Source: Telopea speciosissima
Taxonomy: Eukaryota; Streptophyta; Magnoliopsida; Proteales; Proteaceae
DNA: 64,000 nt
NCBI RefSeq assembly: GCF_018873765.1
Contig: NC_057921.1
Location: forward strand, 23,099,784-23,163,783
Direction of reading: 5' to 3'
Below are positions 1 to 64,000 of this stretch, piece after piece. Position numbers and translations under genes: made by a program. A model generated the notes under the pieces. The model made no database searches, was not told the DNA's origin, and was given only the letters and a program-made list of their open reading frames with translations. Within the stretch, counting starts at the first letter, position 1; each line of letters begins with the position of its first letter.

Positions 1-2866
1 TATGCCTTCTTAGGGTCAAATCATACTCTTCCTGTTATTATTGCTTTTGATTTGACTTCTATTCATGAAGAAGAGTTGATTACGCTTCTAAAGGACCATA
101 AGGAAGTTATAGATTGGACCATGTCTGACATCAAAGGTATTAGCCCCTCCATTGTTCAACATCATATTCATCTGATGGAGAGTTCCAAACCTTCTAGGGA
201 ACCCCAAAGGAGGGCTAATCCTGTCATGAAAGAGGCAATCAAGAAAGAGAACCTAAAGTGCTTGGATCATGGAATAATTTATCCTATTTCTGATAGCCAA
301 TGGGTGAGTCCTATGCAGGTTGTGCCTAAGAAAGGCAGAGTCATTGTAGTTGAGAATGCCAATAATGAATTGATTCCAACCCGTATCCAAACGGGGTGGA
401 GAGTGTGCATTGACTATAGAAAATTAAATGCGGCAACTTGAAAGAACCACTTTCCCTTTCCTTTTATTGATCAGATGTTAGAGAGACTAGCTGGCCATGA
501 ATATTATTGTTTTTTTTATGGTTATACAGGCTACAACCAAATCCCTATTGCTTTAGAGGACCAACACAAGACCACTTTCACATGCCCTTATGGAACTTTT
601 GCTTACCGGCGTATGCCTTTTGGGCTTTGCAATGCCCCTGCTACATTCCAAAGGTGCATGATGAGTATCTTTTCTGATATGGTAGAGCACTTCCTAGACG
701 TGTTTATGGATGATTTTTTCTATTCACGGCTCTACCTTCTCTAATTGCTTGCATCATCTTTCTTGGTTCTTAAAAGATGCATAGAAAAGAACTTGGTCCT
801 GAATTGGGAGAAGGGCCACTTTATGGTGAAGCAAGGCATCGTTCTTGGTTACATTGTGCCCAAAGAGGGGATCAAGGTTGATAGATCTAAGGTGGACCTT
901 ATTATCAATTTACTACGACCCAAAAGTGTGAAGGACATTAGATCTTTTCTTGGCCATGCAGGTTTTTATAGAAGATTCATCAAAGATTTTAGCCAGATAG
1001 CTAAACCTCTCACCTCTCTTTTGGCAAAGGACTGCCCATTTGATTTCTCTTCTAAATGTCATGATAGTTTTGAGCAATTGAAAAGAGCGTTGACCTCAGC
1101 CCCCATTATGCAAGCTCCAAAATGGACAGTGCCATTTGAGCTTATGTGTAATGCCTCTGATTTTACTATAGAGGCTGTTCTTGGGTAAAGAATCAACAAA
1201 TTGCCCCATGTGATTTATTATGCAAGTATGACTCTTAATGATACACAGCTTAATTATACCATCACTGAGAAAGAATTTTTAGCTGTTGTGTTTGCTTTAG
1301 AAAAGTTTAGGCCCTACTTGGTTGGATCACATGTGATTATTTATACTGACCATGAAGCTATCAAATATCTTGTGCAGAAGAAAGATGCCAAGGCTCGCCT
1401 CATTAGGTGGGTCCTTTTGTTGCAAGAATTTGATCTTAAAATTAGGGATAAGAAAGGGTGTGAAAATTTGGTTGCAGACCATCTATCCCGGCTGCCTAAT
1501 TCTTTGACTGATGATTCTCCAGTCAACGAGAACTTTTCTGATGAGTATCTGATGGCAGTGTCTAGTGAACCATGGTTTGCTGATATTGTCAATTACCTGG
1601 TTACGGGTGTGACACCTGCACATTGGTCCACCTAAGATAAGAATCGTTTCTTTTCACAGGTTAAATATTTCTTTTGGGATGATCCTTATCTTTTTAAGAC
1701 TTGTCCGGGTCAACTAATCCGAAGATGTGTTCCTGATCATGAGCAACAATCTGTCTTATCTTTTTGCCATGATCAGGCTTGTGGTGGCCACTTTGGGCCT
1801 AATAAGACTGCGGCCAAGGTTTTACAGTGTGGATTTTATTGGCGTAGTCTGTTTAAAGACACTTTTACTTATTGCAAGGCGTGTTCTTCATGTCAATCTT
1901 TAGGACGTCTTTCTAAGAGAAATATGATGCCCCTCAACCCAATTCTGGTGGTTGAGGTGTTTGTTGTATGGGGTATTGATTTGGCCTTTCCCTATTTCTT
2001 TTGGTAACATGTACATATTACTTGTTGTGGACTATGTGTTCAAGTGGATTGTGGCTATTGCTTGTAAGACCAATGACCACAAGGTGGTTGTGAAATTTTT
2101 GAAGGAGAACATCTTCTTCCGTTTTAGTACTTCCCGTGCTATCATTAGTGATCGGGACAAATATTTTTGTAATCGACCTTTTGAGGCCCTCATGAGGAAA
2201 TATGGTGTCATTCACAAGTTGGCTACACCCTACCATCCACAGACTAGTGGCCAAGTTGAGGTTTCAAATAGACATATAAAGCAAATTCTTGAAAAAATTA
2301 TCAACCTGAACCACAAGGATTGGTCTAACCGGTTGGTAGATGCTTTGTGGGCCCATAGGATAGCCTTTAAAATCGATCTTGGTCAATCTCCGTACCATCT
2401 GGTGTATGGAAAGGTATGTCACTTACCTGTTGAGCTTGAGCACAAGGCCTTTTAGGCTATGAAGAAGCTTAACTTTGACCTACTCACTGCAGGTGCCCAT
2501 GGGAAACTCCAACTATTTGAGTTGGAAGAGCTTAGGAATGAGACATATGAGAATGCCCGGATTTATAAGGTAAAAACCAAGGCTTTCCATGATAGGCACA
2601 TTTTGAGAAAATCTTTTGAAGTAGGCCAAAAAGTTTTGTTCTACAATTCTCATTTACACATCTTTCCAGGTAAGCTGCGTTCTAGATGGGATGGTCCCTA
2701 TATTGTTCAAACAGTTTATTCTCATGGGGCTGTTGAGGTTGCCAATCCTAGTATAGGTGCTACTTTCAAGGTCAATGGCCAAAGATTGAAGTCTTACATT
2801 GAGATGCCCATTCCACTTGTAGAAGATGTCATGGATCTCCATGAGCCTCTTTACCTTCAAGAATGA
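1..2866 (+). pseudogene. Athila-like Ty3/gypsy pol, decayed (protease end, RT, RNase H, integrase)
   Basis: The stretch reads through reverse transcriptase, RNase H and integrase of a Ty3/gypsy element. Visible landmarks are the FAYRRMPFGLCNAPATFQRC block (about 601-650), FMDD (about 703-717), FYRRFIKDFSQIAKPL (about 965-1010), the RNase H DHEAIKYL segment (about 1350), an integrase HHCC zinc finger (about 1770-1900) and the integrase core with VVDYV, SDRDKYF and QVEVSNRH as D, D, E (about 2025-2270). The wording is typical of the Athila clade. It is dead: stops at 439-441, 1186-1188, 1633-1635 and 2453-2455, frameshifts near 720-770 and 1981, and the first RT aspartate (expected LDG) reads FYG near 515-525. 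Gag and the 5' LTR lie left of the window. No env-like ORF follows. Clade assignment is from motif recognition only. Confidence 0.9.
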
Positions 2867-4050
2867 CCTCTTGGTATATTTACCCTCCCTTATCCTCACT
2901 CTTTCTTTTCTGCATGCATTGAGGACATTGCATAAATTAAGTGTGGGGGGTGTGTTGGACTTAATTGATTTAATTTGTGAATTTTGTAAATTTTGATTGT
3001 GACGATGGTTTGGTTATGTGCATGAGCCTCTTTGATTGTAAAGCGAGATAAAGAGGGAATTAGGTTCCCTAGCATGTGAAATAATAAAAAAATCCCTTTT
3101 CAAAGATGGTAGTTGGTTTGTATCCGGTGATGGGGATTGAGTTTGAAAATATGAGTGCTACTTCATTTGATGGTTAAATTCCTCTATGTGTTTATGGACC
3201 CTTTTGATCTTTTGGCTAGTAGTTGAGACCAATTTGTTTATGGTAAGGCAAGGCATGAAAGTGAATGAGAGGACAAAAAAAAGAAAAAGATAGAAAAGTG
3301 GAATTCCTTGGGACTAGACAGGGCACTGTGCCTCACGAAGCAAGGTGACTTGATCGAAATTCCTTGGAAGGAAACTCAAAAAAAAGAAAAAAGAAAAAAC
3401 TCTTGCATCAATATCTCAATGTCTTATGGATATATGCAAAAAGCGAAGCTACCAAGTATTTGGGTGTTTGATGTATGCTCCACCATGTCATTCAGGGAAC
3501 AGTAGTGGAGTAGAAATAGAGTTTATGGTTGAGAAAGAAAAAGAAAAAAAAAAGAAACAGTTTTTGCCTTAATGCCTGAAAAAGAAAGTATGGTAAAAAA
3601 TACTCAATGCCTAAGTCTTTGGTTCCATCGATGCTATGAGTGATTTACTTGAAGGTGAGTAGTGTTCAAAAGATAAGAGGAGATCCCTTAATCTTGATAT
3701 ATGCTAGTTGCTTGAATTGATGTGGGGTGATAAAATTCAAGTGTGGGGGAATCTTTGGCTCCTTAATCTTTAGTTGAGTACTTCTTTGAGATTGTGGGCA
3801 CTAACTCACTTATGCCATGAGAAAAATTTACATCATTCTTTTTGATTTATTGAATTTTGGGTGTATATTAACTGCAAACACCCACTAGACACAACTCGTC
3901 CACTAGGGGTAACCTAGGGGTTTAAAGGCTTGTTGCACATGCTAAGTGTAACCGTGATTCCTACGAAAGTGAGTTAGGATTTTTTGGATTCTAGGTTAGT
4001 TTTTCTTTTTGCTTACTTGAGGACAAGTAACATTCAAGTGTGGGGGAATC
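2867..4050 (+). other. Noncoding 3' region of the gypsy element with polypurine tract
   Basis: This region lies between the pol stop and the 3' LTR. Only short ORFs are present. It contains several A/G-rich simple tracts (3270-3300, 3375-3400, 3530-3560). The polypurine tract next to the LTR is at 4038-4050 (gtgtgggggaatc). Two look-alikes occur upstream, at about 2940 and about 3740. In Athila elements this interval can hold an env-like ORF; none is readable here. Confidence 0.7.
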
Positions 4051-5880
4051 TGATGAGCACATTTATGTGTGAAATCTTAGGGCATAAATCATACATTTTA
4101 CTATATTGGACAAAGTTACTTTGGTGCTTTCTTGTGCTTTTTAGGTTTTAGGTGAATTCTTGTGAAAATGGAGCAAAAGATGATAAGAGTGGTCGGAAGC
4201 GTCCAGGAGTCGAGAAAATCAAGTTTGGATTGAGCACTGAAAGAATCATGCCAATTAACCAAATTTGAACATGATTACAGTGAGCCCCTTAGCATAATTT
4301 TGAGGTGTTAATGATATGGATACGTAGCCCATTGAGTCAACTTCGCAATGGTTCAAACAACACTTGATTCCGAATTGATACGAAGAAGTTATGGCCGTTT
4401 CCGTAACGACGCACGAAAATGGTCTATAGGGGTTTGTTTATAATTATCAAAAATTGACTGGGGAAAAAGTAAAGCGGAAGTTCGGATTCGAGGGGCTTTA
4501 GTGCAATTCTAAAAAGTTTTTCTGTTAGCCTAGAGATTCCATTTGGAAGGCTCTGGACAGTCCAACTTCAACTTGAGATATCTTGGGCTCCAGAACTCCA
4601 AATTGGACAAAATTTGGGTCTATTTTGGGTGATTTTTTGCAAGAAACACAATGGTGAGGCCTATATAAGCACCCCATGCTCCACGTTTTTTTTGAAGGAT
4701 AGATTTGGCTTTTCATTAATTATAAGTGGAATCCTAGTCATCACTTTTTCTCTCCTTCAACTTTCCAAGGGTACTTCTGAAATTCTACTTGGGATAAATT
4801 TATTTTAAAAGATATTTTCTCATCTATAAAAGGTTGAAAAGTCAAAGATGCTTTGATCTCATTGCTTGGAGAAGATATCTACAAAGAAAAGGAAGCACAA
4901 GTTAAAATTAAAAATTTACTTTTCTAAAAATAGAAGGTTTATGAAAACAATATTCTCTTCTCTCCCTCTTTCCATTTTTTCTTTTTTTTCTTAGGAGTCA
5001 AGCATTGTAAAAGAGGAAGGAGAAGAGAATATTCTCTTTTCTTAGGGAATATTTCTCCTACACTTCCCTCTTCTCTCTTTTCATCCCTTCCCCCTATAAA
5101 TACCCCCTACTTCTCTTGTAAAAGTTGTTCAATTCTTAGTGAAATTTCTTCTTTTCTTTTTCTTCTAAATTGTGATTTTTGGCTTTCTAGTTATTAGTTT
5201 TGATTTCATAAGATTAGCTCTTTCTAATTCTTTGTTTTGATTTCATAAGATTAGTTCTTTCTAGTTCTTAATTTTTATTTCATAAGTCTAGTTTAATGGT
5301 TGTAATAGGTTTAATTCATGCTTTAATGTCTTCAATATGATTGTAATAGTTCTAGTTTAAAGCTTCCTAGTCTAAGTTCCTATATTGATGACAAGACTTG
5401 GAGATTTAGAAGAGGAAGCCATGGTATTCAAGTATTCATGCAAGCAAGTTCAATCTGGTTCAAGCACATCAAGGTACCTCATTCTCTAAACCCTTAACCT
5501 CATTCTCCCTCTCCTCTATCTCATTCTCTCTCTCTTCTTCTTCTTCTCCCTCTATTTCTTTTATTTTTTTCCTTTTATGTGGTTATTTTGTTTATGTGGT
5601 TGTGAAGTGTGGCTGCATTTTATTTTTATTCCTTCCAATTCATTCCAATTCACGTTAGTTTGATAGATGAGATGCTCATGTGTTAGGACGCCAATTTAAT
5701 CCCTTAATTTTGTTAGGATGCATTAATTTTTCATTAGTTTAATTAGTTTAATTTAACACTTTAATCTGGTTCACTTTATATTATTTTTAAGTTAGTTAAA
5801 TAGAGTGGCGTACATCTCCTCGTGTTCGACCTGTAGCTACGATTGACCCGTACGCTTGCGGTATTATTTTAACTCAAACA
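4051..5880 (+). repeat. 3' LTR of the Athila-like element
   Basis: The LTR starts with tgatgagc directly after the polypurine tract and ends with aactcaaaca, giving TG...CA ends and a length of 1830 bp, in the range usual for Athila LTRs. It includes a CT-rich microsatellite near 5525-5560. The next bases (cccgc) should be the target-site duplication, but the left flank is outside the window. Sequence on the right looks like the inside of another LTR, so the element appears nested. Confidence 0.75.
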
Positions 5881-7227
5881 CCCGCGCTCGAGGTCAACAA
5901 CCAGACTGCTATTGGAACTGAGTTTGCAACCGAGGCCTTAGAACCCAACTCAGGTGAGTGAATAATATTATCATATGTGCATGTGTAATTATGATGATAT
6001 GCCGGCTATTAAGAATTGTAATTATAAATGCTGTGTTACTTACTTCTGTTTCAAATTACTCAAATCACTGCATAATGACTATCTGTTGATCAACACTGTG
6101 AATTCTTATATGATGATTGTGAATGTTAGATTAGATGCCGTAGTCGGCTTGGAAATGAGGCCTGTGGTAGCCCATAAAATGCGATGCGGTTGACACCATC
6201 CAACTTATATGATGCCGTATAGACATGGGGTTAGAGTTTCATCACCCGTGCTACGCACCAGAATGGTGAATATGGGCTATAAGCCAGAAAAGAAAAGAAA
6301 AGAGAAAAGAAATGGATTGTCCCACGGGTTAATCATAGAGGGCTGGTCGGGCTGACCTTGGTGAACGAATGCGGGAGCTGACTAGTCCTCTCCGACAACT
6401 CAATGGGTGTATCGCGGGAAGAGGTAACCAAGCCTGCACCAGGGATACATGTATTGGGGATTGTAGTAGCACAGACCTGACTTAGTTGTATTGCTAGGTG
6501 GCTAATAATAAACTAGACTTGCATATCATATAGGATCATGTGGATTGTGATTGCACGTGCATGCATGATGATATATTTGCTCACGAGCTCAGTGGGGTTC
6601 ACACTCTGTTATATATGTTTTTCTTTAGATGATTTTGTAGATCGATGCCGCTGTGGCATGGAGGCTCATTACGAGGAGGAGAGCCCTGATTGTTATGATG
6701 ATCTTGGTATGGACCCCGACGGAGGTCGTGCCGATGATGCATTAATTCTCGGTGATCATTGATGAAGACCGTTGACGAGTGCATTTGATGATTTTTGTTT
6801 TGGGGACTCCTTTTTGTTTTGTCTAGGAGTTTATCCCCGTGCTGGTTGAGGTTCAGTGTAGTTTCTTCTGTATTCCTTTTTGGGGTTGAGTTATCTCACC
6901 TTGTGTGTATATATATATATATGTTTATATTTCTTTCCTTTAGCTTTCAGCTGTGTAGCTGTTTGTTGTGGGTTGTACTTGGGCGGGAATGTTTCAAAAC
7001 ACTTTATATATATATATATCACTTTCTTTCCCGTATTGCTACGCTTTCTCTTTATAATTGTAAAATTATAGTTTATCTGCAGCACTCTGATCTTGCTTTT
7101 GGTAAAGTGAACGAATGTGATTTCATGAATGTAATAACTGCTTCTAGATCCGTAGATTTTGACGGATTGCCGTTATGCAATTCGGGTCAACTACCTAATC
7201 CTCCCAGGGGTGGTTTGGGGTGTGACA
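5881..7227 (+). repeat. Partial LTR of a second Ty3/gypsy-type element (right part)
   Basis: This noncoding stretch ends in ggggtgtgaca, a common LTR terminus in plant Tekay/Del-type gypsy elements. It contains (TA)n tracts near 6908-6922 and 7001-7018. Its left end is missing at the boundary with the Athila-like LTR, which fits an insertion of that element into it. The 152-aa and 74-aa ORFs here have no recognisable domain and overlap simple repeats. The family assignment is tentative. Confidence 0.5.
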
Positions 7228-10200
7228 GAGTTAGTCATGCTCATGATACATAATTAATTCAACATGCATGACTAACCAGATGCCTAATGAGAAACACTCC
7301 ATAAAATAGTTCAAGTGTTCGATCCACTCACATCGTTGAAGCGTAGGTAATCTTATCTTCCGTGTAGTGTATGGTCCTCCCGTATGTGTACGCTAGCCTA
7401 GAATGTCATCATACAAGTATATAGTAGGTGAGGGAGTGTCAGTGTCCAAGGTCCATAGTCAAAAACTCCAATTCAGTACCAATTTGGCCTAGGCGGATCA
7501 TGCACCTGGCCATCATCCGCCAGTCTGGAGGACTGTGCAGGCAGTGTGGCCTTTCAATAAAATAGATGGGCTGTGCTTAATTTTACCCTGGCGGACAATG
7601 GCCTCCTCCGCCAGCTGTATCGTCCGCCAGAGTCCAAAAGTGTAGGAAATGGCTTGGATTGATTCCAAACCTTGGTTAATGGCCATGGGATTGGTTGGGA
7701 CCTATGGGGTAATGTATTAGGCCTCCAAATGAGCCATTAAACATGTACATTGGATCCTAATTAGGTCCCATGGCATGGATTGTAGGTTCAATGCTCAAAA
7801 CCTCAAAATGAAGGTCTATAAAAGGGGTTTCATGGCATCTTAGCCAAAGACAAGGGAATGGGGTGTTCAAGGGTTCCAAATGTTTCTCTAGGCATCCAAT
7901 TAGGTGAATAAACTAATTAGAAATAGAAGCCCTATGGTTTGGTAGGGATTGGATGGATTCCAACATCAAGAATCCTCAAATTGGAGGTTCTTCAAGAGGG
8001 GTTCATGACAATTAAGCCATGGGGCTGAGGATGGGTGATTCTAGGTCAATAGTTGATGTTTCTAACATCAAATAGAATGGATAAAACATTTAGAGCAAGA
8101 AGCCCCAAGACCTGAACTAATATTGATCATTAACTCATCTAAACCTAAGAGGAATCAATAGAAATAAAGAGGGAAAGGGTTGCTTACAATGGGGAATCAA
8201 TGGGATAGCAGAGGTGAGGTGTTCTTGAGCTTGGAGTGGTTCAATCTTCTTCTCCTCCATGAGCTCCAAGGTTAGAATGGGCTCCAATGGTGCTGGAAAG
8301 AAGGTGAAGCTCACAAATGGTGCAAAGATGGATTTGGGACAGCAAGGGAGTGATCTTCTTCCTTCTTCTTTCTTCTTTCTCTTTCTTCTTCCTCCTTCTC
8401 CCTTTCCTTCTTGCTTCCCACGTTCTCTCTCTTCTCTTAGGTGTTGGAAGTGGGAGAAATGAGAGGGGGCTGTGGTTTCCATCAATTTTGATAAGGATCC
8501 AAAGGTGTGTTTGATTGGGGGTTGATTTGGGGCTTGAAATGGGATTTAAAACATAATAGAATCCAAATAGGTCTTAGGTCTATGGTCTTAGGGTTTAGTT
8601 AGGTCATATGGACCACAAATAGTCTAAAATAACCAAGGGTTACGCCCTGGGTCGAGGCAAGATGAAACTAGACCAAAATAACATCATTTTTGTACTTGGC
8701 GGATGATCCAGTGGCGGACTGTGTGCATCGTTCACTAGTTTCCCAGGCATGAGCCACAGGGTCAAAATACAGCAGACCTCTTCCCACTATTTTGGCCATA
8801 ACTCGGTCAATAAATAACGAGATGATGCAATTCAAAATGCGTTGTAAACTAGACTTAAAGAGCTATATTTTTCATGAAGAGACCATTGATCAAATTCTAA
8901 GGGAAGGTCCTCGAAATTGGGTTCAAAGATGGTTGTAGTGCATTGACAGCATACCAGAATTTGAATTGACTCCGACGATCTTGTCTACTTCAAGGATATT
9001 AAGATAACAATTTAAAAGGGGTTCTAATTGGGGTTGTTATACATGAAGGGAGGACATGAAAGAGTATCAATAATACACATAGGAGGTAAGGCAATGATCA
9101 AGAATCAAATCATGTAAAATGAGCAAACAACAACATACATAGTCTAAGTTTAAAGCTTACCTAGTCAAGGTCTTCCTTTGAGACTTCGTAGGGTTGTACA
9201 AGCTACGCAACAACACACACAAGTATTATTAGTACGAGTTGGGTCACGGGTGTAACATAGAGAGAGCATGAATATCTACCTAATTTAATATTTAACTAAA
9301 AGGTTTTTTTTTATGGCCTTAATTTTATGAGAGAGAAGTGGAGAGATTTTCTCTCCATAATTGTTAATCGATTTACTTTTGGTAAATCTAATTTTTTAGA
9401 GAGAATTGGAGAGATTTGCTTTAAGTAATAATAAATATTATTAATATTAATTTATATAATAGTATGATTTATTGCCTTAATTTTATGCGAGAGAATTGGA
9501 AAGATTTTCTCTCCATAATTGTTAACCAATTTACTTTTGGGAAATCTAATTTTGAAGGGAACAATAGGTAAATGAAAGATTTACCACTATTTTAAAACAA
9601 TAATAATTAATACAAAGGGTACCTAAGATTATAAAATTATAAGAAAGAATGACATAAAAATTAAAAATTGAATAATGAAATTTTAGATAAGAATGAAGGG
9701 TAGAATAGGTAACTGAAAGATTTGCCACAACGTGCTTTTATATAATGGTATGAAAGTATGATAGTATGATATATAACATGGGAGAAGGTTTTTCATGCTG
9801 CCAGTGTTGGAAGAATCTTCCATGCCACATTAATAGCAGTGCAAGGAACGGTATCACCTACATAAAGTGCACATGGTCAAAAATCCCATTGTGAAAGGGC
9901 AATAACTTAAATTATGGGTGTGAAGCTTTTTCCCATTTAATGGGGAAAAGAAGGTTCTCAGTTACGTAGAGTATGCTAGTGTCGCCCTGTATCTATCTCT
10001 GTCCTCCTTCCTATATGTGAAATGACATATCTACCTCTTATTGAGGGAGGAAAGAGACAGATACAAGGAGACACTAGCAAACACTACACAGCCGGATAGG
10101 GAACTCAATCCTCCATTTAATTTACAAAAGTTAAAAAGACTTTTATTACACATTCAAGAAATCATGACAGAGATTGAAAAACACACAAACACACACACAA

Positions 10201-10240
10201 CAGACAGGGCCTTAAACCCATCATATATATATGCAAAAGA
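7228..10240. other. Noncoding repeat-derived DNA, no gene seen
   Basis: I see no coding domain here. The CT-rich stretch at about 8355-8440 produces overlapping open frames on both strands without protein character. On the minus strand, TGTTACACCCGTGACCC begins at 9256 and TGTATAACAACCCC begins at 9043. Both resemble LTR starts of plant gypsy elements, so minus-strand LTR debris is likely, but I could not find matching ends. Near-identical AT-rich blocks recur around 9340-9400 and 9480-9550. Confidence 0.4.
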
Positions 10241-10317
10241 GTTTCATCTCATATTATTCTTATTAATACAAAAGAAAAGGAAAAACCAATATCCATTAGA
10301 AGACCAATAACGTTTCC

Positions 10318-11281
10318 TAGTAAATGCAAACAGAATGGATAATAGACACATGGTATGTAGCAAAGTCAAACCCAAGTACAACTGTTGAGACATGCTACCA
10401 ATAATGCTTTTCTCATTTAGACCATTAGTAGGGAGGAAAGCTAAGCAAAATGTTGAATTTTCTTCTGGGATGAAAATACTCCGTCTCTCTAAAACCAACT
10501 TGGCATTTCCTAGAAAATTAATGGTCATAGTTGGAAATCCATTTAAATCCTTTCCAATACTTCCTGAGTAACATAACTCCCCTTTTCTTATGCTTGCAAT
10601 TTGTCTGACCTTAAATTTTTTGATTGTTTGAGATATTGCATCTACTACCTTATTATGTGCTTCCGGTGGTAGAAATGTGTATGTGGTCCCACTATCTAAT
10701 ATCACATTCCCTGATGAACCAAATACCTTTCGAGGAATATCAAGACTTTTTTGCCCCAATTTAATATCAACAAGAAAGACTTGGTAACAACCATGGTTGA
10801 ATATAAAAGGAGTTGAGAAGCCACTAATATGTGAATCTTCACCAATTATCAAATTACCTTTAGAAGATGGATCACTTGCGTTGTTCAAGCAACAAGAGAA
10901 TTTTGGTTGTGTTGTGGGATGTAATCGAGTGACCAATGACAATGGAGTTGCAGCAAGGCCTAGTATTCCACTCACTGGGCCAAGAACTGAATTATGGTTG
11001 TTAATATCACAACCAAAAGCCATATTCTTAACTGTGCCCGTGACTTCTTCTTTGGAATTCTTGAATGATAGAAACTCGGTTGCGAGAAAGCCATAGCCGT
11101 AACTCCGATCCTCATATTGAATGCGGTAATTACACACATTTTGGCAATCACAACTTGAACCTTTAACTAATTTGCAGTCCCAAGAATTGTAGGCTATGTT
11201 TCCATAGGTTGTTGATTTGGTGCGATCATAGATTGGTACAGATTGTGATTCGCAATGGGTGCAAAATTTGCATTGGATCCA
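10318..11281 (-). pseudogene. A1-family aspartic protease (CND41/CDR1/nepenthesin-like), truncated pseudogene
   Basis: Minus-strand translation gives the IQCKFCTHCESQSVPIYD segment (about 11281-11220), then a Cys-rich loop and the YRIQYEDRSYGYGFLATE block that normally follows the first active site, then GILGLAATPLSLV and the second active-site motif ILDSGTTYTFLPPEA (about 10705-10660). The first catalytic DTGS and everything upstream are missing. The segment before about 11140 lies in another frame from the rest. A one-base loss near 10385 shifts the C-terminus out of frame; the other frame carries the family-like LGFDFATYHVSI end and a stop at 10318-10320. Plant A1 proteases are secreted or plastid/vacuolar endopeptidases. 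This copy cannot make an active enzyme. Confidence 0.8.
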
Positions 11282-11399
11282 TAATCACACACCCCACGCA
11301 CGGCGGAGTGGATCCTCACAGTAGGGTTTAGAATTGGATAACTCACCCATTTCTTAAACCTTAATGTGGAAAATATCTCGTTTTCCATGGATTCGGGTT

Positions 11400-12239
11400 T
11401 TCGAGGAACTTATTGAGGGACTTTTCGCAAAATAATGGGACATCGGGGTGTCAAACTATGTCGAAAAAGGTTAAAAGAAACTTAAAAAGGAGAGATTTTC
11501 AAAACTACAGTTGATTCTTCATCGCTGGAGATCAAAGGAAACTTTGATTTTTTCAGAAAAATCCAATCTCCTGAAAGGTGAAGGGGGATATCAATAATAA
11601 AGATATTTTTAGATATTTGTTCAACGGATCCAAGGGTGGTTCCACGGATCGGTGGAACCTCTAAGAGATCCATGGGCCTCCACGTGGGCCTGAAAATACC
11701 GATTTTGACTATTTTGGGCACCATTTCGCGCCCGGGTATCGGGTTTAGACATGTAATATACTGTTGGAATCATATTGCCGAGAACTATCTAATGGTTCAA
11801 GTCTTATTCCAATATTTGGTCAAAAAATATTTTGAATTTCAGAATAAAGACTAACCCTAATTTGGTGCCAGGAAAATTCTTGGCAGTCTTTTTAATCACT
11901 TCTTTTGCAACCTTGACTAGCATCAAGTATTTGCACTTAAAAAAAATGTCCAAACCTTATTGGGGTCATGGTGGGGTAGGTTATGTGATCAAGTTCTTCT
12001 TGAGAGGGATACTTTGTGAATCCCCGTCCGGTTGTCATCATTACTAGCGAGTGACAAAATTTAGGGCCTACAGAATGCCCCTTTTTGGTCGAGGCTTGTG
12101 CACCAGTCGAAGGGCAAAGATAAAAGAACATCTGATTTTGTCACCTTGAGCATGTACTACTGCACCTTGCTCACGGGTGACAAGGAAAAAATAAACAATA
12201 TGCACGATAAATCAAACTAGGTAAAATCAATAAGTTAAA
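11400..12239. other. Noncoding stretch, nothing recognised
   Basis: No domain or RNA gene is visible. The open frames here are shorter than 85 codons and lack protein character. The tract joins the aspartic protease pseudogene to the minisatellite blocks and may belong to the same repeat as those blocks. Confidence 0.4.
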
Positions 12240-12424
12240 CTATGACCCCATAAAATCTGATAACATGTAGGTTGCCTTCCATAAGGCTGAAAATATGGAG
12301 ATTTCCTTTCATGAGACTGAAAATATGCAGATTACCTATGGTGAAAATAGGCAGATTGGTAATATTCATATGATCCACCACAAAAAGCATTCATACGGTT
12401 ATTTACTTATGGTGGGTTTGGAAG

Positions 12425-12870
12425 ACACTCCCTATTGGTAGCCCACGGCTATCTAACAATTTTTTAATGATACTCCCTACTGGCAACCCAAACAGACTAT
12501 CAACCTAAGGGTTCAGATAATTCTCTCCATTGGAAGCCCAAATAGGCTATCAACCTAAAGGTTTTTGAGTAACAATCCCTATTGGCAGCCTCATGACTAT
12601 AAACCTAAGGGTTTTTTAGTAACAGCCCCTATTGGCAGCCTCACAACTATAAATCAATGGGTTTTAGATAATTCTCCTTATTGGTAGCCCCACGACTATT
12701 ATCCTAAGGATTTTAGATAATTCTCTCTATCGGCAGCCCCACAGCTATATAAGGGTTTTAGATGATTCTCCCTAATTGCAGCCCAAATAGGCTATCAACC
12801 TAAGAGTTTCGGATGATACTCCCTATTGGTAGTCCAAACAGTCTATTAACCTAAGGGTTTCAGAGGATCG
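12425..12870. repeat. Minisatellite, about 50-bp units
   Basis: About nine degenerate head-to-tail units share a core like ccctattggcagcc followed by a ctat...cctaagggtttta stretch. Core spacings I could measure are 50, 49, 49, 45 and 51 bp (from 12577 to 12825). A related, shorter set with a gctgaaaatatg core sits just upstream at about 12260-12360. Such repeats are common in untranslated regions of large gypsy elements. Confidence 0.75.
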
Positions 12871-12939
12871 AGGATCAAAGGTAGTAACTGTAGTCAAATG
12901 ACATTAGTACTCCTTATCGGTCGAACTCTGGCTACAAAC

Positions 12940-13640
12940 CTGAGAGGAAAGGAACAATGCCCTTCGGGTAATGATCGAAACAGTAGTGATTTGGGCACCC
13001 TTTGGCTGATCACAAATAGACGAGGGTGACATGGCACCACTCAACCGATTACAGATGTGTTGACTGCACTAGGAAATGATGGACAATGGGGGTGATAAGG
13101 CACCACTCAACCGATTAAAGATATATCAAAGTGATAAGGCACCACTTGACCGATCAAAGATGCATGGGAGTGATTCAGCACCCTTCGAATGATCACAAAT
13201 GTTGGTATTATGAAGCGACACCCTTCTATCAATCCATGAAATTGGAACTTTGGAGCGATACCTTTGGTCGGTCCATGAAAATGATATGTGGAAAGACACC
13301 CTTGATCGATCCCTAGAAAAAGGTACCTTTGACCAATACCCTTCGGTTGATCTAAGAAAATGATATGTGGAAAGACACCCTTGATCGATCTCAGAAAAGG
13401 TACCATAGGAAGACACCCTTGGCTAATACCAGAAAAATGTATTTTGGAATGACACCCTTCGGTCGATCCCAGAAAATGGTATGTGGAAAGACACCCTTAG
13501 TCGATGCCAAAAAATGGTATTTTTAAACGACACCCTTCAGTCGATCTAAGAAAATTGTATATGGAAATACACCCTAGGTCGATCCTAGAAAATGGAACCT
13601 CGAAGTGAAACCCTTTGGTTGATCCAAAAAAAATGATATA
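12940..13640. repeat. Minisatellite, about 39-bp units
   Basis: Units carry gacacccttnggtcgatcc plus an agaaaatggta stretch. In the regular part the gacaccctt core recurs at 13374, 13412, 13451, 13490, 13529 and about 13567, a 38-39 bp period. The left half is more diverged. The repeated open frames on the minus strand simply reflect the period being divisible by three. Confidence 0.75.
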
Positions 13641-14980
13641 ATTTTGGTCGATCTACTTGACTCGTGGCTAATCTTCAAACTTCGGAGGAGTAAAAAGGAA
13701 GATGCAATATCATGCACAAAAAATCCATGATGAAAATGGAATACGAATCCAATGTACCACTGGAAGTCAGGTAGTATGCTAGTACTACAGTGACAGAGAT
13801 CAGATAACATACGAATGCTGCCATAATCAAAGTACAAAGAAAAATGTAATCGCATGGACATAAATCTATAACGAAAACAAAAAAATGATCCATAATGTAT
13901 TCCATTGGAAGCTAGGTAGTACACACGGCGACAGAGATTAGAGAAACACAATCTTGTGCTAACATTCACAAAATAGATAGGAATGAAAAAGTAAAAATAC
14001 AATCCTATATGAGTCACAATCGTAGGCAAACATAATCTAAAATGCAAAAGGAAAACATAATCCTATGCAAACATAATTTGAAATGCAAAGAAAAATGATC
14101 CTATACAAATAATTTTTTTTTAGAGATGCATAGGGAAACACAATTCTATGCAAATGGAATACAATCCTATACAAATTATTTTTATTTATTTATTTATTTA
14201 TTTGAGATGGAAAGGGAAATACAATCCGGAAGAGATCCGAAGTTTGAGGAATATTATGAACAGTAATATGGAGAAGTCAGATTCAAGAGTAGAACTTTTG
14301 GGTTATTTTGTAATAGCTTTGTTTGTTTTGGTGGTAGTGGTGTTGATTGTAACAAAATGATTATTGGATTAATTTTTACTTGGGTTGGCTGTTTTGGTAT
14401 TAACAGTGCTTAATGTAAGGTAATGACATTTGGGTTAATTTGCACTTGGGTTGGTTGTTATGGTAATTGTGCTTTCTCAATGTAAGAAAATAACATTTGG
14501 TTGTTACTATAATCAACTCTGAATATGTCAAAATGTGGTTTGTGTGAACTTCTAATGCATGCAGGGTGGAAGAAGTTGGTTTCGTTCATGAAGATCGTCT
14601 AATGATACCTAGAAGAAACTGATGCACATTTTCAGTTTTGCATTCTTGCCACAAACCATGCAAATGGTATGGAGTTTTTAAAAACAGAAATTATAGGATA
14701 ACTTGGACCCAAAAATAATTAGGGAAAAGAGGTCTATCAAAGTTAGATGGATGAACTAGAAGACCATGAAAAATTCTTACAGGTCATGACTTCAAACTAA
14801 TGACTCATGAAAAGGACAGAAAATTCTGGTTTCCATTTTCTCTTAGAGAACAACATAACAATAGTAAAGTAAAGAAAAACACATCAAGATTTAGAAATCA
14901 TTCCCATTGAAATCTGAATACTTCCAACCTCAATTCAAACCCAATATTCATTACATTGTCTTCAAACCATACTCTTGTCC
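13641..14980. other. Noncoding, weakly repetitive AT-rich DNA
   Basis: Short motifs such as atgcaaaaggaaaacata and caatcctatac recur between about 13990 and 14230, with a (TTTA)n tract at about 14178-14203. No gene or complete element could be delimited. Confidence 0.4.
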
Positions 14981-14984
14981 ATTC

Positions 14985-17900
14985 AATACTGCCAAACACA
15001 AGTACATTCATATCTCACTAACCAAATCAACTTAATACATATTCTAAAAAACAATTCATAATTTATCAAAGCTGAAACTGTTGCTCCTAAATCATCCAAG
15101 GGTTTCAACTTTCTCCTGCGCCTCTGCCACCAGGTCTTGGTCCTCTCCCAGTAGCAACTGCTACACCTCTCCCACAAAGTCTAGCTAGTCCTCTGCTAGC
15201 AACAACTGATGCACCTCTGCCACCACCTCTTACTGCTCCTGCTCCTCTGCCACTTGCTCTTGCTGATCCTCTTCCACCAGCACCTGTTGCTCCTTTGCAC
15301 TTGTTCTTGATGGTCCTCTGCCACCAGCACCTGCTGGTCCTTTTCCCCCAGCACTTGTTGCCTCTCTGTTACCAACACCCATTGCCCCTTTGCCACCAAC
15401 ACCTACTGCTTCTCTGCCACTTACTACTCTTGTTCCTCTGCCACTTGTTGCTCCTATTCCTGGTCCTATTCCACTTGCATCTCCTGATCCTGTGCCACTT
15501 GCTGCTCCTGCTCCTCTCACACCAGCAACTGCTGCACCTCTCCTTTCCATTCTCCTTGATTGCTTCACAACTCTATATGCTCTTTTCAATTCCTGTGTGG
15601 TAAGTTGACTCTGGGAGCCACTTGTGTCATCAATTCTCTTTCTCCACACAATATAAGTTCATCAGTAAAAAAAAGAAATAATATAATATAATGAAGTTAT
15701 ATTAAGTTATTTAAAAGTTGTTGTGTTGAAACTATTATGCCCCACCTACTTGCATACATCATACCTAACAGTATTAGTCCTCCTTCTAAAATCTGAAGGG
15801 TCTGATTTACCTTCTTCCCTCCTCCTATTTTTCCGTGGTCTACCTGGTTATCTCTTCAAGGGTGGAGGTTGCATCATCAAAACTTCCAGTTCCTCTAAAC
15901 TAGAAAATGGGTGAATAACCTGTCTGTGTGCCAATCTGTATCTCTCAACAGAATAAAATGGGTCACAATATGCATCAATTTTTTCTCTTTTATATGTAAC
16001 ACATACTGCTACATGTTTACAAGGGACTTCCCAAACTCTATAAGAACTAGTCTTGTTTACTAAATTCACTTCAAATTTAGTAAACCCTTCTAACAGTTCA
16101 GATTCATAATCTGAAGCTTAAATAGTCTTACAGTTTTTGGCTTCTTTGTTAACTAACTTGAGTCTCTTCTTAATGGCAGGTGTCGCCTTCCCCTCCATGG
16201 GCAATGCCTGTGAATACCTCTTGTAAAACCTTCTCATCAATTTCACCCTAATCTCGTCGACTAAGATTAGAATTGGCTTGCTCCTCACATCTTTTATCTA
16301 TTGATTGAAGGACTCTATCATGCTATTGGTTATGTGATCACTCTTACAGGAGAAATCAAATGCATGCCTGCTCTAAGTAAAAGGGTGACTCCTCATCAGT
16401 CAGTCATATGCATCCTTGTCAGCTAATTATATCTTCTTCATTGCTTTCTGAAAAAAAAAACTCATTTGGTGCTTTGGCTGTAGCCCAAAACTGGGTCTTC
16501 AACCATAGACTAGGAAATCTTTCCTTGAAATTGTTGTAGATGTGTTTGTAACAAATTCCTATGGTTGGCATAGGGAAAGACTTCAACAATTGCATCTTGT
16601 AGGCCCTATAGCAAAATTTAGATACAATATTAGGATGGTATCATATTAACAGATATTGTAAACTGGATATATAAAAGTAAAAGTAACTTTTTGAATTATT
16701 ACCTTTTATTTATCTGACATAAATGTCAAGCCAATTGCATTATGGTCCAAGCGAAGTGCTTCTTGTGAATTCACCTAGAGGAGGGGTGAATAGGTGAAGA
16801 TAGGAAAATAAATAAAATATGCGAAAATAACCAAGTAAAGACAAGCAATAAACTAGCAATAAATCAAATAGTGACACAAGAGATTTATAGTGGTTCGGCC
16901 AATACTTGCCTACGTCCACTCCTCTCACCTTAGAGGGAATTTCACTATATCAAATCTTGAGTAAGAGCAAGAGGACTCGTACAACTCTTGAGAAGCGAGC
17001 AAGAAGACTCAACGACAACTAATCTTGAGTTAATGAGCAAGAGGACTCAACCTACTCTTGATTCCGAGCAAGAGAACTCAATCTACTTATATAAAGTAAA
17101 AATGGTACTAAGGGGTTTAGAATTACCTCAAACCTTAGTAAAGATGTGTTACCTTTCAAACTATAAGCTTTAATGCAAATATGAATGAAGGGAGCTAAGT
17201 GAGATTGAATGCCTTGGATTGGTGCTTGAATTCTCACTTGAGAGTGACTTGTTCTTGGAGGCTCTTGATTGTGATTAGTAGTGGTGTTTAGAGCCTTAAA
17301 CAAGTGGGTATTTATAGGCTAGATGGCTTAAATTAATTAGGAATCTAGATTAAGATCGGATTCCAACAGCTATATAAAATCCGGTATGCTGGATTCCGAT
17401 CCAGTATTTAGACGAATAACGGTCAGATTTTAACAGTAATACACTGATCCGGTATGCCGGATCAGGGTAAAACACAAGCCAAAAGGATCTGGTACACTGG
17501 ATCATGATCCAGCGTACTCCGGAGGGCTACTGTGACGATTTTCCTAAGATTCCCATTAATCCAGTACGCCAGATCAGGAACCGATATGCCGGATTGGGCA
17601 ATTTCAGTGGAAATTAGTCCAATTCCATTAAGAGTTTGGTTTGGGGGGTTTTAAACCCAAATGGTCACATGTCTAAGGGGTCAATTCACCTCCTAAGGAC
17701 ATTCTACATGGATGTATGCGTGTGTGCGTGCATTACATCATTTGTGTCTTAAATATCCAAGTACATAATTACAAAATCTTCAAAAGTCTTCAATCTTCAA
17801 CAGGCTTCTTTAGTCTTCAAGTTTGACTCATTGACTTCCATCTCTTTGGAATCATCTTGAGCATTAATCTTGTATGTATTTATATATGTTCTTGTGTTTG

Positions 17901-19772
17901 TTCTTGTGTACGCTCTTATGTACGCTCCTATGTACGCTCCCCCTCATTTGGTGCTACACTCTCATCTAAACATCTTAAACAAATGTTAGTATAAGAGAGG
18001 CATTATTTGTTATCATCAAAACATGGCTTGGAGTGTATAAGGTGTTTTCCTCAACACTTCTTCTAAGTTGTATAGGAACCACCTCCAACTATTTTTATTC
18101 TCCACTTCAACTATATTGTATTCAATGGGAAACAACCCATTGTTCTCATCCATTGAAATTGTTGATTATAGTATTCCTCCATATCTGCCCTTTAGATAAC
18201 AACCATCTAGACGTATAAAAGGTCTACAACCATCAATAAAACCTTTCTTGCATGCATCAAGTCATGTCTCTCATAGGGTTTGAGTACAAATATAGTACCA
18301 GGATTCCTATCTCTCAAAATATTCTCATACATGGGTAATTTTGCATATTCGTTCTTACGCATTAGCTCACTCTCTCCCTTCACAATCAACCGTACCCTAT
18401 GGCATTGCATCCGACCTACTTTTATGCTATACAACTCTCTAATCACATCTACCATGTTCTTAACCCTCATATCAAGGTTTGTCCTCAACCTGGATTAAAG
18501 CTTCTGAGCAATCCATTTTTCAGTAGCATTACTGTTTTTTCCAACTCTTTTACAGGTATGTTGTGAGTTGAGTGTCTTGATTATAAAAGTTCTTTTATTT
18601 GCAAGAACTGATGCATGAACCCTCCATAGGCAACCATCTCCATCACATGTGGATGTTACCCTGTCCTTCTCATTTTTGGTTTTCAATATATCAAAACCCC
18701 TTCTGATAGCATACTCACCAAGTGCAGCCCTGAAGTGTTGTGCACATCAGTAAATAATGATTCCAAGCCAAAGTCAATCCACATCATTATTTACATCAAA
18801 CTCTTTGTCAAATTGACCATGATATTCATCAGAATCATATTCTAATAAGTTTTCTTCATCCATGTCAAAATCTTCTTCTTCCACTTCATAATTTCCATCT
18901 GCCTCCCCCCCCCTTCCTCTTCCTCTGGTGTGGCATTGAGTTCCCTATCAAAGTCATCTTCTAGTTCCTTGTCACTTTCATCATCTGCTTGATTTCCATA
19001 ATCTTCTATTCCCTTGATTTCCATAAACTTCTTGATTTTGATTAACACTTCCTCTGATTTCTTCTTCATTCCATTAATTTCCATAATCTTCTTCATTTGG
19101 ATTATCACTTCCTCTGTTGTCTTCTTCATTCCCTTTATTTTCATAATCTGCCAACTAATGTTAGCACTAGCACCACCTGAAGTGCTACCTCTTCCACTAG
19201 TATTTGCATCCATATTACTGGACATTCTTAACCCAGTAAATTCACTCCTATTATTTACACGAGTAGTGGCATTCCTGCAAGTTCCAGTAGCACTACTGGA
19301 TGCCCTTCCAACAAAATTAATAGAAATATCCCCTCTTCTCATAGGTTGCTTTCCAAACCTACTTGTCCCAATCCTTGGTTCATAATCTGGGAACCAATAA
19401 ACTAGGGAAGCCATTAATTGTGTTCCCATCAACCACAGACTCATGCACTTGTAATTCATGCACAAATAAACACATCTTCTTTGCTTTCTTATGTAAACAC
19501 ATTACTTGTATCAGAGACTTTGAGCTTGATCTGGTAATATACACCTACCTCACACTAAAATATACCGTATGCCCCACAGGGGCCTCATCCCTAATCAATG
19601 AATTGTAAATATCAAACACTACATCCAAATACCCATACCTGTCTGGGTCTATCCATCTCTCAGTTGTTTGCCCATTGAAGTAGTAAAATACTGGTATCCT
19701 CAAACCCATTACTTTATGTATCTTTGAAAGGCAACCCTGCAATGGTATATACAAAATAGGGTCTATATTCAA
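14985..19772 (-). pseudogene. Mutator-like (MULE, MURA-type) transposase pseudogene
   Basis: Read on the minus strand from right to left: an N-terminal segment (19772-19545), an acidic low-complexity linker (19465-18842), the MuDR DNA-binding Cys/His region with CDGDGCLWRVHASV and TLNSQHTCKRV (18686-18495), the DVIRELYSIKV...MQCHR block (18488-18207), then the first catalytic Asp in LDGCYLKG with NKNSWRWFL (about 18200-18060). After an inserted LTR come FMSDK (about 16715), FKERFPSLW, the SRHAFDFSCKSDHITNSMIESFN region (about 16370-16290) and a SWIM-type zinc finger with VPCKHVAVCVTYKREK (about 16030-15970). A Gly/Arg-rich C-terminus built on roughly 30-bp repeats ends the frame (15649-14985). 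Several stops and frame changes show it is inactive. Clear terminal inverted repeats for this copy were not found on the left side. Confidence 0.85.
16757..18053. mobile_element. LTR-like insertion inside the MULE transposase
   Basis: The MULE reading frame breaks off at about 18055 (LEEVL) and resumes at about 16755 (RLDHNAIGLTFMSDK), so about 1.3 kb is foreign. The insert begins near tgcttcttgtgaattcacc and ends near ttttcctcaaca. It contains ggttcggccaatacttgcc and the tatcatcaaaaca stretch seen in a common plant LTR family. No coding domain is visible. I could not find a clean 5-bp duplication, so edges are good to a few bases only. Confidence 0.6.
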
Positions 19773-20650
19773 ATGAGATTAAAAAAAAAAAAAGACTAAT
19801 GCATATAACCTCGTTTTAGTATTTTGGTAAGATGCAAATGGTATGGTACCCTTTTAGATAGGCGGTGTAGACAATCACTCCGTTACTCTCTAGAGTTCCC
19901 CATAATCCTATATCCTCTTCTCTACACAAGTAGCTCCTGTAAATTAACACTCAAAAGTCTTGAATATGTAGCATAGCACACCAGTTCTGAGTCTTTAATG
20001 CCTTGAGAAATAAATAAAAGAGTTAGATCCTCAAAATTTTTGAAGCTTTAAAATGCATGCAGAGAACAACAGACCCTAATCACAAAACTATTTCCCATAA
20101 AACATGCACCTCAGGTCTATTATGGAGGTCTCTGAAATTACAATCAGCAGGCCTCATATCTGGATCCCGAGTGATCAAGTGGAGGTTTTGGACAGGAGAA
20201 TAGATCCCCAGAACTGCAGCTTTGTTGGATCTCAGGTTGCAAAGAATAGCAGGCTTGGATCAATAATATAACTCCTTATTGGGCTTTGATCATTCCTATG
20301 ATCTTACTTGGGATTATCTTGGAGGTCATGAGAGCTTTCTAAACTTGGTTCCCATATCTTATCAAGAATAATAGTTGAAATGGTTGGTGGGCCTTGTGGG
20401 AAGGAAAGGAATAACTAAATTATTTCAAAAATGGTAAGCCTATCTGAGTGCATGTTATTTCAAGCTTAGAGTCTAATAAGATCAATCTACCATAGGATAG
20501 TCCTTACTAGTTGAAAGCCTTAGTCTGCAATAATACTATGGGCAATCAAAATTGCACAGACATATTGGCTTGGATGTTGGCCATACTGTTTGTGCATGGT
20601 GATTCATCTATACCCTAATAGCTCAAATCATTGTGTTTATGATGAATAAA
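19773..20650. other. Noncoding, between MULE and LINE
   Basis: No protein domain or RNA gene is visible. It may be 5' untranslated sequence of the MULE, since it follows the first transposase segment on the minus strand and would continue beyond the LINE at 23954-25027. Confidence 0.35.
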
Positions 20651-20663
20651 GGTGCAAATACAT
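20651..20663. repeat. LINE target-site duplication, left copy
   Basis: ggtgcaaatacat, identical to 23941-23953 after the LINE poly(A). The preceding aaa could extend it to 16 bp, which cannot be told apart from the poly(A). Confidence 0.85.
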
Positions 20664-23600
20664 TGTGTTTAATGGCTCAAATCATTGTGTTTATGATGGA
20701 AAGCTCCTCTGCAACCCAAGCCAAGGAGAACAAAATCTCTCATGCTCTGGCCTTGGCGCTTCAATGCGAAGAAGACCGGTGGTTACAAAAATCTCGTGTC
20801 TCCTGGTTAACCAGTGGTGATATGAATACTACCTTCTTTCACGCGACTACTATTATAAGGCGTCAACAGAATCACATCGTTAAATTGAAACTCTAGTCCG
20901 GTTCGTAGACTACTTCGGAAAATCAGGTGTATCAAGAAGTCCACAACCATTATCAAGACATTTTCAAATCTGAAGGGGTGGATGCAGAGGCTCTTGCAAC
21001 GGTTCTCCAATGCGTCCAACACTGTATTTCAACTGAGGACAATACCAGGATTGCTGCTTCCCCTCAGCTCGATGAGATCAAGGATGCACTCTTCGATATG
21101 GGCCCGCTAAAGGCTCCAAGTGTCGACGGTTTCCCCCCCATTTTCTTTCAATCTTTCTGGGATCTAACCCATGTGGATCTTCTATCCTTTGTCAATGAGT
21201 TTTTCTCCATAGGTATCATCCCTCATCAGGCCAACGACACCTTCATATGTCTGATCCCCAAAATTGCTTGTCCTGAATCCATCGATCACTACAGCCCAAT
21301 TAGCCTGTGCACGGTGGCAGCAAAGGTCATTTCTAAAGTTCTGGCTATGAGGTTGCATACAATCTTACCAAATATCATATCCCCTTACCAGTCAGTGTTC
21401 ATCCTAGGGAGGGTAACCTCGGATAACATATTTATGGCTCACGAATCCTTCCATTACATTAAGAAGAAAAGAAAGGGAAAGAAGAGATTGGTGGCCATTA
21501 AACTGGATATAAAGAGGGCCTACGACATAATGGAGTGGGAGTTTATTTGGCAGATCCTCCCCAAAATGGGTTTCAGTGACAAGGTGACCTCTCTCATCAT
21601 GGGTACAGTTACCTCAGTCAAGTACTCTATCCTAATCAATGGGGCTATCCGATGTGCAGTGTGCCCTTCCAGAGGAATACGTCAAGGAGACCCCCTATCC
21701 CCAGCTCTCTTTATCATTTGTTCTCAGGCCCTCTCCAGTGTTATTCATGGGGCTGAGGAGAAGGGTCTCATTCACGGTGTCAGAGTTAGAAACCAAGCCA
21801 AACCAGTGACACATTTACTATTTACCGATGACTACTTGCTCTTCTTGGAGGTCAAGCTAGAGGAGCTCTGCAACCTTAAGGAATGTGTGGATCTCTACTA
21901 CCGTGCTAGTGGGTAAGGACTAAACTGTCAAAAATCAAGTATGTGTTTCAGTCCCAATACAGCTCAGAAACATAAGAGATGGCTTAGCAGAGTTCTTAAA
22001 CTTCCATATGGGGATGGGCCAGGTAAATACTTAGGTTTACCAACTGAATTTGGAGTTAGTAAGGCTGAATTATTCCATTCGTTGAGTGACAAGCTAAGTG
22101 GGAAACTTCATGGGTGGTCTCAGAAGTTCTTGACCCATGCCGGCAAGGAGATCCTATTAAAGTCTGCTGCCCTCCCAATCACAAACTTCGCCTCTTCTCA
22201 CTTTAAGATCCCAATGTCCATCCATAACTCTATAAGGAAGGAAGCCACCCATTTTTTGTGGGGAGGAACTGTGGATGAGCCCAAAATCCACTGGATGAGC
22301 TGGAAGAGATTATGTTCTTCTAAGGAGCGGGGAGAGCTTGGCCTGAGAGACCAATGGACACATAACAAAGCCCTCCTTTCAAAAGTAGCTTGGAGGCTTT
22401 ATTCAGATCCAGGATCCACTTGGGCTCAGTTTATGAAGAGTATCTACTTCCCTCACTGTGATTTCCTGGAGGCTCAGCTTGGCAACAGCCCATCATGAGC
22501 CTGGAGGAGCATCATAGAAGTTCAGAAGGTTTTAGTGGAGGGCTTACTGTGGAAGATTGGGAACGATTCCAAGGTGCATATCTGGAGGGATAAGTGGATC
22601 CCATCCATGCCAAGCTTCAGGATTCAGAGCACTGTTCCCAATCCCTGTCAATACTAGTGGGTTGCCGACCTCATCGATGGGGAGAATAGACTGTGGAAAG
22701 CTGATGTGCTTAACTCACTATTTTCGCAGGAGGAGAAGTGCGCTATCATGAAGATTAAGCTATCCAACTTTGAAGCCGAAGATACTTTGGTTTGGGGAGG
22801 ATAAAAAACGGGTGTTTTCTCCGTCAAATCAGCATACCACTTGTCTTGTAACCTCCAAACTCATGGACAACCAGCACAGGTTTCACCACAGATCAATACT
22901 TGGGAGAACACCCCTTCTCAAACGTGGCGAGCCATTTGGAGCTTACCTACCCTTCCGAAAATCAGGAGCTTCATCTGGCGAGCATGCTCCTCTTGTTTGC
23001 CCTCTAGAGAAGGTCTCTATCTTTACAAAGTCCCTATCGATCCCTGTTGCCCTCATTGTAGCGCTGCTTTAGAGTCAACTGAACACATCTTGCTGCATTG
23101 CCCTTTCGCCCAGGCAGTGTGGTTTGGGTCGGTGCTTTCCTTCAGGTTTCCAACGGCCAGCCACTCTTCCCTTGGAGATTGGATCGACAGCCTGAGTAAG
23201 ATGACCCATCCTACTAAGGGGGAGAGGAAACGGTTCCTGAGCCTATGCAACTTCCTCTTGTGGGGTCTGTGGAAGGCTCGCAATGACTTGGTGTTTGGTG
23301 GTAAGAAGTGGAGCCTAAAACAGGTTATTATTTCGGCCCAACTCGGTCAAAGCCAATTTGCTAAAGCCCACAACTTTGGGAATCCAACCCAGAAACCGCA
23401 AGCTAATGGAACCCAACAAGTCTGGCTACCTCTGCCTCCAGGAACCCTGAAGTTAAATTGTGACGCATCTCTAATAAAGGACAAGAAGAAAGGAGGGGTG
23501 GGTTTTATAATCAGAGATACCCAAGGGAAGATTCTCTTAGCTAAGTCTATCATCGAAGACTTTGATGAGGTGGAAATGGGTGAAGCTTTGGCAATCAGAC

Positions 23601-23940
23601 ATGGTCTCCTCGAAGGAATAGGATGATATTCTGGTGGAATCAGACGCTGAAAGGGTTATAGGTTACATCCTTCACCCTTCTCGTCCGGCCACACTTACAA
23701 TCGACCCGATTGTCAAGGATATCCTTCAGCTAGCTCCATGTTTTAGGACATGTTCCTTTAGTTATATTCCTAGGAATGCTAATGTTTTAGCAGATTTCCT
23801 AGCCAGGAAGGCCCTGTCTATTTCGTGTTCGACAATATGGCCACACTCCGATCCATGCATTGAGGAGTTTTGTAATACTTCTCGCATGAGCTTAGCACGA
23901 GTTTCTAAATAGACTATCTTTTACCCCCAAAAAAAAAAAA
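20664..23940 (+). mobile_element. L1-type LINE, 5'-truncated, with TSD and poly(A)
   Basis: The element is bounded by a 13-bp duplication and ends in a 12-base A run (23929-23940). The endonuclease domain is absent, so the copy is 5'-truncated. Remaining order: the DRWLQKSRVSWLTSGDMNT segment that precedes the RT domain, the RT (about 20927-21916), a zinc-binding region with SFIWRACSSCLPSREGL and CPHC...HILLHCPFA (about 22965-23105), and an RNase H domain (about 23448-23900). RNase H is typical of many plant L1 elements. Confidence 0.9.
20697..23912 (+). pseudogene. LINE reverse transcriptase / RNase H ORF2, broken
   Basis: The RT shows LKAPSVDGFPPIFFQSFW, SPYQSVFILGR, KLDIKRAYD, GIRQGDPLSPALF and the catalytic box as FTDDYLLF rather than the usual FADD. 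RNase H residues appear as NCDASL (D), EMGEALAI (E) and ESDAERV (D). Stops at about 20894, 21914, 22496 and a frame change near 23625 divide the frame, so no full protein is made. Reverse transcriptase would normally copy LINE RNA at a nicked target. Confidence 0.9.
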
Positions 23941-23953
23941 GGTGCAAATACAT
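23941..23953. repeat. LINE target-site duplication, right copy
   Basis: ggtgcaaatacat directly after the A run, matching 20651-20663 exactly. Confidence 0.85.
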
Positions 23954-24829
23954 CATATGTTACAGTGTAGCAATCAATCAGAAATCTATTTTGAAGGTTT
24001 TTATCTGGTCTCATCATCAATAGGAAGTGCCATGTCAAATTTGGTCCCCAGAATCACATATCTAATGGCAACTATCGTAGGGTTAGTCCATCAAAACCCA
24101 CGCATGTATGCATCCTCAATTTCATCCAGAAGTCTAATACATAAAATATAGTTAGTAACTCATTATTATGTTCTATAAACTGAATATCAGAGTACTAAAA
24201 CTCAAAATAGAACCACCTGAAGGACACCTCATCATTATTCGGAAAACCATCTAACAAAGGGGATTATAACAATGGAACAAATAGGACAATATTTTCTCAT
24301 AGAATGCTTTGCAAATTAATTTGGATAATCAGAGCATAGAACATAGGGGAACATATGGGCATTGCATAGGATTAATATGTAATATGAATAACCCTATTGT
24401 TATTGAAGGTTACCTATGATCGTCTGGGAAGTTGGTTACAGGTTAGGGTTTTGGTTCTTGTGATAAAAAACCCCAAAATTATGAGCACTATATAATAGTG
24501 TGGAACAAAAGGATGGGGAAATTGAAGACAAGGGTTCAAGAAGAACCTTCTCCGTACTCTGGTGGCCGAGATGCTTCCCACTTTCTGGCCGAGTTGCTTC
24601 TCTGTCAGAAATTGAAGACGAAGGTTGAAGAAGAACGAAGGTTGAAGAATAAGAAGTGAATGAAAGTAGAATCTTCTATGGTTTTCATGTGTATCTTGGC
24701 AAGAAATCTTGGAAATTTATTGTCTTTCTCCTCTCCGACAAATTTCTGCTTCAGTTTGGAGTTGTAGGTCAGTTAGAAAGAGAGTGGTGTGAAGAAGGAA
24801 GAGGATCAGGGTCGAATTTGGGGTTTTTA
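23954..24829. other. Noncoding; possibly MULE 5' region
   Basis: No domain is recognised. A small tandem-like pair of ggttgaagaagaac motifs lies at about 24530-24645. The stretch runs into the MULE-like terminal sequence at 24830-25027, so it may be the 5' untranslated part of the minus-strand MULE. Confidence 0.35.
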
Positions 24830-25027
24830 GATTTCAAGGGCAAAATAGTAACTATACACTGGTCAAGGGTAGTTTAGGGTTTTTAAAAATCTTAACTAGT
24901 TGACTTCATAAGTTCACATTTGTAATATAGGGCTCTAAAGCAGGGGGTGTTCTGAGTATTTTCAAATAAGAGGGGGTGACTTGAGATTCGTTTCATTTTT
25001 AGGGGGTGTTTCATAATTCACCCCAAA
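24830..25027 (-). repeat. MULE-like terminal sequence (single end)
   Basis: Read on the minus strand it starts ggggtgaattatgaaacacc and continues with CACCCCC blocks about 30 bp apart. It then contains a taaactacccttgaccagtg module. The same module and CACCC blocks recur at 25060-25200, 25380-25575 and 26645-26722. It could be the outer terminus of the MULE at 14985-19772, but a matching left end was not found. Confidence 0.45.
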
Positions 25028-25192
25028 AAAAAAAGTAAGACCTCACATATTGTACATGTTAGTTTTTTAGATCCAAGAGTAAAAAAGCAACTCTACACTG
25101 GTCAAGGGTAGTTAGGGATTTAAAAATATTTAACTTGCTGACATCATAAGTTAACAACATCAAACTAATAGTAGGGACTAAGTTGTAATATG

Positions 25193-25575
25193 GGTAAATT
25201 ACACGTCACCCCCTTGGTTTTAAATGACACTCAAATCACCCCTGGTTTTTGAAAAAACTCAAATTACCCCTCTATAGTAACAATGTTAGTTTGCTGTTAG
25301 TTATTGGTGTGAAAGGATTATTTTACCCTTGTTTTAAAACATTAGAATTAAATTTGCAATATTACCCTTCCTTCATCTTCAACATTGGTCAAGGGTAGTT
25401 TAGGGATTTAAATTTATTTAACTGACTGACATCATCACTTAACAACATAAAGCTAACGGTAAGAACTAATTTGTTATATTGGGTTCTAAACCAGAGGGTG
25501 ATTTGAGTATTTTCAAAAATCAGAGGGTGATCTGAGTTTTGTTTGAAAATCAAGGATTGACGTGTAATTTATTGT
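25193..25575. mobile_element. MULE-like MITE with about 80-bp inverted termini
   Basis: The left end gggtaaattacacgtcaccc and the right end, reversed, aataaattacacgtcaatcc match in the TAAATTACACGTCA core. They continue as diverged inverted repeats with CTCAAATCACCC blocks. No ORF is inside. A direct duplication of 8-10 bp could not be confirmed, so superfamily is inferred from the long terminal repeats. Confidence 0.6.
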
Positions 25576-25583
25576 ATTCTAAT

Positions 25584-26635
25584 CAAGGTTCTAAAACTCG
25601 GGTTTCGGCCAGCCAAAAATCGAGTTCATCTCGGTTTTGACCATATCTCGATCGAAACCTGGGATTTTTTCCCATTGATGGGGAAACCAAGGTTTCGACC
25701 CCAAAACAAGGTTTTTTTAGGTCTGATCTTTTACAGGTTGCCTATTTTTTCACATTTTAAACACAATCCATGAATTACATTCACCAAAAAAATCACTAAA
25801 AATGGTACTTGTGATTATTGACCCAAGTTTACTAACATACGCGCTGATACAGACACTAAAGTGGTATTATAAATACTTAGTTCACATAATTATAAAGTAC
25901 TTGAACCATACATTTAATCCAAATAACACATTAAGATGTCCCTCTTCAATTCATGCGGAGTTTCTTGGTGGGTCTAATCCACGAGCAGCATACCACTGAA
26001 GATTCCGAAGTCGTTCCTCCGAATGCACAACATACATATCCCATAACATGTTATGGGATCAATTGATCTGATAGTCCATTACTGCCCAATGATAAGCCCC
26101 ATCATCAACTTGTCCAAGATATCCCAATCTAGGGAAGGGCTCACCGAGATTGTAAGAAGGTGGAGCTGGCACACATGGCTCGGATGGATACCCGAAGATA
26201 TTGTCGCCAAGAGATGACTCAACACCTAACCCATCCCCAAATCCATATGTAGCAGTGCTCTCAAAAGATGTTCCACCAGCATATCCACCCCCATACGGTC
26301 CATACCCACCATGTGATGCTGATTCGACGCTCTCGAATATGAGAAGAAGATAGGAGAAGAAGATAAGGCTGTCGTTGGTTTGAATGGGAAAAAGAAAAAT
26401 AACAAAGTGTAATACGGTTTTGCACTTAAAAGTAAAGATGCTTGGTCTGTGTATTGCTAAAACCAAGGAAAAAGCATATCAATATGCCTTGGTTTCGACC
26501 AAAACCGTCGGTTTCGGTCGAAACCAGTGCGAGTTAAGGGATCTTTAAAAGTTCAAGTCCAACTTGTCTCGGAACCTGTCGAAACCGAGACAACACGACG
26601 ATTTTGACAGGTTTCGGTCGAGTTTATGAACCATG
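25584..26635. mobile_element. hAT-type non-autonomous element with 8-bp TSD
   Basis: Both flanks carry attctaat (25576-25583 and 26636-26643), the 8-bp duplication length of hAT elements. Terminal inverted repeats are caaggttctaaaactcg on the left and, reversed, catggttcataaactcg on the right. Subterminal regions repeat GGTTTCGGTCGAAACC-like palindromes. The 1052-bp element includes an open frame on the minus strand (26466-26059). Confidence 0.85.
26059..26466 (-). pseudogene. Gly/Tyr-rich ORF inside the hAT element (transposase tail or captured gene)
   Basis: The 135-codon frame has a hydrophobic start, then a Gly/Tyr-rich segment (HGGYGPYGGGYAGG) and a Pro-rich stretch ending in YHWAVMDYQIN before a stop. 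After the stop the same frame continues as SHNMLWDMYVVHSEERLR and further residues, so the original protein was longer. Such Gly/Tyr-rich tails occur after some plant hAT-like transposases, but I do not recognise this sequence firmly. It is probably decayed. Confidence 0.4.
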
Positions 26636-26644
26636 ATTCTAATA

Positions 26645-26722
26645 CATGGGGACTGGCCAGTATTTCAAATAAGAGTGGGTGACTTGAGGATCGTTTCATT
26701 TTCAGGGGTGTCACGTAATTTA
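26645..26722 (-). repeat. MULE-like terminal sequence, second single end
   Basis: Reading on the minus strand, ggtaaattacgtgacacccc is followed by the same CACCC-block pattern as 24830-25027. No partner end is visible nearby. Confidence 0.45.
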
Positions 26723-26850
26723 CCTTCTTTTCTTTGAGTAGAGGGCCACAACGGAGTGATATCTTATGTGTCAAAAAAAGAAAAAGAAAAAAAAAGAGTG
26801 ATATCTTTGAGCCACTATGGGCAGAACTAGACGAATTGTTATCCTCTCCT

Positions 26851-26969
26851 GTTACTGTACGGTGCAGTATTGCATCGTGCGGCACAGCAGAGGCCATGTG
26901 GAACAGCGGACCCCACATGGTGCACATGGCATCACCGCCGCATGATGCAGCATTGCACCGTACAGTAAC
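26851..26969. repeat. 119-bp near-palindrome (hairpin-forming)
   Basis: Both ends read gttactgtacggtgca outward-in, and pairing continues through TGCATC(G/A)TGCGGC and a second CCATGTG block toward the centre. About 34 bp at the base pair almost perfectly. Because of the symmetry both strands give nearly the same conceptual peptide. It lies about 880 bp before the start codon of the PEPCK-like gene. It may be a small foldback MITE or a microRNA-like precursor. No TSD was resolved. Confidence 0.8.
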
Positions 26970-27006
26970 TGCATAGGATTCAGAACATGACTGCTTTTTG
27001 GTGATA

Positions 27007-27760
27007 GGATTTTTTTCCTCTAAGGTTCCCTCATCCATACAGTTGTGAGGTTCTCTTTAGGGATGTTCGATACGTGTCAGAGAGAAATCCAACGGCACGA
27101 TGGTGATTCCCAAACAACGAGTGACTCTCTCTCTCTCCTCTCTTCACTCTTTCATCAAAACCACTCTCTTCTCTCTCCTCTTTCCTCTCTCCACTCTATC
27201 CTCAAAACCACTCTCTTCTCTCTTCTCTCTCCATGTTTGTTGCAGCTCTCATGTCTCCTCTCTCTCGTCTCTCTCCTCTCTCAACTCTCCACTCTCCTCA
27301 ACAAAGAAGCAGAAGAGCAGAGCAGAAGAAAAATTCTGAAACCATTCTACACTTCTACCCATTTCAAAAGGTAGACTAGACATACATGAACACAAACCAA
27401 AAAGAGAGTATAAAAAAACGAACAAAAAAATACAGAGAAAAAGAGCACAAAGATAAATTACCGATTGATTGAAGTTGAAAGTCGAAACAGAACCAGAAAT
27501 GAGGTAATCTTGAAAAACGAACAGGAAGAGCAGAGAGAGACACGAGAGACGAGAGAGGAGAGTAGAGAGAGGAGTGAGACGCGAGAGTTGCAGCAAACGT
27601 GGAGGGAGGAGAGAGAAGAGGGTGGAGAGAGGAGAAAGAGAGTCTCTCGTTATTTGGGAATCACCATCGTGCCGTTGGATTTTTCTCTGACATGTGTCGA
27701 ACATCCCTAAAGAGAACCTCACAACCGTGTGGGTGAGGGAACCTTAGAGGAAAAAAATCC
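27007..27760. mobile_element. Foldback MITE with about 120-bp strong inverted repeats, at the gene's 5' end
   Basis: Left and reversed right ends both begin ggattttttt followed by cctctaaggttccctca and match with roughly nine differences over about 120 bp. Weaker inverted similarity, including the gtttgttgcagctctc block, runs on to the centre near 27385. The arms are rich in CT/GA simple repeat. The long inverted repeats suggest a MULE-like foldback, but no TSD is evident. The right edge is 91 bp before the ATG at 27852, so the core promoter or 5' UTR of the host gene probably lies in or at this element. Confidence 0.8.
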
Positions 27761-27851
27761 GAGGCAGGTGTCTTTGCTGTGCGAGCAGTGGTTAGTCGTC
27801 CTCGCTTTGTGCAGAGCTTATCGTGTTCCCTAAATCATCCCCGGCACAAAA

Positions 27852-27971
27852 ATGAGGAACGCCATCCTCAAGCGTTTCGTCCAAGGTGCATTCAATTCAT
27901 CATCAAGGTTGAGATCGAGACCCGCCATTTCATCTGCAACTACTTCACCAATCGCCCTCTCGTACAGACAA
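27852..27971 (+). CDS. PEPCK-like gene, exon 1 (residues 1-40)
   Basis: Start codon plus most of the presequence ([14 protein letters not shown]...). The donor is CAA/GTGAGT and the next intron (27972-34833, 6.9 kb) is phase 0. This ATG is the first in frame, and the next Met in the protein is far downstream. Confidence 0.8.
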
Positions 27972-30900
27972 GTGAGTTCTTCCCCCTCCCTCCACAACAA
28001 TATATCTCCAGAATTTCGTTTGATTTTCTGTGTTTTATTGCTTTGGTTTGATTAGTATTCTGTCAGCCAAAGGTCCAATGATCTTGTAGTAGCAGTTTTT
28101 GAGAAATTCGGTTTGTTTTCTGCAAATATATTTCTTATTTTTACCTCATCGATTTGGATTCCGCAATTATTTCTTGTCTGTAATTTAACATGTATTTTTT
28201 AATTGATGGTTTATCGCGCTTGAGGCCTTCTGAGATATGCGCGAACTTAAAGCTATTCACTTTCGAGTTATCTAAAATTGTATCAGTCTTCTAATGTATT
28301 AATGCACCATTGGCATAACAAATTTTACCGGATGTAGCAACATTCATTGATAAGTATTGGTTGAGTTGGTCTTGATTCATTGTAGTTCCACTGTTGACTT
28401 ACCCGCATGCTGAAACTTGGTCTCTGCTTCAAGGGTTTATACTACGGAAGAAGTTGATTTCTTTTTATCACCCCCAATGTTCTCCAAGGTTAATACTGCA
28501 ACGGGACATGCAGGATCACTGTTGAGGTAGAGTAGTTGATGTGCTTTAGCGTGGATTCCCCTAGGGATTTTGGATGAGTCTTTGCGAGGCATGGAAGAAC
28601 TCCTTTTCAATTCGGGAGAAGGCATGACTGGTGGACCTTTGATTATTGTGGTTTGGTTAGTTCCATGCACTGGTGTTTGTGGAATTATTGTGGTTCGATG
28701 AGACTATAATTGTGCATTAATAATGGGGTTTATTTTAGTAGTCCAAGTAAATGGAGTGAGTCCTTTGTATGGGTTTTATATTTTGACAGAGTTTCTCTTA
28801 TTCTTCTTTGATGATTGAAACGGATCTACCTTGTTTATTAGGGGTGCAGATGCAAATGCTGACTAGTAGTAGTGACAAGTGAGACTTGGTGGGAGATATA
28901 GTTGTTTTGCTGCTTATCTTTGTAAAGAGTTATACAATCTTGTTTCCTAGCAGAATGTATTCTTGCAATGGAGGCTTGTCAATACAAATCATCAGCATTG
29001 GGATTTACTGTGGAATTTAGCAGGCTGGCAGCTGTGGTTAAATATGTTTATTTCCATTATGGAACTGTATTCTTTTTCATTTATACTTCAGAGATTCCTT
29101 TCATATAAATGGCAGAAGAAAAGAAAGTGCAACCAACATGGATTTGGCTAATGTTTCTGCTTTCAAGTATTTGTTGATAAGTATCTCCCCCCCCAATCCC
29201 TGTAGATCATTAGCTTGCGATATTGAAGTTTTCATCATAATGAGCAAGGTTGCTCAGCTTGGGAAAATTCTTGATGATAGGAAGTTGCCTGTTGACAGTT
29301 TTGAACCATGCCTTTGAGATATACCCACGTGCTTTCCATTAAAAATTATTTCATACAATTAAGATCTCCTTTGACAAAATACCAATCATTTTGAGGTAGG
29401 GATAAGGCGACGAGACTTTGAGGACACTGAATGGAGTGGTTTTTATAAACTATTTGATCTTGGTCTGCTTCTGGCAGACTTGCCTGATCAAAAGTTCTCG
29501 GATGAACTTTTTGAGGAAAGAAGAAAGAAGGGGTGAATTGAATTTTCCCATTACTCTCTAGAAGCCTGATATTTTCCAGCAGATGGAAGACATATTGATG
29601 TAGATACACTACCTTGGACCAACCCAAACCCAGTTGTGTATCTAAACAAAGATGAACCGGGCCCCAACCATGTTGTGGTTCAGTAGGATATTTACAATTT
29701 AGTTTATTTGGGAAAGATATGTAATCTTTTATTTTGGGGTAGCTATTAGACTTATAGGGAAAATTCCAATTTGAGTTTTATTGAGTTTCTATTTTAGTTA
29801 GTCTAAGTATTAGTAAGTAATTAGGTGTCTTTATTTTTTGGGGTTTTATAAATACATGTGTAACCAACAATTGAAGTAGATTGAAAAGATGAATTGAGTT
29901 TGTGTTTGTGAAGAGCCTGCGTGGCTTATTTGTGTTTGTTCCTTCTCTCCCCTGCAATTCTGATTTCTTCCAGGCTTCCATCTTCTCCTAACCGGCCCTT
30001 CTCCAATTTGGTATTGAGCTAAAGCTCCTACATCCCTCTTGTCAATCTCTCTCATCTCATTCTTCTTCTTTATCGCCTCTTTTCCATTACTGTTCTGTGA
30101 CCAACAGCAGTGAAAAAAACAAAAACAAAGCAGTTGAATCAAGACCCTAACCCCATCTCCTCCCCCTCCCGCCGTAACCCTTTACCTCTCCCATCTCTCA
30201 CTGAAACCCAAACCCCAACCCCTTCCTGCGCAACCCTTTACCTCTCCCATCTCTCGCTGAAACCCAAACCCCAACCCACCGCCCATTGAAACCCAGACTT
30301 TTCTCTTCCGATTCCCCTTAACAGAACCACCCTTCAGCTCCACCGATTGAAGAAAAAAAAAAAAAAAAAACAGAGAGAGCGAGAATCAGAGAATTGAAGA
30401 GAGCATAACTCATACCTGGTTTTGGAAGGTCGTCATCAAAGCCTTCGTCGAAGTCATGAAGCATCGTTCCTCTCCTTGTCGAAGTCCTTCAGCCATTTTT
30501 TTCCGCAAAAGTCTCGTGAGGAAGAACCCTTCTTTGCACCCAAACTCCTCCGGTTCTCCCTGCCCAAGTCGAACACAGTAACCCCACTCACGAGCATAGT
30601 TATCAAGGTGGGAAAGTGACCATGGCGTTTTAGAGGGGCAAAATTCAAGGCGACACCGCCATGGCGGCAAGGCGCCCGCCATGGCGCCCAAGGCGTCCAA
30701 GGCGACCAAGGAGCATGGACGCCATGGCGATGCCTTGATAACTATGCTCACGAGTCCCCTTTTGTGTCTTTCTCTTTTTATTTTCCTAAACTGCCCCCTC
30801 TAGTTTATCCTTATTCTGTTATTATCCCTTCATTTAAAACCACTTTCCCCATATTACCCCTCACTTTAGTCTTTTAGTTTATTTAGGTCCTTTTATCTTT

Positions 30901-33900
30901 GTTCCAGAATTACCCTTCCCTCTCACGGTTCCTTTATGTTTCCTATTTTGTTTTTTTCGTTCCCCATAATACCCCTGTCTTTCTCTCTTATCACCTTTTC
31001 CCCTTTAATTTTATTTTGTTCCAAGTAGATCCCTAGTCTTTAATTTTATTATTCATCATATCCTTTCTTTGGTCTGCCTTCTTAACCCTTTAAGATTCCT
31101 TTAATTACAAACTGGCCATGGACCCTTTTGTGTTCAAGTTTAGAGTATGGTTGCCCAACGGAAAACTCGCTACTCTGTTTATTGATGAAAGGCAGAGCGA
31201 CAATTTTGTCTCACGATCTGTGATTGAGATGCTCTCAAAGAATGACCAGATCATTATTCATTCTGAGGATTATGTATTCGTCGAATTCTCTGTTTTTTAT
31301 TATTGCGATGGAGCGCATTGTGAAGTGTTTGATTCTCCTCAGCATGTTATGAAATTGGATCGTGAATGGCTAGAAGAACAAAAAGGCATCATTGATTGTG
31401 ATAGAAACTGTGCACCCTACAACCTTTTCACATGCCCCAGACATTCATTCTTCATGGGTTAGTTGACAACGTTTGTTCCAAGCCAAAAGATGCAGCATCA
31501 GTGCTACAGCCTCAACCAGAACAACCAATAGTGGCAACAGAAGATGAGCAGATCTTGGATCAAGTAACAACGGAGTCCAGTGTAGTAAAAGCTATTCCAC
31601 ATCATGAGTTCATTCTTCCCCATGATTTTCCAGCCATGGATGCACTTTAAAGCTTCATATTTTGGATTTTCTTCAAGTTGCAGACATGGAACCTACAGCC
31701 CCCGCTCGTGAGCTTTTATTTATGCCATCCTACAAAACTCGTGGGCAAGTTTTTCTCAACACCGGGGGAATTGATGCAGATACGCTACCTTGGACCAACC
31801 TTGTAACGCCCCCAAATCCGTCTAGGAGTTTGGTCGTTAACTGTCCGCAAGATCATACGTCTTAGGGAAATGTGAATCGGAGTAAACTCGACTATAAGTC
31901 ATCCTGTAACTTCAAACATAATTGCAGTGGAAGTCTCTATCCATATCCATTCAGTCGACAAGATTAAATTCAAGTCTCCAATAGTACTGAAAATTTAACT
32001 AATTACATCGTCTCAAAACTCAAATTAATCAAAATTACATATCCTTAAAAATTCAAGTCTAAAACAGAATTTAAATAAATTTGAAGATTCAATCCTAAAG
32101 AATGTCTCCGTCACAACTATAAGCTCCGTCCTCTTGATTCTCCACAAAGGTCTGATCAATATCTATAGTCTCCTCATCTAAAACATGATAGGGGTAAGCG
32201 TCAGGAAGAAACTTAACGAGATAACATCCAAATCTCATACAAATATTTAAAAAAAAAAGCATGCACCATAACAGAGTTGAAAAAATATATACATAAAATT
32301 AAGGTTACTCATCCCTATAGCAAATTTCAAAAAAAACAACAACATAACATATACATAATCAAGTACAAACACCATGCTTACACTTGGCCAAAAGCATAAC
32401 CACGATATCCGAATTTAATCATGAACATGTACATCAATGTAACCACAATCATCTGCCTTGTACCGTACTACAAGCGTAGCTCATTCACCAAAGGTGAGGA
32501 CAAAAAATATGCCCCCGTACCGTACTACAGGCTCATCTTCTCAAATCACAATTAAATAAAAAAACATCCATACATCCATAAGCTCGCAAGGAGTTGCCGT
32601 GCTTCTATAATCGTGAAGAATATTACCATAACGTCCTTCTCACTATATCTCATGCTATTATGCCTTTAAATCAATAAAATTTTCAACATGGTTTTCTCAA
32701 ATAAAGTTTTTAAACACATGCTTGAAAAATCAGATTTTTTGAATCAAGAGAGGAGAATATTTTTCATATAAAATAAGCACAAGGTAATAGATGTTAACTC
32801 ACAGGTTTGCTGAAAGTCGAATTCCCAAAAAAATTTGAAGGTGCTCTAATGGTGGACCAATCTCCTTCCTTCCTCTTTTCCACGATCTCTCTCCCTCTTT
32901 CACGAATTCAGTTTCTCTCTCTCTCCCCTTTACATGATTTATGTCTCTCCTACTCATTCCTATTTCCACTCGATCAGAATTTCTATCTCTCTCTCCCCCT
33001 TTTCACGATTTGCCCCTCTTTCCTTTTTCAACTCAAACTCTCCTTTCTCTTTCCTTTTTCACGACTAAATTCCTTATTTTCTTATTTATCTGTTTTTTTT
33101 AAACTGTCATTCTCTTCTCAAGCATGGGGAATCTCCAGGTCCCTATTTTCTCTGACCTAGTAGTTTTTAAGTGGGGCCCACCAAGCTGCTTAATGCAAAA
33201 TAAATAAAATTCCTTTTAATTGCTTCCAACAACAGTTGATCTTTAGACCTTTTTAGTTAAATATGATGTCAACCACTAGGCTAGTTGCTAACTTATGCAC
33301 AAATCCCAAGAAAATAAATAATTAATAAAATTTAATCATCTTACCTCATATTTCAGTGATCGTGCATCCAAAAATCAAGATCCTCAGTTGGCCGTCGGTT
33401 CAGAATCTACGCCAAAGTATGAAATGTCTAAATTATCCTTATATTTTGGGCATGGGTATTACAAACCCAAACCCAGTTGGGTATCCAAACAAAGATGAAC
33501 CGGGTCCCAACCATGTCGTGGTTCAATCGGATATTTAGAATTTATTTTATTTGGGAAAGATATGTAATCTTTTATTTTGGGGTAGCTATTAGACTTATAG
33601 GGAAATTTCCAATTTGAGTTTTATCGAGTTTCTATTTTAGTTAGTCTAAGTTTTAGGTAGTAATTAGGAGTCTTTAGTTTTTGGGGTTTTATAACTACAT
33701 GTGTAACCAATTGAAGTAGATTGAAAAGATGAATTGAGTATGTGTTTGCGAAGAGCCTGCGTGGCTGATTTGTGTGTTCCTTTTCTCCCCTACAACTCTG
33801 ATTTCTTCCAGGCTTCCATCTCCTCCTTACCAGCCCTTCACCACATATTATCTCTCCTTGTTTGGCTGACTATGAGAATAAAGAAGAAAAATTCAAACCA

Positions 33901-36900
33901 TGATCCTAGATGTATGTATTCAGGATAAAAGGAGGCTCCTCTAAGAGTTGAAGTTTTCTCTTGGATGATGGGGTTAGGTAAGATACTCACCTGATTACTA
34001 AATTGTGTGTATATTTAGTGGATGCATTATGTGAACATGTCATGTTCAAGGTACCTGCCTCATTCCTTCATTTGAGAATTCATATCATCTTTGGTGGCTA
34101 CAGATGTTCTCTTCTTGGTAGCGTCACTCTTTTTGAGTGAACGGACCGAAAGTCAAAGATCATATGGTCCATTTTGTTTTCTCTAATATTTTTTTTTTTG
34201 GGGGGGGGGGGAATGTAAAGAATGCAAAGGCTCACTTTTTATAATGTCAGATCCCCTCCTTTGAGAATATGCATGAGTATAAGCTGTTAATGTGATAGGT
34301 TGCTTATGCTCTTTACAGGATTTGCATATCTTGAGGTGGTTTTCCCCCTAAGAGTTGGGATCACCATTATATAGGTAGGAAGGAACTCTATATCTGTTCT
34401 CCATTATATAGGTAGGAAGGAACACTGTATCTGTTCTTTGTTGTGGGGGATCTGTCATCCCTATTTTATACATATATAACTCTTATACGTGCACTGTAAC
34501 ACACTCGTACATTTTGAAGTGGGTAAACCTTCCATTCTTGGAGGAAGCTGCATCACCTGTGCGTACTGCATCACCATGGTATCTTGTAGTACATATTTAC
34601 CATGTACAAACATAAACTTAACTATTGTCAGTAATAATCCAATAGTTAGCACTATTCCATCTTAATCCTTTTCTGATCCTATAGTTGTGCATAACTTATT
34701 CTCCTAATATACTCAACAAAGAAAAACAAAATGCTTCTAATGTATCTTCTTTCTATTACATGCATGGAAATTTATGAAAGTGTTTGAAAGTCCTTATGAT
34801 CTAACATCATCTCCATGTTATGGAGTTCTGTAGTATGCTGCTTCTGCATCATTGGCTCAGGAGGAGGCAGAAACAGTTACATTTCCTAGGTAATTACTTG
34901 TCTGATAAAAGCACTTGATGCTTAAATGTAAATTCACATTTTAAACTTTCTCTTCAGTTTGTATTTACTTTTTGTTCTCTTTGTTGGGTTGAATCTTGCT
35001 TTTAAATTTCAATTAGCTTCACTTTCGTCTTATTTATCTTGCAACAGACTACTGTATTTCTTCATCATGTGGTAAATGTTTAGAAACAGCCTCTCTTGCG
35101 AAGCAGGGGGTAAGGCTGCGTACATTTGCCCTTCCCAGAGCCTGCAGTTGTGGGAGCCTCGTGCACTGGGATGCTCTTTTTTTTTGTTCTGTGAATGAGC
35201 TTTTGTTGCAAAGTTACATCCAATTCCCTCATCTGATATCAAGAAGGTGGTGCATAATTACCATGTTACCTGGCAATCTTCTGCTCCTTTTCTTCATCTT
35301 CTTCCAAAGTTTGCACTTGTTTTTAGTACTCATTGTTTTGGCTGAATGCTACCTGTAGACTTCAATTATCGTACTTTTCTGCTTTCTGTCTATCAACAGA
35401 CTACAGTATTTTCACAATGTATAGTACATCTTTGACTTTAACTTACCTTTGTAGTTAGCTGCAAATTTACCACCATTAATTTTTTGTGGGTGAATACAAC
35501 CATTAAATTTAATCAATCTGTAAAATGGATTTTATACTTCTGCAGTTATCTATGAGGGAGAGATACAGGTAGAGGTGCTAGAACAGTAGAACTTGTTTTT
35601 TGGTATAGAATATCAGAGTTGTTAAACTTTTAAAGTGGCTTTCAAGGAGTTTATTAAGAGTGAAAAGAACTACGTGGAGATAGTAGACAACAAGAAGCTG
35701 CTTCATTTGTGGCGTATCTTTACTAGGCATCTTTTTACTTTGAGATTTTCTTATTGACACCCCTTTAAGGTGTCAAAAATTTGTAACCTTACTTTTTCTC
35801 CCTTCTAACACATTTTTCTTTCAGTGAGAGTAAATCTTGTCATTTCACGTGTACTCGAAAAATGTGCAAGACAATAATAGCTTTTGGTAAAGACATAATG
35901 ATAAGTCACTTTAAATTATTTTGAAAATCTTTTTTTACTCTTGACTTAAGGAACTTTTGGAAATAAGACAAGGGGCAATCAATAGAGGGTTACAAGTTCT
36001 AAATTGATCAATAGTGTTGTCAATAATAAAAGAAAAAGAAGAAGAAGAAGAAGAGAAATTGAGAGGGAGAAGAGAAGAGGAGATGTGCAACTTGGGAGTT
36101 ACACGATATGTGTAATCTCCCTCAATACTTCATTGTATATTCAGTGAAGGGTAAAACAGGAAAACATAAGAAATAAAGAGAAAAAAGGACCTAGACAAAA
36201 ATACCCCTCACATATCTCGGTATTAGTGAAGGCATTAATACTGAGCCTTATACACTTCACGATAATACTCCCCCTCAAGCTGGAGCATAGATGTTAATCA
36301 TGCCCAACTTGTTACAAATATAATCCACTCTTACACTCCCCAAAGACTTTGTGAACATATCTGCAAGTTGTTCTCCTGTACGAACGTGATCAAGAGAAAT
36401 CAGTCCTTGTTGTAGCTTCTCTTGAACAAAATGACAGTCAACTTTAATGTGTTTCGTCCTTTCATGAAACACCGGATTTGAAGCAATATTGATAGCAGCT
36501 TGATTGTCACACCACAGTTTCATTGGAGAACCACCAACAAAGCCAAGTTCAGCCATTAACTGTTTCACCCACATTAGCTCACAGGTAACGTGTGCCATAG
36601 CCCTGTACTCTTAACTCTGCATTGGAACGAGCAACTACTGTCTGTTTCTTGCTCTTCCACGACACCAAATTTCCACCAACAAACACATAATAACCTGTAG
36701 TAGACCTCCTATCAACCGGAGACCCTGCCCAATCAGCATCTGAAAAACCCTTTATCCGCCCATGGCCATGATCAGTGTAGAGAAGACCATATCCAGGAGC
36801 CTTTTTAACATAGCGTAAAATATGCATAACAACCTCCCAATGAGACGTCCGAGGAGCAGACGAGAACTGACTCACTACACTAATAGGAAAGGCTATATCA

Positions 36901-39900
36901 GTCCTAGTCACTGTTAGGTAATTCAACTTTCCAACAAGCCTTCGATTCTTCTCTGGATTAGGCAAGACATCTCCATCATCTGCAGTAAGCTTCAAATTGG
37001 GAACCATAGGAGTATCTAGAGGTTTAGAACCCAACATTCCTATCTCTGACAGAAGATCAAGAACATATTTTCGTTGTGAGAGCAAAATTCCTTTCTTTGA
37101 CTGAGCAACTTCCACACTCAAAAAATATTTCAACCTTCCCAGGTCCTTGGTCTGAAGTTTTTGCTGCAAATGTATCTTCAAACCTTCAATACCAGAAACA
37201 TCATCTCCTGTGATGACTATATCATCAACATAAACCGCAAGAAATAATTTTTCCGCATTAGAATGACGGAAAAATACATAATGACACCGTGTCAGCCCAA
37301 ATTCTAACACAACCTCAGTGAATCTGCCGAACCAAGCTCGAGGGGACTGTAATGTAGTCCTAGGTAGGACAAGTTCCACTAGGAACCCGGGGAATAGGGT
37401 TAAGTAATAGGATTGGCCGAATGGGACAGATTTGGCTAATTAGGTCAAAATTTAGGGTTAGGGTTAGGGTTTTGAGGTAGGGTTTTATTTGGTAAAGATG
37501 TGTAGGTTTTTAGGAGTCTAATGGTGTAGGTTTGGATGGATTTGGATAAGGTTGGAAATCTAGGGTTTCGGGTTAGAGGCCTTGTGAAAATGGACTGTTT
37601 GCAAGATCTAGGGTTTATGGATAGATTTTGGGAAAGGGGTTTATAGGGTTTTACCATGCAGGTTTAGGGGACCTTAATAACATAAAAAGGTTAGGGTTTG
37701 AAGGGATTTTAAAATTCTACAGTTGGGGGCAGAATTGAGTTGCAGGTTTTGGGTTTAATGGAGTGGAGGAATGGAGGGAATAGAGTGGGAGTTATGAGCT
37801 GGATTTTGGATAGAGTGTAGGGAGAGGTGTGGGGGATATATGCTAGAAGTTTGGTTTGGAATTGATGGACAGATCTGAAGTTATGGGGGAGTCCTAGTTG
37901 AAGTAGGAGTTGCAGGTTTAATGGAGATTAGGGTTTGATGGATGGAGGGGGGTGTGGATTAGGTTAGAGGATGAAGTGAATAACTAAATTAACAAACAAC
38001 TCACCGGATCTGCAAATCTGCAGTAACAGCAAGTTGAGGAAGCTTGATGGAAGAAGAAGAAGGACCTCCCGATCTACAAGATGCAAGGAGTCGATTGGAG
38101 ATCCACCAATCCCTTCACCTTGATATTACTCACAAGGCAACCTTGATATTACTCACAAGGCACACTCACGATGGAGCAAAGGTAGCAACAAAGGCAGCAA
38201 GCATAAAACTGAGTTTTTATTAATCAAAATTCGTCTTCAATACATGGCCCCCTTAAAATCTTATATAAAAGGAATGGCTTAACCCAATCCTTAACCTATT
38301 AGCTAACTTAAACTAACTAGGAAACTGAAATAGACTCAAAATAGAGTCCTAATGACTTAAAAACAACTTAAACTACTTAAAATATACTAGCCAATAGGAT
38401 ATAAGAACCTCTTAGCCAATAGGATCACTTCACTTAAATTAGACCAATTGAACCAATTGGATGCAACCAATTTAAACCGGTTCAATTAAAAACACAAAAT
38501 AAAAACTAACTATGGAAATAAACTAAACTAAACTAAGACTCCCACTGAAACCCTAGGCTTAGGGTGGCTTCTTCAATTCGAGGAGGCTAGGATCTACATC
38601 AGACTGTTTCAGCCCATATAGAGACTTCTTCAACTTACACACTAAACCAGACTTCCCCTGAGCAATAAACCCAGGAGGTTGCTCCATATAAACCTCTTCA
38701 TTCAAATCGCCATGCAAGAATGCATTCTTGACATCTAGCTGATATAAAGGGCAATGGTAAGTAGCAGCAAGAGATATCAAAATTCGAACAGAAGTAAGCT
38801 TCGCCACAGGAGAAAATGTATCCAATTAATCGGTACCATATACTTGGGCATAGCCCTTTGCCATAGGGCGGGCCTCCAAGTGAGCCAAGGACCCATCAGG
38901 GTTCACTTTCACCACATACTCCCACCGATAATCAATAGCCGATTTACGTGAAGGTAAGGGAACAAGATCCCAAGTTTGATTTTCTTCCAATACCAACAAT
39001 TCCTCATTCATAGCAGCCTTCCAACCAGGACTAGACAATGCCTCTGCAACAGACTTAGGAACATGATGATTTTCAATAGCGTGTAAACAAGAATGAAAGA
39101 TGGAAGACAAACCATCATAGGAAACAAAGTTAGAAATGGGGTATTGGGTACAAGCCTGAACCCCCTTACGATGAGCAATAGGAACATTAAGATCAGAAGG
39201 AGGTTCCAAAGGAGAAGGATCATTACCTATTGCATGATCTGCCGGCAAAGAAGGAGATGGGACAGAAGTCGTAGGAGCAGGGGTCCAAGTACATACTTTT
39301 CATTGGTGACGTTTAAACACAATAGGTTGAGGTGCCGGTGATGAGGCAGCCTGCAAAACATGGAGAACAATAGACTGAACAATTGAAACGGGAAGATCAT
39401 CATCCAAGTTAGACACAGAAAAGGACGAACTATCACACAGTGTAGACTCAAAGAAAGAGATATCAGCTGTAACAAAGTATTTTCGCAACTCAAAAGAATA
39501 ACTACGATAACCCTTTTGGGTACGAGAATAACCAACAAATAGACACTTGAGAGCCTTGGGATCCAACTTGGAAACACTATGACGATGATCACGAATAAAA
39601 CAAACACTACCAAACACGCGTGGTGGCAAAACAAACAATGACACAAAAGGAAACAATAAAGAAAATGGTATACCACTACGTAAAACAGAGGAAGACATGC
39701 GATTAATGAGGTAACATGAAGTTAAAACAACATCTGCCCAAAAGGATTTAACTACTTTCATTTCAAATAAAAGAGAACGAGTAACCTCCATTAAATGTCT
39801 ATTCTCGCTCTCAGCTACACCATTTTGTTGTGGGGTGTAAGCACAAAAGGACTGATGAATAATACCGCGTTGAATCATAAATTCAGCAAAAGGGGCAGAA

Positions 39901-42900
39901 AAATATTCTTTAGCGTTATCACTACGAAGAACATGCAAAGGATTCGGAAATTGATTAGTTACCTCATTCACAAAAGCACAAAAGATAGAAAATAACTCAG
40001 ACCAATTTTTCATTAAGTAAATCCAGGTAACCCTAGAATGATCATCAACAAAACTTACAAAGTAACGAAAACCCAAAGTAGAAATGACAGGACACGGACC
40101 CCAAACATCTGAATGAACTAAAGCAAAAGGTTGGTCAGATCGTGTATTGACTCTAGGAGGATAACTCACACGGTGGAGTTTCCCAAACTGACATGACTCA
40201 CAATTTAAACTAGAAAGTAACTGAAATGACTATCAAGAAGCTTCAAACTCTCCAACAAAGGATGACCTAAACGACAGTGAATCTGGTGGGGTGACGCCAC
40301 ACTGATACACGGCATAGATGAACTGTCCTCAAGTATATAAAGTCCTCCCAACTCATGACCTCTACCAATCACCCTCTTCTACGAAAAATCCTGAAATAGA
40401 CAAGAATCCGAAGAAAAGGTTACAAAACAATTATGGGTTTTGATAAACCGACTAACAGATAAAAGATTAAAAGGAAAATCAGGCACATAAAGAACTGAAG
40501 GCAAAGACAGGGAAGGTGTAACATGAGCAGTACCAGTACTAGTTACTTTCGCTAAGGAACCATTAGCTAAGGTGACACTAGAAGAAGATTTCTGAAAGGA
40601 AGAAAGTATACCTGAAACACCAGTCATATGTTCCGAGGCTCCTGAATCAATGATCTAGGGACGAGAAGTGGCAGTCAGAAGGCATGTAGTGGCATTACCT
40701 GTCTGAACAAAGGTGGCAGTGGAGGCTAGGCTGATTGAGTAATCTGGAACTGTGTAAAACGGGCATATTCATCATCATACATCTTTACGGTCTTACCCTC
40801 AGGTTGTGGAGATGTAGAAACAGGAGACTCAGTAATAGTAGCAGAGTTGGTAAACTATTGCTGATTTGGTTTGCCATGAAGTTTCCAACAGAAACATTGG
40901 ATATATTCTGGACGACCATAATGATGACAACTATTGACAAGTCCTCACTAAACCACCAGAACCATCAGAATTACTTTGAGTAACCGAAGTAGGTGTTTTC
41001 TAGAACCAGCCCCACCACCAAGATCACGGCCATCACCAGTATTAACATTACCACCACTACCAGCCCCACTGTTGGGCTCACGGTTTGATGGAAAAGAAGC
41101 CAAAGCCGAAGTGTCATCATCAGTAGTGCTCTCATGAGAAACACGAACTCTGGAAAAGGTTTCAGACAAAGTGGCTATCTTGTCACCACCAAGAATTTGG
41201 AAACGAGCTGAGTCAAACTCCTTCCCATGTCATCCTAAAAACCCCATAAGAGCAAGTTGCTCCCGTTGACTTTGCATTTGTTCCCATTAGAAGTGATAGG
41301 AAGTAAGGAATTAAGCTCCTCATTCATCCTCTTAAAATCAGCAAAATATTTGGTCAAAGTACGACCCTTTCTATCAACCTTGTACAATTCTTGGGACAAG
41401 TCATAAATTCGGGAAATGTTAACGCAAAACATTGAGATACTCCCACAACTCCTTCACTGTATCAATGTGTGTTACCAAATCCATGATTTGGTTCTCCATA
41501 GAATTAGCATCTATCCCAAGATTCGAGCATCAACTGTTTCCCACAAGGGATCATCTTCGGGCTTAGGTTTGAATAGGTGATTCTGCTGATCACGTCCTGT
41601 CAACACCAACTTAACAATTTTCTTCCATTGTTTAAAGTTGGTGATCCCCTCCAACTTCTTCTCAGTGATACGATTGAAGGAGGAAGAAAAAATTTCTGTA
41701 ATCATTACAGACTTCGAACCATCACCAGATTTGGATACATCACCCATTATGCACTATTGGATTGATGAAGTGAAAACTGAAAAGAGAAACCCAAAGAGTG
41801 CTGAAAAAGTGAGCAAAAGCCGATTCTCCAAAAACCCTGACAAAAGTCGACTTTGTCAGAAACCTTGACACAAATCGATTCCATAGAGAAGATAACCAGA
41901 ATTTGTTTTCCTAAAAAATTCTGCCACAAAGAGAAGGCGACACTCTCCAAAAAATCCAGCCAATCCACAAGATCTCAAAACCCTGCTAAAAAATCGATTT
42001 TTCTCCCCCTAGAAAAATCGATCTCAAAACCCTAACAAGTGTTGCCAATTTGATGCTAGAGTCTCCAATGCAATCTTCACTCCATCCAACTCCTACAAAC
42101 ACATCCACAAACAGAAAAAGAGACCTAGTTCTTAATTTATGCCATGAACTAGTCTCTAAACAGTCCCAAAATACAGCATAGGGTGCTGCACCCCTTCAAA
42201 CAAAGAATAGGAGAAACCGCAAGCCCTTCAAGTCCTCAAACACTCTTCAATCTTCAGTTGTAGGCTGTAGAAAGAAGAAGAAGGGACTCACAAAAGCTGT
42301 AGCAGTACCTAATGCTCTGATATCATGTCAATAATAAAATATAAAGAAGAAGAAGAAGAAGAAGAGAAATCGAGAGGGAGAAGAGAAGAGGAGATGTGCA
42401 ACTTGGAAGTTACACGATATGTGTAGTCTCCCTCAATACTTCATTATATATTCAGTGAAGGGTAAAACAGGAAAACAAAAGAAATAAAGAGAATAAAGGA
42501 CCTAGACAAAAATACCCCTCACATATCTCGGTATTAGTGATACACTTCATGATAACAAGTGTTATTTAAACAATATCTTTTACTTTTATTGTTTTTGTTG
42601 GGTCTTTTTTGTTTCATACTTGGGTGTCACAAAGAGCTCAGTGTGTTGACATAAATTGCATTATATTGGGCATCCTCCATATTTTCGTGGGAGTTGGTTA
42701 GGTTATTCTCTGATTTTGTTAGTCGTACTTTTCATTATGCAGGGAAGGCCCAGGTGTCTCTTATGGTCTTAATTGGGCTCTTGCAGGGAGAGGTGTAATT
42801 GTAAAGGATAAAGCTTTTCACAACTTGAAGCCTTCTGAGCTACAACAGAAAGGTGCAACCACTTCAGGTAACAACTTTGATATCTTACTTTCGTACTTCC

Positions 42901-45900
42901 TTATTTTATTTGGCTTTATTTCTATTTATTTTTCATTTGTCTTGTAAATATTATTTCCTTTGTACCCAATTCTAAGGTCATGAAAATTTTCCTTTTTCTT
43001 ATTTGGGATATTTGTAGAGACTTTGTCTGGTCTTCCTGTTCATGTAAGAGGTAATGCGGTTGGAGGGGCTTCTGAAATTTCCAACGCACAATTTAGTAAA
43101 CTCTTGAAACAGGCAAGTCCTAGTTCAAGGCATGAATATCATCTTTCTCATTGGCTTTCTTTACCCTCTGGCTCAACCTGAAGATGATTTTTAGTTTTAT
43201 CTTCATTTTGTCATTTATAAATATAAATTTTAATATCAAGAATATCGACAATTTTGGTCCCCTTGTTGCTATGTCAACATATTTTTTGATAAGTTTGCTA
43301 GGGATGCATGATTCCTTTGAAATTTGCGACTATAACATACAAGATTTTCTAGCCTTGGTTTGTATAGCCTCTCTTTGTTGCATTGTATTGTGTACTAGGC
43401 CTTTCTTTTCAATGATATGTCTTGGTTTATCGAGAAAAATAAGTAGTAGTGTCACACAAGACTTTCCTACATCATGGCTGGTTGTATTGGGAAATCACTT
43501 AAAGTCCCCAAACTATGAGTTAGAAAGACCAACTGACCAAGTTCAAATATTCAGAAATATCGAGAAAGAATTTTACGCTAGAAAAATGAAGCCTATTTAT
43601 TTGACACTTGATCTTGACAGCTGAGTTTATATGGCACATTTTATTATCCATCCCATTTTCTCAGACCTTTTTATCTCAATACCACTTCCAACTTCATGTA
43701 GGACTTCAAATGTTAGTTTTGGTTTATTATTTGGTTTTTATGGAAATGGAAATAAATATCTGTTAGTGAAAATTGATGATATTGTTAAAGCTATGGATAT
43801 TATGAAAATTTAGTTGAAACTTGAATACCATCACACATTGAATAAGCAGTACATAAACATCCATTAGAGAAAAGCAAGATTTTTTGGATGCTCAACTTCT
43901 AACATCCAAAAGTAACACTTGTGGTGGTCAATCATTTGGGTCAAAGCATTACAAACGGTAGAGGTCCAACGTTCAAAAGTGGACATAATATACGATATAT
44001 GTGCCCCATACTCAAACCATTTTGGAGGCCAAACTCTAGTCCCTTCTTTAGGCCCATGCTAACCCTCGAAAACTGGCTTGAGCAAAGGTCCATTTTGATG
44101 CTTAATTAAGCTACTAGGATTACAACTATACACTTCCATGGACTGTTCAGCACACTGTTCTCCTGCACAAGAACAAGATCCCCTTGTTGTTCCCTAATGC
44201 AGGCCTGGTTTAAATTTGGGCTAGATTTTAGTATGGGTTTAGGTTGGGCCTTAGTTTTTGGGTTTTATCATTGTAATGGGCTGAATGATAAAGCCGGCGG
44301 TTAAGGGGATGCACAAAAATTATTATTTTATTAGTGGGTCCCATTTCTAGAGTCCGAGTTTATCCTTAGCTGTACAAGAGTTCTATTATTAGTTATTTTA
44401 GGCTAGTACGAGTTTTCTTAATTTTGGTTGTTTATTTAGAGTAAGAAAGTTAAGAGTCCTTAGTGGGGTCTATTTATATGTAACCACCCCTCATTCAGGG
44501 GAATTGAATGAATGGAATATGGTTTTGATTACGTTGTCGCCATTTACAGCTGTAGAGGTCTCTCTCCTGCCCCACGTTAGCTCTCTCCCTTTTATATATT
44601 TTTTCTCCTTCCTCACCGCATGGTTCTCTGTGTCTCTCTCTCATTGTTTCTTTCTTTTCTTATCCCTTTCATTATTTCTCTTTGCATCCCCACGGTAGGA
44701 AGTTTTCTCCCTTTGTCTTCTCTCTTATAAATTTATTTAGTTTTCTGATCCTATTTTTTAGGAAGATTTTCAGTGTTCTCACTCCATTACAACTTCTTCC
44801 TTCTTTCCTATTTTCTCTCTCTTGCGTGGTTGTTGTCTCTTCTTACTTGGACAGCTAGCAAGATTCTTTCTCTCTCTTTTCTGTCTGCTATTATTTCTTT
44901 GCTTATCTTAACTATCAATTATCCCCTTTTCTCTCCGCTTTGCCACCTCATCGACTTCTATATTTTGGATATTTTATTTCTGAGTTTTTATTCCTGAAAT
45001 CAGTTATGCAGGTATGATATTTAATCTCTTGAAATCTGATCGTTAGATCTGAGATCAGATCAGATCCAAATCTAGCCTTCAGATGAGAATTTTCTTCCTC
45101 CAATTCTTAAGTGAACCCATCACTTGTAGATCCAACGATTGACCTGCATCAATGCCTATATAAGATTGTTCTGCTGTGTGACTTTTATAGTTAATACCTT
45201 TAAACTTGGAGTTATTGTGAGCGTTAAATTGACAACTTAGTTTAACCAAGTAACCAACACTGGTTTATTTTATTTTAGCTTGTGTTCCTTAATTGGTTGG
45301 ATGGAAGCTTATGATGTCAGTTTTATTTTTTCCAATTATGATCCATCCCATACTTTTGTTAAAATGAGTAGTCCATTTCCTTTCTCAATGGTTTGATTCA
45401 TCTGATCCAAACCTGGTGTAATCAAGATCCTTGATAGCTCTGATGTGCTGGATCTTTGACTCTATTGTTGAGAGAGATTACTGTATATGCACATCGCTGT
45501 GGTGTCTCGTTCTTTTCTGTGTCTTGATGTATGTTAACATCTTTTTTTTTAGGTTACAACTCACATTTCATCCATATCAAATGTCTTTGTTCAAGATGGA
45601 GCTGTTGGGTCTTCATCAAAATATGATGCAAAAGTCCGTGTTATAAGTGACAGTCCATCTGCTGTATTATCACTTTCCAGTGTCCTATTTAGGACTCCTA
45701 GTCGTGCAATTTCTCATGATTCTTGCCCTCTGACTGTTTACGTTGCTACATCATTAAGGTAACAATTGGTTCTTTCTTGGTGTGCTCTAGTTTTGAATGA
45801 TTGCTGCAATTTGAACCATATGCTTTTTCGTTACCTTTCATGTTTTAGAACACACTGTATGTGGTAACTCTCAGTGTTGCATGGATTTCTTGCACAAAGT

Positions 45901-48900
45901 ATTTTCCCATCACATCTTTCAAAGCATTACAAGTTTCTGGCTTTGATTCTTATTTGCTAATTTTAGCTGCTTTCTTCTCACTTCACTCTGAACTTGCCCT
46001 TCATCAATTTATATGGCATTTTGGTCACCAGCTTTTGCAAACTTTGTTTATATAAACACTCTAATGGTGACATATCGCAAGATAATTGTTATTTATTTTT
46101 ACTGTTTATGCAGTCCAACCGCTGCTGATACTATTGGTCTTGGGTCTCAAGCAAATGGTGGTTTTATAGCTGCTGATATTGAGCGCTCATCACTCATTCT
46201 TTGTGGTAAAGCCTTTTCTGATATCAAGGGAATCAAAGATGCACTTGCTGCCTTGGCTGGACCTGTTATATCTGCTAGAGGAGGCCTGCCTTTATCTGCT
46301 AGGTAAAGAACTACATATTTGTTTTCATTCTTGATATGAATTATAATGGTGAAACTGGGAATTTACTTCCTATCATAGTGTCTTTCAGGCTATTGGTGTC
46401 TGGTGAGTCTGTGATTCTTCTTTTTGCTCCAGAGGATGATCTTCAGAGCTGCTCGGATCTGCTAGTTTCTGCAGATGCAGGTGTAATTCTGTCCTCTCAG
46501 GGTGTTGCACCACTCTTTCAAACTGGAGACTCTGGATCCCCCAATCTATTCAAGTTGCCAGCTGCTGTGGTACTTGCATCTGTTGATAGGTAAACATAAA
46601 ACCATGTGAAGGTTACTATAATTGATTTGATAAAACATTACATACACAGATGTGGTAACCTTGGCAGTTGGCACTACCACTTATTGGTGGTCCATCCGTT
46701 AGTTCTTTTAAATCTGTGTATATGCTTGTGAGAACTGACCAATCTTCGTCCATCTCTTGGATGAGTCAGCTAAAAAGGTTGCTTGCTGAAAACAATACTA
46801 AAAATTTCTGATCATGTTGCTTTATTTTGAGGAGTTAATGGAGTATGATTGGGGTGTGGGGCTGTTCTGTGTTCAACTTATTATTGTTCACTTCTCGAAA
46901 GATGGTTGTTGATGGATATGACTGGGGCTGGTGTATGTTGGCTTTGTCTGTGGCTCATTGATTGGTTGCTCTTGTTAAATTCTCCCTGCTGATTCTGTTT
47001 AGGGTTGGGGGGCAGCGATTTGTACCATAAATCTTATTATCTCTAGTGAGAGATTTTAGGAAAAGGACTCTAGCACTCCCGTCCAGTTTCTATTTTAATT
47101 AAGATTTTCCTAACTTGTAACACATTCATTCTATTGACATGGCTAGCCTGTGAATTGACTAGAAACCTAAATTAACTCTGTTCTGATGGTTTGGATTGTG
47201 ACAAGTAAATCAGATGGTTAAGTTCCCACTGGAATGAAGTTCCTCAATTAGACGGTTGAAATTTTCTACATTTATGTCAAGTTTGCATCCTTGCCCTATC
47301 CAAGAGGAGGCCTAATATTCTGATCCCAGAGTATGGAGAAGTACAAATGGTGTAGGAAAGGTTTGAGAAATCTAATACAAGTCTGAAGCCTAAGGATTAA
47401 GTAAATATGGGTTTGGGAAGGTCTACTAACACACAACTCACAACGTACATGCAGAAAATCATATCTAACAGCAGCCATAAATGATGAAAATTTCCAAATA
47501 CAAAGTGCAGAAAATTGGTGGAAATTTAATAAAGGATACATGATAGGTCAGTACCTTCTTTTGCTGTCCCGTGAGTTGGAGTGTTGTGATCAATTGCCAA
47601 GTCACTATCAAACTCCAAGAATGTGTCCTCAGTGTTTCCTTGTTGTTAACATGGAACTAAAACTCGTGAGATCCCAGTTTTTCCCAGGGTCGAGACGAGA
47701 TGGCATATGAAACAAAAAAGTGCAACAACGCGAGATCTCGAGATCTCAACCCAAACTCCTTTATATGAGTGCCAGTCTTGAGATCTCGGTGGAAAATCTT
47801 GGTATACAGATGCCTATTTATGCAAAAATTGGTATACAAACACTTATTTATGCCAGAAATCATTTACTTAAGATATTATTCATAAATAAGCAAATAGCCC
47901 CTTAATTGAATCCAATAAAAATAGTTAAAAAATCAAATTCCAAAAGGAATAAAAGTCAACCCCCCAGTTTAGGAACAAAAACTAGATTTTCGGCGGTAGA
48001 TGCAATTTTCAACTTTCTAGGAAGCTTTCCAACAAGTCCAAGATTGCTTAAATCTGATTTATATTGAAGGAGTTATGTATAGGTCAAACCATAGTTGTCA
48101 CGGCGTCACGGCGATCCAAGTCGGTGGAGGGGTGTCATGTCGATATATTGACATGTCGCCCGCCATGGCGTTGCCATGGCGAGCATGTCGACCATGTTTT
48201 ATTTTTTATTTTCTCTATTTTTAATGTGTTAATAGATGTATACTCAAGCCATTTTATTTTTTCTCTATTGTTTCTCAAGTTTTAAGAAGAAAATTCAGAA
48301 ATCGAAGAAGAAATCGAAGAGGGAAAGAAGAAATCGAAAGAAATCGAAGAGGGAAAGAAGAAATCGAAGAGGGAAGAAGAAATCGAAGACAAGAAGAAGA
48401 AATCGAAGAGGGAAAGAGAGACAGGAAGAAGAAATCAAAGAGAGTCGCCATGGCGTAGGTCGCCATGCAACCCTCTCCAGCGCCAGGACGCCATGGCGAT
48501 GCCATGACAACTATGACCCTGTGTGCAAATGTTGTCAGAATCGCTCGGAATGAAAGTATTTTTTTGGACATCTAAACAAATGAATATTTTACTACACTTC
48601 TGGTTTTTAGCAATGTTTTACCATATTAAGATTTATGGAATTTTTAGATTTGAGAAAAACCCAAGCACTAGAAAGTTGAAAAGAAAGTTGAAAATTGCAT
48701 CTACCGTCGAAAATCCAGTTTTTGTTCTTGAACTTGGGGGTTGGCTTTTTTCCTTTTGGAATTTGATTTTTGAACTATTTTTATTGGATTCAAATAGGGG
48801 GTTATTTGCTTATTTATGAATGATATCTTAAGTAAATGAAATATAAAATATGAATGATATTAAGCATAAATAAGTGTTTGTCCTGTGTCTGTCCTGGTTT

Positions 48901-51900
48901 CTAGCATAAGTGTTTATCACTCTGTCTTAGTTTCCCACTAAGTGAAACTCCTATTTGGACTTTGTTTTTGCAAAATCTGATAGTGCCATTGTGTTTAGAT
49001 GACCTAAAATAGGTTGAGTACCAGTTTCAGACCCAAACTAGGTCTAAAACCCACCGAAACCAGCCTTTGAGTTGAAAAAAAAAAAATACACTAACTCGAC
49101 CTAGATCTCGCAAGATCTCAAGTCAACTCGGGTTTTTCCAAGGTCAAAACCTGGTCGAGTTCTGAGTTTTAGTTCCTTGCTTGTTAATTGATGAATCTCC
49201 ATACGTTTGAGGCTATAATTTAAGCCAAAAGTGGGAAAATTGGAACTGGTAGAAAAGGAAATAGGGAGAGGGAGAGGGTGGTAGCCTAAGAGAAAAGAGC
49301 TAGGAAGAGACAGGGGGTTGGCTTCACACCAACTTGGATTCACTCTAAGGTTTGCAGGGAATCTCTCAATTTGCAGAGAATGGGAGAAAAATCTCACAAG
49401 TTCCATCATCTTTCATTTTCTTCCATCCCAAAATACAGTTTCTTAAAATCCCCAAAAAAAAAAAGAGGAGAAATACAACAAATAACTCAGCCTTATCCCA
49501 ACTTAATTGGGTCGGCTACATGGATCCAAGCAAAACAAATAGGCAAAACTGAGGTCTAAATAAAAAGGGAATGAAGAGATGGGAAAAGAGGGATGGGGAG
49601 TGAGAAGAGAAACGAAAAATGGAAAATGACAAATGAAAGATGGACGATAAAAGGAAAAATGAAAGATGAAAGTAAGAGGAAAGAGGCACAGCCCAGCAAG
49701 TCAGGAGAATCTCAGCTAAATGGGGTCTGCTACATGGATCCTTGCCCTCCAATAAGCTCTATCCGAGGTCATACTTGGAAAAAGACCTAGACTATGCTTG
49801 TCCTTCAGAACGTCTCCTATGGTCATTTTAGGCCTGTCCCTAGCTCTTTTAGCTCCTTCAATCGGGATCATTTCACTCCTCCTTACTGGAGCGTCCCTAG
49901 GCCTTCGTTGGAGATGATCATACCACGGTTTCCACCTCAAATGATTCTCTCTGAGCTTGTCATTGGTTGGGGCAATTCCCAAGTCAGCTCTAATACGTTC
50001 ATTCCTTACTTTGTCCCTCCTAGTTTTTCCGCAAATCCATCTTATCATCCTCATTTCTGTTACACAGCTTCTCAATATGACACTTCTTAACTGCGCAGCA
50101 TTCTTCCCCATGCATCATAGCCGGTCATACAACAGTCCTTACGTCGGTCACAAAGCACTCCGGACACACCTCTCCACTTTTCCAGCAATAACTACTTCTG
50201 CAGCAACAACTTCCTAATAACTACCCCACTTAGTATTACAACATTAGTACATAACAGTTCTGACACACACACACACACATTTGGAAGCCTACATATAGTA
50301 AGAAACCTATTAAGAGTCTAATTACAACTTAAAAGAGATAACAACTTAAAGTAAAGTAGCATAATTGAACACCATACTCCTATGCCTTAGTGAACAGCAC
50401 GATACACTTTACCAATAGTGATGGAGAGCAGCACGATTCACTTTAACAAAAGTGATGGAGAGCAGCACCATTGTTGCTTGCTTTGTCCTCTTTTGACTAT
50501 GCACAAGGTGATGTAGATAAGTCACTTGGGGCTTATTTTAGTGGAAATAAGTTTTGGGTTGGGTCATACATGTATTGTGACTTTGACCCATGGGTTTATT
50601 TTGTAATTGGCCAATTTAATGAGCCTAAAATAGGGGTAGAAAGTAGGAAAACGGGATTTGCTTCATTTGTTTAGTGTGAGTCCTATTTTGAGTCTATGTT
50701 CTTTATTTTTTAACTTTCTTAGTCAATTTAGGTTACTTTATTAGTTAATGATAGGGTTAAGCCTTTCCATTTTAGTGTCTAAGTCTATTTTTGAGTCCTC
50801 TATATAAGGTTGCAAGGGAGGCCTGCGTTGTACATGAATTTGATTAATGAAATATTGGCTTAGCCTTTGTGAAAAATCCTGAGATAGGTTGGGTGAGATA
50901 GCCATTCCCTTCCCCCATCCCCTTCCATCGATTCTTGATTCCAAACCCTAATTTCTGTTAAATTGAGTGCAAGAGTGTTACAAGCTTCTGGGAGTTTCTT
51001 TACATCTACAATATCATTCAATTGCAGCTCCATTGGGTTCAACAGGTTATTAATTTTATGGGATTCTTTCTTTTGGTTATCTTTTGAGATCTCATCATTC
51101 TTCTCCAACCAATTTTGAGATCCCATTGCTCTTGTTTCCCTTATTTTTAGTTCCCATTGTTCTCTTGTTTCCCTCATATGATTTCTTGTTTATTGAAGGG
51201 TTTTCTATTTGATCCTGCCTGGAATTAGACCTATTCAGGTTCTAGTCATACATAAGTTACATTACAAGGTTTTTGACAAAGATGGTTGGTGTTACAACAG
51301 TATTTTTCAAACCAGAGTAAGATGCAACTACATTCTATACACTATGGTAATCTGCAATGGTAGTTGTATGAACATTGTCTATGAAGATGCCATTTGCAAG
51401 TTCGATTTGAAGACAGAGCCGTAGCTTAACCCCTACAAGTTTGTGTGGGTGAATAACCAGAATATTAAGATCAATGATCGGTGTTTGCTCATGTACTCTA
51501 TTGGTGGGTTGATCAATTCCGTGTAATGTACCGCTCTACATTTGAAGGTGTGTCATGCTTCTTGGGCAACCGTGGTTGTTTGATAAGAAGGTACAACCCA
51601 TTGTGGTTATAAGAACACTTATATTCTTTCAAATATGGTAGACTTGAGATGAAGTTCCTTCCAGCTAAAGACCTTTCGACGATCAAGCTTCAAAGGACAT
51701 GTGGATCGTTTCTCCTCCAGTGTGTTGACTCAGATGGTCTTATTGGTCCTTGTCCAAACTCGACTCCATTTTCAGAGGAGAATTGATGCAGTGACACTCG
51801 AGTGGTTAGACCAACACGACCGGGTTTGGAAACGCAAGCCCTGACAGAACCAGCCCAACCTGGGTTTTCAGTCTATCAAGGGCTGGTAGCAATTTATTTA

Positions 51901-54900
51901 TTTATGTTTTTGGATTTATATTGTAATCTTTCATTTTACTTTGAATGGGCTACATAGGTAGAGTTCAACTCCATTTAGTTTTAGAGTTTGAATAGGAGTC
52001 TTAGTTTTACAACTTTATATAGGGGTATGCCTGTAATCGATAGACAGTTGAATAATATTGAGTTGAGTTGAGTTGCATGCGCTGGTGAGTGTTGTGTTTG
52101 TCCTGCTGGTCAACTGCTGTTCTTCTTTCTCCAGCTCCTTCCTCATCGCAGGTACCATCTCTTTTCTCTTCCCTTCCCCTACGTAATCCTCTTCTTATCC
52201 TCCCTCTCTCTTCTTTATTGTATTCTGTTCTTACTTTTACCCTGTTAATGTCGAACCAACTGAACTACAAGAGACTCGATCTAACTCTCTAACAAGCTGT
52301 CCATTGAGTCTGAGATTTTGGGCAAAGGAAACCCTTCTATAGGCGACCTAAGCTGTAGGGATCTTCCTCGTGAATCATCTTCTGCGGGGGGGAGGGGGGG
52401 TTTAACCCACAGCCAGATCTGAACCTTTTCTCCTCATGCAAGGTTCAGTTGCAGCCTGAAATAATATTATAATACTTGAGATTTAGAATCTGTTGTTGAG
52501 TGATTCTCAAAGGAATGGTGGTATGGATCTGTCACCTAAAATTCAGCTCGACGCATGGTTTGCATGACTGAGTTTTTTCTCCTGAAACCAGCCCTGTTCT
52601 ATGTCATCTTTTTCCCTTGTTAGAGGTTTAAGACAACCTCTCATCTTCTCCCCCTCTTTGATATGATTACTCCCTTTTGATGCAGATACATCACCAAATG
52701 AGGCTTATTTTGATGGGAATAAGTCTAGGGTTAGATTATATACATGTTGGGCCTTTGATCCCATGAGTTTTCTATGTAATAGGACACGTTTTTGGGCCTA
52801 AAAAAATGGGTAATTAGGTTGCATATAGGATTAGTTGTTTTAGTCCTATGCTTAGTTTTATTTTGGTGTTTTTGTTAATGAATTTAACCGATTCGGTGTT
52901 TTTGTTCATAAATTGAACCGATCCAACCAATGGTTCAATTTAGGTGATTTTAGTAGTTTTCTTTTAAGTGTTTAGTGCAGCTGGATTAAGACTCTGTTTT
53001 GAGTCTATTTCAGTTTCCTAATCAGTTTAAGTTACCTGATAGGTTAAGGATTTGGTTAGGCCTTTCCTTTTTAATATAAGAGTCTATTTTTGAGTCTTTT
53101 ATATAAGGTTGTAAGGGGGGCAAACATTAAACACGAATTTTGATTAATGAAAAGCTTTTTGTTGCTCTTCTTCTCCATTGAAGATTTTTCTCTTGTGTTT
53201 GATAAAGGCTGGTGGGATTGGGGTTTGATCCAATCAACACCTTGCGGTGTGAAACCTGGGTGGATCATCTGAAGGAATCGGTGTTTGATCCAATTGACAC
53301 CTTGCGGTGTGAACCCTGGGTGGTTCGAATTGGCTATTTGTTTTCTCCATTACTGATACCTTCAAGTTCTGATTTCAAGAGTGATTCTACATCATCAAGC
53401 ACTGTTCAAGTCTACAACATCATCCCAAGTCTGATCCAATCTGTTCTTCATCCACAAGTCTAGAATTGAGAATCTGCAACTATTCTTCTTCCCTTCTAGG
53501 AGGTGGTCTCATGCAAGGTGATTTTCGCAAGAATTCTGCCTGGCCAAATCTAACTGTTAGAACCTGCTAAAATTTTGATGGAATCATCCTCAAACCCCAA
53601 GAGAGACTTGATTCAAATTTCATTACCATCCATCCAGCCGATTGTCTGAAATTACACGTTTACCCTTCTCTCGTAACTCTTCTAGGAGACCTCCATAACT
53701 CCAGATTTTCATTTGATTTAACCGTAACTTTCAGCATATAATCCCCTCCGCGCTACCCACACTAAACCTAAATATTAAGCCCATTCAACCACCTGATTTC
53801 CTATTATTATAAACCCTAGATTCCATCATCTTCCACCTTCCAAAACCTAAAGCCCTAAAACTAACTTGCTGCCAATTCATTCAAGCACACATTCCTCCAT
53901 CAAAACTTAACTTAACCTTCACTGACACTCTCGTACCTCAACTTGACCTAAACCCATTCACTTGTTCATAACAGATCTTGGTTTACTGGCGCTCCTAGTT
54001 GGTCTTCTACCAATCTAGGACTACAATACCTTTTCTTGTTTCCATTAACTGCCCCTCCTTTCTTGTTTCTTGTCTATCTTCTATTTTATTTTTATTCTTA
54101 GTTTGCCCTCCAACTCTAATTCTTAATTCCTCTTCTGTCCTCTACTCTTACACCTCAATAGCCCCTTCATACTACAACCATATTGTCACCTTTTTTGTAA
54201 CTTCAATATATTAACAAAATCACCATTACTGTTAGATCGGGCAACCCAAGAGGGGGTGAATTGGGTGAGAGAATAAAAATGAAAATTAAAAAATTATCTA
54301 CCCAATAATCTCGATGAACCAAAGAGGTGAGGTTGTAAAAACAAGGAGAGTGTAAAAGAGAATTTAGTGTAGAAAATATTCAGCTAAGAATCACTCTACA
54401 GTAGGATCGATGATAGGCAGCAGAACATCAAATTTTAAACAAAATCAGAATTAGAAAGTGGACAGAACCTCTAGAATCAGACAAGTGATGGGGGTTAAAA
54501 TTCAGGTCAAGTGTAGATGTAGGTAGGCTGGATTAGGCCTCTAAATTGGGCCTAATTCTGATGGCCTGATGTCAAGATATGCACAGGTCACAAAATTAGA
54601 AGGTTAAACTTGAAAATAGAAGGTTAGTGGTATAGGGCAATCCAGCCAGCAGAGTAAGCTAGAATTGGGATCAAGTGGAGGGGTAGGTGGTGTGATTCTG
54701 TGCTCCAAAACCCAGCAGGTTCTGGTGGTGGGATATGGAGTTATGGAAATATGGAGTTGTAGCAACAATTCACCTTGTAGGAGCAGCAACTGGCTTCAAT
54801 CGATGGCAGCAACAGAAGCAACAGTCTCGGAGTGTTTGGGGCATAGTTGTCATGGCGTCGGCATATCGATGCTATGGCGGCGCCATGGCATCATATCGCT

Positions 54901-57900
54901 GGAGAAGTGGGCATATCGACCACCGATATGGATGATGTAAGAATATCGACCAATATGGCCTCCATGTCGTCGCCATGGCGCCGCCATGGATGCCATACCA
55001 CGACATATAGCCATATCGGGCGACATGGTTGTTTCAAATTATAAAACTTAATTTTTTAATCATAATTTTTTTAAACCATTTTTTATTTTAATGCTTTTTC
55101 CTTAACATAAAAAAAAGTAAAAAAATTTCAAACAGAAAACACTAATACACTATTGACTAACACTAATTAGCTTTATTCACTCTTATATAACATATGTTCT
55201 TGTAATTGTTTTTTTGTTTTGTTACTTTTGTAGTCACTTTCATATGAATCATATCTCAACTCTCATGATTTTTCAACTTTATTATCAGCAAGACTATTGC
55301 CATCAATTATTTGATAATCCATGATTTCATATACACTAATGGATATTACACTTTCATGAATTAAACCATAGTAGATTAATAGTACACTTTCATGTTAATT
55401 TTTGATGTTAGAGGGTATATATTATAGCATACTAAATGACATTAAAAATAGAGAAAATAAAAAATAAACCATGGTCGATATGATCGCCATGGCAACGCCG
55501 TGGCGTGCGACATGTCGATATATCGACATGACACCCCTCCACTGACTTGGATCGCCGTGACGACGTGACAACTATGGTTTGGGGTTGATTGCAACTTTTG
55601 AATGAGTCTTCACAGCACTGGGATTGCTCAACAGAGAACAGCAGAAGTACAAGGATCGATTGCAAGGAAAAGGAGAATAGAGAACATAGAAAATAGGGGA
55701 CAAGGAGATTCGGCTCTCTCAGCCCTAAGGGTTTTGGCTCTCACCAGCCAGGCCTCTCAACCCTTCATCCACACAATAGGATGATAAAACTTTGCACAAA
55801 AGGCATATTCTCATTTATCATAATCGTTGATGGAGGGCCTCTAAGGGCATTACATATTTATGGGCAGCTATGCTTGCCTTACAAGTAAGAGAAAATTAGA
55901 AACTTGCAAGAAAAGGAAACAAACTAAAATTAGAAACTTCTAAATAAAAGCTAAGTCTATTTTCTAAATCTGGAATTAGAAACTAAAGAGCTAAGGTTGA
56001 TTAATAGACATCCACAAAATATCTAAGAGAATAATTTTAAAAATAGAAACTAAACTCCTAATTCCCCACGCATAGAGAAAATTGAACCTTCTAAAAAGTC
56101 TTCACATGACCTGGTCCTGGGCCACACAGGATCTTCTAGTTTCATTCTCACCAAGTAAAATATGGGGCTGTGACACTGTTTACGTGAACAGTAACGTGAG
56201 CAGTGTTTTGGCCTCTTCTTCTTTGTGTTTTGATCTACATCAAAATTGAAAAGGGGATTGAGAGACAATAAGTGATATACAATGTTTTAGAGTGGTTCAG
56301 CAACTTGCATATATCCATTACCAAGAGGAATCCTTTTGGACTTTCCACTAAAGTGATCAACTCGATCAACCTTCACAATGCTTTTCTGTAATCAACACAT
56401 GCCCAAGTGTTTGGGCTCACACTCAAACCTAGTGTTTTTCTAGGCTCACCACTAAAAACCTTACAACATTCTCAGAGTTGAGATGAAGTTTACAAGCTCA
56501 AAAGCCAAATAGGATAGTTAAAGCTCTAACAAGAAAACCTCTAAGTAGGTAAATATGCAAGATAGAAGCACAATGATAACTGCAACATACTTGGGCACTA
56601 ATTACTTAATAAATAATATTCAATTAAAGGCACAAAGTTGGTTAAAATTTCTCTCACTTGGTCATTAAATAGAACTCAAAAGGAGCCCAAAATTTATCTC
56701 AAAAACCAAATCCAACAGGAAAGTTTTTGCTTGCCGGTCGACCAGTACGCAGTGATTGTTGGAGCAAAACTAGCCATTTATGACTGTTTCTTGTAACTGG
56801 CTGATCGCCGGACAACCGGTGCTTGAGCACCGACCACTAGCTCAGGCCAGCTGAGCTAGCACCTGTTGGGACACATCGGCTGGCAGGTACAAGTCGGCCG
56901 ATATGCATGCCTGTAGGTCCCAAGGCTCTTGGGCAACGCCAACCGATAAGAACCAGTCGACCGGTACATCGACCAATAACCTCGGTTTGGCTGTGTTATG
57001 ACTAGATTTTGATACTTGTGATTTTGAACATATTTTCCAATATTTTCCAAGTCAAAATCACCAATTTAAAACATTTTGTTACCCAAGGCCAAATGCCCAA
57101 AAAGTAATTCTGGTATACCAATTTGCTTAAGTTAGGTCTTCTTGGTTTACTTGCTGATGTCCTAGTGTTTAGAATCACCTCACATATGCATGCTTAAGAG
57201 TACAAGAGATTACAATTTACAAAAGTGAAATCCTAAATCAGAGAGATACACCACCATTGATAAAATCTTTGAAGAATGGTCACTTTGACGATCTCCAATT
57301 GGTCTTACTAATGGAAGCTTGATAAGTCCAGTTTGCTTAGCATTCATGATGCCGCAAAATGGTGGACTTAGATGCTTTTGATGTTGCCGAGTGTCACCAC
57401 ATGCCGTAGGTGGACTTACCATGGTGTAAAGTTTCCGATCCAAAAGCTTGAATTATTGGGTGGAGGGACTTACAGGTATATGAGGGAATAAAAGGTCTCA
57501 GGGATAACAGATGTGGGATTATTCTCCAAACACCCCCTCTTGTAGCTAGGACGAAACTGCCAACCGTGGGAAGGCCAAGCTCATGATAGTGGTTTGACCA
57601 TCCAAGCAACCATTGCTTACAAATCATCTTGCACACTTATGAGACAAGAAGCGAGGTTAGATAACACAAGTTGCAATAGACTTTTCCCATTGAGGACGCA
57701 ATTAGTAATCAACAAAAACCAAGTGTATATACCGTGTCTCAACAATCACTCTCATATTTGAGTTGTTTAATATTTGGGTGGCCCCTTAAGTGACCCATAC
57801 GGGGTTTTTAAACTCAGGATCATATCACTTGGGTTCAGGTTGGGTCCTTCTGTCATAGTACTAAGGATCCCTCAGCACTTTGGATGTGGTGGCAGTAAAA

Positions 57901-60255
57901 AGGTTCTACAAGCCAAAAGCCCTAGCAGGAAGGTTAGCGTTTATGTAGAGTAGACTATCCCTCTATAGTGAGGGTAGATCTGATTAGGATGACCGACTGG
58001 AGGAACATATGGAGACAAAAAAAGGGATAGAAAGATGGATTATGGTTTCTTCTTTGGTAAAAAGTATATAGCAGTATGCCAAGATGAATTCTGTGTGTTT
58101 CTTCTTTTGGATTGGTGAGTCCATCCAAACCAGTTGCGCTACTAGGTGTCTGGACCAAGTTCAATCTGAAGTATGGTTAGGCTGGTCTGTCCCCTGCCAC
58201 ACTGAAGCAGGGAATGAAGCCTGGATTATCAATAGGATACTAGATGCATATTATTCTATAAAGAAGTGAATATCTTTCTTATGCGAGCTATATTACAGGT
58301 GTTGTGGAAAATAATGAGCAATTACTGTTGCCAAAATCCCAGTTATGTCATTTTAGCTACTGTTTTCTTTAATGTGAATTCTTTTGGCCATCTTTTGTAA
58401 TTGGGTAACATGGAAGAGTTAAAACCAAAATTTTATGAGATGATACCAATCCAAAATTTATTGTCATATAGTGGAGTTTTAGTGTGTGGAATCGTCATCG
58501 ACTTGAGGAGCCAAAGATTACTGCAATTTGTTAATTAGTGTTGAAATTATTTATCCACCCATGTCTCCCTTTGAATAATCCATTGTGTTAAAGCTCTTGT
58601 ATGATATACATATTGTTTCCTCCCTTTCCTATAAGGTCAGCCGTTTAGGGGAAGCGGTTCCAACATGGTATCAGAGTAGGCAGGGATCACGGTATCAAGT
58701 CCCTCTGGGAGTGGGCAGGTGTTGAAATTATTTATCCACCAGTTGAATAGTCCGCCGTGTTTGGGCTCTTGTATGATATACATATTGTTTCCTCTCTTTC
58801 CTACAAGGTCGGCCTTTTGGAGGAAGCGGTTCCAACAATTAGCCACAAACAAACCTAGCATTGTCTAAATATTTCCGTCTGATGGATGTAATTTTTACCA
58901 TTGATTGGGTTTGGTACTATAAAATAGGGTTGAATGGCAAAACAAAACCTGTGTTGCCAACCCCATTTAGTTGGCAAAGGCTCAGTTGAGTTAAAAGTTT
59001 TGGATACGGTGCTGCTACATTTATTTTTTGGTATTAAAATCTGTTTCTTTCTACCTTAACCTTGTTTTATTCCATCAAGCATCTTAGATCCCATTTCTTA
59101 CTGCAACCTATCGAATCTTAAGTTATATGATACATCCAAGTTTCCAGTTTTTGAAAATTTTAATAAATTCTGCCTTGAAGCAGCTCTGGCACCATTCCTT
59201 CTTTGTCGAAGCTCTCCCCTGGTCAGGCAGCTTATCACTTCCTTGCTGGCTATCAGAATGGGAAGTTTGTACCTGTTTATAGCAAGGGTCCCTCAGCTAT
59301 TGATCCTCTGGAACTTGCAAAGGCCCTCTTATCTAAGGTCTGGACAAACCCCCACAAAAAAAAAAGGAACCTACTTGTTTGTGCAGTTGTCAACGTTAGC
59401 GTTTGATATTTTTCAAGGTTTAATTGATCTTGCTTATTGTTATAACACTTGTGTTTTCTGTATGATTGTTGCAGATGAATGAGAAGCAGCTTCCATCTTT
59501 CCTAATTAACCTCAGTGAAGGAGAAAAGAAAGTGACAGGTAAGCTAGAGGGGAATATTGGTGAGGAATTTGAAATTTCACGTAATGTAGTCCACCTATGG
59601 ATTGAGTTGCCTTGTGCAACTTCCCTGTCACCTTTGATGGAAATGCTGGTAGATTGGGGTTGACGGTGTAAGGGAGAATTTTGACGAGTCGTGCGAAAAA
59701 TATTTCTACCCCAAAGTTCTTATGTTGTCAACTGAAACAATTCTGTGTTTTATTGGTCTAATATTGAGTGCTTAGGAGCTTTTGTCAGTCTATTATTGGT
59801 CTATGAACCGTCTAGAAGAACGAAAAAGAAAAATCTCATGGGTCACTGATTTGTAGACACAAGATATTACTGTTCTTTGAGAGCAACTATATTACTGTTT
59901 TTTCTTTTTGTAAATTTTGCTTTGGGGTACTTCCAAACGATACTTAAAAGTCCTTTTCTATTCTGCCATTTATTTCTGGAGCCCATTTTTGAAGCAACTA
60001 AAGTAACCCTTTATGTTTATGTAGGCAAGGAGCTGATTAAGCTGGCAGAATCCACACTGTCCAAGACTATATCTCCTTTTGAACCTAAAGGTAGCTTCTT
60101 CAATCATCATTCCCTTTTCCTTTCTCCTGGTCAACAGGGATAACTGTAGTTTACTGAATTTGTTTTATAATTTCACAGCTGGGGATCTCCAATCAAAGTA
60201 CAAGAGCTTTATTTCTGGTAAGTTCCAAGAGCTTCCAGAGGAGTTCTTATTCTGA
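27852..60255 (+). CDS. Mitochondrial PEPCK (ATP)-like protein lacking the P-loop, 11 exons, 450 aa
   Basis: Exons: 27852-27971, 34834-34889, 42743-42867, 43018-43112, 45553-45758, 46114-46302, 46389-46589, 59184-59337, 59475-59538, 60025-60090, 60179-60255. They sum to 1353 nt in one frame with a TGA stop. Residues 1-41 are Arg/Ser-rich without acids, ending RQY before AASASLAQ, a typical mitochondrial presequence with Arg at -3. Residues 130-355 follow [18 protein letters not shown] resembles the LFVxDxFxG strand, and residues 320-355 ([27 protein letters not shown]) align without gaps to the VIFLTADAFGVLPP and YHFLSGF region. PEPCK normally makes phosphoenolpyruvate from oxaloacetate and ATP. 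Here GLSGTGKT is replaced by APEDDLQS (277-284), the kinase-2 DD segment is absent and the protein is shorter than the usual 530-670 aa, so catalysis is unlikely. Function unknown. Intron 4 is GC-AG. The ATG context is aaaaATGA. I see no TATA box. Confidence 0.85.
27972..29590. other. Intron 1, left part: no element recognised
   Basis: Ordinary T-rich intronic sequence. The only open frame of note is a 77-codon minus-strand one at 28437-28670, which I cannot assign. Confidence 0.5.
29596..30005 (+). repeat. 5' LTR of the intron 1 element
   Basis: Starts tgatgtagatac and ends cccttctcca; 410 bp. Matches the 3' LTR closely, for example in the gaagagcctgcgtggct and atatgtaatcttttatttt blocks. 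Confidence 0.88.
30595..30746. mobile_element. 152-bp MITE of the CATAGTTRTCA family, 8-bp TSD
   Basis: ctcacgag occurs at 30587-30594 and 30747-30754. Inverted ends are catagttatcaagg. The interior repeats GCCATGGCG and AAGGCG motifs. The 8-bp duplication fits hAT. It sits in the interior of the intron 1 LTR element and therefore inserted after it. Confidence 0.88.
31118..31770 (+). pseudogene. Retropepsin-like frame of the intron 1 element, active site lost
   Basis: [20 protein letters not shown] resembles the retroviral-type protease pocket in which a D-S/T-G triad precedes A-S-x-N-F; here it reads D-E-R. A later [15 protein letters not shown] segment resembles the LGxxWL region that follows in gypsy proteases. 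Two further frames continue the sequence to the polypurine tract. No zinc knuckle, RT or integrase is present. Confidence 0.55.
31772..33843 (+). repeat. 3' LTR of the intron 1 element, split by a solo LTR
   Basis: Runs 31772-31801 and 33464-33843. Joined length is 410 bp, the same as the 5' LTR. Confidence 0.85.
31802..33463. mobile_element. Solo LTR-like insert, 1662 bp
   Basis: Begins tgtaacgccccc and ends gggtattaca, flanked by aacct and aaccc, a 5-bp duplication with one change. It interrupts the 3' LTR of the intron 1 element. No coding domain; the 117-codon frame at 32807-33160 is a CT-rich shadow. The tgt(a/c)acgcccc start recurs at 63540. Confidence 0.78.
34834..34889 (+). CDS. PEPCK-like gene, exon 2 (residues 41-59)
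   Basis: A 56-nt exon between tgtag and GTAATT, coding [18 protein letters not shown]. It carries the probable presequence cleavage point. Being so short inside two long introns it is easily missed by gene finders. The intron after it (34890-42742) is 7.9 kb. Confidence 0.75.
35079..35186 (+). repeat. Au-like SINE, 3' portion
   Basis: gaaacagcctctcttgcgaa, ggtaaggctgcgtaca and cctcgtgcactgggatgctc followed by a T run are the hallmarks of the 3' half of the plant Au SINE. The tRNA-related 5' half is not present. Confidence 0.75.
36018..36267 (-). repeat. 3' LTR of the copia element
   Basis: 250 bp; carries about 21 extra bases (near 36231-36251) absent from the other LTR, plus scattered substitutions. 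The LTRs are therefore clearly diverged. Confidence 0.9.
36275..41747 (-). pseudogene. Copia gag-pol, interrupted and frameshifted
   Basis: Order on the minus strand: gag (41747-41235) starting [10 protein letters not shown] with ITNFKQWKK; protease with [12 protein letters not shown] (about 40660-40620); integrase with [29 protein letters not shown] and [16 protein letters not shown] (40169-39650); RT with [20 protein letters not shown] (about 38740-38680) and SLYGLKQS, then after the inserted [22 protein letters not shown] and the RNase H block with ADMFTKSL (37339-36275). Stops and frame changes between segments make it non-functional. Confidence 0.9.
37350..38601 (-). mobile_element. Solo LTR inside the copia RT, 5-bp TSD
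   Basis: gactg occurs at 37345-37349 and 38602-38606, splitting the YGLKQ-SPRAWF stretch. On the minus strand it starts TGATGTAG and ends CTACATTA. It shares its middle part (aggttaaggattgggttaag and ttgattaataaaa) with the LTRs at 50509 and 52678. Contains a short tttagggttagggttaggg tract near 37451. Confidence 0.85.
42326..42557 (-). repeat. 5' LTR of the copia element
   Basis: 232 bp; contains the same GAA-rich start (plus-strand view) and the gtgaagggtaaaacaggaaa block as the other LTR. Confidence 0.9.
42743..42867 (+). CDS. PEPCK-like gene, exon 3 (residues 59-101)
   Basis: Acceptor tgcag, donor CAG/GTAACA. Codes [18 protein letters not shown] and a Lys-rich continuation. The following intron is only 150 bp. 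Confidence 0.85.
43018..43112 (+). CDS. PEPCK-like gene, exon 4 (residues 101-132)
   Basis: Acceptor ttgtag. The donor is CAG/GCAAGT, the standard consensus of GC-AG introns. Contains [14 protein letters not shown], where true PEPCKs have the substrate-binding TGRSPKD motif; the Arg-Ser-Pro is not conserved. Confidence 0.85.
43113..45552. other. Intron 4 with LTR-like debris
   Basis: GC-AG intron of 2440 bp. From about 44180 to 45170 the sequence resembles an LTR of the type with gggtctatttatatgtaacc and a tgaatgaatggaat polyadenylation-like region, followed by CT-rich DNA. No TSD or ends were resolved. No coding domain. Confidence 0.4.
45553..45758 (+). CDS. PEPCK-like gene, exon 5 (residues 133-201)
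   Basis: Acceptor follows a ten-base T run (tttttttttag). Codes [18 protein letters not shown] and [16 protein letters not shown], which parallel the PEPCK segment ahead of the FIRP motif. Donor AAG/GTAACA. Confidence 0.9.
46114..46302 (+). CDS. PEPCK-like gene, exon 6 (residues 201-264)
   Basis: Codes [18 protein letters not shown], matching the PEPCK FVAFNLxxxxQLIGGTxY strand. The catalytic Tyr and Lys pair (WYGGEMKKG in E. coli) and the MHCSANVG histidine are not kept ([10 protein letters not shown] and LPLSARLLVSG). Confidence 0.9.
46389..46589 (+). CDS. PEPCK-like gene, exon 7 (residues 264-331)
   Basis: Acceptor tttcag, 86-bp intron before it. This exon holds the P-loop position ([10 protein letters not shown] at 277-286) and a short substitute for the nucleotide and metal region. 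Donor TAG/GTAAAC opens the 12.6-kb intron 7. Confidence 0.9.
47650..49179. mobile_element. hAT-like non-autonomous element in intron 7
   Basis: Ends are catggaactaaaactcg and, reversed, caaggaactaaaactcag. Flanks are gttgttaa (47642-47649) and cttgttaa (49180-49187), 7 of 8 bases equal. Inner sequence repeats ctcgagatctc-like motifs. Another element is nested at 48090-48515. No transposase frame is readable. Confidence 0.75.
48090..48515 (+). mobile_element. CATAGTTRTCA-family element, nested copy
   Basis: Inverted ends are catagttgtcacggcg and, reversed, catagttgtcatggca. The left 130 bp matches the reversed right end of the element at 54842-55576. The centre (about 48297-48440) is a minisatellite of agaaatcgaagagggaaag units that gives a Lys/Arg/Glu-only reading frame. 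Flanking 8-mers (ggtcaaac and accctgtg) do not match. Confidence 0.7.
49481..50190 (-). pseudogene. RTE-type LINE, 3' end fragment
   Basis: On the minus strand the segment reads [24 protein letters not shown] residues, then [18 protein letters not shown] and [10 protein letters not shown], the C-terminal part of plant RTE ORFs. Below it the tail motif ggtcggctacatggatcc (reversed orientation relative to the ORF is not needed, since it is read on plus) occurs at about 49507 and, altered, at about 49723. Only the last part of the ORF is present, with frame breaks upstream of 50111. Confidence 0.75.
50509..51020 (+). repeat. LTR of the TGATG(C/T)AG family
   Basis: Starts tgatgtagataagtcac and shares gggcttattttag, tttttgagtcctctatataa and ttgattaatgaaa with 52678 onward and with the reversed 37350-38601 copy. 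The right edge is uncertain. Confidence 0.6.
51200..51786 (+). pseudogene. Retropepsin-only remnant of an LTR element
   Basis: Across shifting frames the stretch carries gypsy protease-region residues: [26 protein letters not shown], a Cys-His-LL-G-like segment and a KNTYTF-like segment. The active-site D-S-G is not readable. A purine tract (agaggagaat) ends at 51786, just before an LTR start. Confidence 0.6.
51787..52152 (+). repeat. LTR-like sequence starting tgatgcagtgac
   Basis: Follows a polypurine tract and resembles the intron 1 LTR in layout: tgatgcag start, tgtaatctttcatttt block, a ggagtcttagttttacaact segment and an aataatattgagttgag region. The right edge (cctcatcgca) is a guess. 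Confidence 0.55.
52678..53560 (+). repeat. LTR of the TGATG(C/T)AG family, second copy
   Basis: Starts tgatgcagatacatcacc. Contains aaccgattcggtgtttttgtt, cctgataggttaaggatttg and ttgattaatgaaaagc, matching the 37350-38601 solo LTR in reverse. A 66-bp-spaced pair of tttgatccaat(c/t)(a/g)acaccttgc motifs lies at 53225-53305. The right edge and TSD were not resolved. Confidence 0.6.
53561..54841. other. Intron 7, noncoding stretch
   Basis: No domain. From about 54232 the sequence gatcgggcaacccaagaggg plus ggtgaattgggtg resembles the start of a plant LTR type also suspected at 16757. The element was later interrupted at 54842. Confidence 0.35.
54842..55576 (-). mobile_element. CATAGTTRTCA-family element, 8-bp TSD
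   Basis: gtttgggg occurs at 54834-54841 and 55577-55584. Inverted ends are catagttgtcatggcg and, reversed, catagttgtcacgtcg. It contains a perfect 20-bp palindrome, catgtcgatatatcgacatg, near 55513-55532 and many GCCATGGCG-type motifs. No ORF. Relative to the copy at 48090 it is inverted. Confidence 0.85.
55585..58533. other. Intron 7, noncoding repeat debris
   Basis: No coding domain found. The gtggttcagcaacttgc motif near 56293 resembles the ggttcggccaatacttgcc motif in the 16757-18053 insert, which suggests fragments of the same LTR type. Short CCGGT/ACCGG-rich sequence runs from about 56740 to 56970. Confidence 0.35.
58539..58837 (+). mobile_element. TRIM retrotransposon, 299 bp, complete with TSD
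   Basis: attag occurs at 58534-58538 and 58838-58842. LTRs are 58539-58665 (127 bp) and 58720-58837 (118 bp), both starting tgttgaaattatttatccac and ending ggttccaaca. The primer-binding site tggtatcagagt follows the 5' LTR immediately. The 54-bp interior ends with a purine-rich ggagtgggcagg. There is no coding capacity. Confidence 0.95.
59184..59337 (+). CDS. PEPCK-like gene, exon 8 (residues 331-382)
   Basis: Acceptor gaagcag; joins exon 7 in phase and completes the gapless [13 protein letters not shown] match to PEPCK. Codes [19 protein letters not shown]. The donor AAG/GTCTGG is weak; reading on would stop at 59404-59406. Confidence 0.85.
59475..59538 (+). CDS. PEPCK-like gene, exon 9 (residues 383-404)
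   Basis: Acceptor ttgcag, donor CAG/GTAAGC. Codes [19 protein letters not shown]; the Met is internal, since phase 0 splicing runs into it. Confidence 0.85.
60025..60090 (+). CDS. PEPCK-like gene, exon 10 (residues 404-426)
   Basis: Acceptor atgtag, donor AAG/GTAGCT. Codes a helix-like [20 protein letters not shown]. Confidence 0.8.
60179..60255 (+). CDS. PEPCK-like gene, last exon (residues 426-450)
   Basis: Acceptor ttcacag. Codes [20 protein letters not shown] and ends EEFLF then TGA. A strong donor-like GGTAAGTT lies inside at about 60217-60224 but must be ignored for the frame to close. Confidence 0.85.
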
Positions 60256-60405
60256 AACCATTCAGCATTGTATCTTATTGTTTCTTGATGATAAAAATGT
60301 GCACATTTTATCTAATTATAGATTGACTTGCATTTGTGAGAATTTTGTAGCCTCACATTTTTTTTTTTGGGGAAAAGATAAATGAAGTACCTGAAGAAAA
60401 GTATG

Positions 60406-60411
60406 AATAAA
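60406..60411 (+). promoter_or_regulatory. Candidate polyadenylation signal of the PEPCK-like gene
   Basis: aataaa about 150 bp after the stop codon, in T-rich sequence. Plant signals are loose, so this is only a candidate. Confidence 0.3.
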
Positions 60412-60497
60412 ATTAACAGTTATATTTCCCCTACCGTATTTTTAGTCCTTTGACATTTATTTATTCAATCTCTTTGTAGTCGTACAAAACTCAAAAC

Positions 60498-61239
60498 TAA
60501 GGGTGTCAAGGAGTAACCAGGAACCAAATACCGAATCTGGATCCTGACCAAATAACCTGAATCGATCAGGACCGAATTTAATATGGTTAAGTCTTGGATC
60601 TGAAAATGTCTTTATAATTCAGATCAGATCGGATCGGATCGGATCCGGATCTAACCGAATACCCACCTTAAAAGTTAACTTAAAATCCTAGTAGTGTATA
60701 GGTTTAGAAACTAAAACTGTCTTCTTTTTGTACTCTGTAATCTACTGAATGTGGTAGTTTTTAGAACTGTTGCTTGATGGAGGATTTAATAGTAAAAAAC
60801 TCAGGTCTCTTCATGAATTGATAGTTATAATAGAACTTGAAAATAGACTCACTTTTATGTCAATCTGTTCCAATTAAATTAATATTATTTTAATTAAAAT
60901 ATTCTATCAATATTTCTTTTACTTAAGCATGTCATATATTTTGTTCTCAAATTTGTGTTTTGCCTCGTCTCCTAAATATCAGAACTGAACGAGAATTGAA
61001 TGGCATAAACGAATTTAAATTGGATATAGTAATCGAATGCAATAACCAGATAAGAACTGCATACAAGAATGAAGAACTGAATTGTATTCAGATCCGAATC
61101 AAACCGATCAGGATTGGATAGAGTATTCAATTATAGAACCGATCCAAGACTTGGTTCGAATTTGGATCTCACTGCCACTGTTTGGAACCGAACCGGATCC
61201 GAATCGAAAATCCGATTCTGTACCCAATTGACACCCTTA
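60498..61239. mobile_element. hAT-type MITE, 742 bp, 8-bp TSD
   Basis: ctcaaaac occurs at 60490-60497 and 61240-61247. Inverted ends are taagggtgtcaa. The interior is rich in GGATC/GATCC and GAACCGAAT motifs, including a (ggatc)n run near 60630. No ORF. It begins 243 bp after the host stop codon. Confidence 0.9.
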
Positions 61240-61247
61240 CTCAAAAC

Positions 61248-62110
61248 TGACAAAATGCTAATTTGAAAATTAAAATGAACAATTGTCGACTTTGGTCATC
61301 ATTTATTAGTAGTCATGGTTATGAAAAGGCGTATTATTTCAAATGACTTTTAGGGGTTGGGTTGGGGTGAGTATATCTTCAATATTTCTTGGAGTTTTCT
61401 CAAAAAGGCTGTACGTAAAGGCTGTACTTTAAGGCATCCACAGTAATGCCATTTTTCCTGCCTGGGCCAACAAGTAAGCATGGCTGCATGGTAGTTGCTA
61501 GGATGAAGTGTAACTATTTTCTTTCTTATTAAACTTACAAATTTTAGTTTCCAAAAAATTCGATTGAGAGAGACAGTACAGTTGTTTTTCCAAGCTTGTG
61601 TTCAACCATCTTCCTCCTTATCGTATATTATAATATACAATATGGGAAAAAAATCCTTGCTTGGTTGCGCCCCCTATGCCATCTCATAAGGCAACATGAA
61701 ATGATGACCTTGCTCCTGGATACCAAGCCGCACTATACCATTGCCCTAGAGTCCTAGACAATGGTGTAGAGACCATCCAACCAAGCGGATATCTCTTGCC
61801 CATATAATATATATAATATATAATAGGGAAATTTCCATCTCCCACCCTTGGGGTTTCAAAGAATTACGTCTACCACCCTTGGGATTTCATCTATTTCATA
61901 AACTTCCCTTGTATTTTGAAAGATTCTTACAAACGTACCCCCACCGTTAGATGAGAACAGTTAAGTGATGATGTCATCACCCAAATATTAACTAAATGAC
62001 CATAATACCTTTAATGAAGGTGCTTTTACAAATTTACCCCCATTTATTTATAGCCCTACCCTGTTGGTTAATTTCTCTCTCCTCTTCCACTCCTTCCTCT
62101 TATGCTGGAG
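61248..62110. other. Noncoding downstream DNA
   Basis: No gene seen. At 61828-62050 a block with cacccttggggtttca and accccca motifs, spaced like the MULE-like termini at 24830-25575, may be another such terminus, diverged. Confidence 0.35.
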
Positions 62111-62117
62111 TCCCCTG

Positions 62118-63539
62118 CTATTGCCCGAGTAGCCCTCGGAGACCCCTTCCGCTGCTACTCCCTCTACGGCTATCTTCTCCTTCCCTTCCTTTTACCTCTT
62201 CTTCTTCTTCTTTCTCCTCTTGCAACCCCTTTCCTGCAAATGACCTCTTGCAACCCCAAATGACCTCACGAATCCTTGCCTTCCAATCAGCTCTATTTAA
62301 CGTCATACTAGGAACAAGACCAAAACTATGCATGTCTTTCCTCATCACTTTACCTAGGGTCATTTTAGTCCTGCCCCTAGCTCTTTCAAAGCCTTCAATC
62401 TGAATCAAGTCACTCCTCCAGACTGGAGCATCCGCCACCCTCCGTTGAACATGGCCATTCCACCTCAGGCGACTTTCTCATAGCTTATCTTGAATCGGAG
62501 TTACTCCCAAACCAGCTCTAATATGATCATTCCTTATTTTATCTTTCCTGGTTTTGCCACTAATCCATCTCAACATCCCCATCTCCGCTACACTTAGCTT
62601 ATCTATATGACGCTTCTAAACCACCCAACACTTCGTGCCATACATCATAGCCGGGCTTATGATTGTCTTGTAAAATTTACCTTTAAGCTTTAAAGGGATC
62701 CATCGATCACATAACACTCCGGATGCACCTCTCCACTTCAACCATCTTACTTTAATCCTCTGTGAGATATCATCTTCTATATCACCTTTCTTACTGATAA
62801 TTGATCCTAGATACCTGAAAAGGCTACTTTGCGGAATCTCCATATTATCAATTTTCACTCCTTCATTATCCGTCCCGATGTTGCTAAAGTTACATACCAT
62901 ATACATCGTCTTCGTTCTACTTATCTTAAAACCTTTTGATTCCAAGGTTTGATCTCTATAATTCTAGTGTAGCATTAATTCCATCTTTTGTTTCATCCAC
63001 CAAAATAGTGTGATCAACAAAACACATGCACCAAGGAACTTCATTTTTTATGTCTTTGATTAGCTCATCCATGATGAGTGCAAACAAATAAGGGCTTAAT
63101 GCTGATCCTTGATGTAACCCAAATATAATTGGAAATTCACTACCTTGACCCTTCACGATTCTTACACTAGTCACCACACTATGATACATATCTTTAATTA
63201 TGTCTACTCACTTACTTGAAACATTTCTCCTCCCTTGCACATGCCCGATTAAATATCTAGGAACTCTATCATAAGCTTTTTCTAGCTAGGTTAATAAAGA
63301 CCATTTGGAGATCCTTATTGCTCTCTTTAAACTTTCCAAGAGTCTCCTAAGTAGGTTAACTTTTATTGTGGATCTTCCTGGCATAAAACCAAATTGATTT
63401 TCCAAAATGGTGGTCTCTTTTCTCAAGTGTGTTTCAATAAACCTCTCATAATTTCATAATATGACTCATTAGTTTTATACATTTGTAATTATTGCAACTC
63501 TGGACATCACCTTTATTTTTTGTAAATCAGGACTACAAA
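62118..63539 (-). pseudogene. RTE-type LINE reverse transcriptase, truncated and broken
   Basis: Minus-strand order: NNYKCIKLMSH, ENQFGFMPGRST, EKAYDRVPR (about 63530-63245), DMYHSVVTSVRIVKGQ, GLHQGSALSPYLFALIMDEL (63189-63040), a catalytic box reading FVDH in place of FADD, ESKGFKISRTKTMYM, YLGSIISKKGDIEDDI, WRGASGVLCDR and AMMYG (62945-62616), then RRVADAPVWRSD and FERARGRTKMT (about 62450-62350). Stops and frame changes separate the blocks. The left end runs into Ser/Arg/Glu low complexity. The 5' end is cut by an LTR start at 63540. Confidence 0.85.
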
Positions 63540-64000
63540 TGTCACGCCCCCATCACAATAAAGGACATATTACAAGAAAAGGGGTGACTGGGAAGACAGA
63601 TGTCATTCCAATACTACCAAGATCATAGATACAGTGTCTGGATCCACAGCCTACCCAATATCAAGGCATGATAATGTCAGAGAACTTAACCTAATGGAAT
63701 AATTCATTCCACAATAAACAGATTGAATTTAGCGGAAGCGTAAATCATTTTTTAAAAAAAATCGAATAATACAAGATGTTTGTCCACTAGTGATATCATA
63801 TATTGCAGCTACTATATCCCGTATTCATAAAAAAAATTCTATAAATTTATGCATGGAGTTCGTACATGACTAAAGATGAATACAAAAGTAAAGATTTAAA
63901 TCACGCCACAGGGGCACCATTCTTGGGTGTACATCGACATCCAAGTCCAAGTCACTAGCTCCACTCGATTCGCATCCTAGGAGCTCATCAAGAGATTACC
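63540..64000 (+). repeat. LTR start, continues past the window
   Basis: tgtcacgcccccatcac abuts the broken RTE element and resembles the tgtaacgccccc start at 31802. Sequence such as agcggaagcgtaaatcat fits gypsy LTRs of this type. The end is not in the window. Confidence 0.5.

Follow-up and report, generated by a model that had tools for sequence, protein, structure and literature searches.

A putative mitochondrial pseudoenzyme with the ATP-PEPCK fold in Telopea speciosissima and other angiosperms, and its likeness to the Euglena complex I subunit NDUEG2

The nearest described counterpart of the plant protein reported here is NDUEG2, a complex I subunit of Euglena gracilis. According to PMC10884005, NDUEG2 lies in a domain at the tip of the peripheral arm and is a structural homolog of phosphoenolpyruvate carboxykinase (PEPCK), without two ATP-binding sites and unlikely to be functional; the C-terminal beta-strand of NDUFS4 joins its Rossmann sheet. 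PMC12699882 names NDUTB12 (trypanosome) and DIPPA_18104 (diplonemid) as its counterparts, and PMC8312217 places NDUTB12 among trypanosomatid complex I proteins. The papers conflict over Tetrahymena NDUTT2, which is equated with NDUEG1 in PMC10884005 and called an NDUEG2 homolog in PMC12854811.

The Telopea gene occupies positions 27852-60255 (+ strand) of the window, by which we mean the whole 64,000-nucleotide stretch of T. speciosissima DNA that was analyzed. Eleven exons with consistent phases give a 1353-base coding sequence (450 amino acids plus stop) whose translation agrees letter for letter with the database protein LOC122664881 (uncharacterized, T. speciosissima; P0001), so that the exon count and length proposed in a first-pass annotation of this DNA stand. 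Exon 1 (27852-27971) holds the start codon and residues 1-40 of a presequence, exon 2 (34834-34889) its remainder (residues 41-59), and the PEPCK-like fold begins in exon 3 (42743-42867). Exons 9 (59475-59538) and 10 (60025-60090) are part of the same LOC122664881-matching sequence, and exon 11 (60179-60255) encodes the C-terminal helix and the stop codon; the exons between them are taken up below with the stretches they encode. Nine of the ten introns are GT-AG, and the one after exon 4 (43018-43112) is GC-AG, with its donor at 43113. This non-standard donor is common to both Telopea paralogs (the second being the C11 copy, L142).

Three introns are large (intron 1, 6862 bases; intron 2, 7853; intron 7, 12594). 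The transposon-rich setting noted earlier is evident in intron 2, which carries a reverse transcriptase fragment (RVT_2, 36582-37379) and an integrase fragment (rve and SH3_retrovirus, 39303-40169), both on the minus strand and together presumably the set of a Copia-type element. Elsewhere in the window are an rve integrase-core fragment (1952-2452, +), an open reading frame with TAXi_N/TAXi_C and Asp domains (10247-11137, -) indicating an aspartyl-protease-type gene or fragment, and open reading frames with RVT_1 followed by zf-RVT and RVT_3 (20927-23623, +), which we take to be a non-LTR retroelement.

Profile and structure comparisons agree on the family of the protein. The Pfam model PF01293 (ATP-PEPCK) matches the 450 residues at E = 9.7e-16, and comparison of the structure model gives a strong match, with ATP-PEPCK as the fold. 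Nearly invariant columns are plentiful at positions 128-277 (the core) of a 98-row plant alignment, and the YHFLAGY region in exon 8 (59184-59337) is likewise conserved, as the first-pass annotation had held. The canonical P-loop, GxSGTGK[ST], is found in none of the 135 plant-type proteins fetched, compared to all 54 bacterial enzymes, and kinase-2 DDEH in none of the 135 vs. 53 of the 54. Exon 7 (46389-46589) encodes FAPEDDLQS (residues 276-284) at the P-loop site, which confirms the earlier placement of APEDDLQS (277-284) there; the commonest residues at this site among the 98 aligned plants are F-A-P-E-D-T-I-Q-S. The D268/D269 columns are a gap in all 39 plant rows of a residue table, an alignment-dependent result. 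Between the P-loop and YHFL[AS]G lie 133 residues in E. coli (248 to 381) and 71 in the Telopea protein (277 to 348), so about 62 residues are missing rather than the roughly 85 first estimated. This spacing has a median of 133 (range 132-134) in the 44 of 54 canonical enzymes matched and a median of 71 in the 58 of 98 plant sequences matched, the ends of whose range (21-93) are probably wrong matches of a rough regular expression. Taken together, the family and fold matches, the loss of the P-loop in 135 of 135 relatives fetched and the purifying selection described below bear out the first reading of this protein as a conserved PEPCK-fold pseudoenzyme. Given the strong structural match, and with no relative among the 135 fetched retaining the P-loop, neither objection foreseen for that reading applies; the plant protein is almost certainly a catalytically dead PEPCK.

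Relatives were sought in three protein searches. At least 120 of the 253 matches of the first were listed, and the 111 that name an organism are all angiosperms by name; the second yielded Euglena NDUEG2 as its sole find; the third, for proteins of about 465 amino acids or more, gave 26 matches, again all angiosperms by name. Plants listed with the gene include cotton, cocoa, spinach, beet and two wild or African species of Oryza. Among the organism-naming matches listed, no non-angiosperm homolog other than that of Euglena appeared, and among the matches listed no intermediate between the plants and NDUEG2 was found. Database titles of the relatives are either PEPCK or “uncharacterized,” many UniRef entries reading “phosphoenolpyruvate carboxykinase (ATP).” Motif counts (P-loop, DDEH, Walker A, TGR) covered all 135 plant-type proteins, and the alignments took in 36 of 120 (first), 39 of 135 (the residue table, with 54 bacterial enzymes) and 98 of 135 (second), the last after near-copies and partial, overlong and fused models had been dropped by eye. 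In the Morella rubra (P0130) and Eragrostis curvula (P0134) models the protein is joined to an actin or VTT domain, perhaps by run-through annotation of adjacent genes.

The N-terminus is of mitochondrial type. Its first 40 residues carry a net charge of +7 and lack acidic residues. RQYA (residues 39-42), which straddles exons 1 and 2, resembles a plant processing site, whose consensus is R-x-[YF] with a small residue next; R-x-[YF]-[AST] occurs somewhere in the first 75 residues of 20 of the 36 aligned rows. These features uphold the presequence claimed in the first-pass annotation as a prediction from sequence. Judged by the presequence, our one guide to location, the plant protein is probably mitochondrial, and as a nuclear-encoded product it would be imported through a cleavable presequence.

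The best explanation of these results, which we hold with modest confidence, is a nuclear gene for a mitochondrion-targeted, dead ATP-PEPCK-fold protein that serves as a non-enzymatic scaffold, perhaps on complex I. Since the nucleotide site is lost, PEPCK chemistry is not expected. The protein would act through protein contacts, with the PEPCK sheet as a docking scaffold, and its likeliest partner would be complex I, at the peripheral arm (N module), where it might act as a loosely bound subunit or an assembly factor. Complex I is the best candidate because the only placed PEPCK-fold pseudoenzyme found, NDUEG2, sits there; this analogy sharpens the “regulatory or structural” role suggested at first, when NDUEG2 was not named. 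PDB sequence searches with the plant protein gave no plant complex I chain, so any association in plants would have to be loose, substoichiometric or confined to assembly. Complex I as the specific partner strikes us as rather improbable, an estimate lowered slightly after NDUEG2 was found to score better with bacterial PEPCKs.

PDB sequence searches with the plant protein found NDUEG2 weakly (E = 0.046-0.05) in addition to PEPCKs, and NDUEG2 was matched at E = 0.13 by a profile of 36 plants. NDUEG2 itself scores 16.1 bits against PF01293, under the cut-off of 26.5. With hhalign, the 36 plant sequences align to NDUEG2 at E = 3.2e-5 over 136 columns with 26% identity; in further hhalign comparisons NDUEG2 matches the 54 bacterial PEPCKs at 1.3e-6, the plants at 3.2e-5 (98 sequences) or 4.6e-5 (39), and a narrower canonical set of 20 at 5e-5, a tie with the plants. 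Identity between the plant proteins and NDUEG2 is 15-27%, depending on method and region. The Telopea protein aligns over 307 residues with NDUEG2 vs. 371 with PEPCK, and its structure model is closer to canonical PEPCK than to NDUEG2, which may partly reflect greater loss of the fold in NDUEG2.

A rival account is that of a PEPCK paralog that degenerated independently, is unrelated to NDUEG2 or complex I and scaffolds some other mitochondrial assembly, its likeness to NDUEG2 being parallel decay. Such an account draws on the closer scores of NDUEG2 with the 54 bacterial PEPCKs than with plants, the plant structure being nearer canonical PEPCK, the failure to find intermediates among the matches listed, and loss of the ATP subdomain as an expected path of decay (our inference). 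Set against it are shared derived residues in excess of chance, a similar replacement at the P-loop and a nearly equal net deletion. We regard independent decay as a tenable reading, though on the whole a doubtful one.

The shared residues were counted at alignment columns in which the residue of NDUEG2 and the majority residue of the plants each differ from the 54 bacterial enzymes. There are 43 such columns, and the two agree in 12, compared to 3.7 expected by permutation (p = 1.1e-4) and 3.45 under a BLOSUM null (p = 9e-5); at a stricter cut-off they agree in 9 of 35 (p about 8e-4). By block, the agreement is 7/15 at 140-179, 0/5 at 217-231 and 5/23 at 240-273, these blocks having been picked from the MAFFT alignment after its inspection. 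When NDUEG2 was slid by 1-30 residues either way as a control, agreement never exceeded 0.167 (up to 8 columns), vs. 0.28 for the actual alignment. One shared stretch lies in exon 5 (45553-45758), where QDGAVGS ([HQ]DGAxGS in relatives) resembles HDGAFGS of NDUEG2; DG[AVG]xGS is present in 100 of the 135 plant-type proteins, and DG[AV]xGS in none of the 54 bacterial enzymes. The distance from the P-loop site to (Y)xxLAG is 71 in the plant protein and 70-71 in NDUEG2, vs. 133 in E. coli, if ANLLAG of NDUEG2 is the equivalent of YHFLAG, as inferred by eye.

A phylogenetic tree separates the plants plus NDUEG2 from 24 bacterial enzymes with support of 100/99, a near-trivial result with three groups. 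The active enzymes in it are bacterial only, the canonical Telopea PCK gene was left out, and NDUEG2 is a single sequence with a branch length of 1.34; because it is a lone long branch, long-branch attraction could account for its grouping with the plants. The better canonical score of NDUEG2 would still be compatible with activity having been lost once and the plant lineage having then changed quickly. We consider a specific common ancestry of the plant protein and NDUEG2, apart from active PEPCK, to fall somewhat short of an even prospect. The bolder proposal, that the angiosperm protein and NDUEG2/NDUTB12 represent a single ancient pseudoenzyme whose activity was lost only once, before these distantly related eukaryotes diverged, and which has been at the service of complex I from then on, is unlikely. 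If it were true, purified plant complex I would have lost the protein, a labile N-module subunit or assembly factor, plant complex I would have an unrecognized part, and the “Euglena-specific” domain would be a relic of early eukaryotes.

The main functional alternative to a scaffold is a ligand sensor built on the remnant pocket, in which the N-terminal half would bind oxaloacetate, PEP or another acid and signal to a partner. The residues that bear on this are those with catalytic roles in E. coli PEPCK (Tyr207, Lys212, Lys213, His232, Arg65 and Arg333). They were read from the residue table, in which columns near gaps are alignment-dependent. Exon 6 (46114-46302) contains the Tyr207 site, changed to Phe in 38 of the 39 plant rows (Phe or Tyr in all 39), and the Lys212 equivalent, which is Lys in 38 of 39 and is the only one of the catalytic set to be kept. 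Both favor a sensor, as do Arg111 and Gly112, present in at least 90% of the 98 rows beside the stretch aligned with TGRSPKD. Counting against it, the equivalents of Arg65, Lys213, His232 and Arg333 are unconserved as aligned: Lys is found at the Lys213 site in 3 of 39 rows, Ser, Pro or Ala usually take the place of His232, and the Arg65 column has Arg in one row only, probably Coptis. At Arg449, 38 of the 39 rows have a gap. Thus the earlier statement that the other catalytic residues are gone holds for most of them and fails for Lys212. TGR occurs in 7 of the 135 proteins, in six of them ahead of the fold or at the opening strand; residues 106-111 of the Coptis chinensis protein (P0050) read TGRTPK where PEPCK has TGRSPKD. 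We judge a metabolite sensor quite unlikely, and a scaffold rather than a ligand sensor probable.

That the protein is still active, as PEPCK or as another kinase, is suggested by the many UniRef titles naming it an ATP-using carboxykinase, and is very improbable given that the PEPCK P-loop and DDEH are missing in all 135, that most catalytic residues are lost, and that a generic Walker A is found in just 2 of the 135, each time at a place other than the P-loop site.

A second full copy of the gene lies on contig C11 (38145171-38177529, -), spread over about 32 kb, and with its exons joined it equals the database protein P0004. As the window copy is of similar extent, both genes have long introns. 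For residues 60-450 the pair has dN 0.061 and dS 0.240, a ratio of about 0.25 (NG86), compared to dN 0.138 and dS 0.213 for residues 1-59; purifying selection therefore acts on the fold and more weakly on the presequence. The earlier claim of selection is sustained, and dN/dS between paralogs makes the case better than the open frame cited then. The three introns of 6.9, 7.9 and 12.6 kb and the transposon pol fragments in intron 2 might suggest a gene-model artefact or a decaying pseudogene, which we reject as extremely improbable in view of the 11-exon open frame, a coding sequence equal to the database protein, a C11 paralog of the same structure, the dN/dS of about 0.25 and conservation of the protein in related plants.

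The same Telopea genome has three canonical PCK genes: one on contig C4 (3843146-3846955, -) and a pair on C5 (5823854-5828725 and 5837620-5840960, both +) separated by about 9 kb. A whole-genome PF01293 search gave 21 exon matches, all within these three, and the window gene had no match in it at E <= 0.001. A recent duplication of canonical PCK is unlikely as its origin, because that search hit only the three canonical genes.

None of the titles and abstract openings seen describes a PEPCK-like plant protein that is inactive or mitochondrial, subscription papers and supplements being outside this scope, and the available portions of PMC10884005, PMC12854811, PMC12699882, PMC6018760, PMC8124061 and PMC8312217 make no mention of a plant homolog of NDUEG2. 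The likeness to NDUEG2 is a new lead for the plant protein. The sequence tells against the many database titles of an ATP-using PEPCK, which may distort gene counts and carbon-metabolism models. Were the link true, a complex I part called Euglena-specific would gain a plant counterpart, which would bear on the complex I of early eukaryotes and provide a named gene for work on plant complex I assembly.

Compared with known systems, the protein differs from ATP-PEPCK (Thermus thermophilus 1xkv, E. coli PckA) in its presequence, in the loss of the P-loop, of the Asp pair of kinase-2 and of most catalytic residues, and in being about 62 residues shorter between the P-loop site and YHFL[AS]G. The three canonical Telopea PCK genes share its Pfam family and keep GTGKT, DDEH and YHFISG in their exons, whereas the window gene belongs to a separate, divergent lineage. 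With NDUEG2/NDTB12/NDUTB12 (PDB 8iuf, 8j9h) it shares the PEPCK fold and the lost P-loop, and it has the NDUEG2-type combination of that fold with a lost ATP site and an incomplete C-terminal part; the P-loop replacements (FGSEANLNS in NDUEG2, FAPEDDLQS in the plant) and the sizes (472 vs. 450 amino acids) are also alike. Residues 316-329 of NDUEG2 (P0121) keep LFGAHHSLWTPNGV, which resembles a decayed form of the kinase-2 segment LIGDDEHGWDDDGV found in active PEPCK, a trace that is changed more in plants. NDUEG2 is mitochondrial and a solved subunit of complex I, whereas the plant protein, known here from its sequence, is predicted to be mitochondrial.
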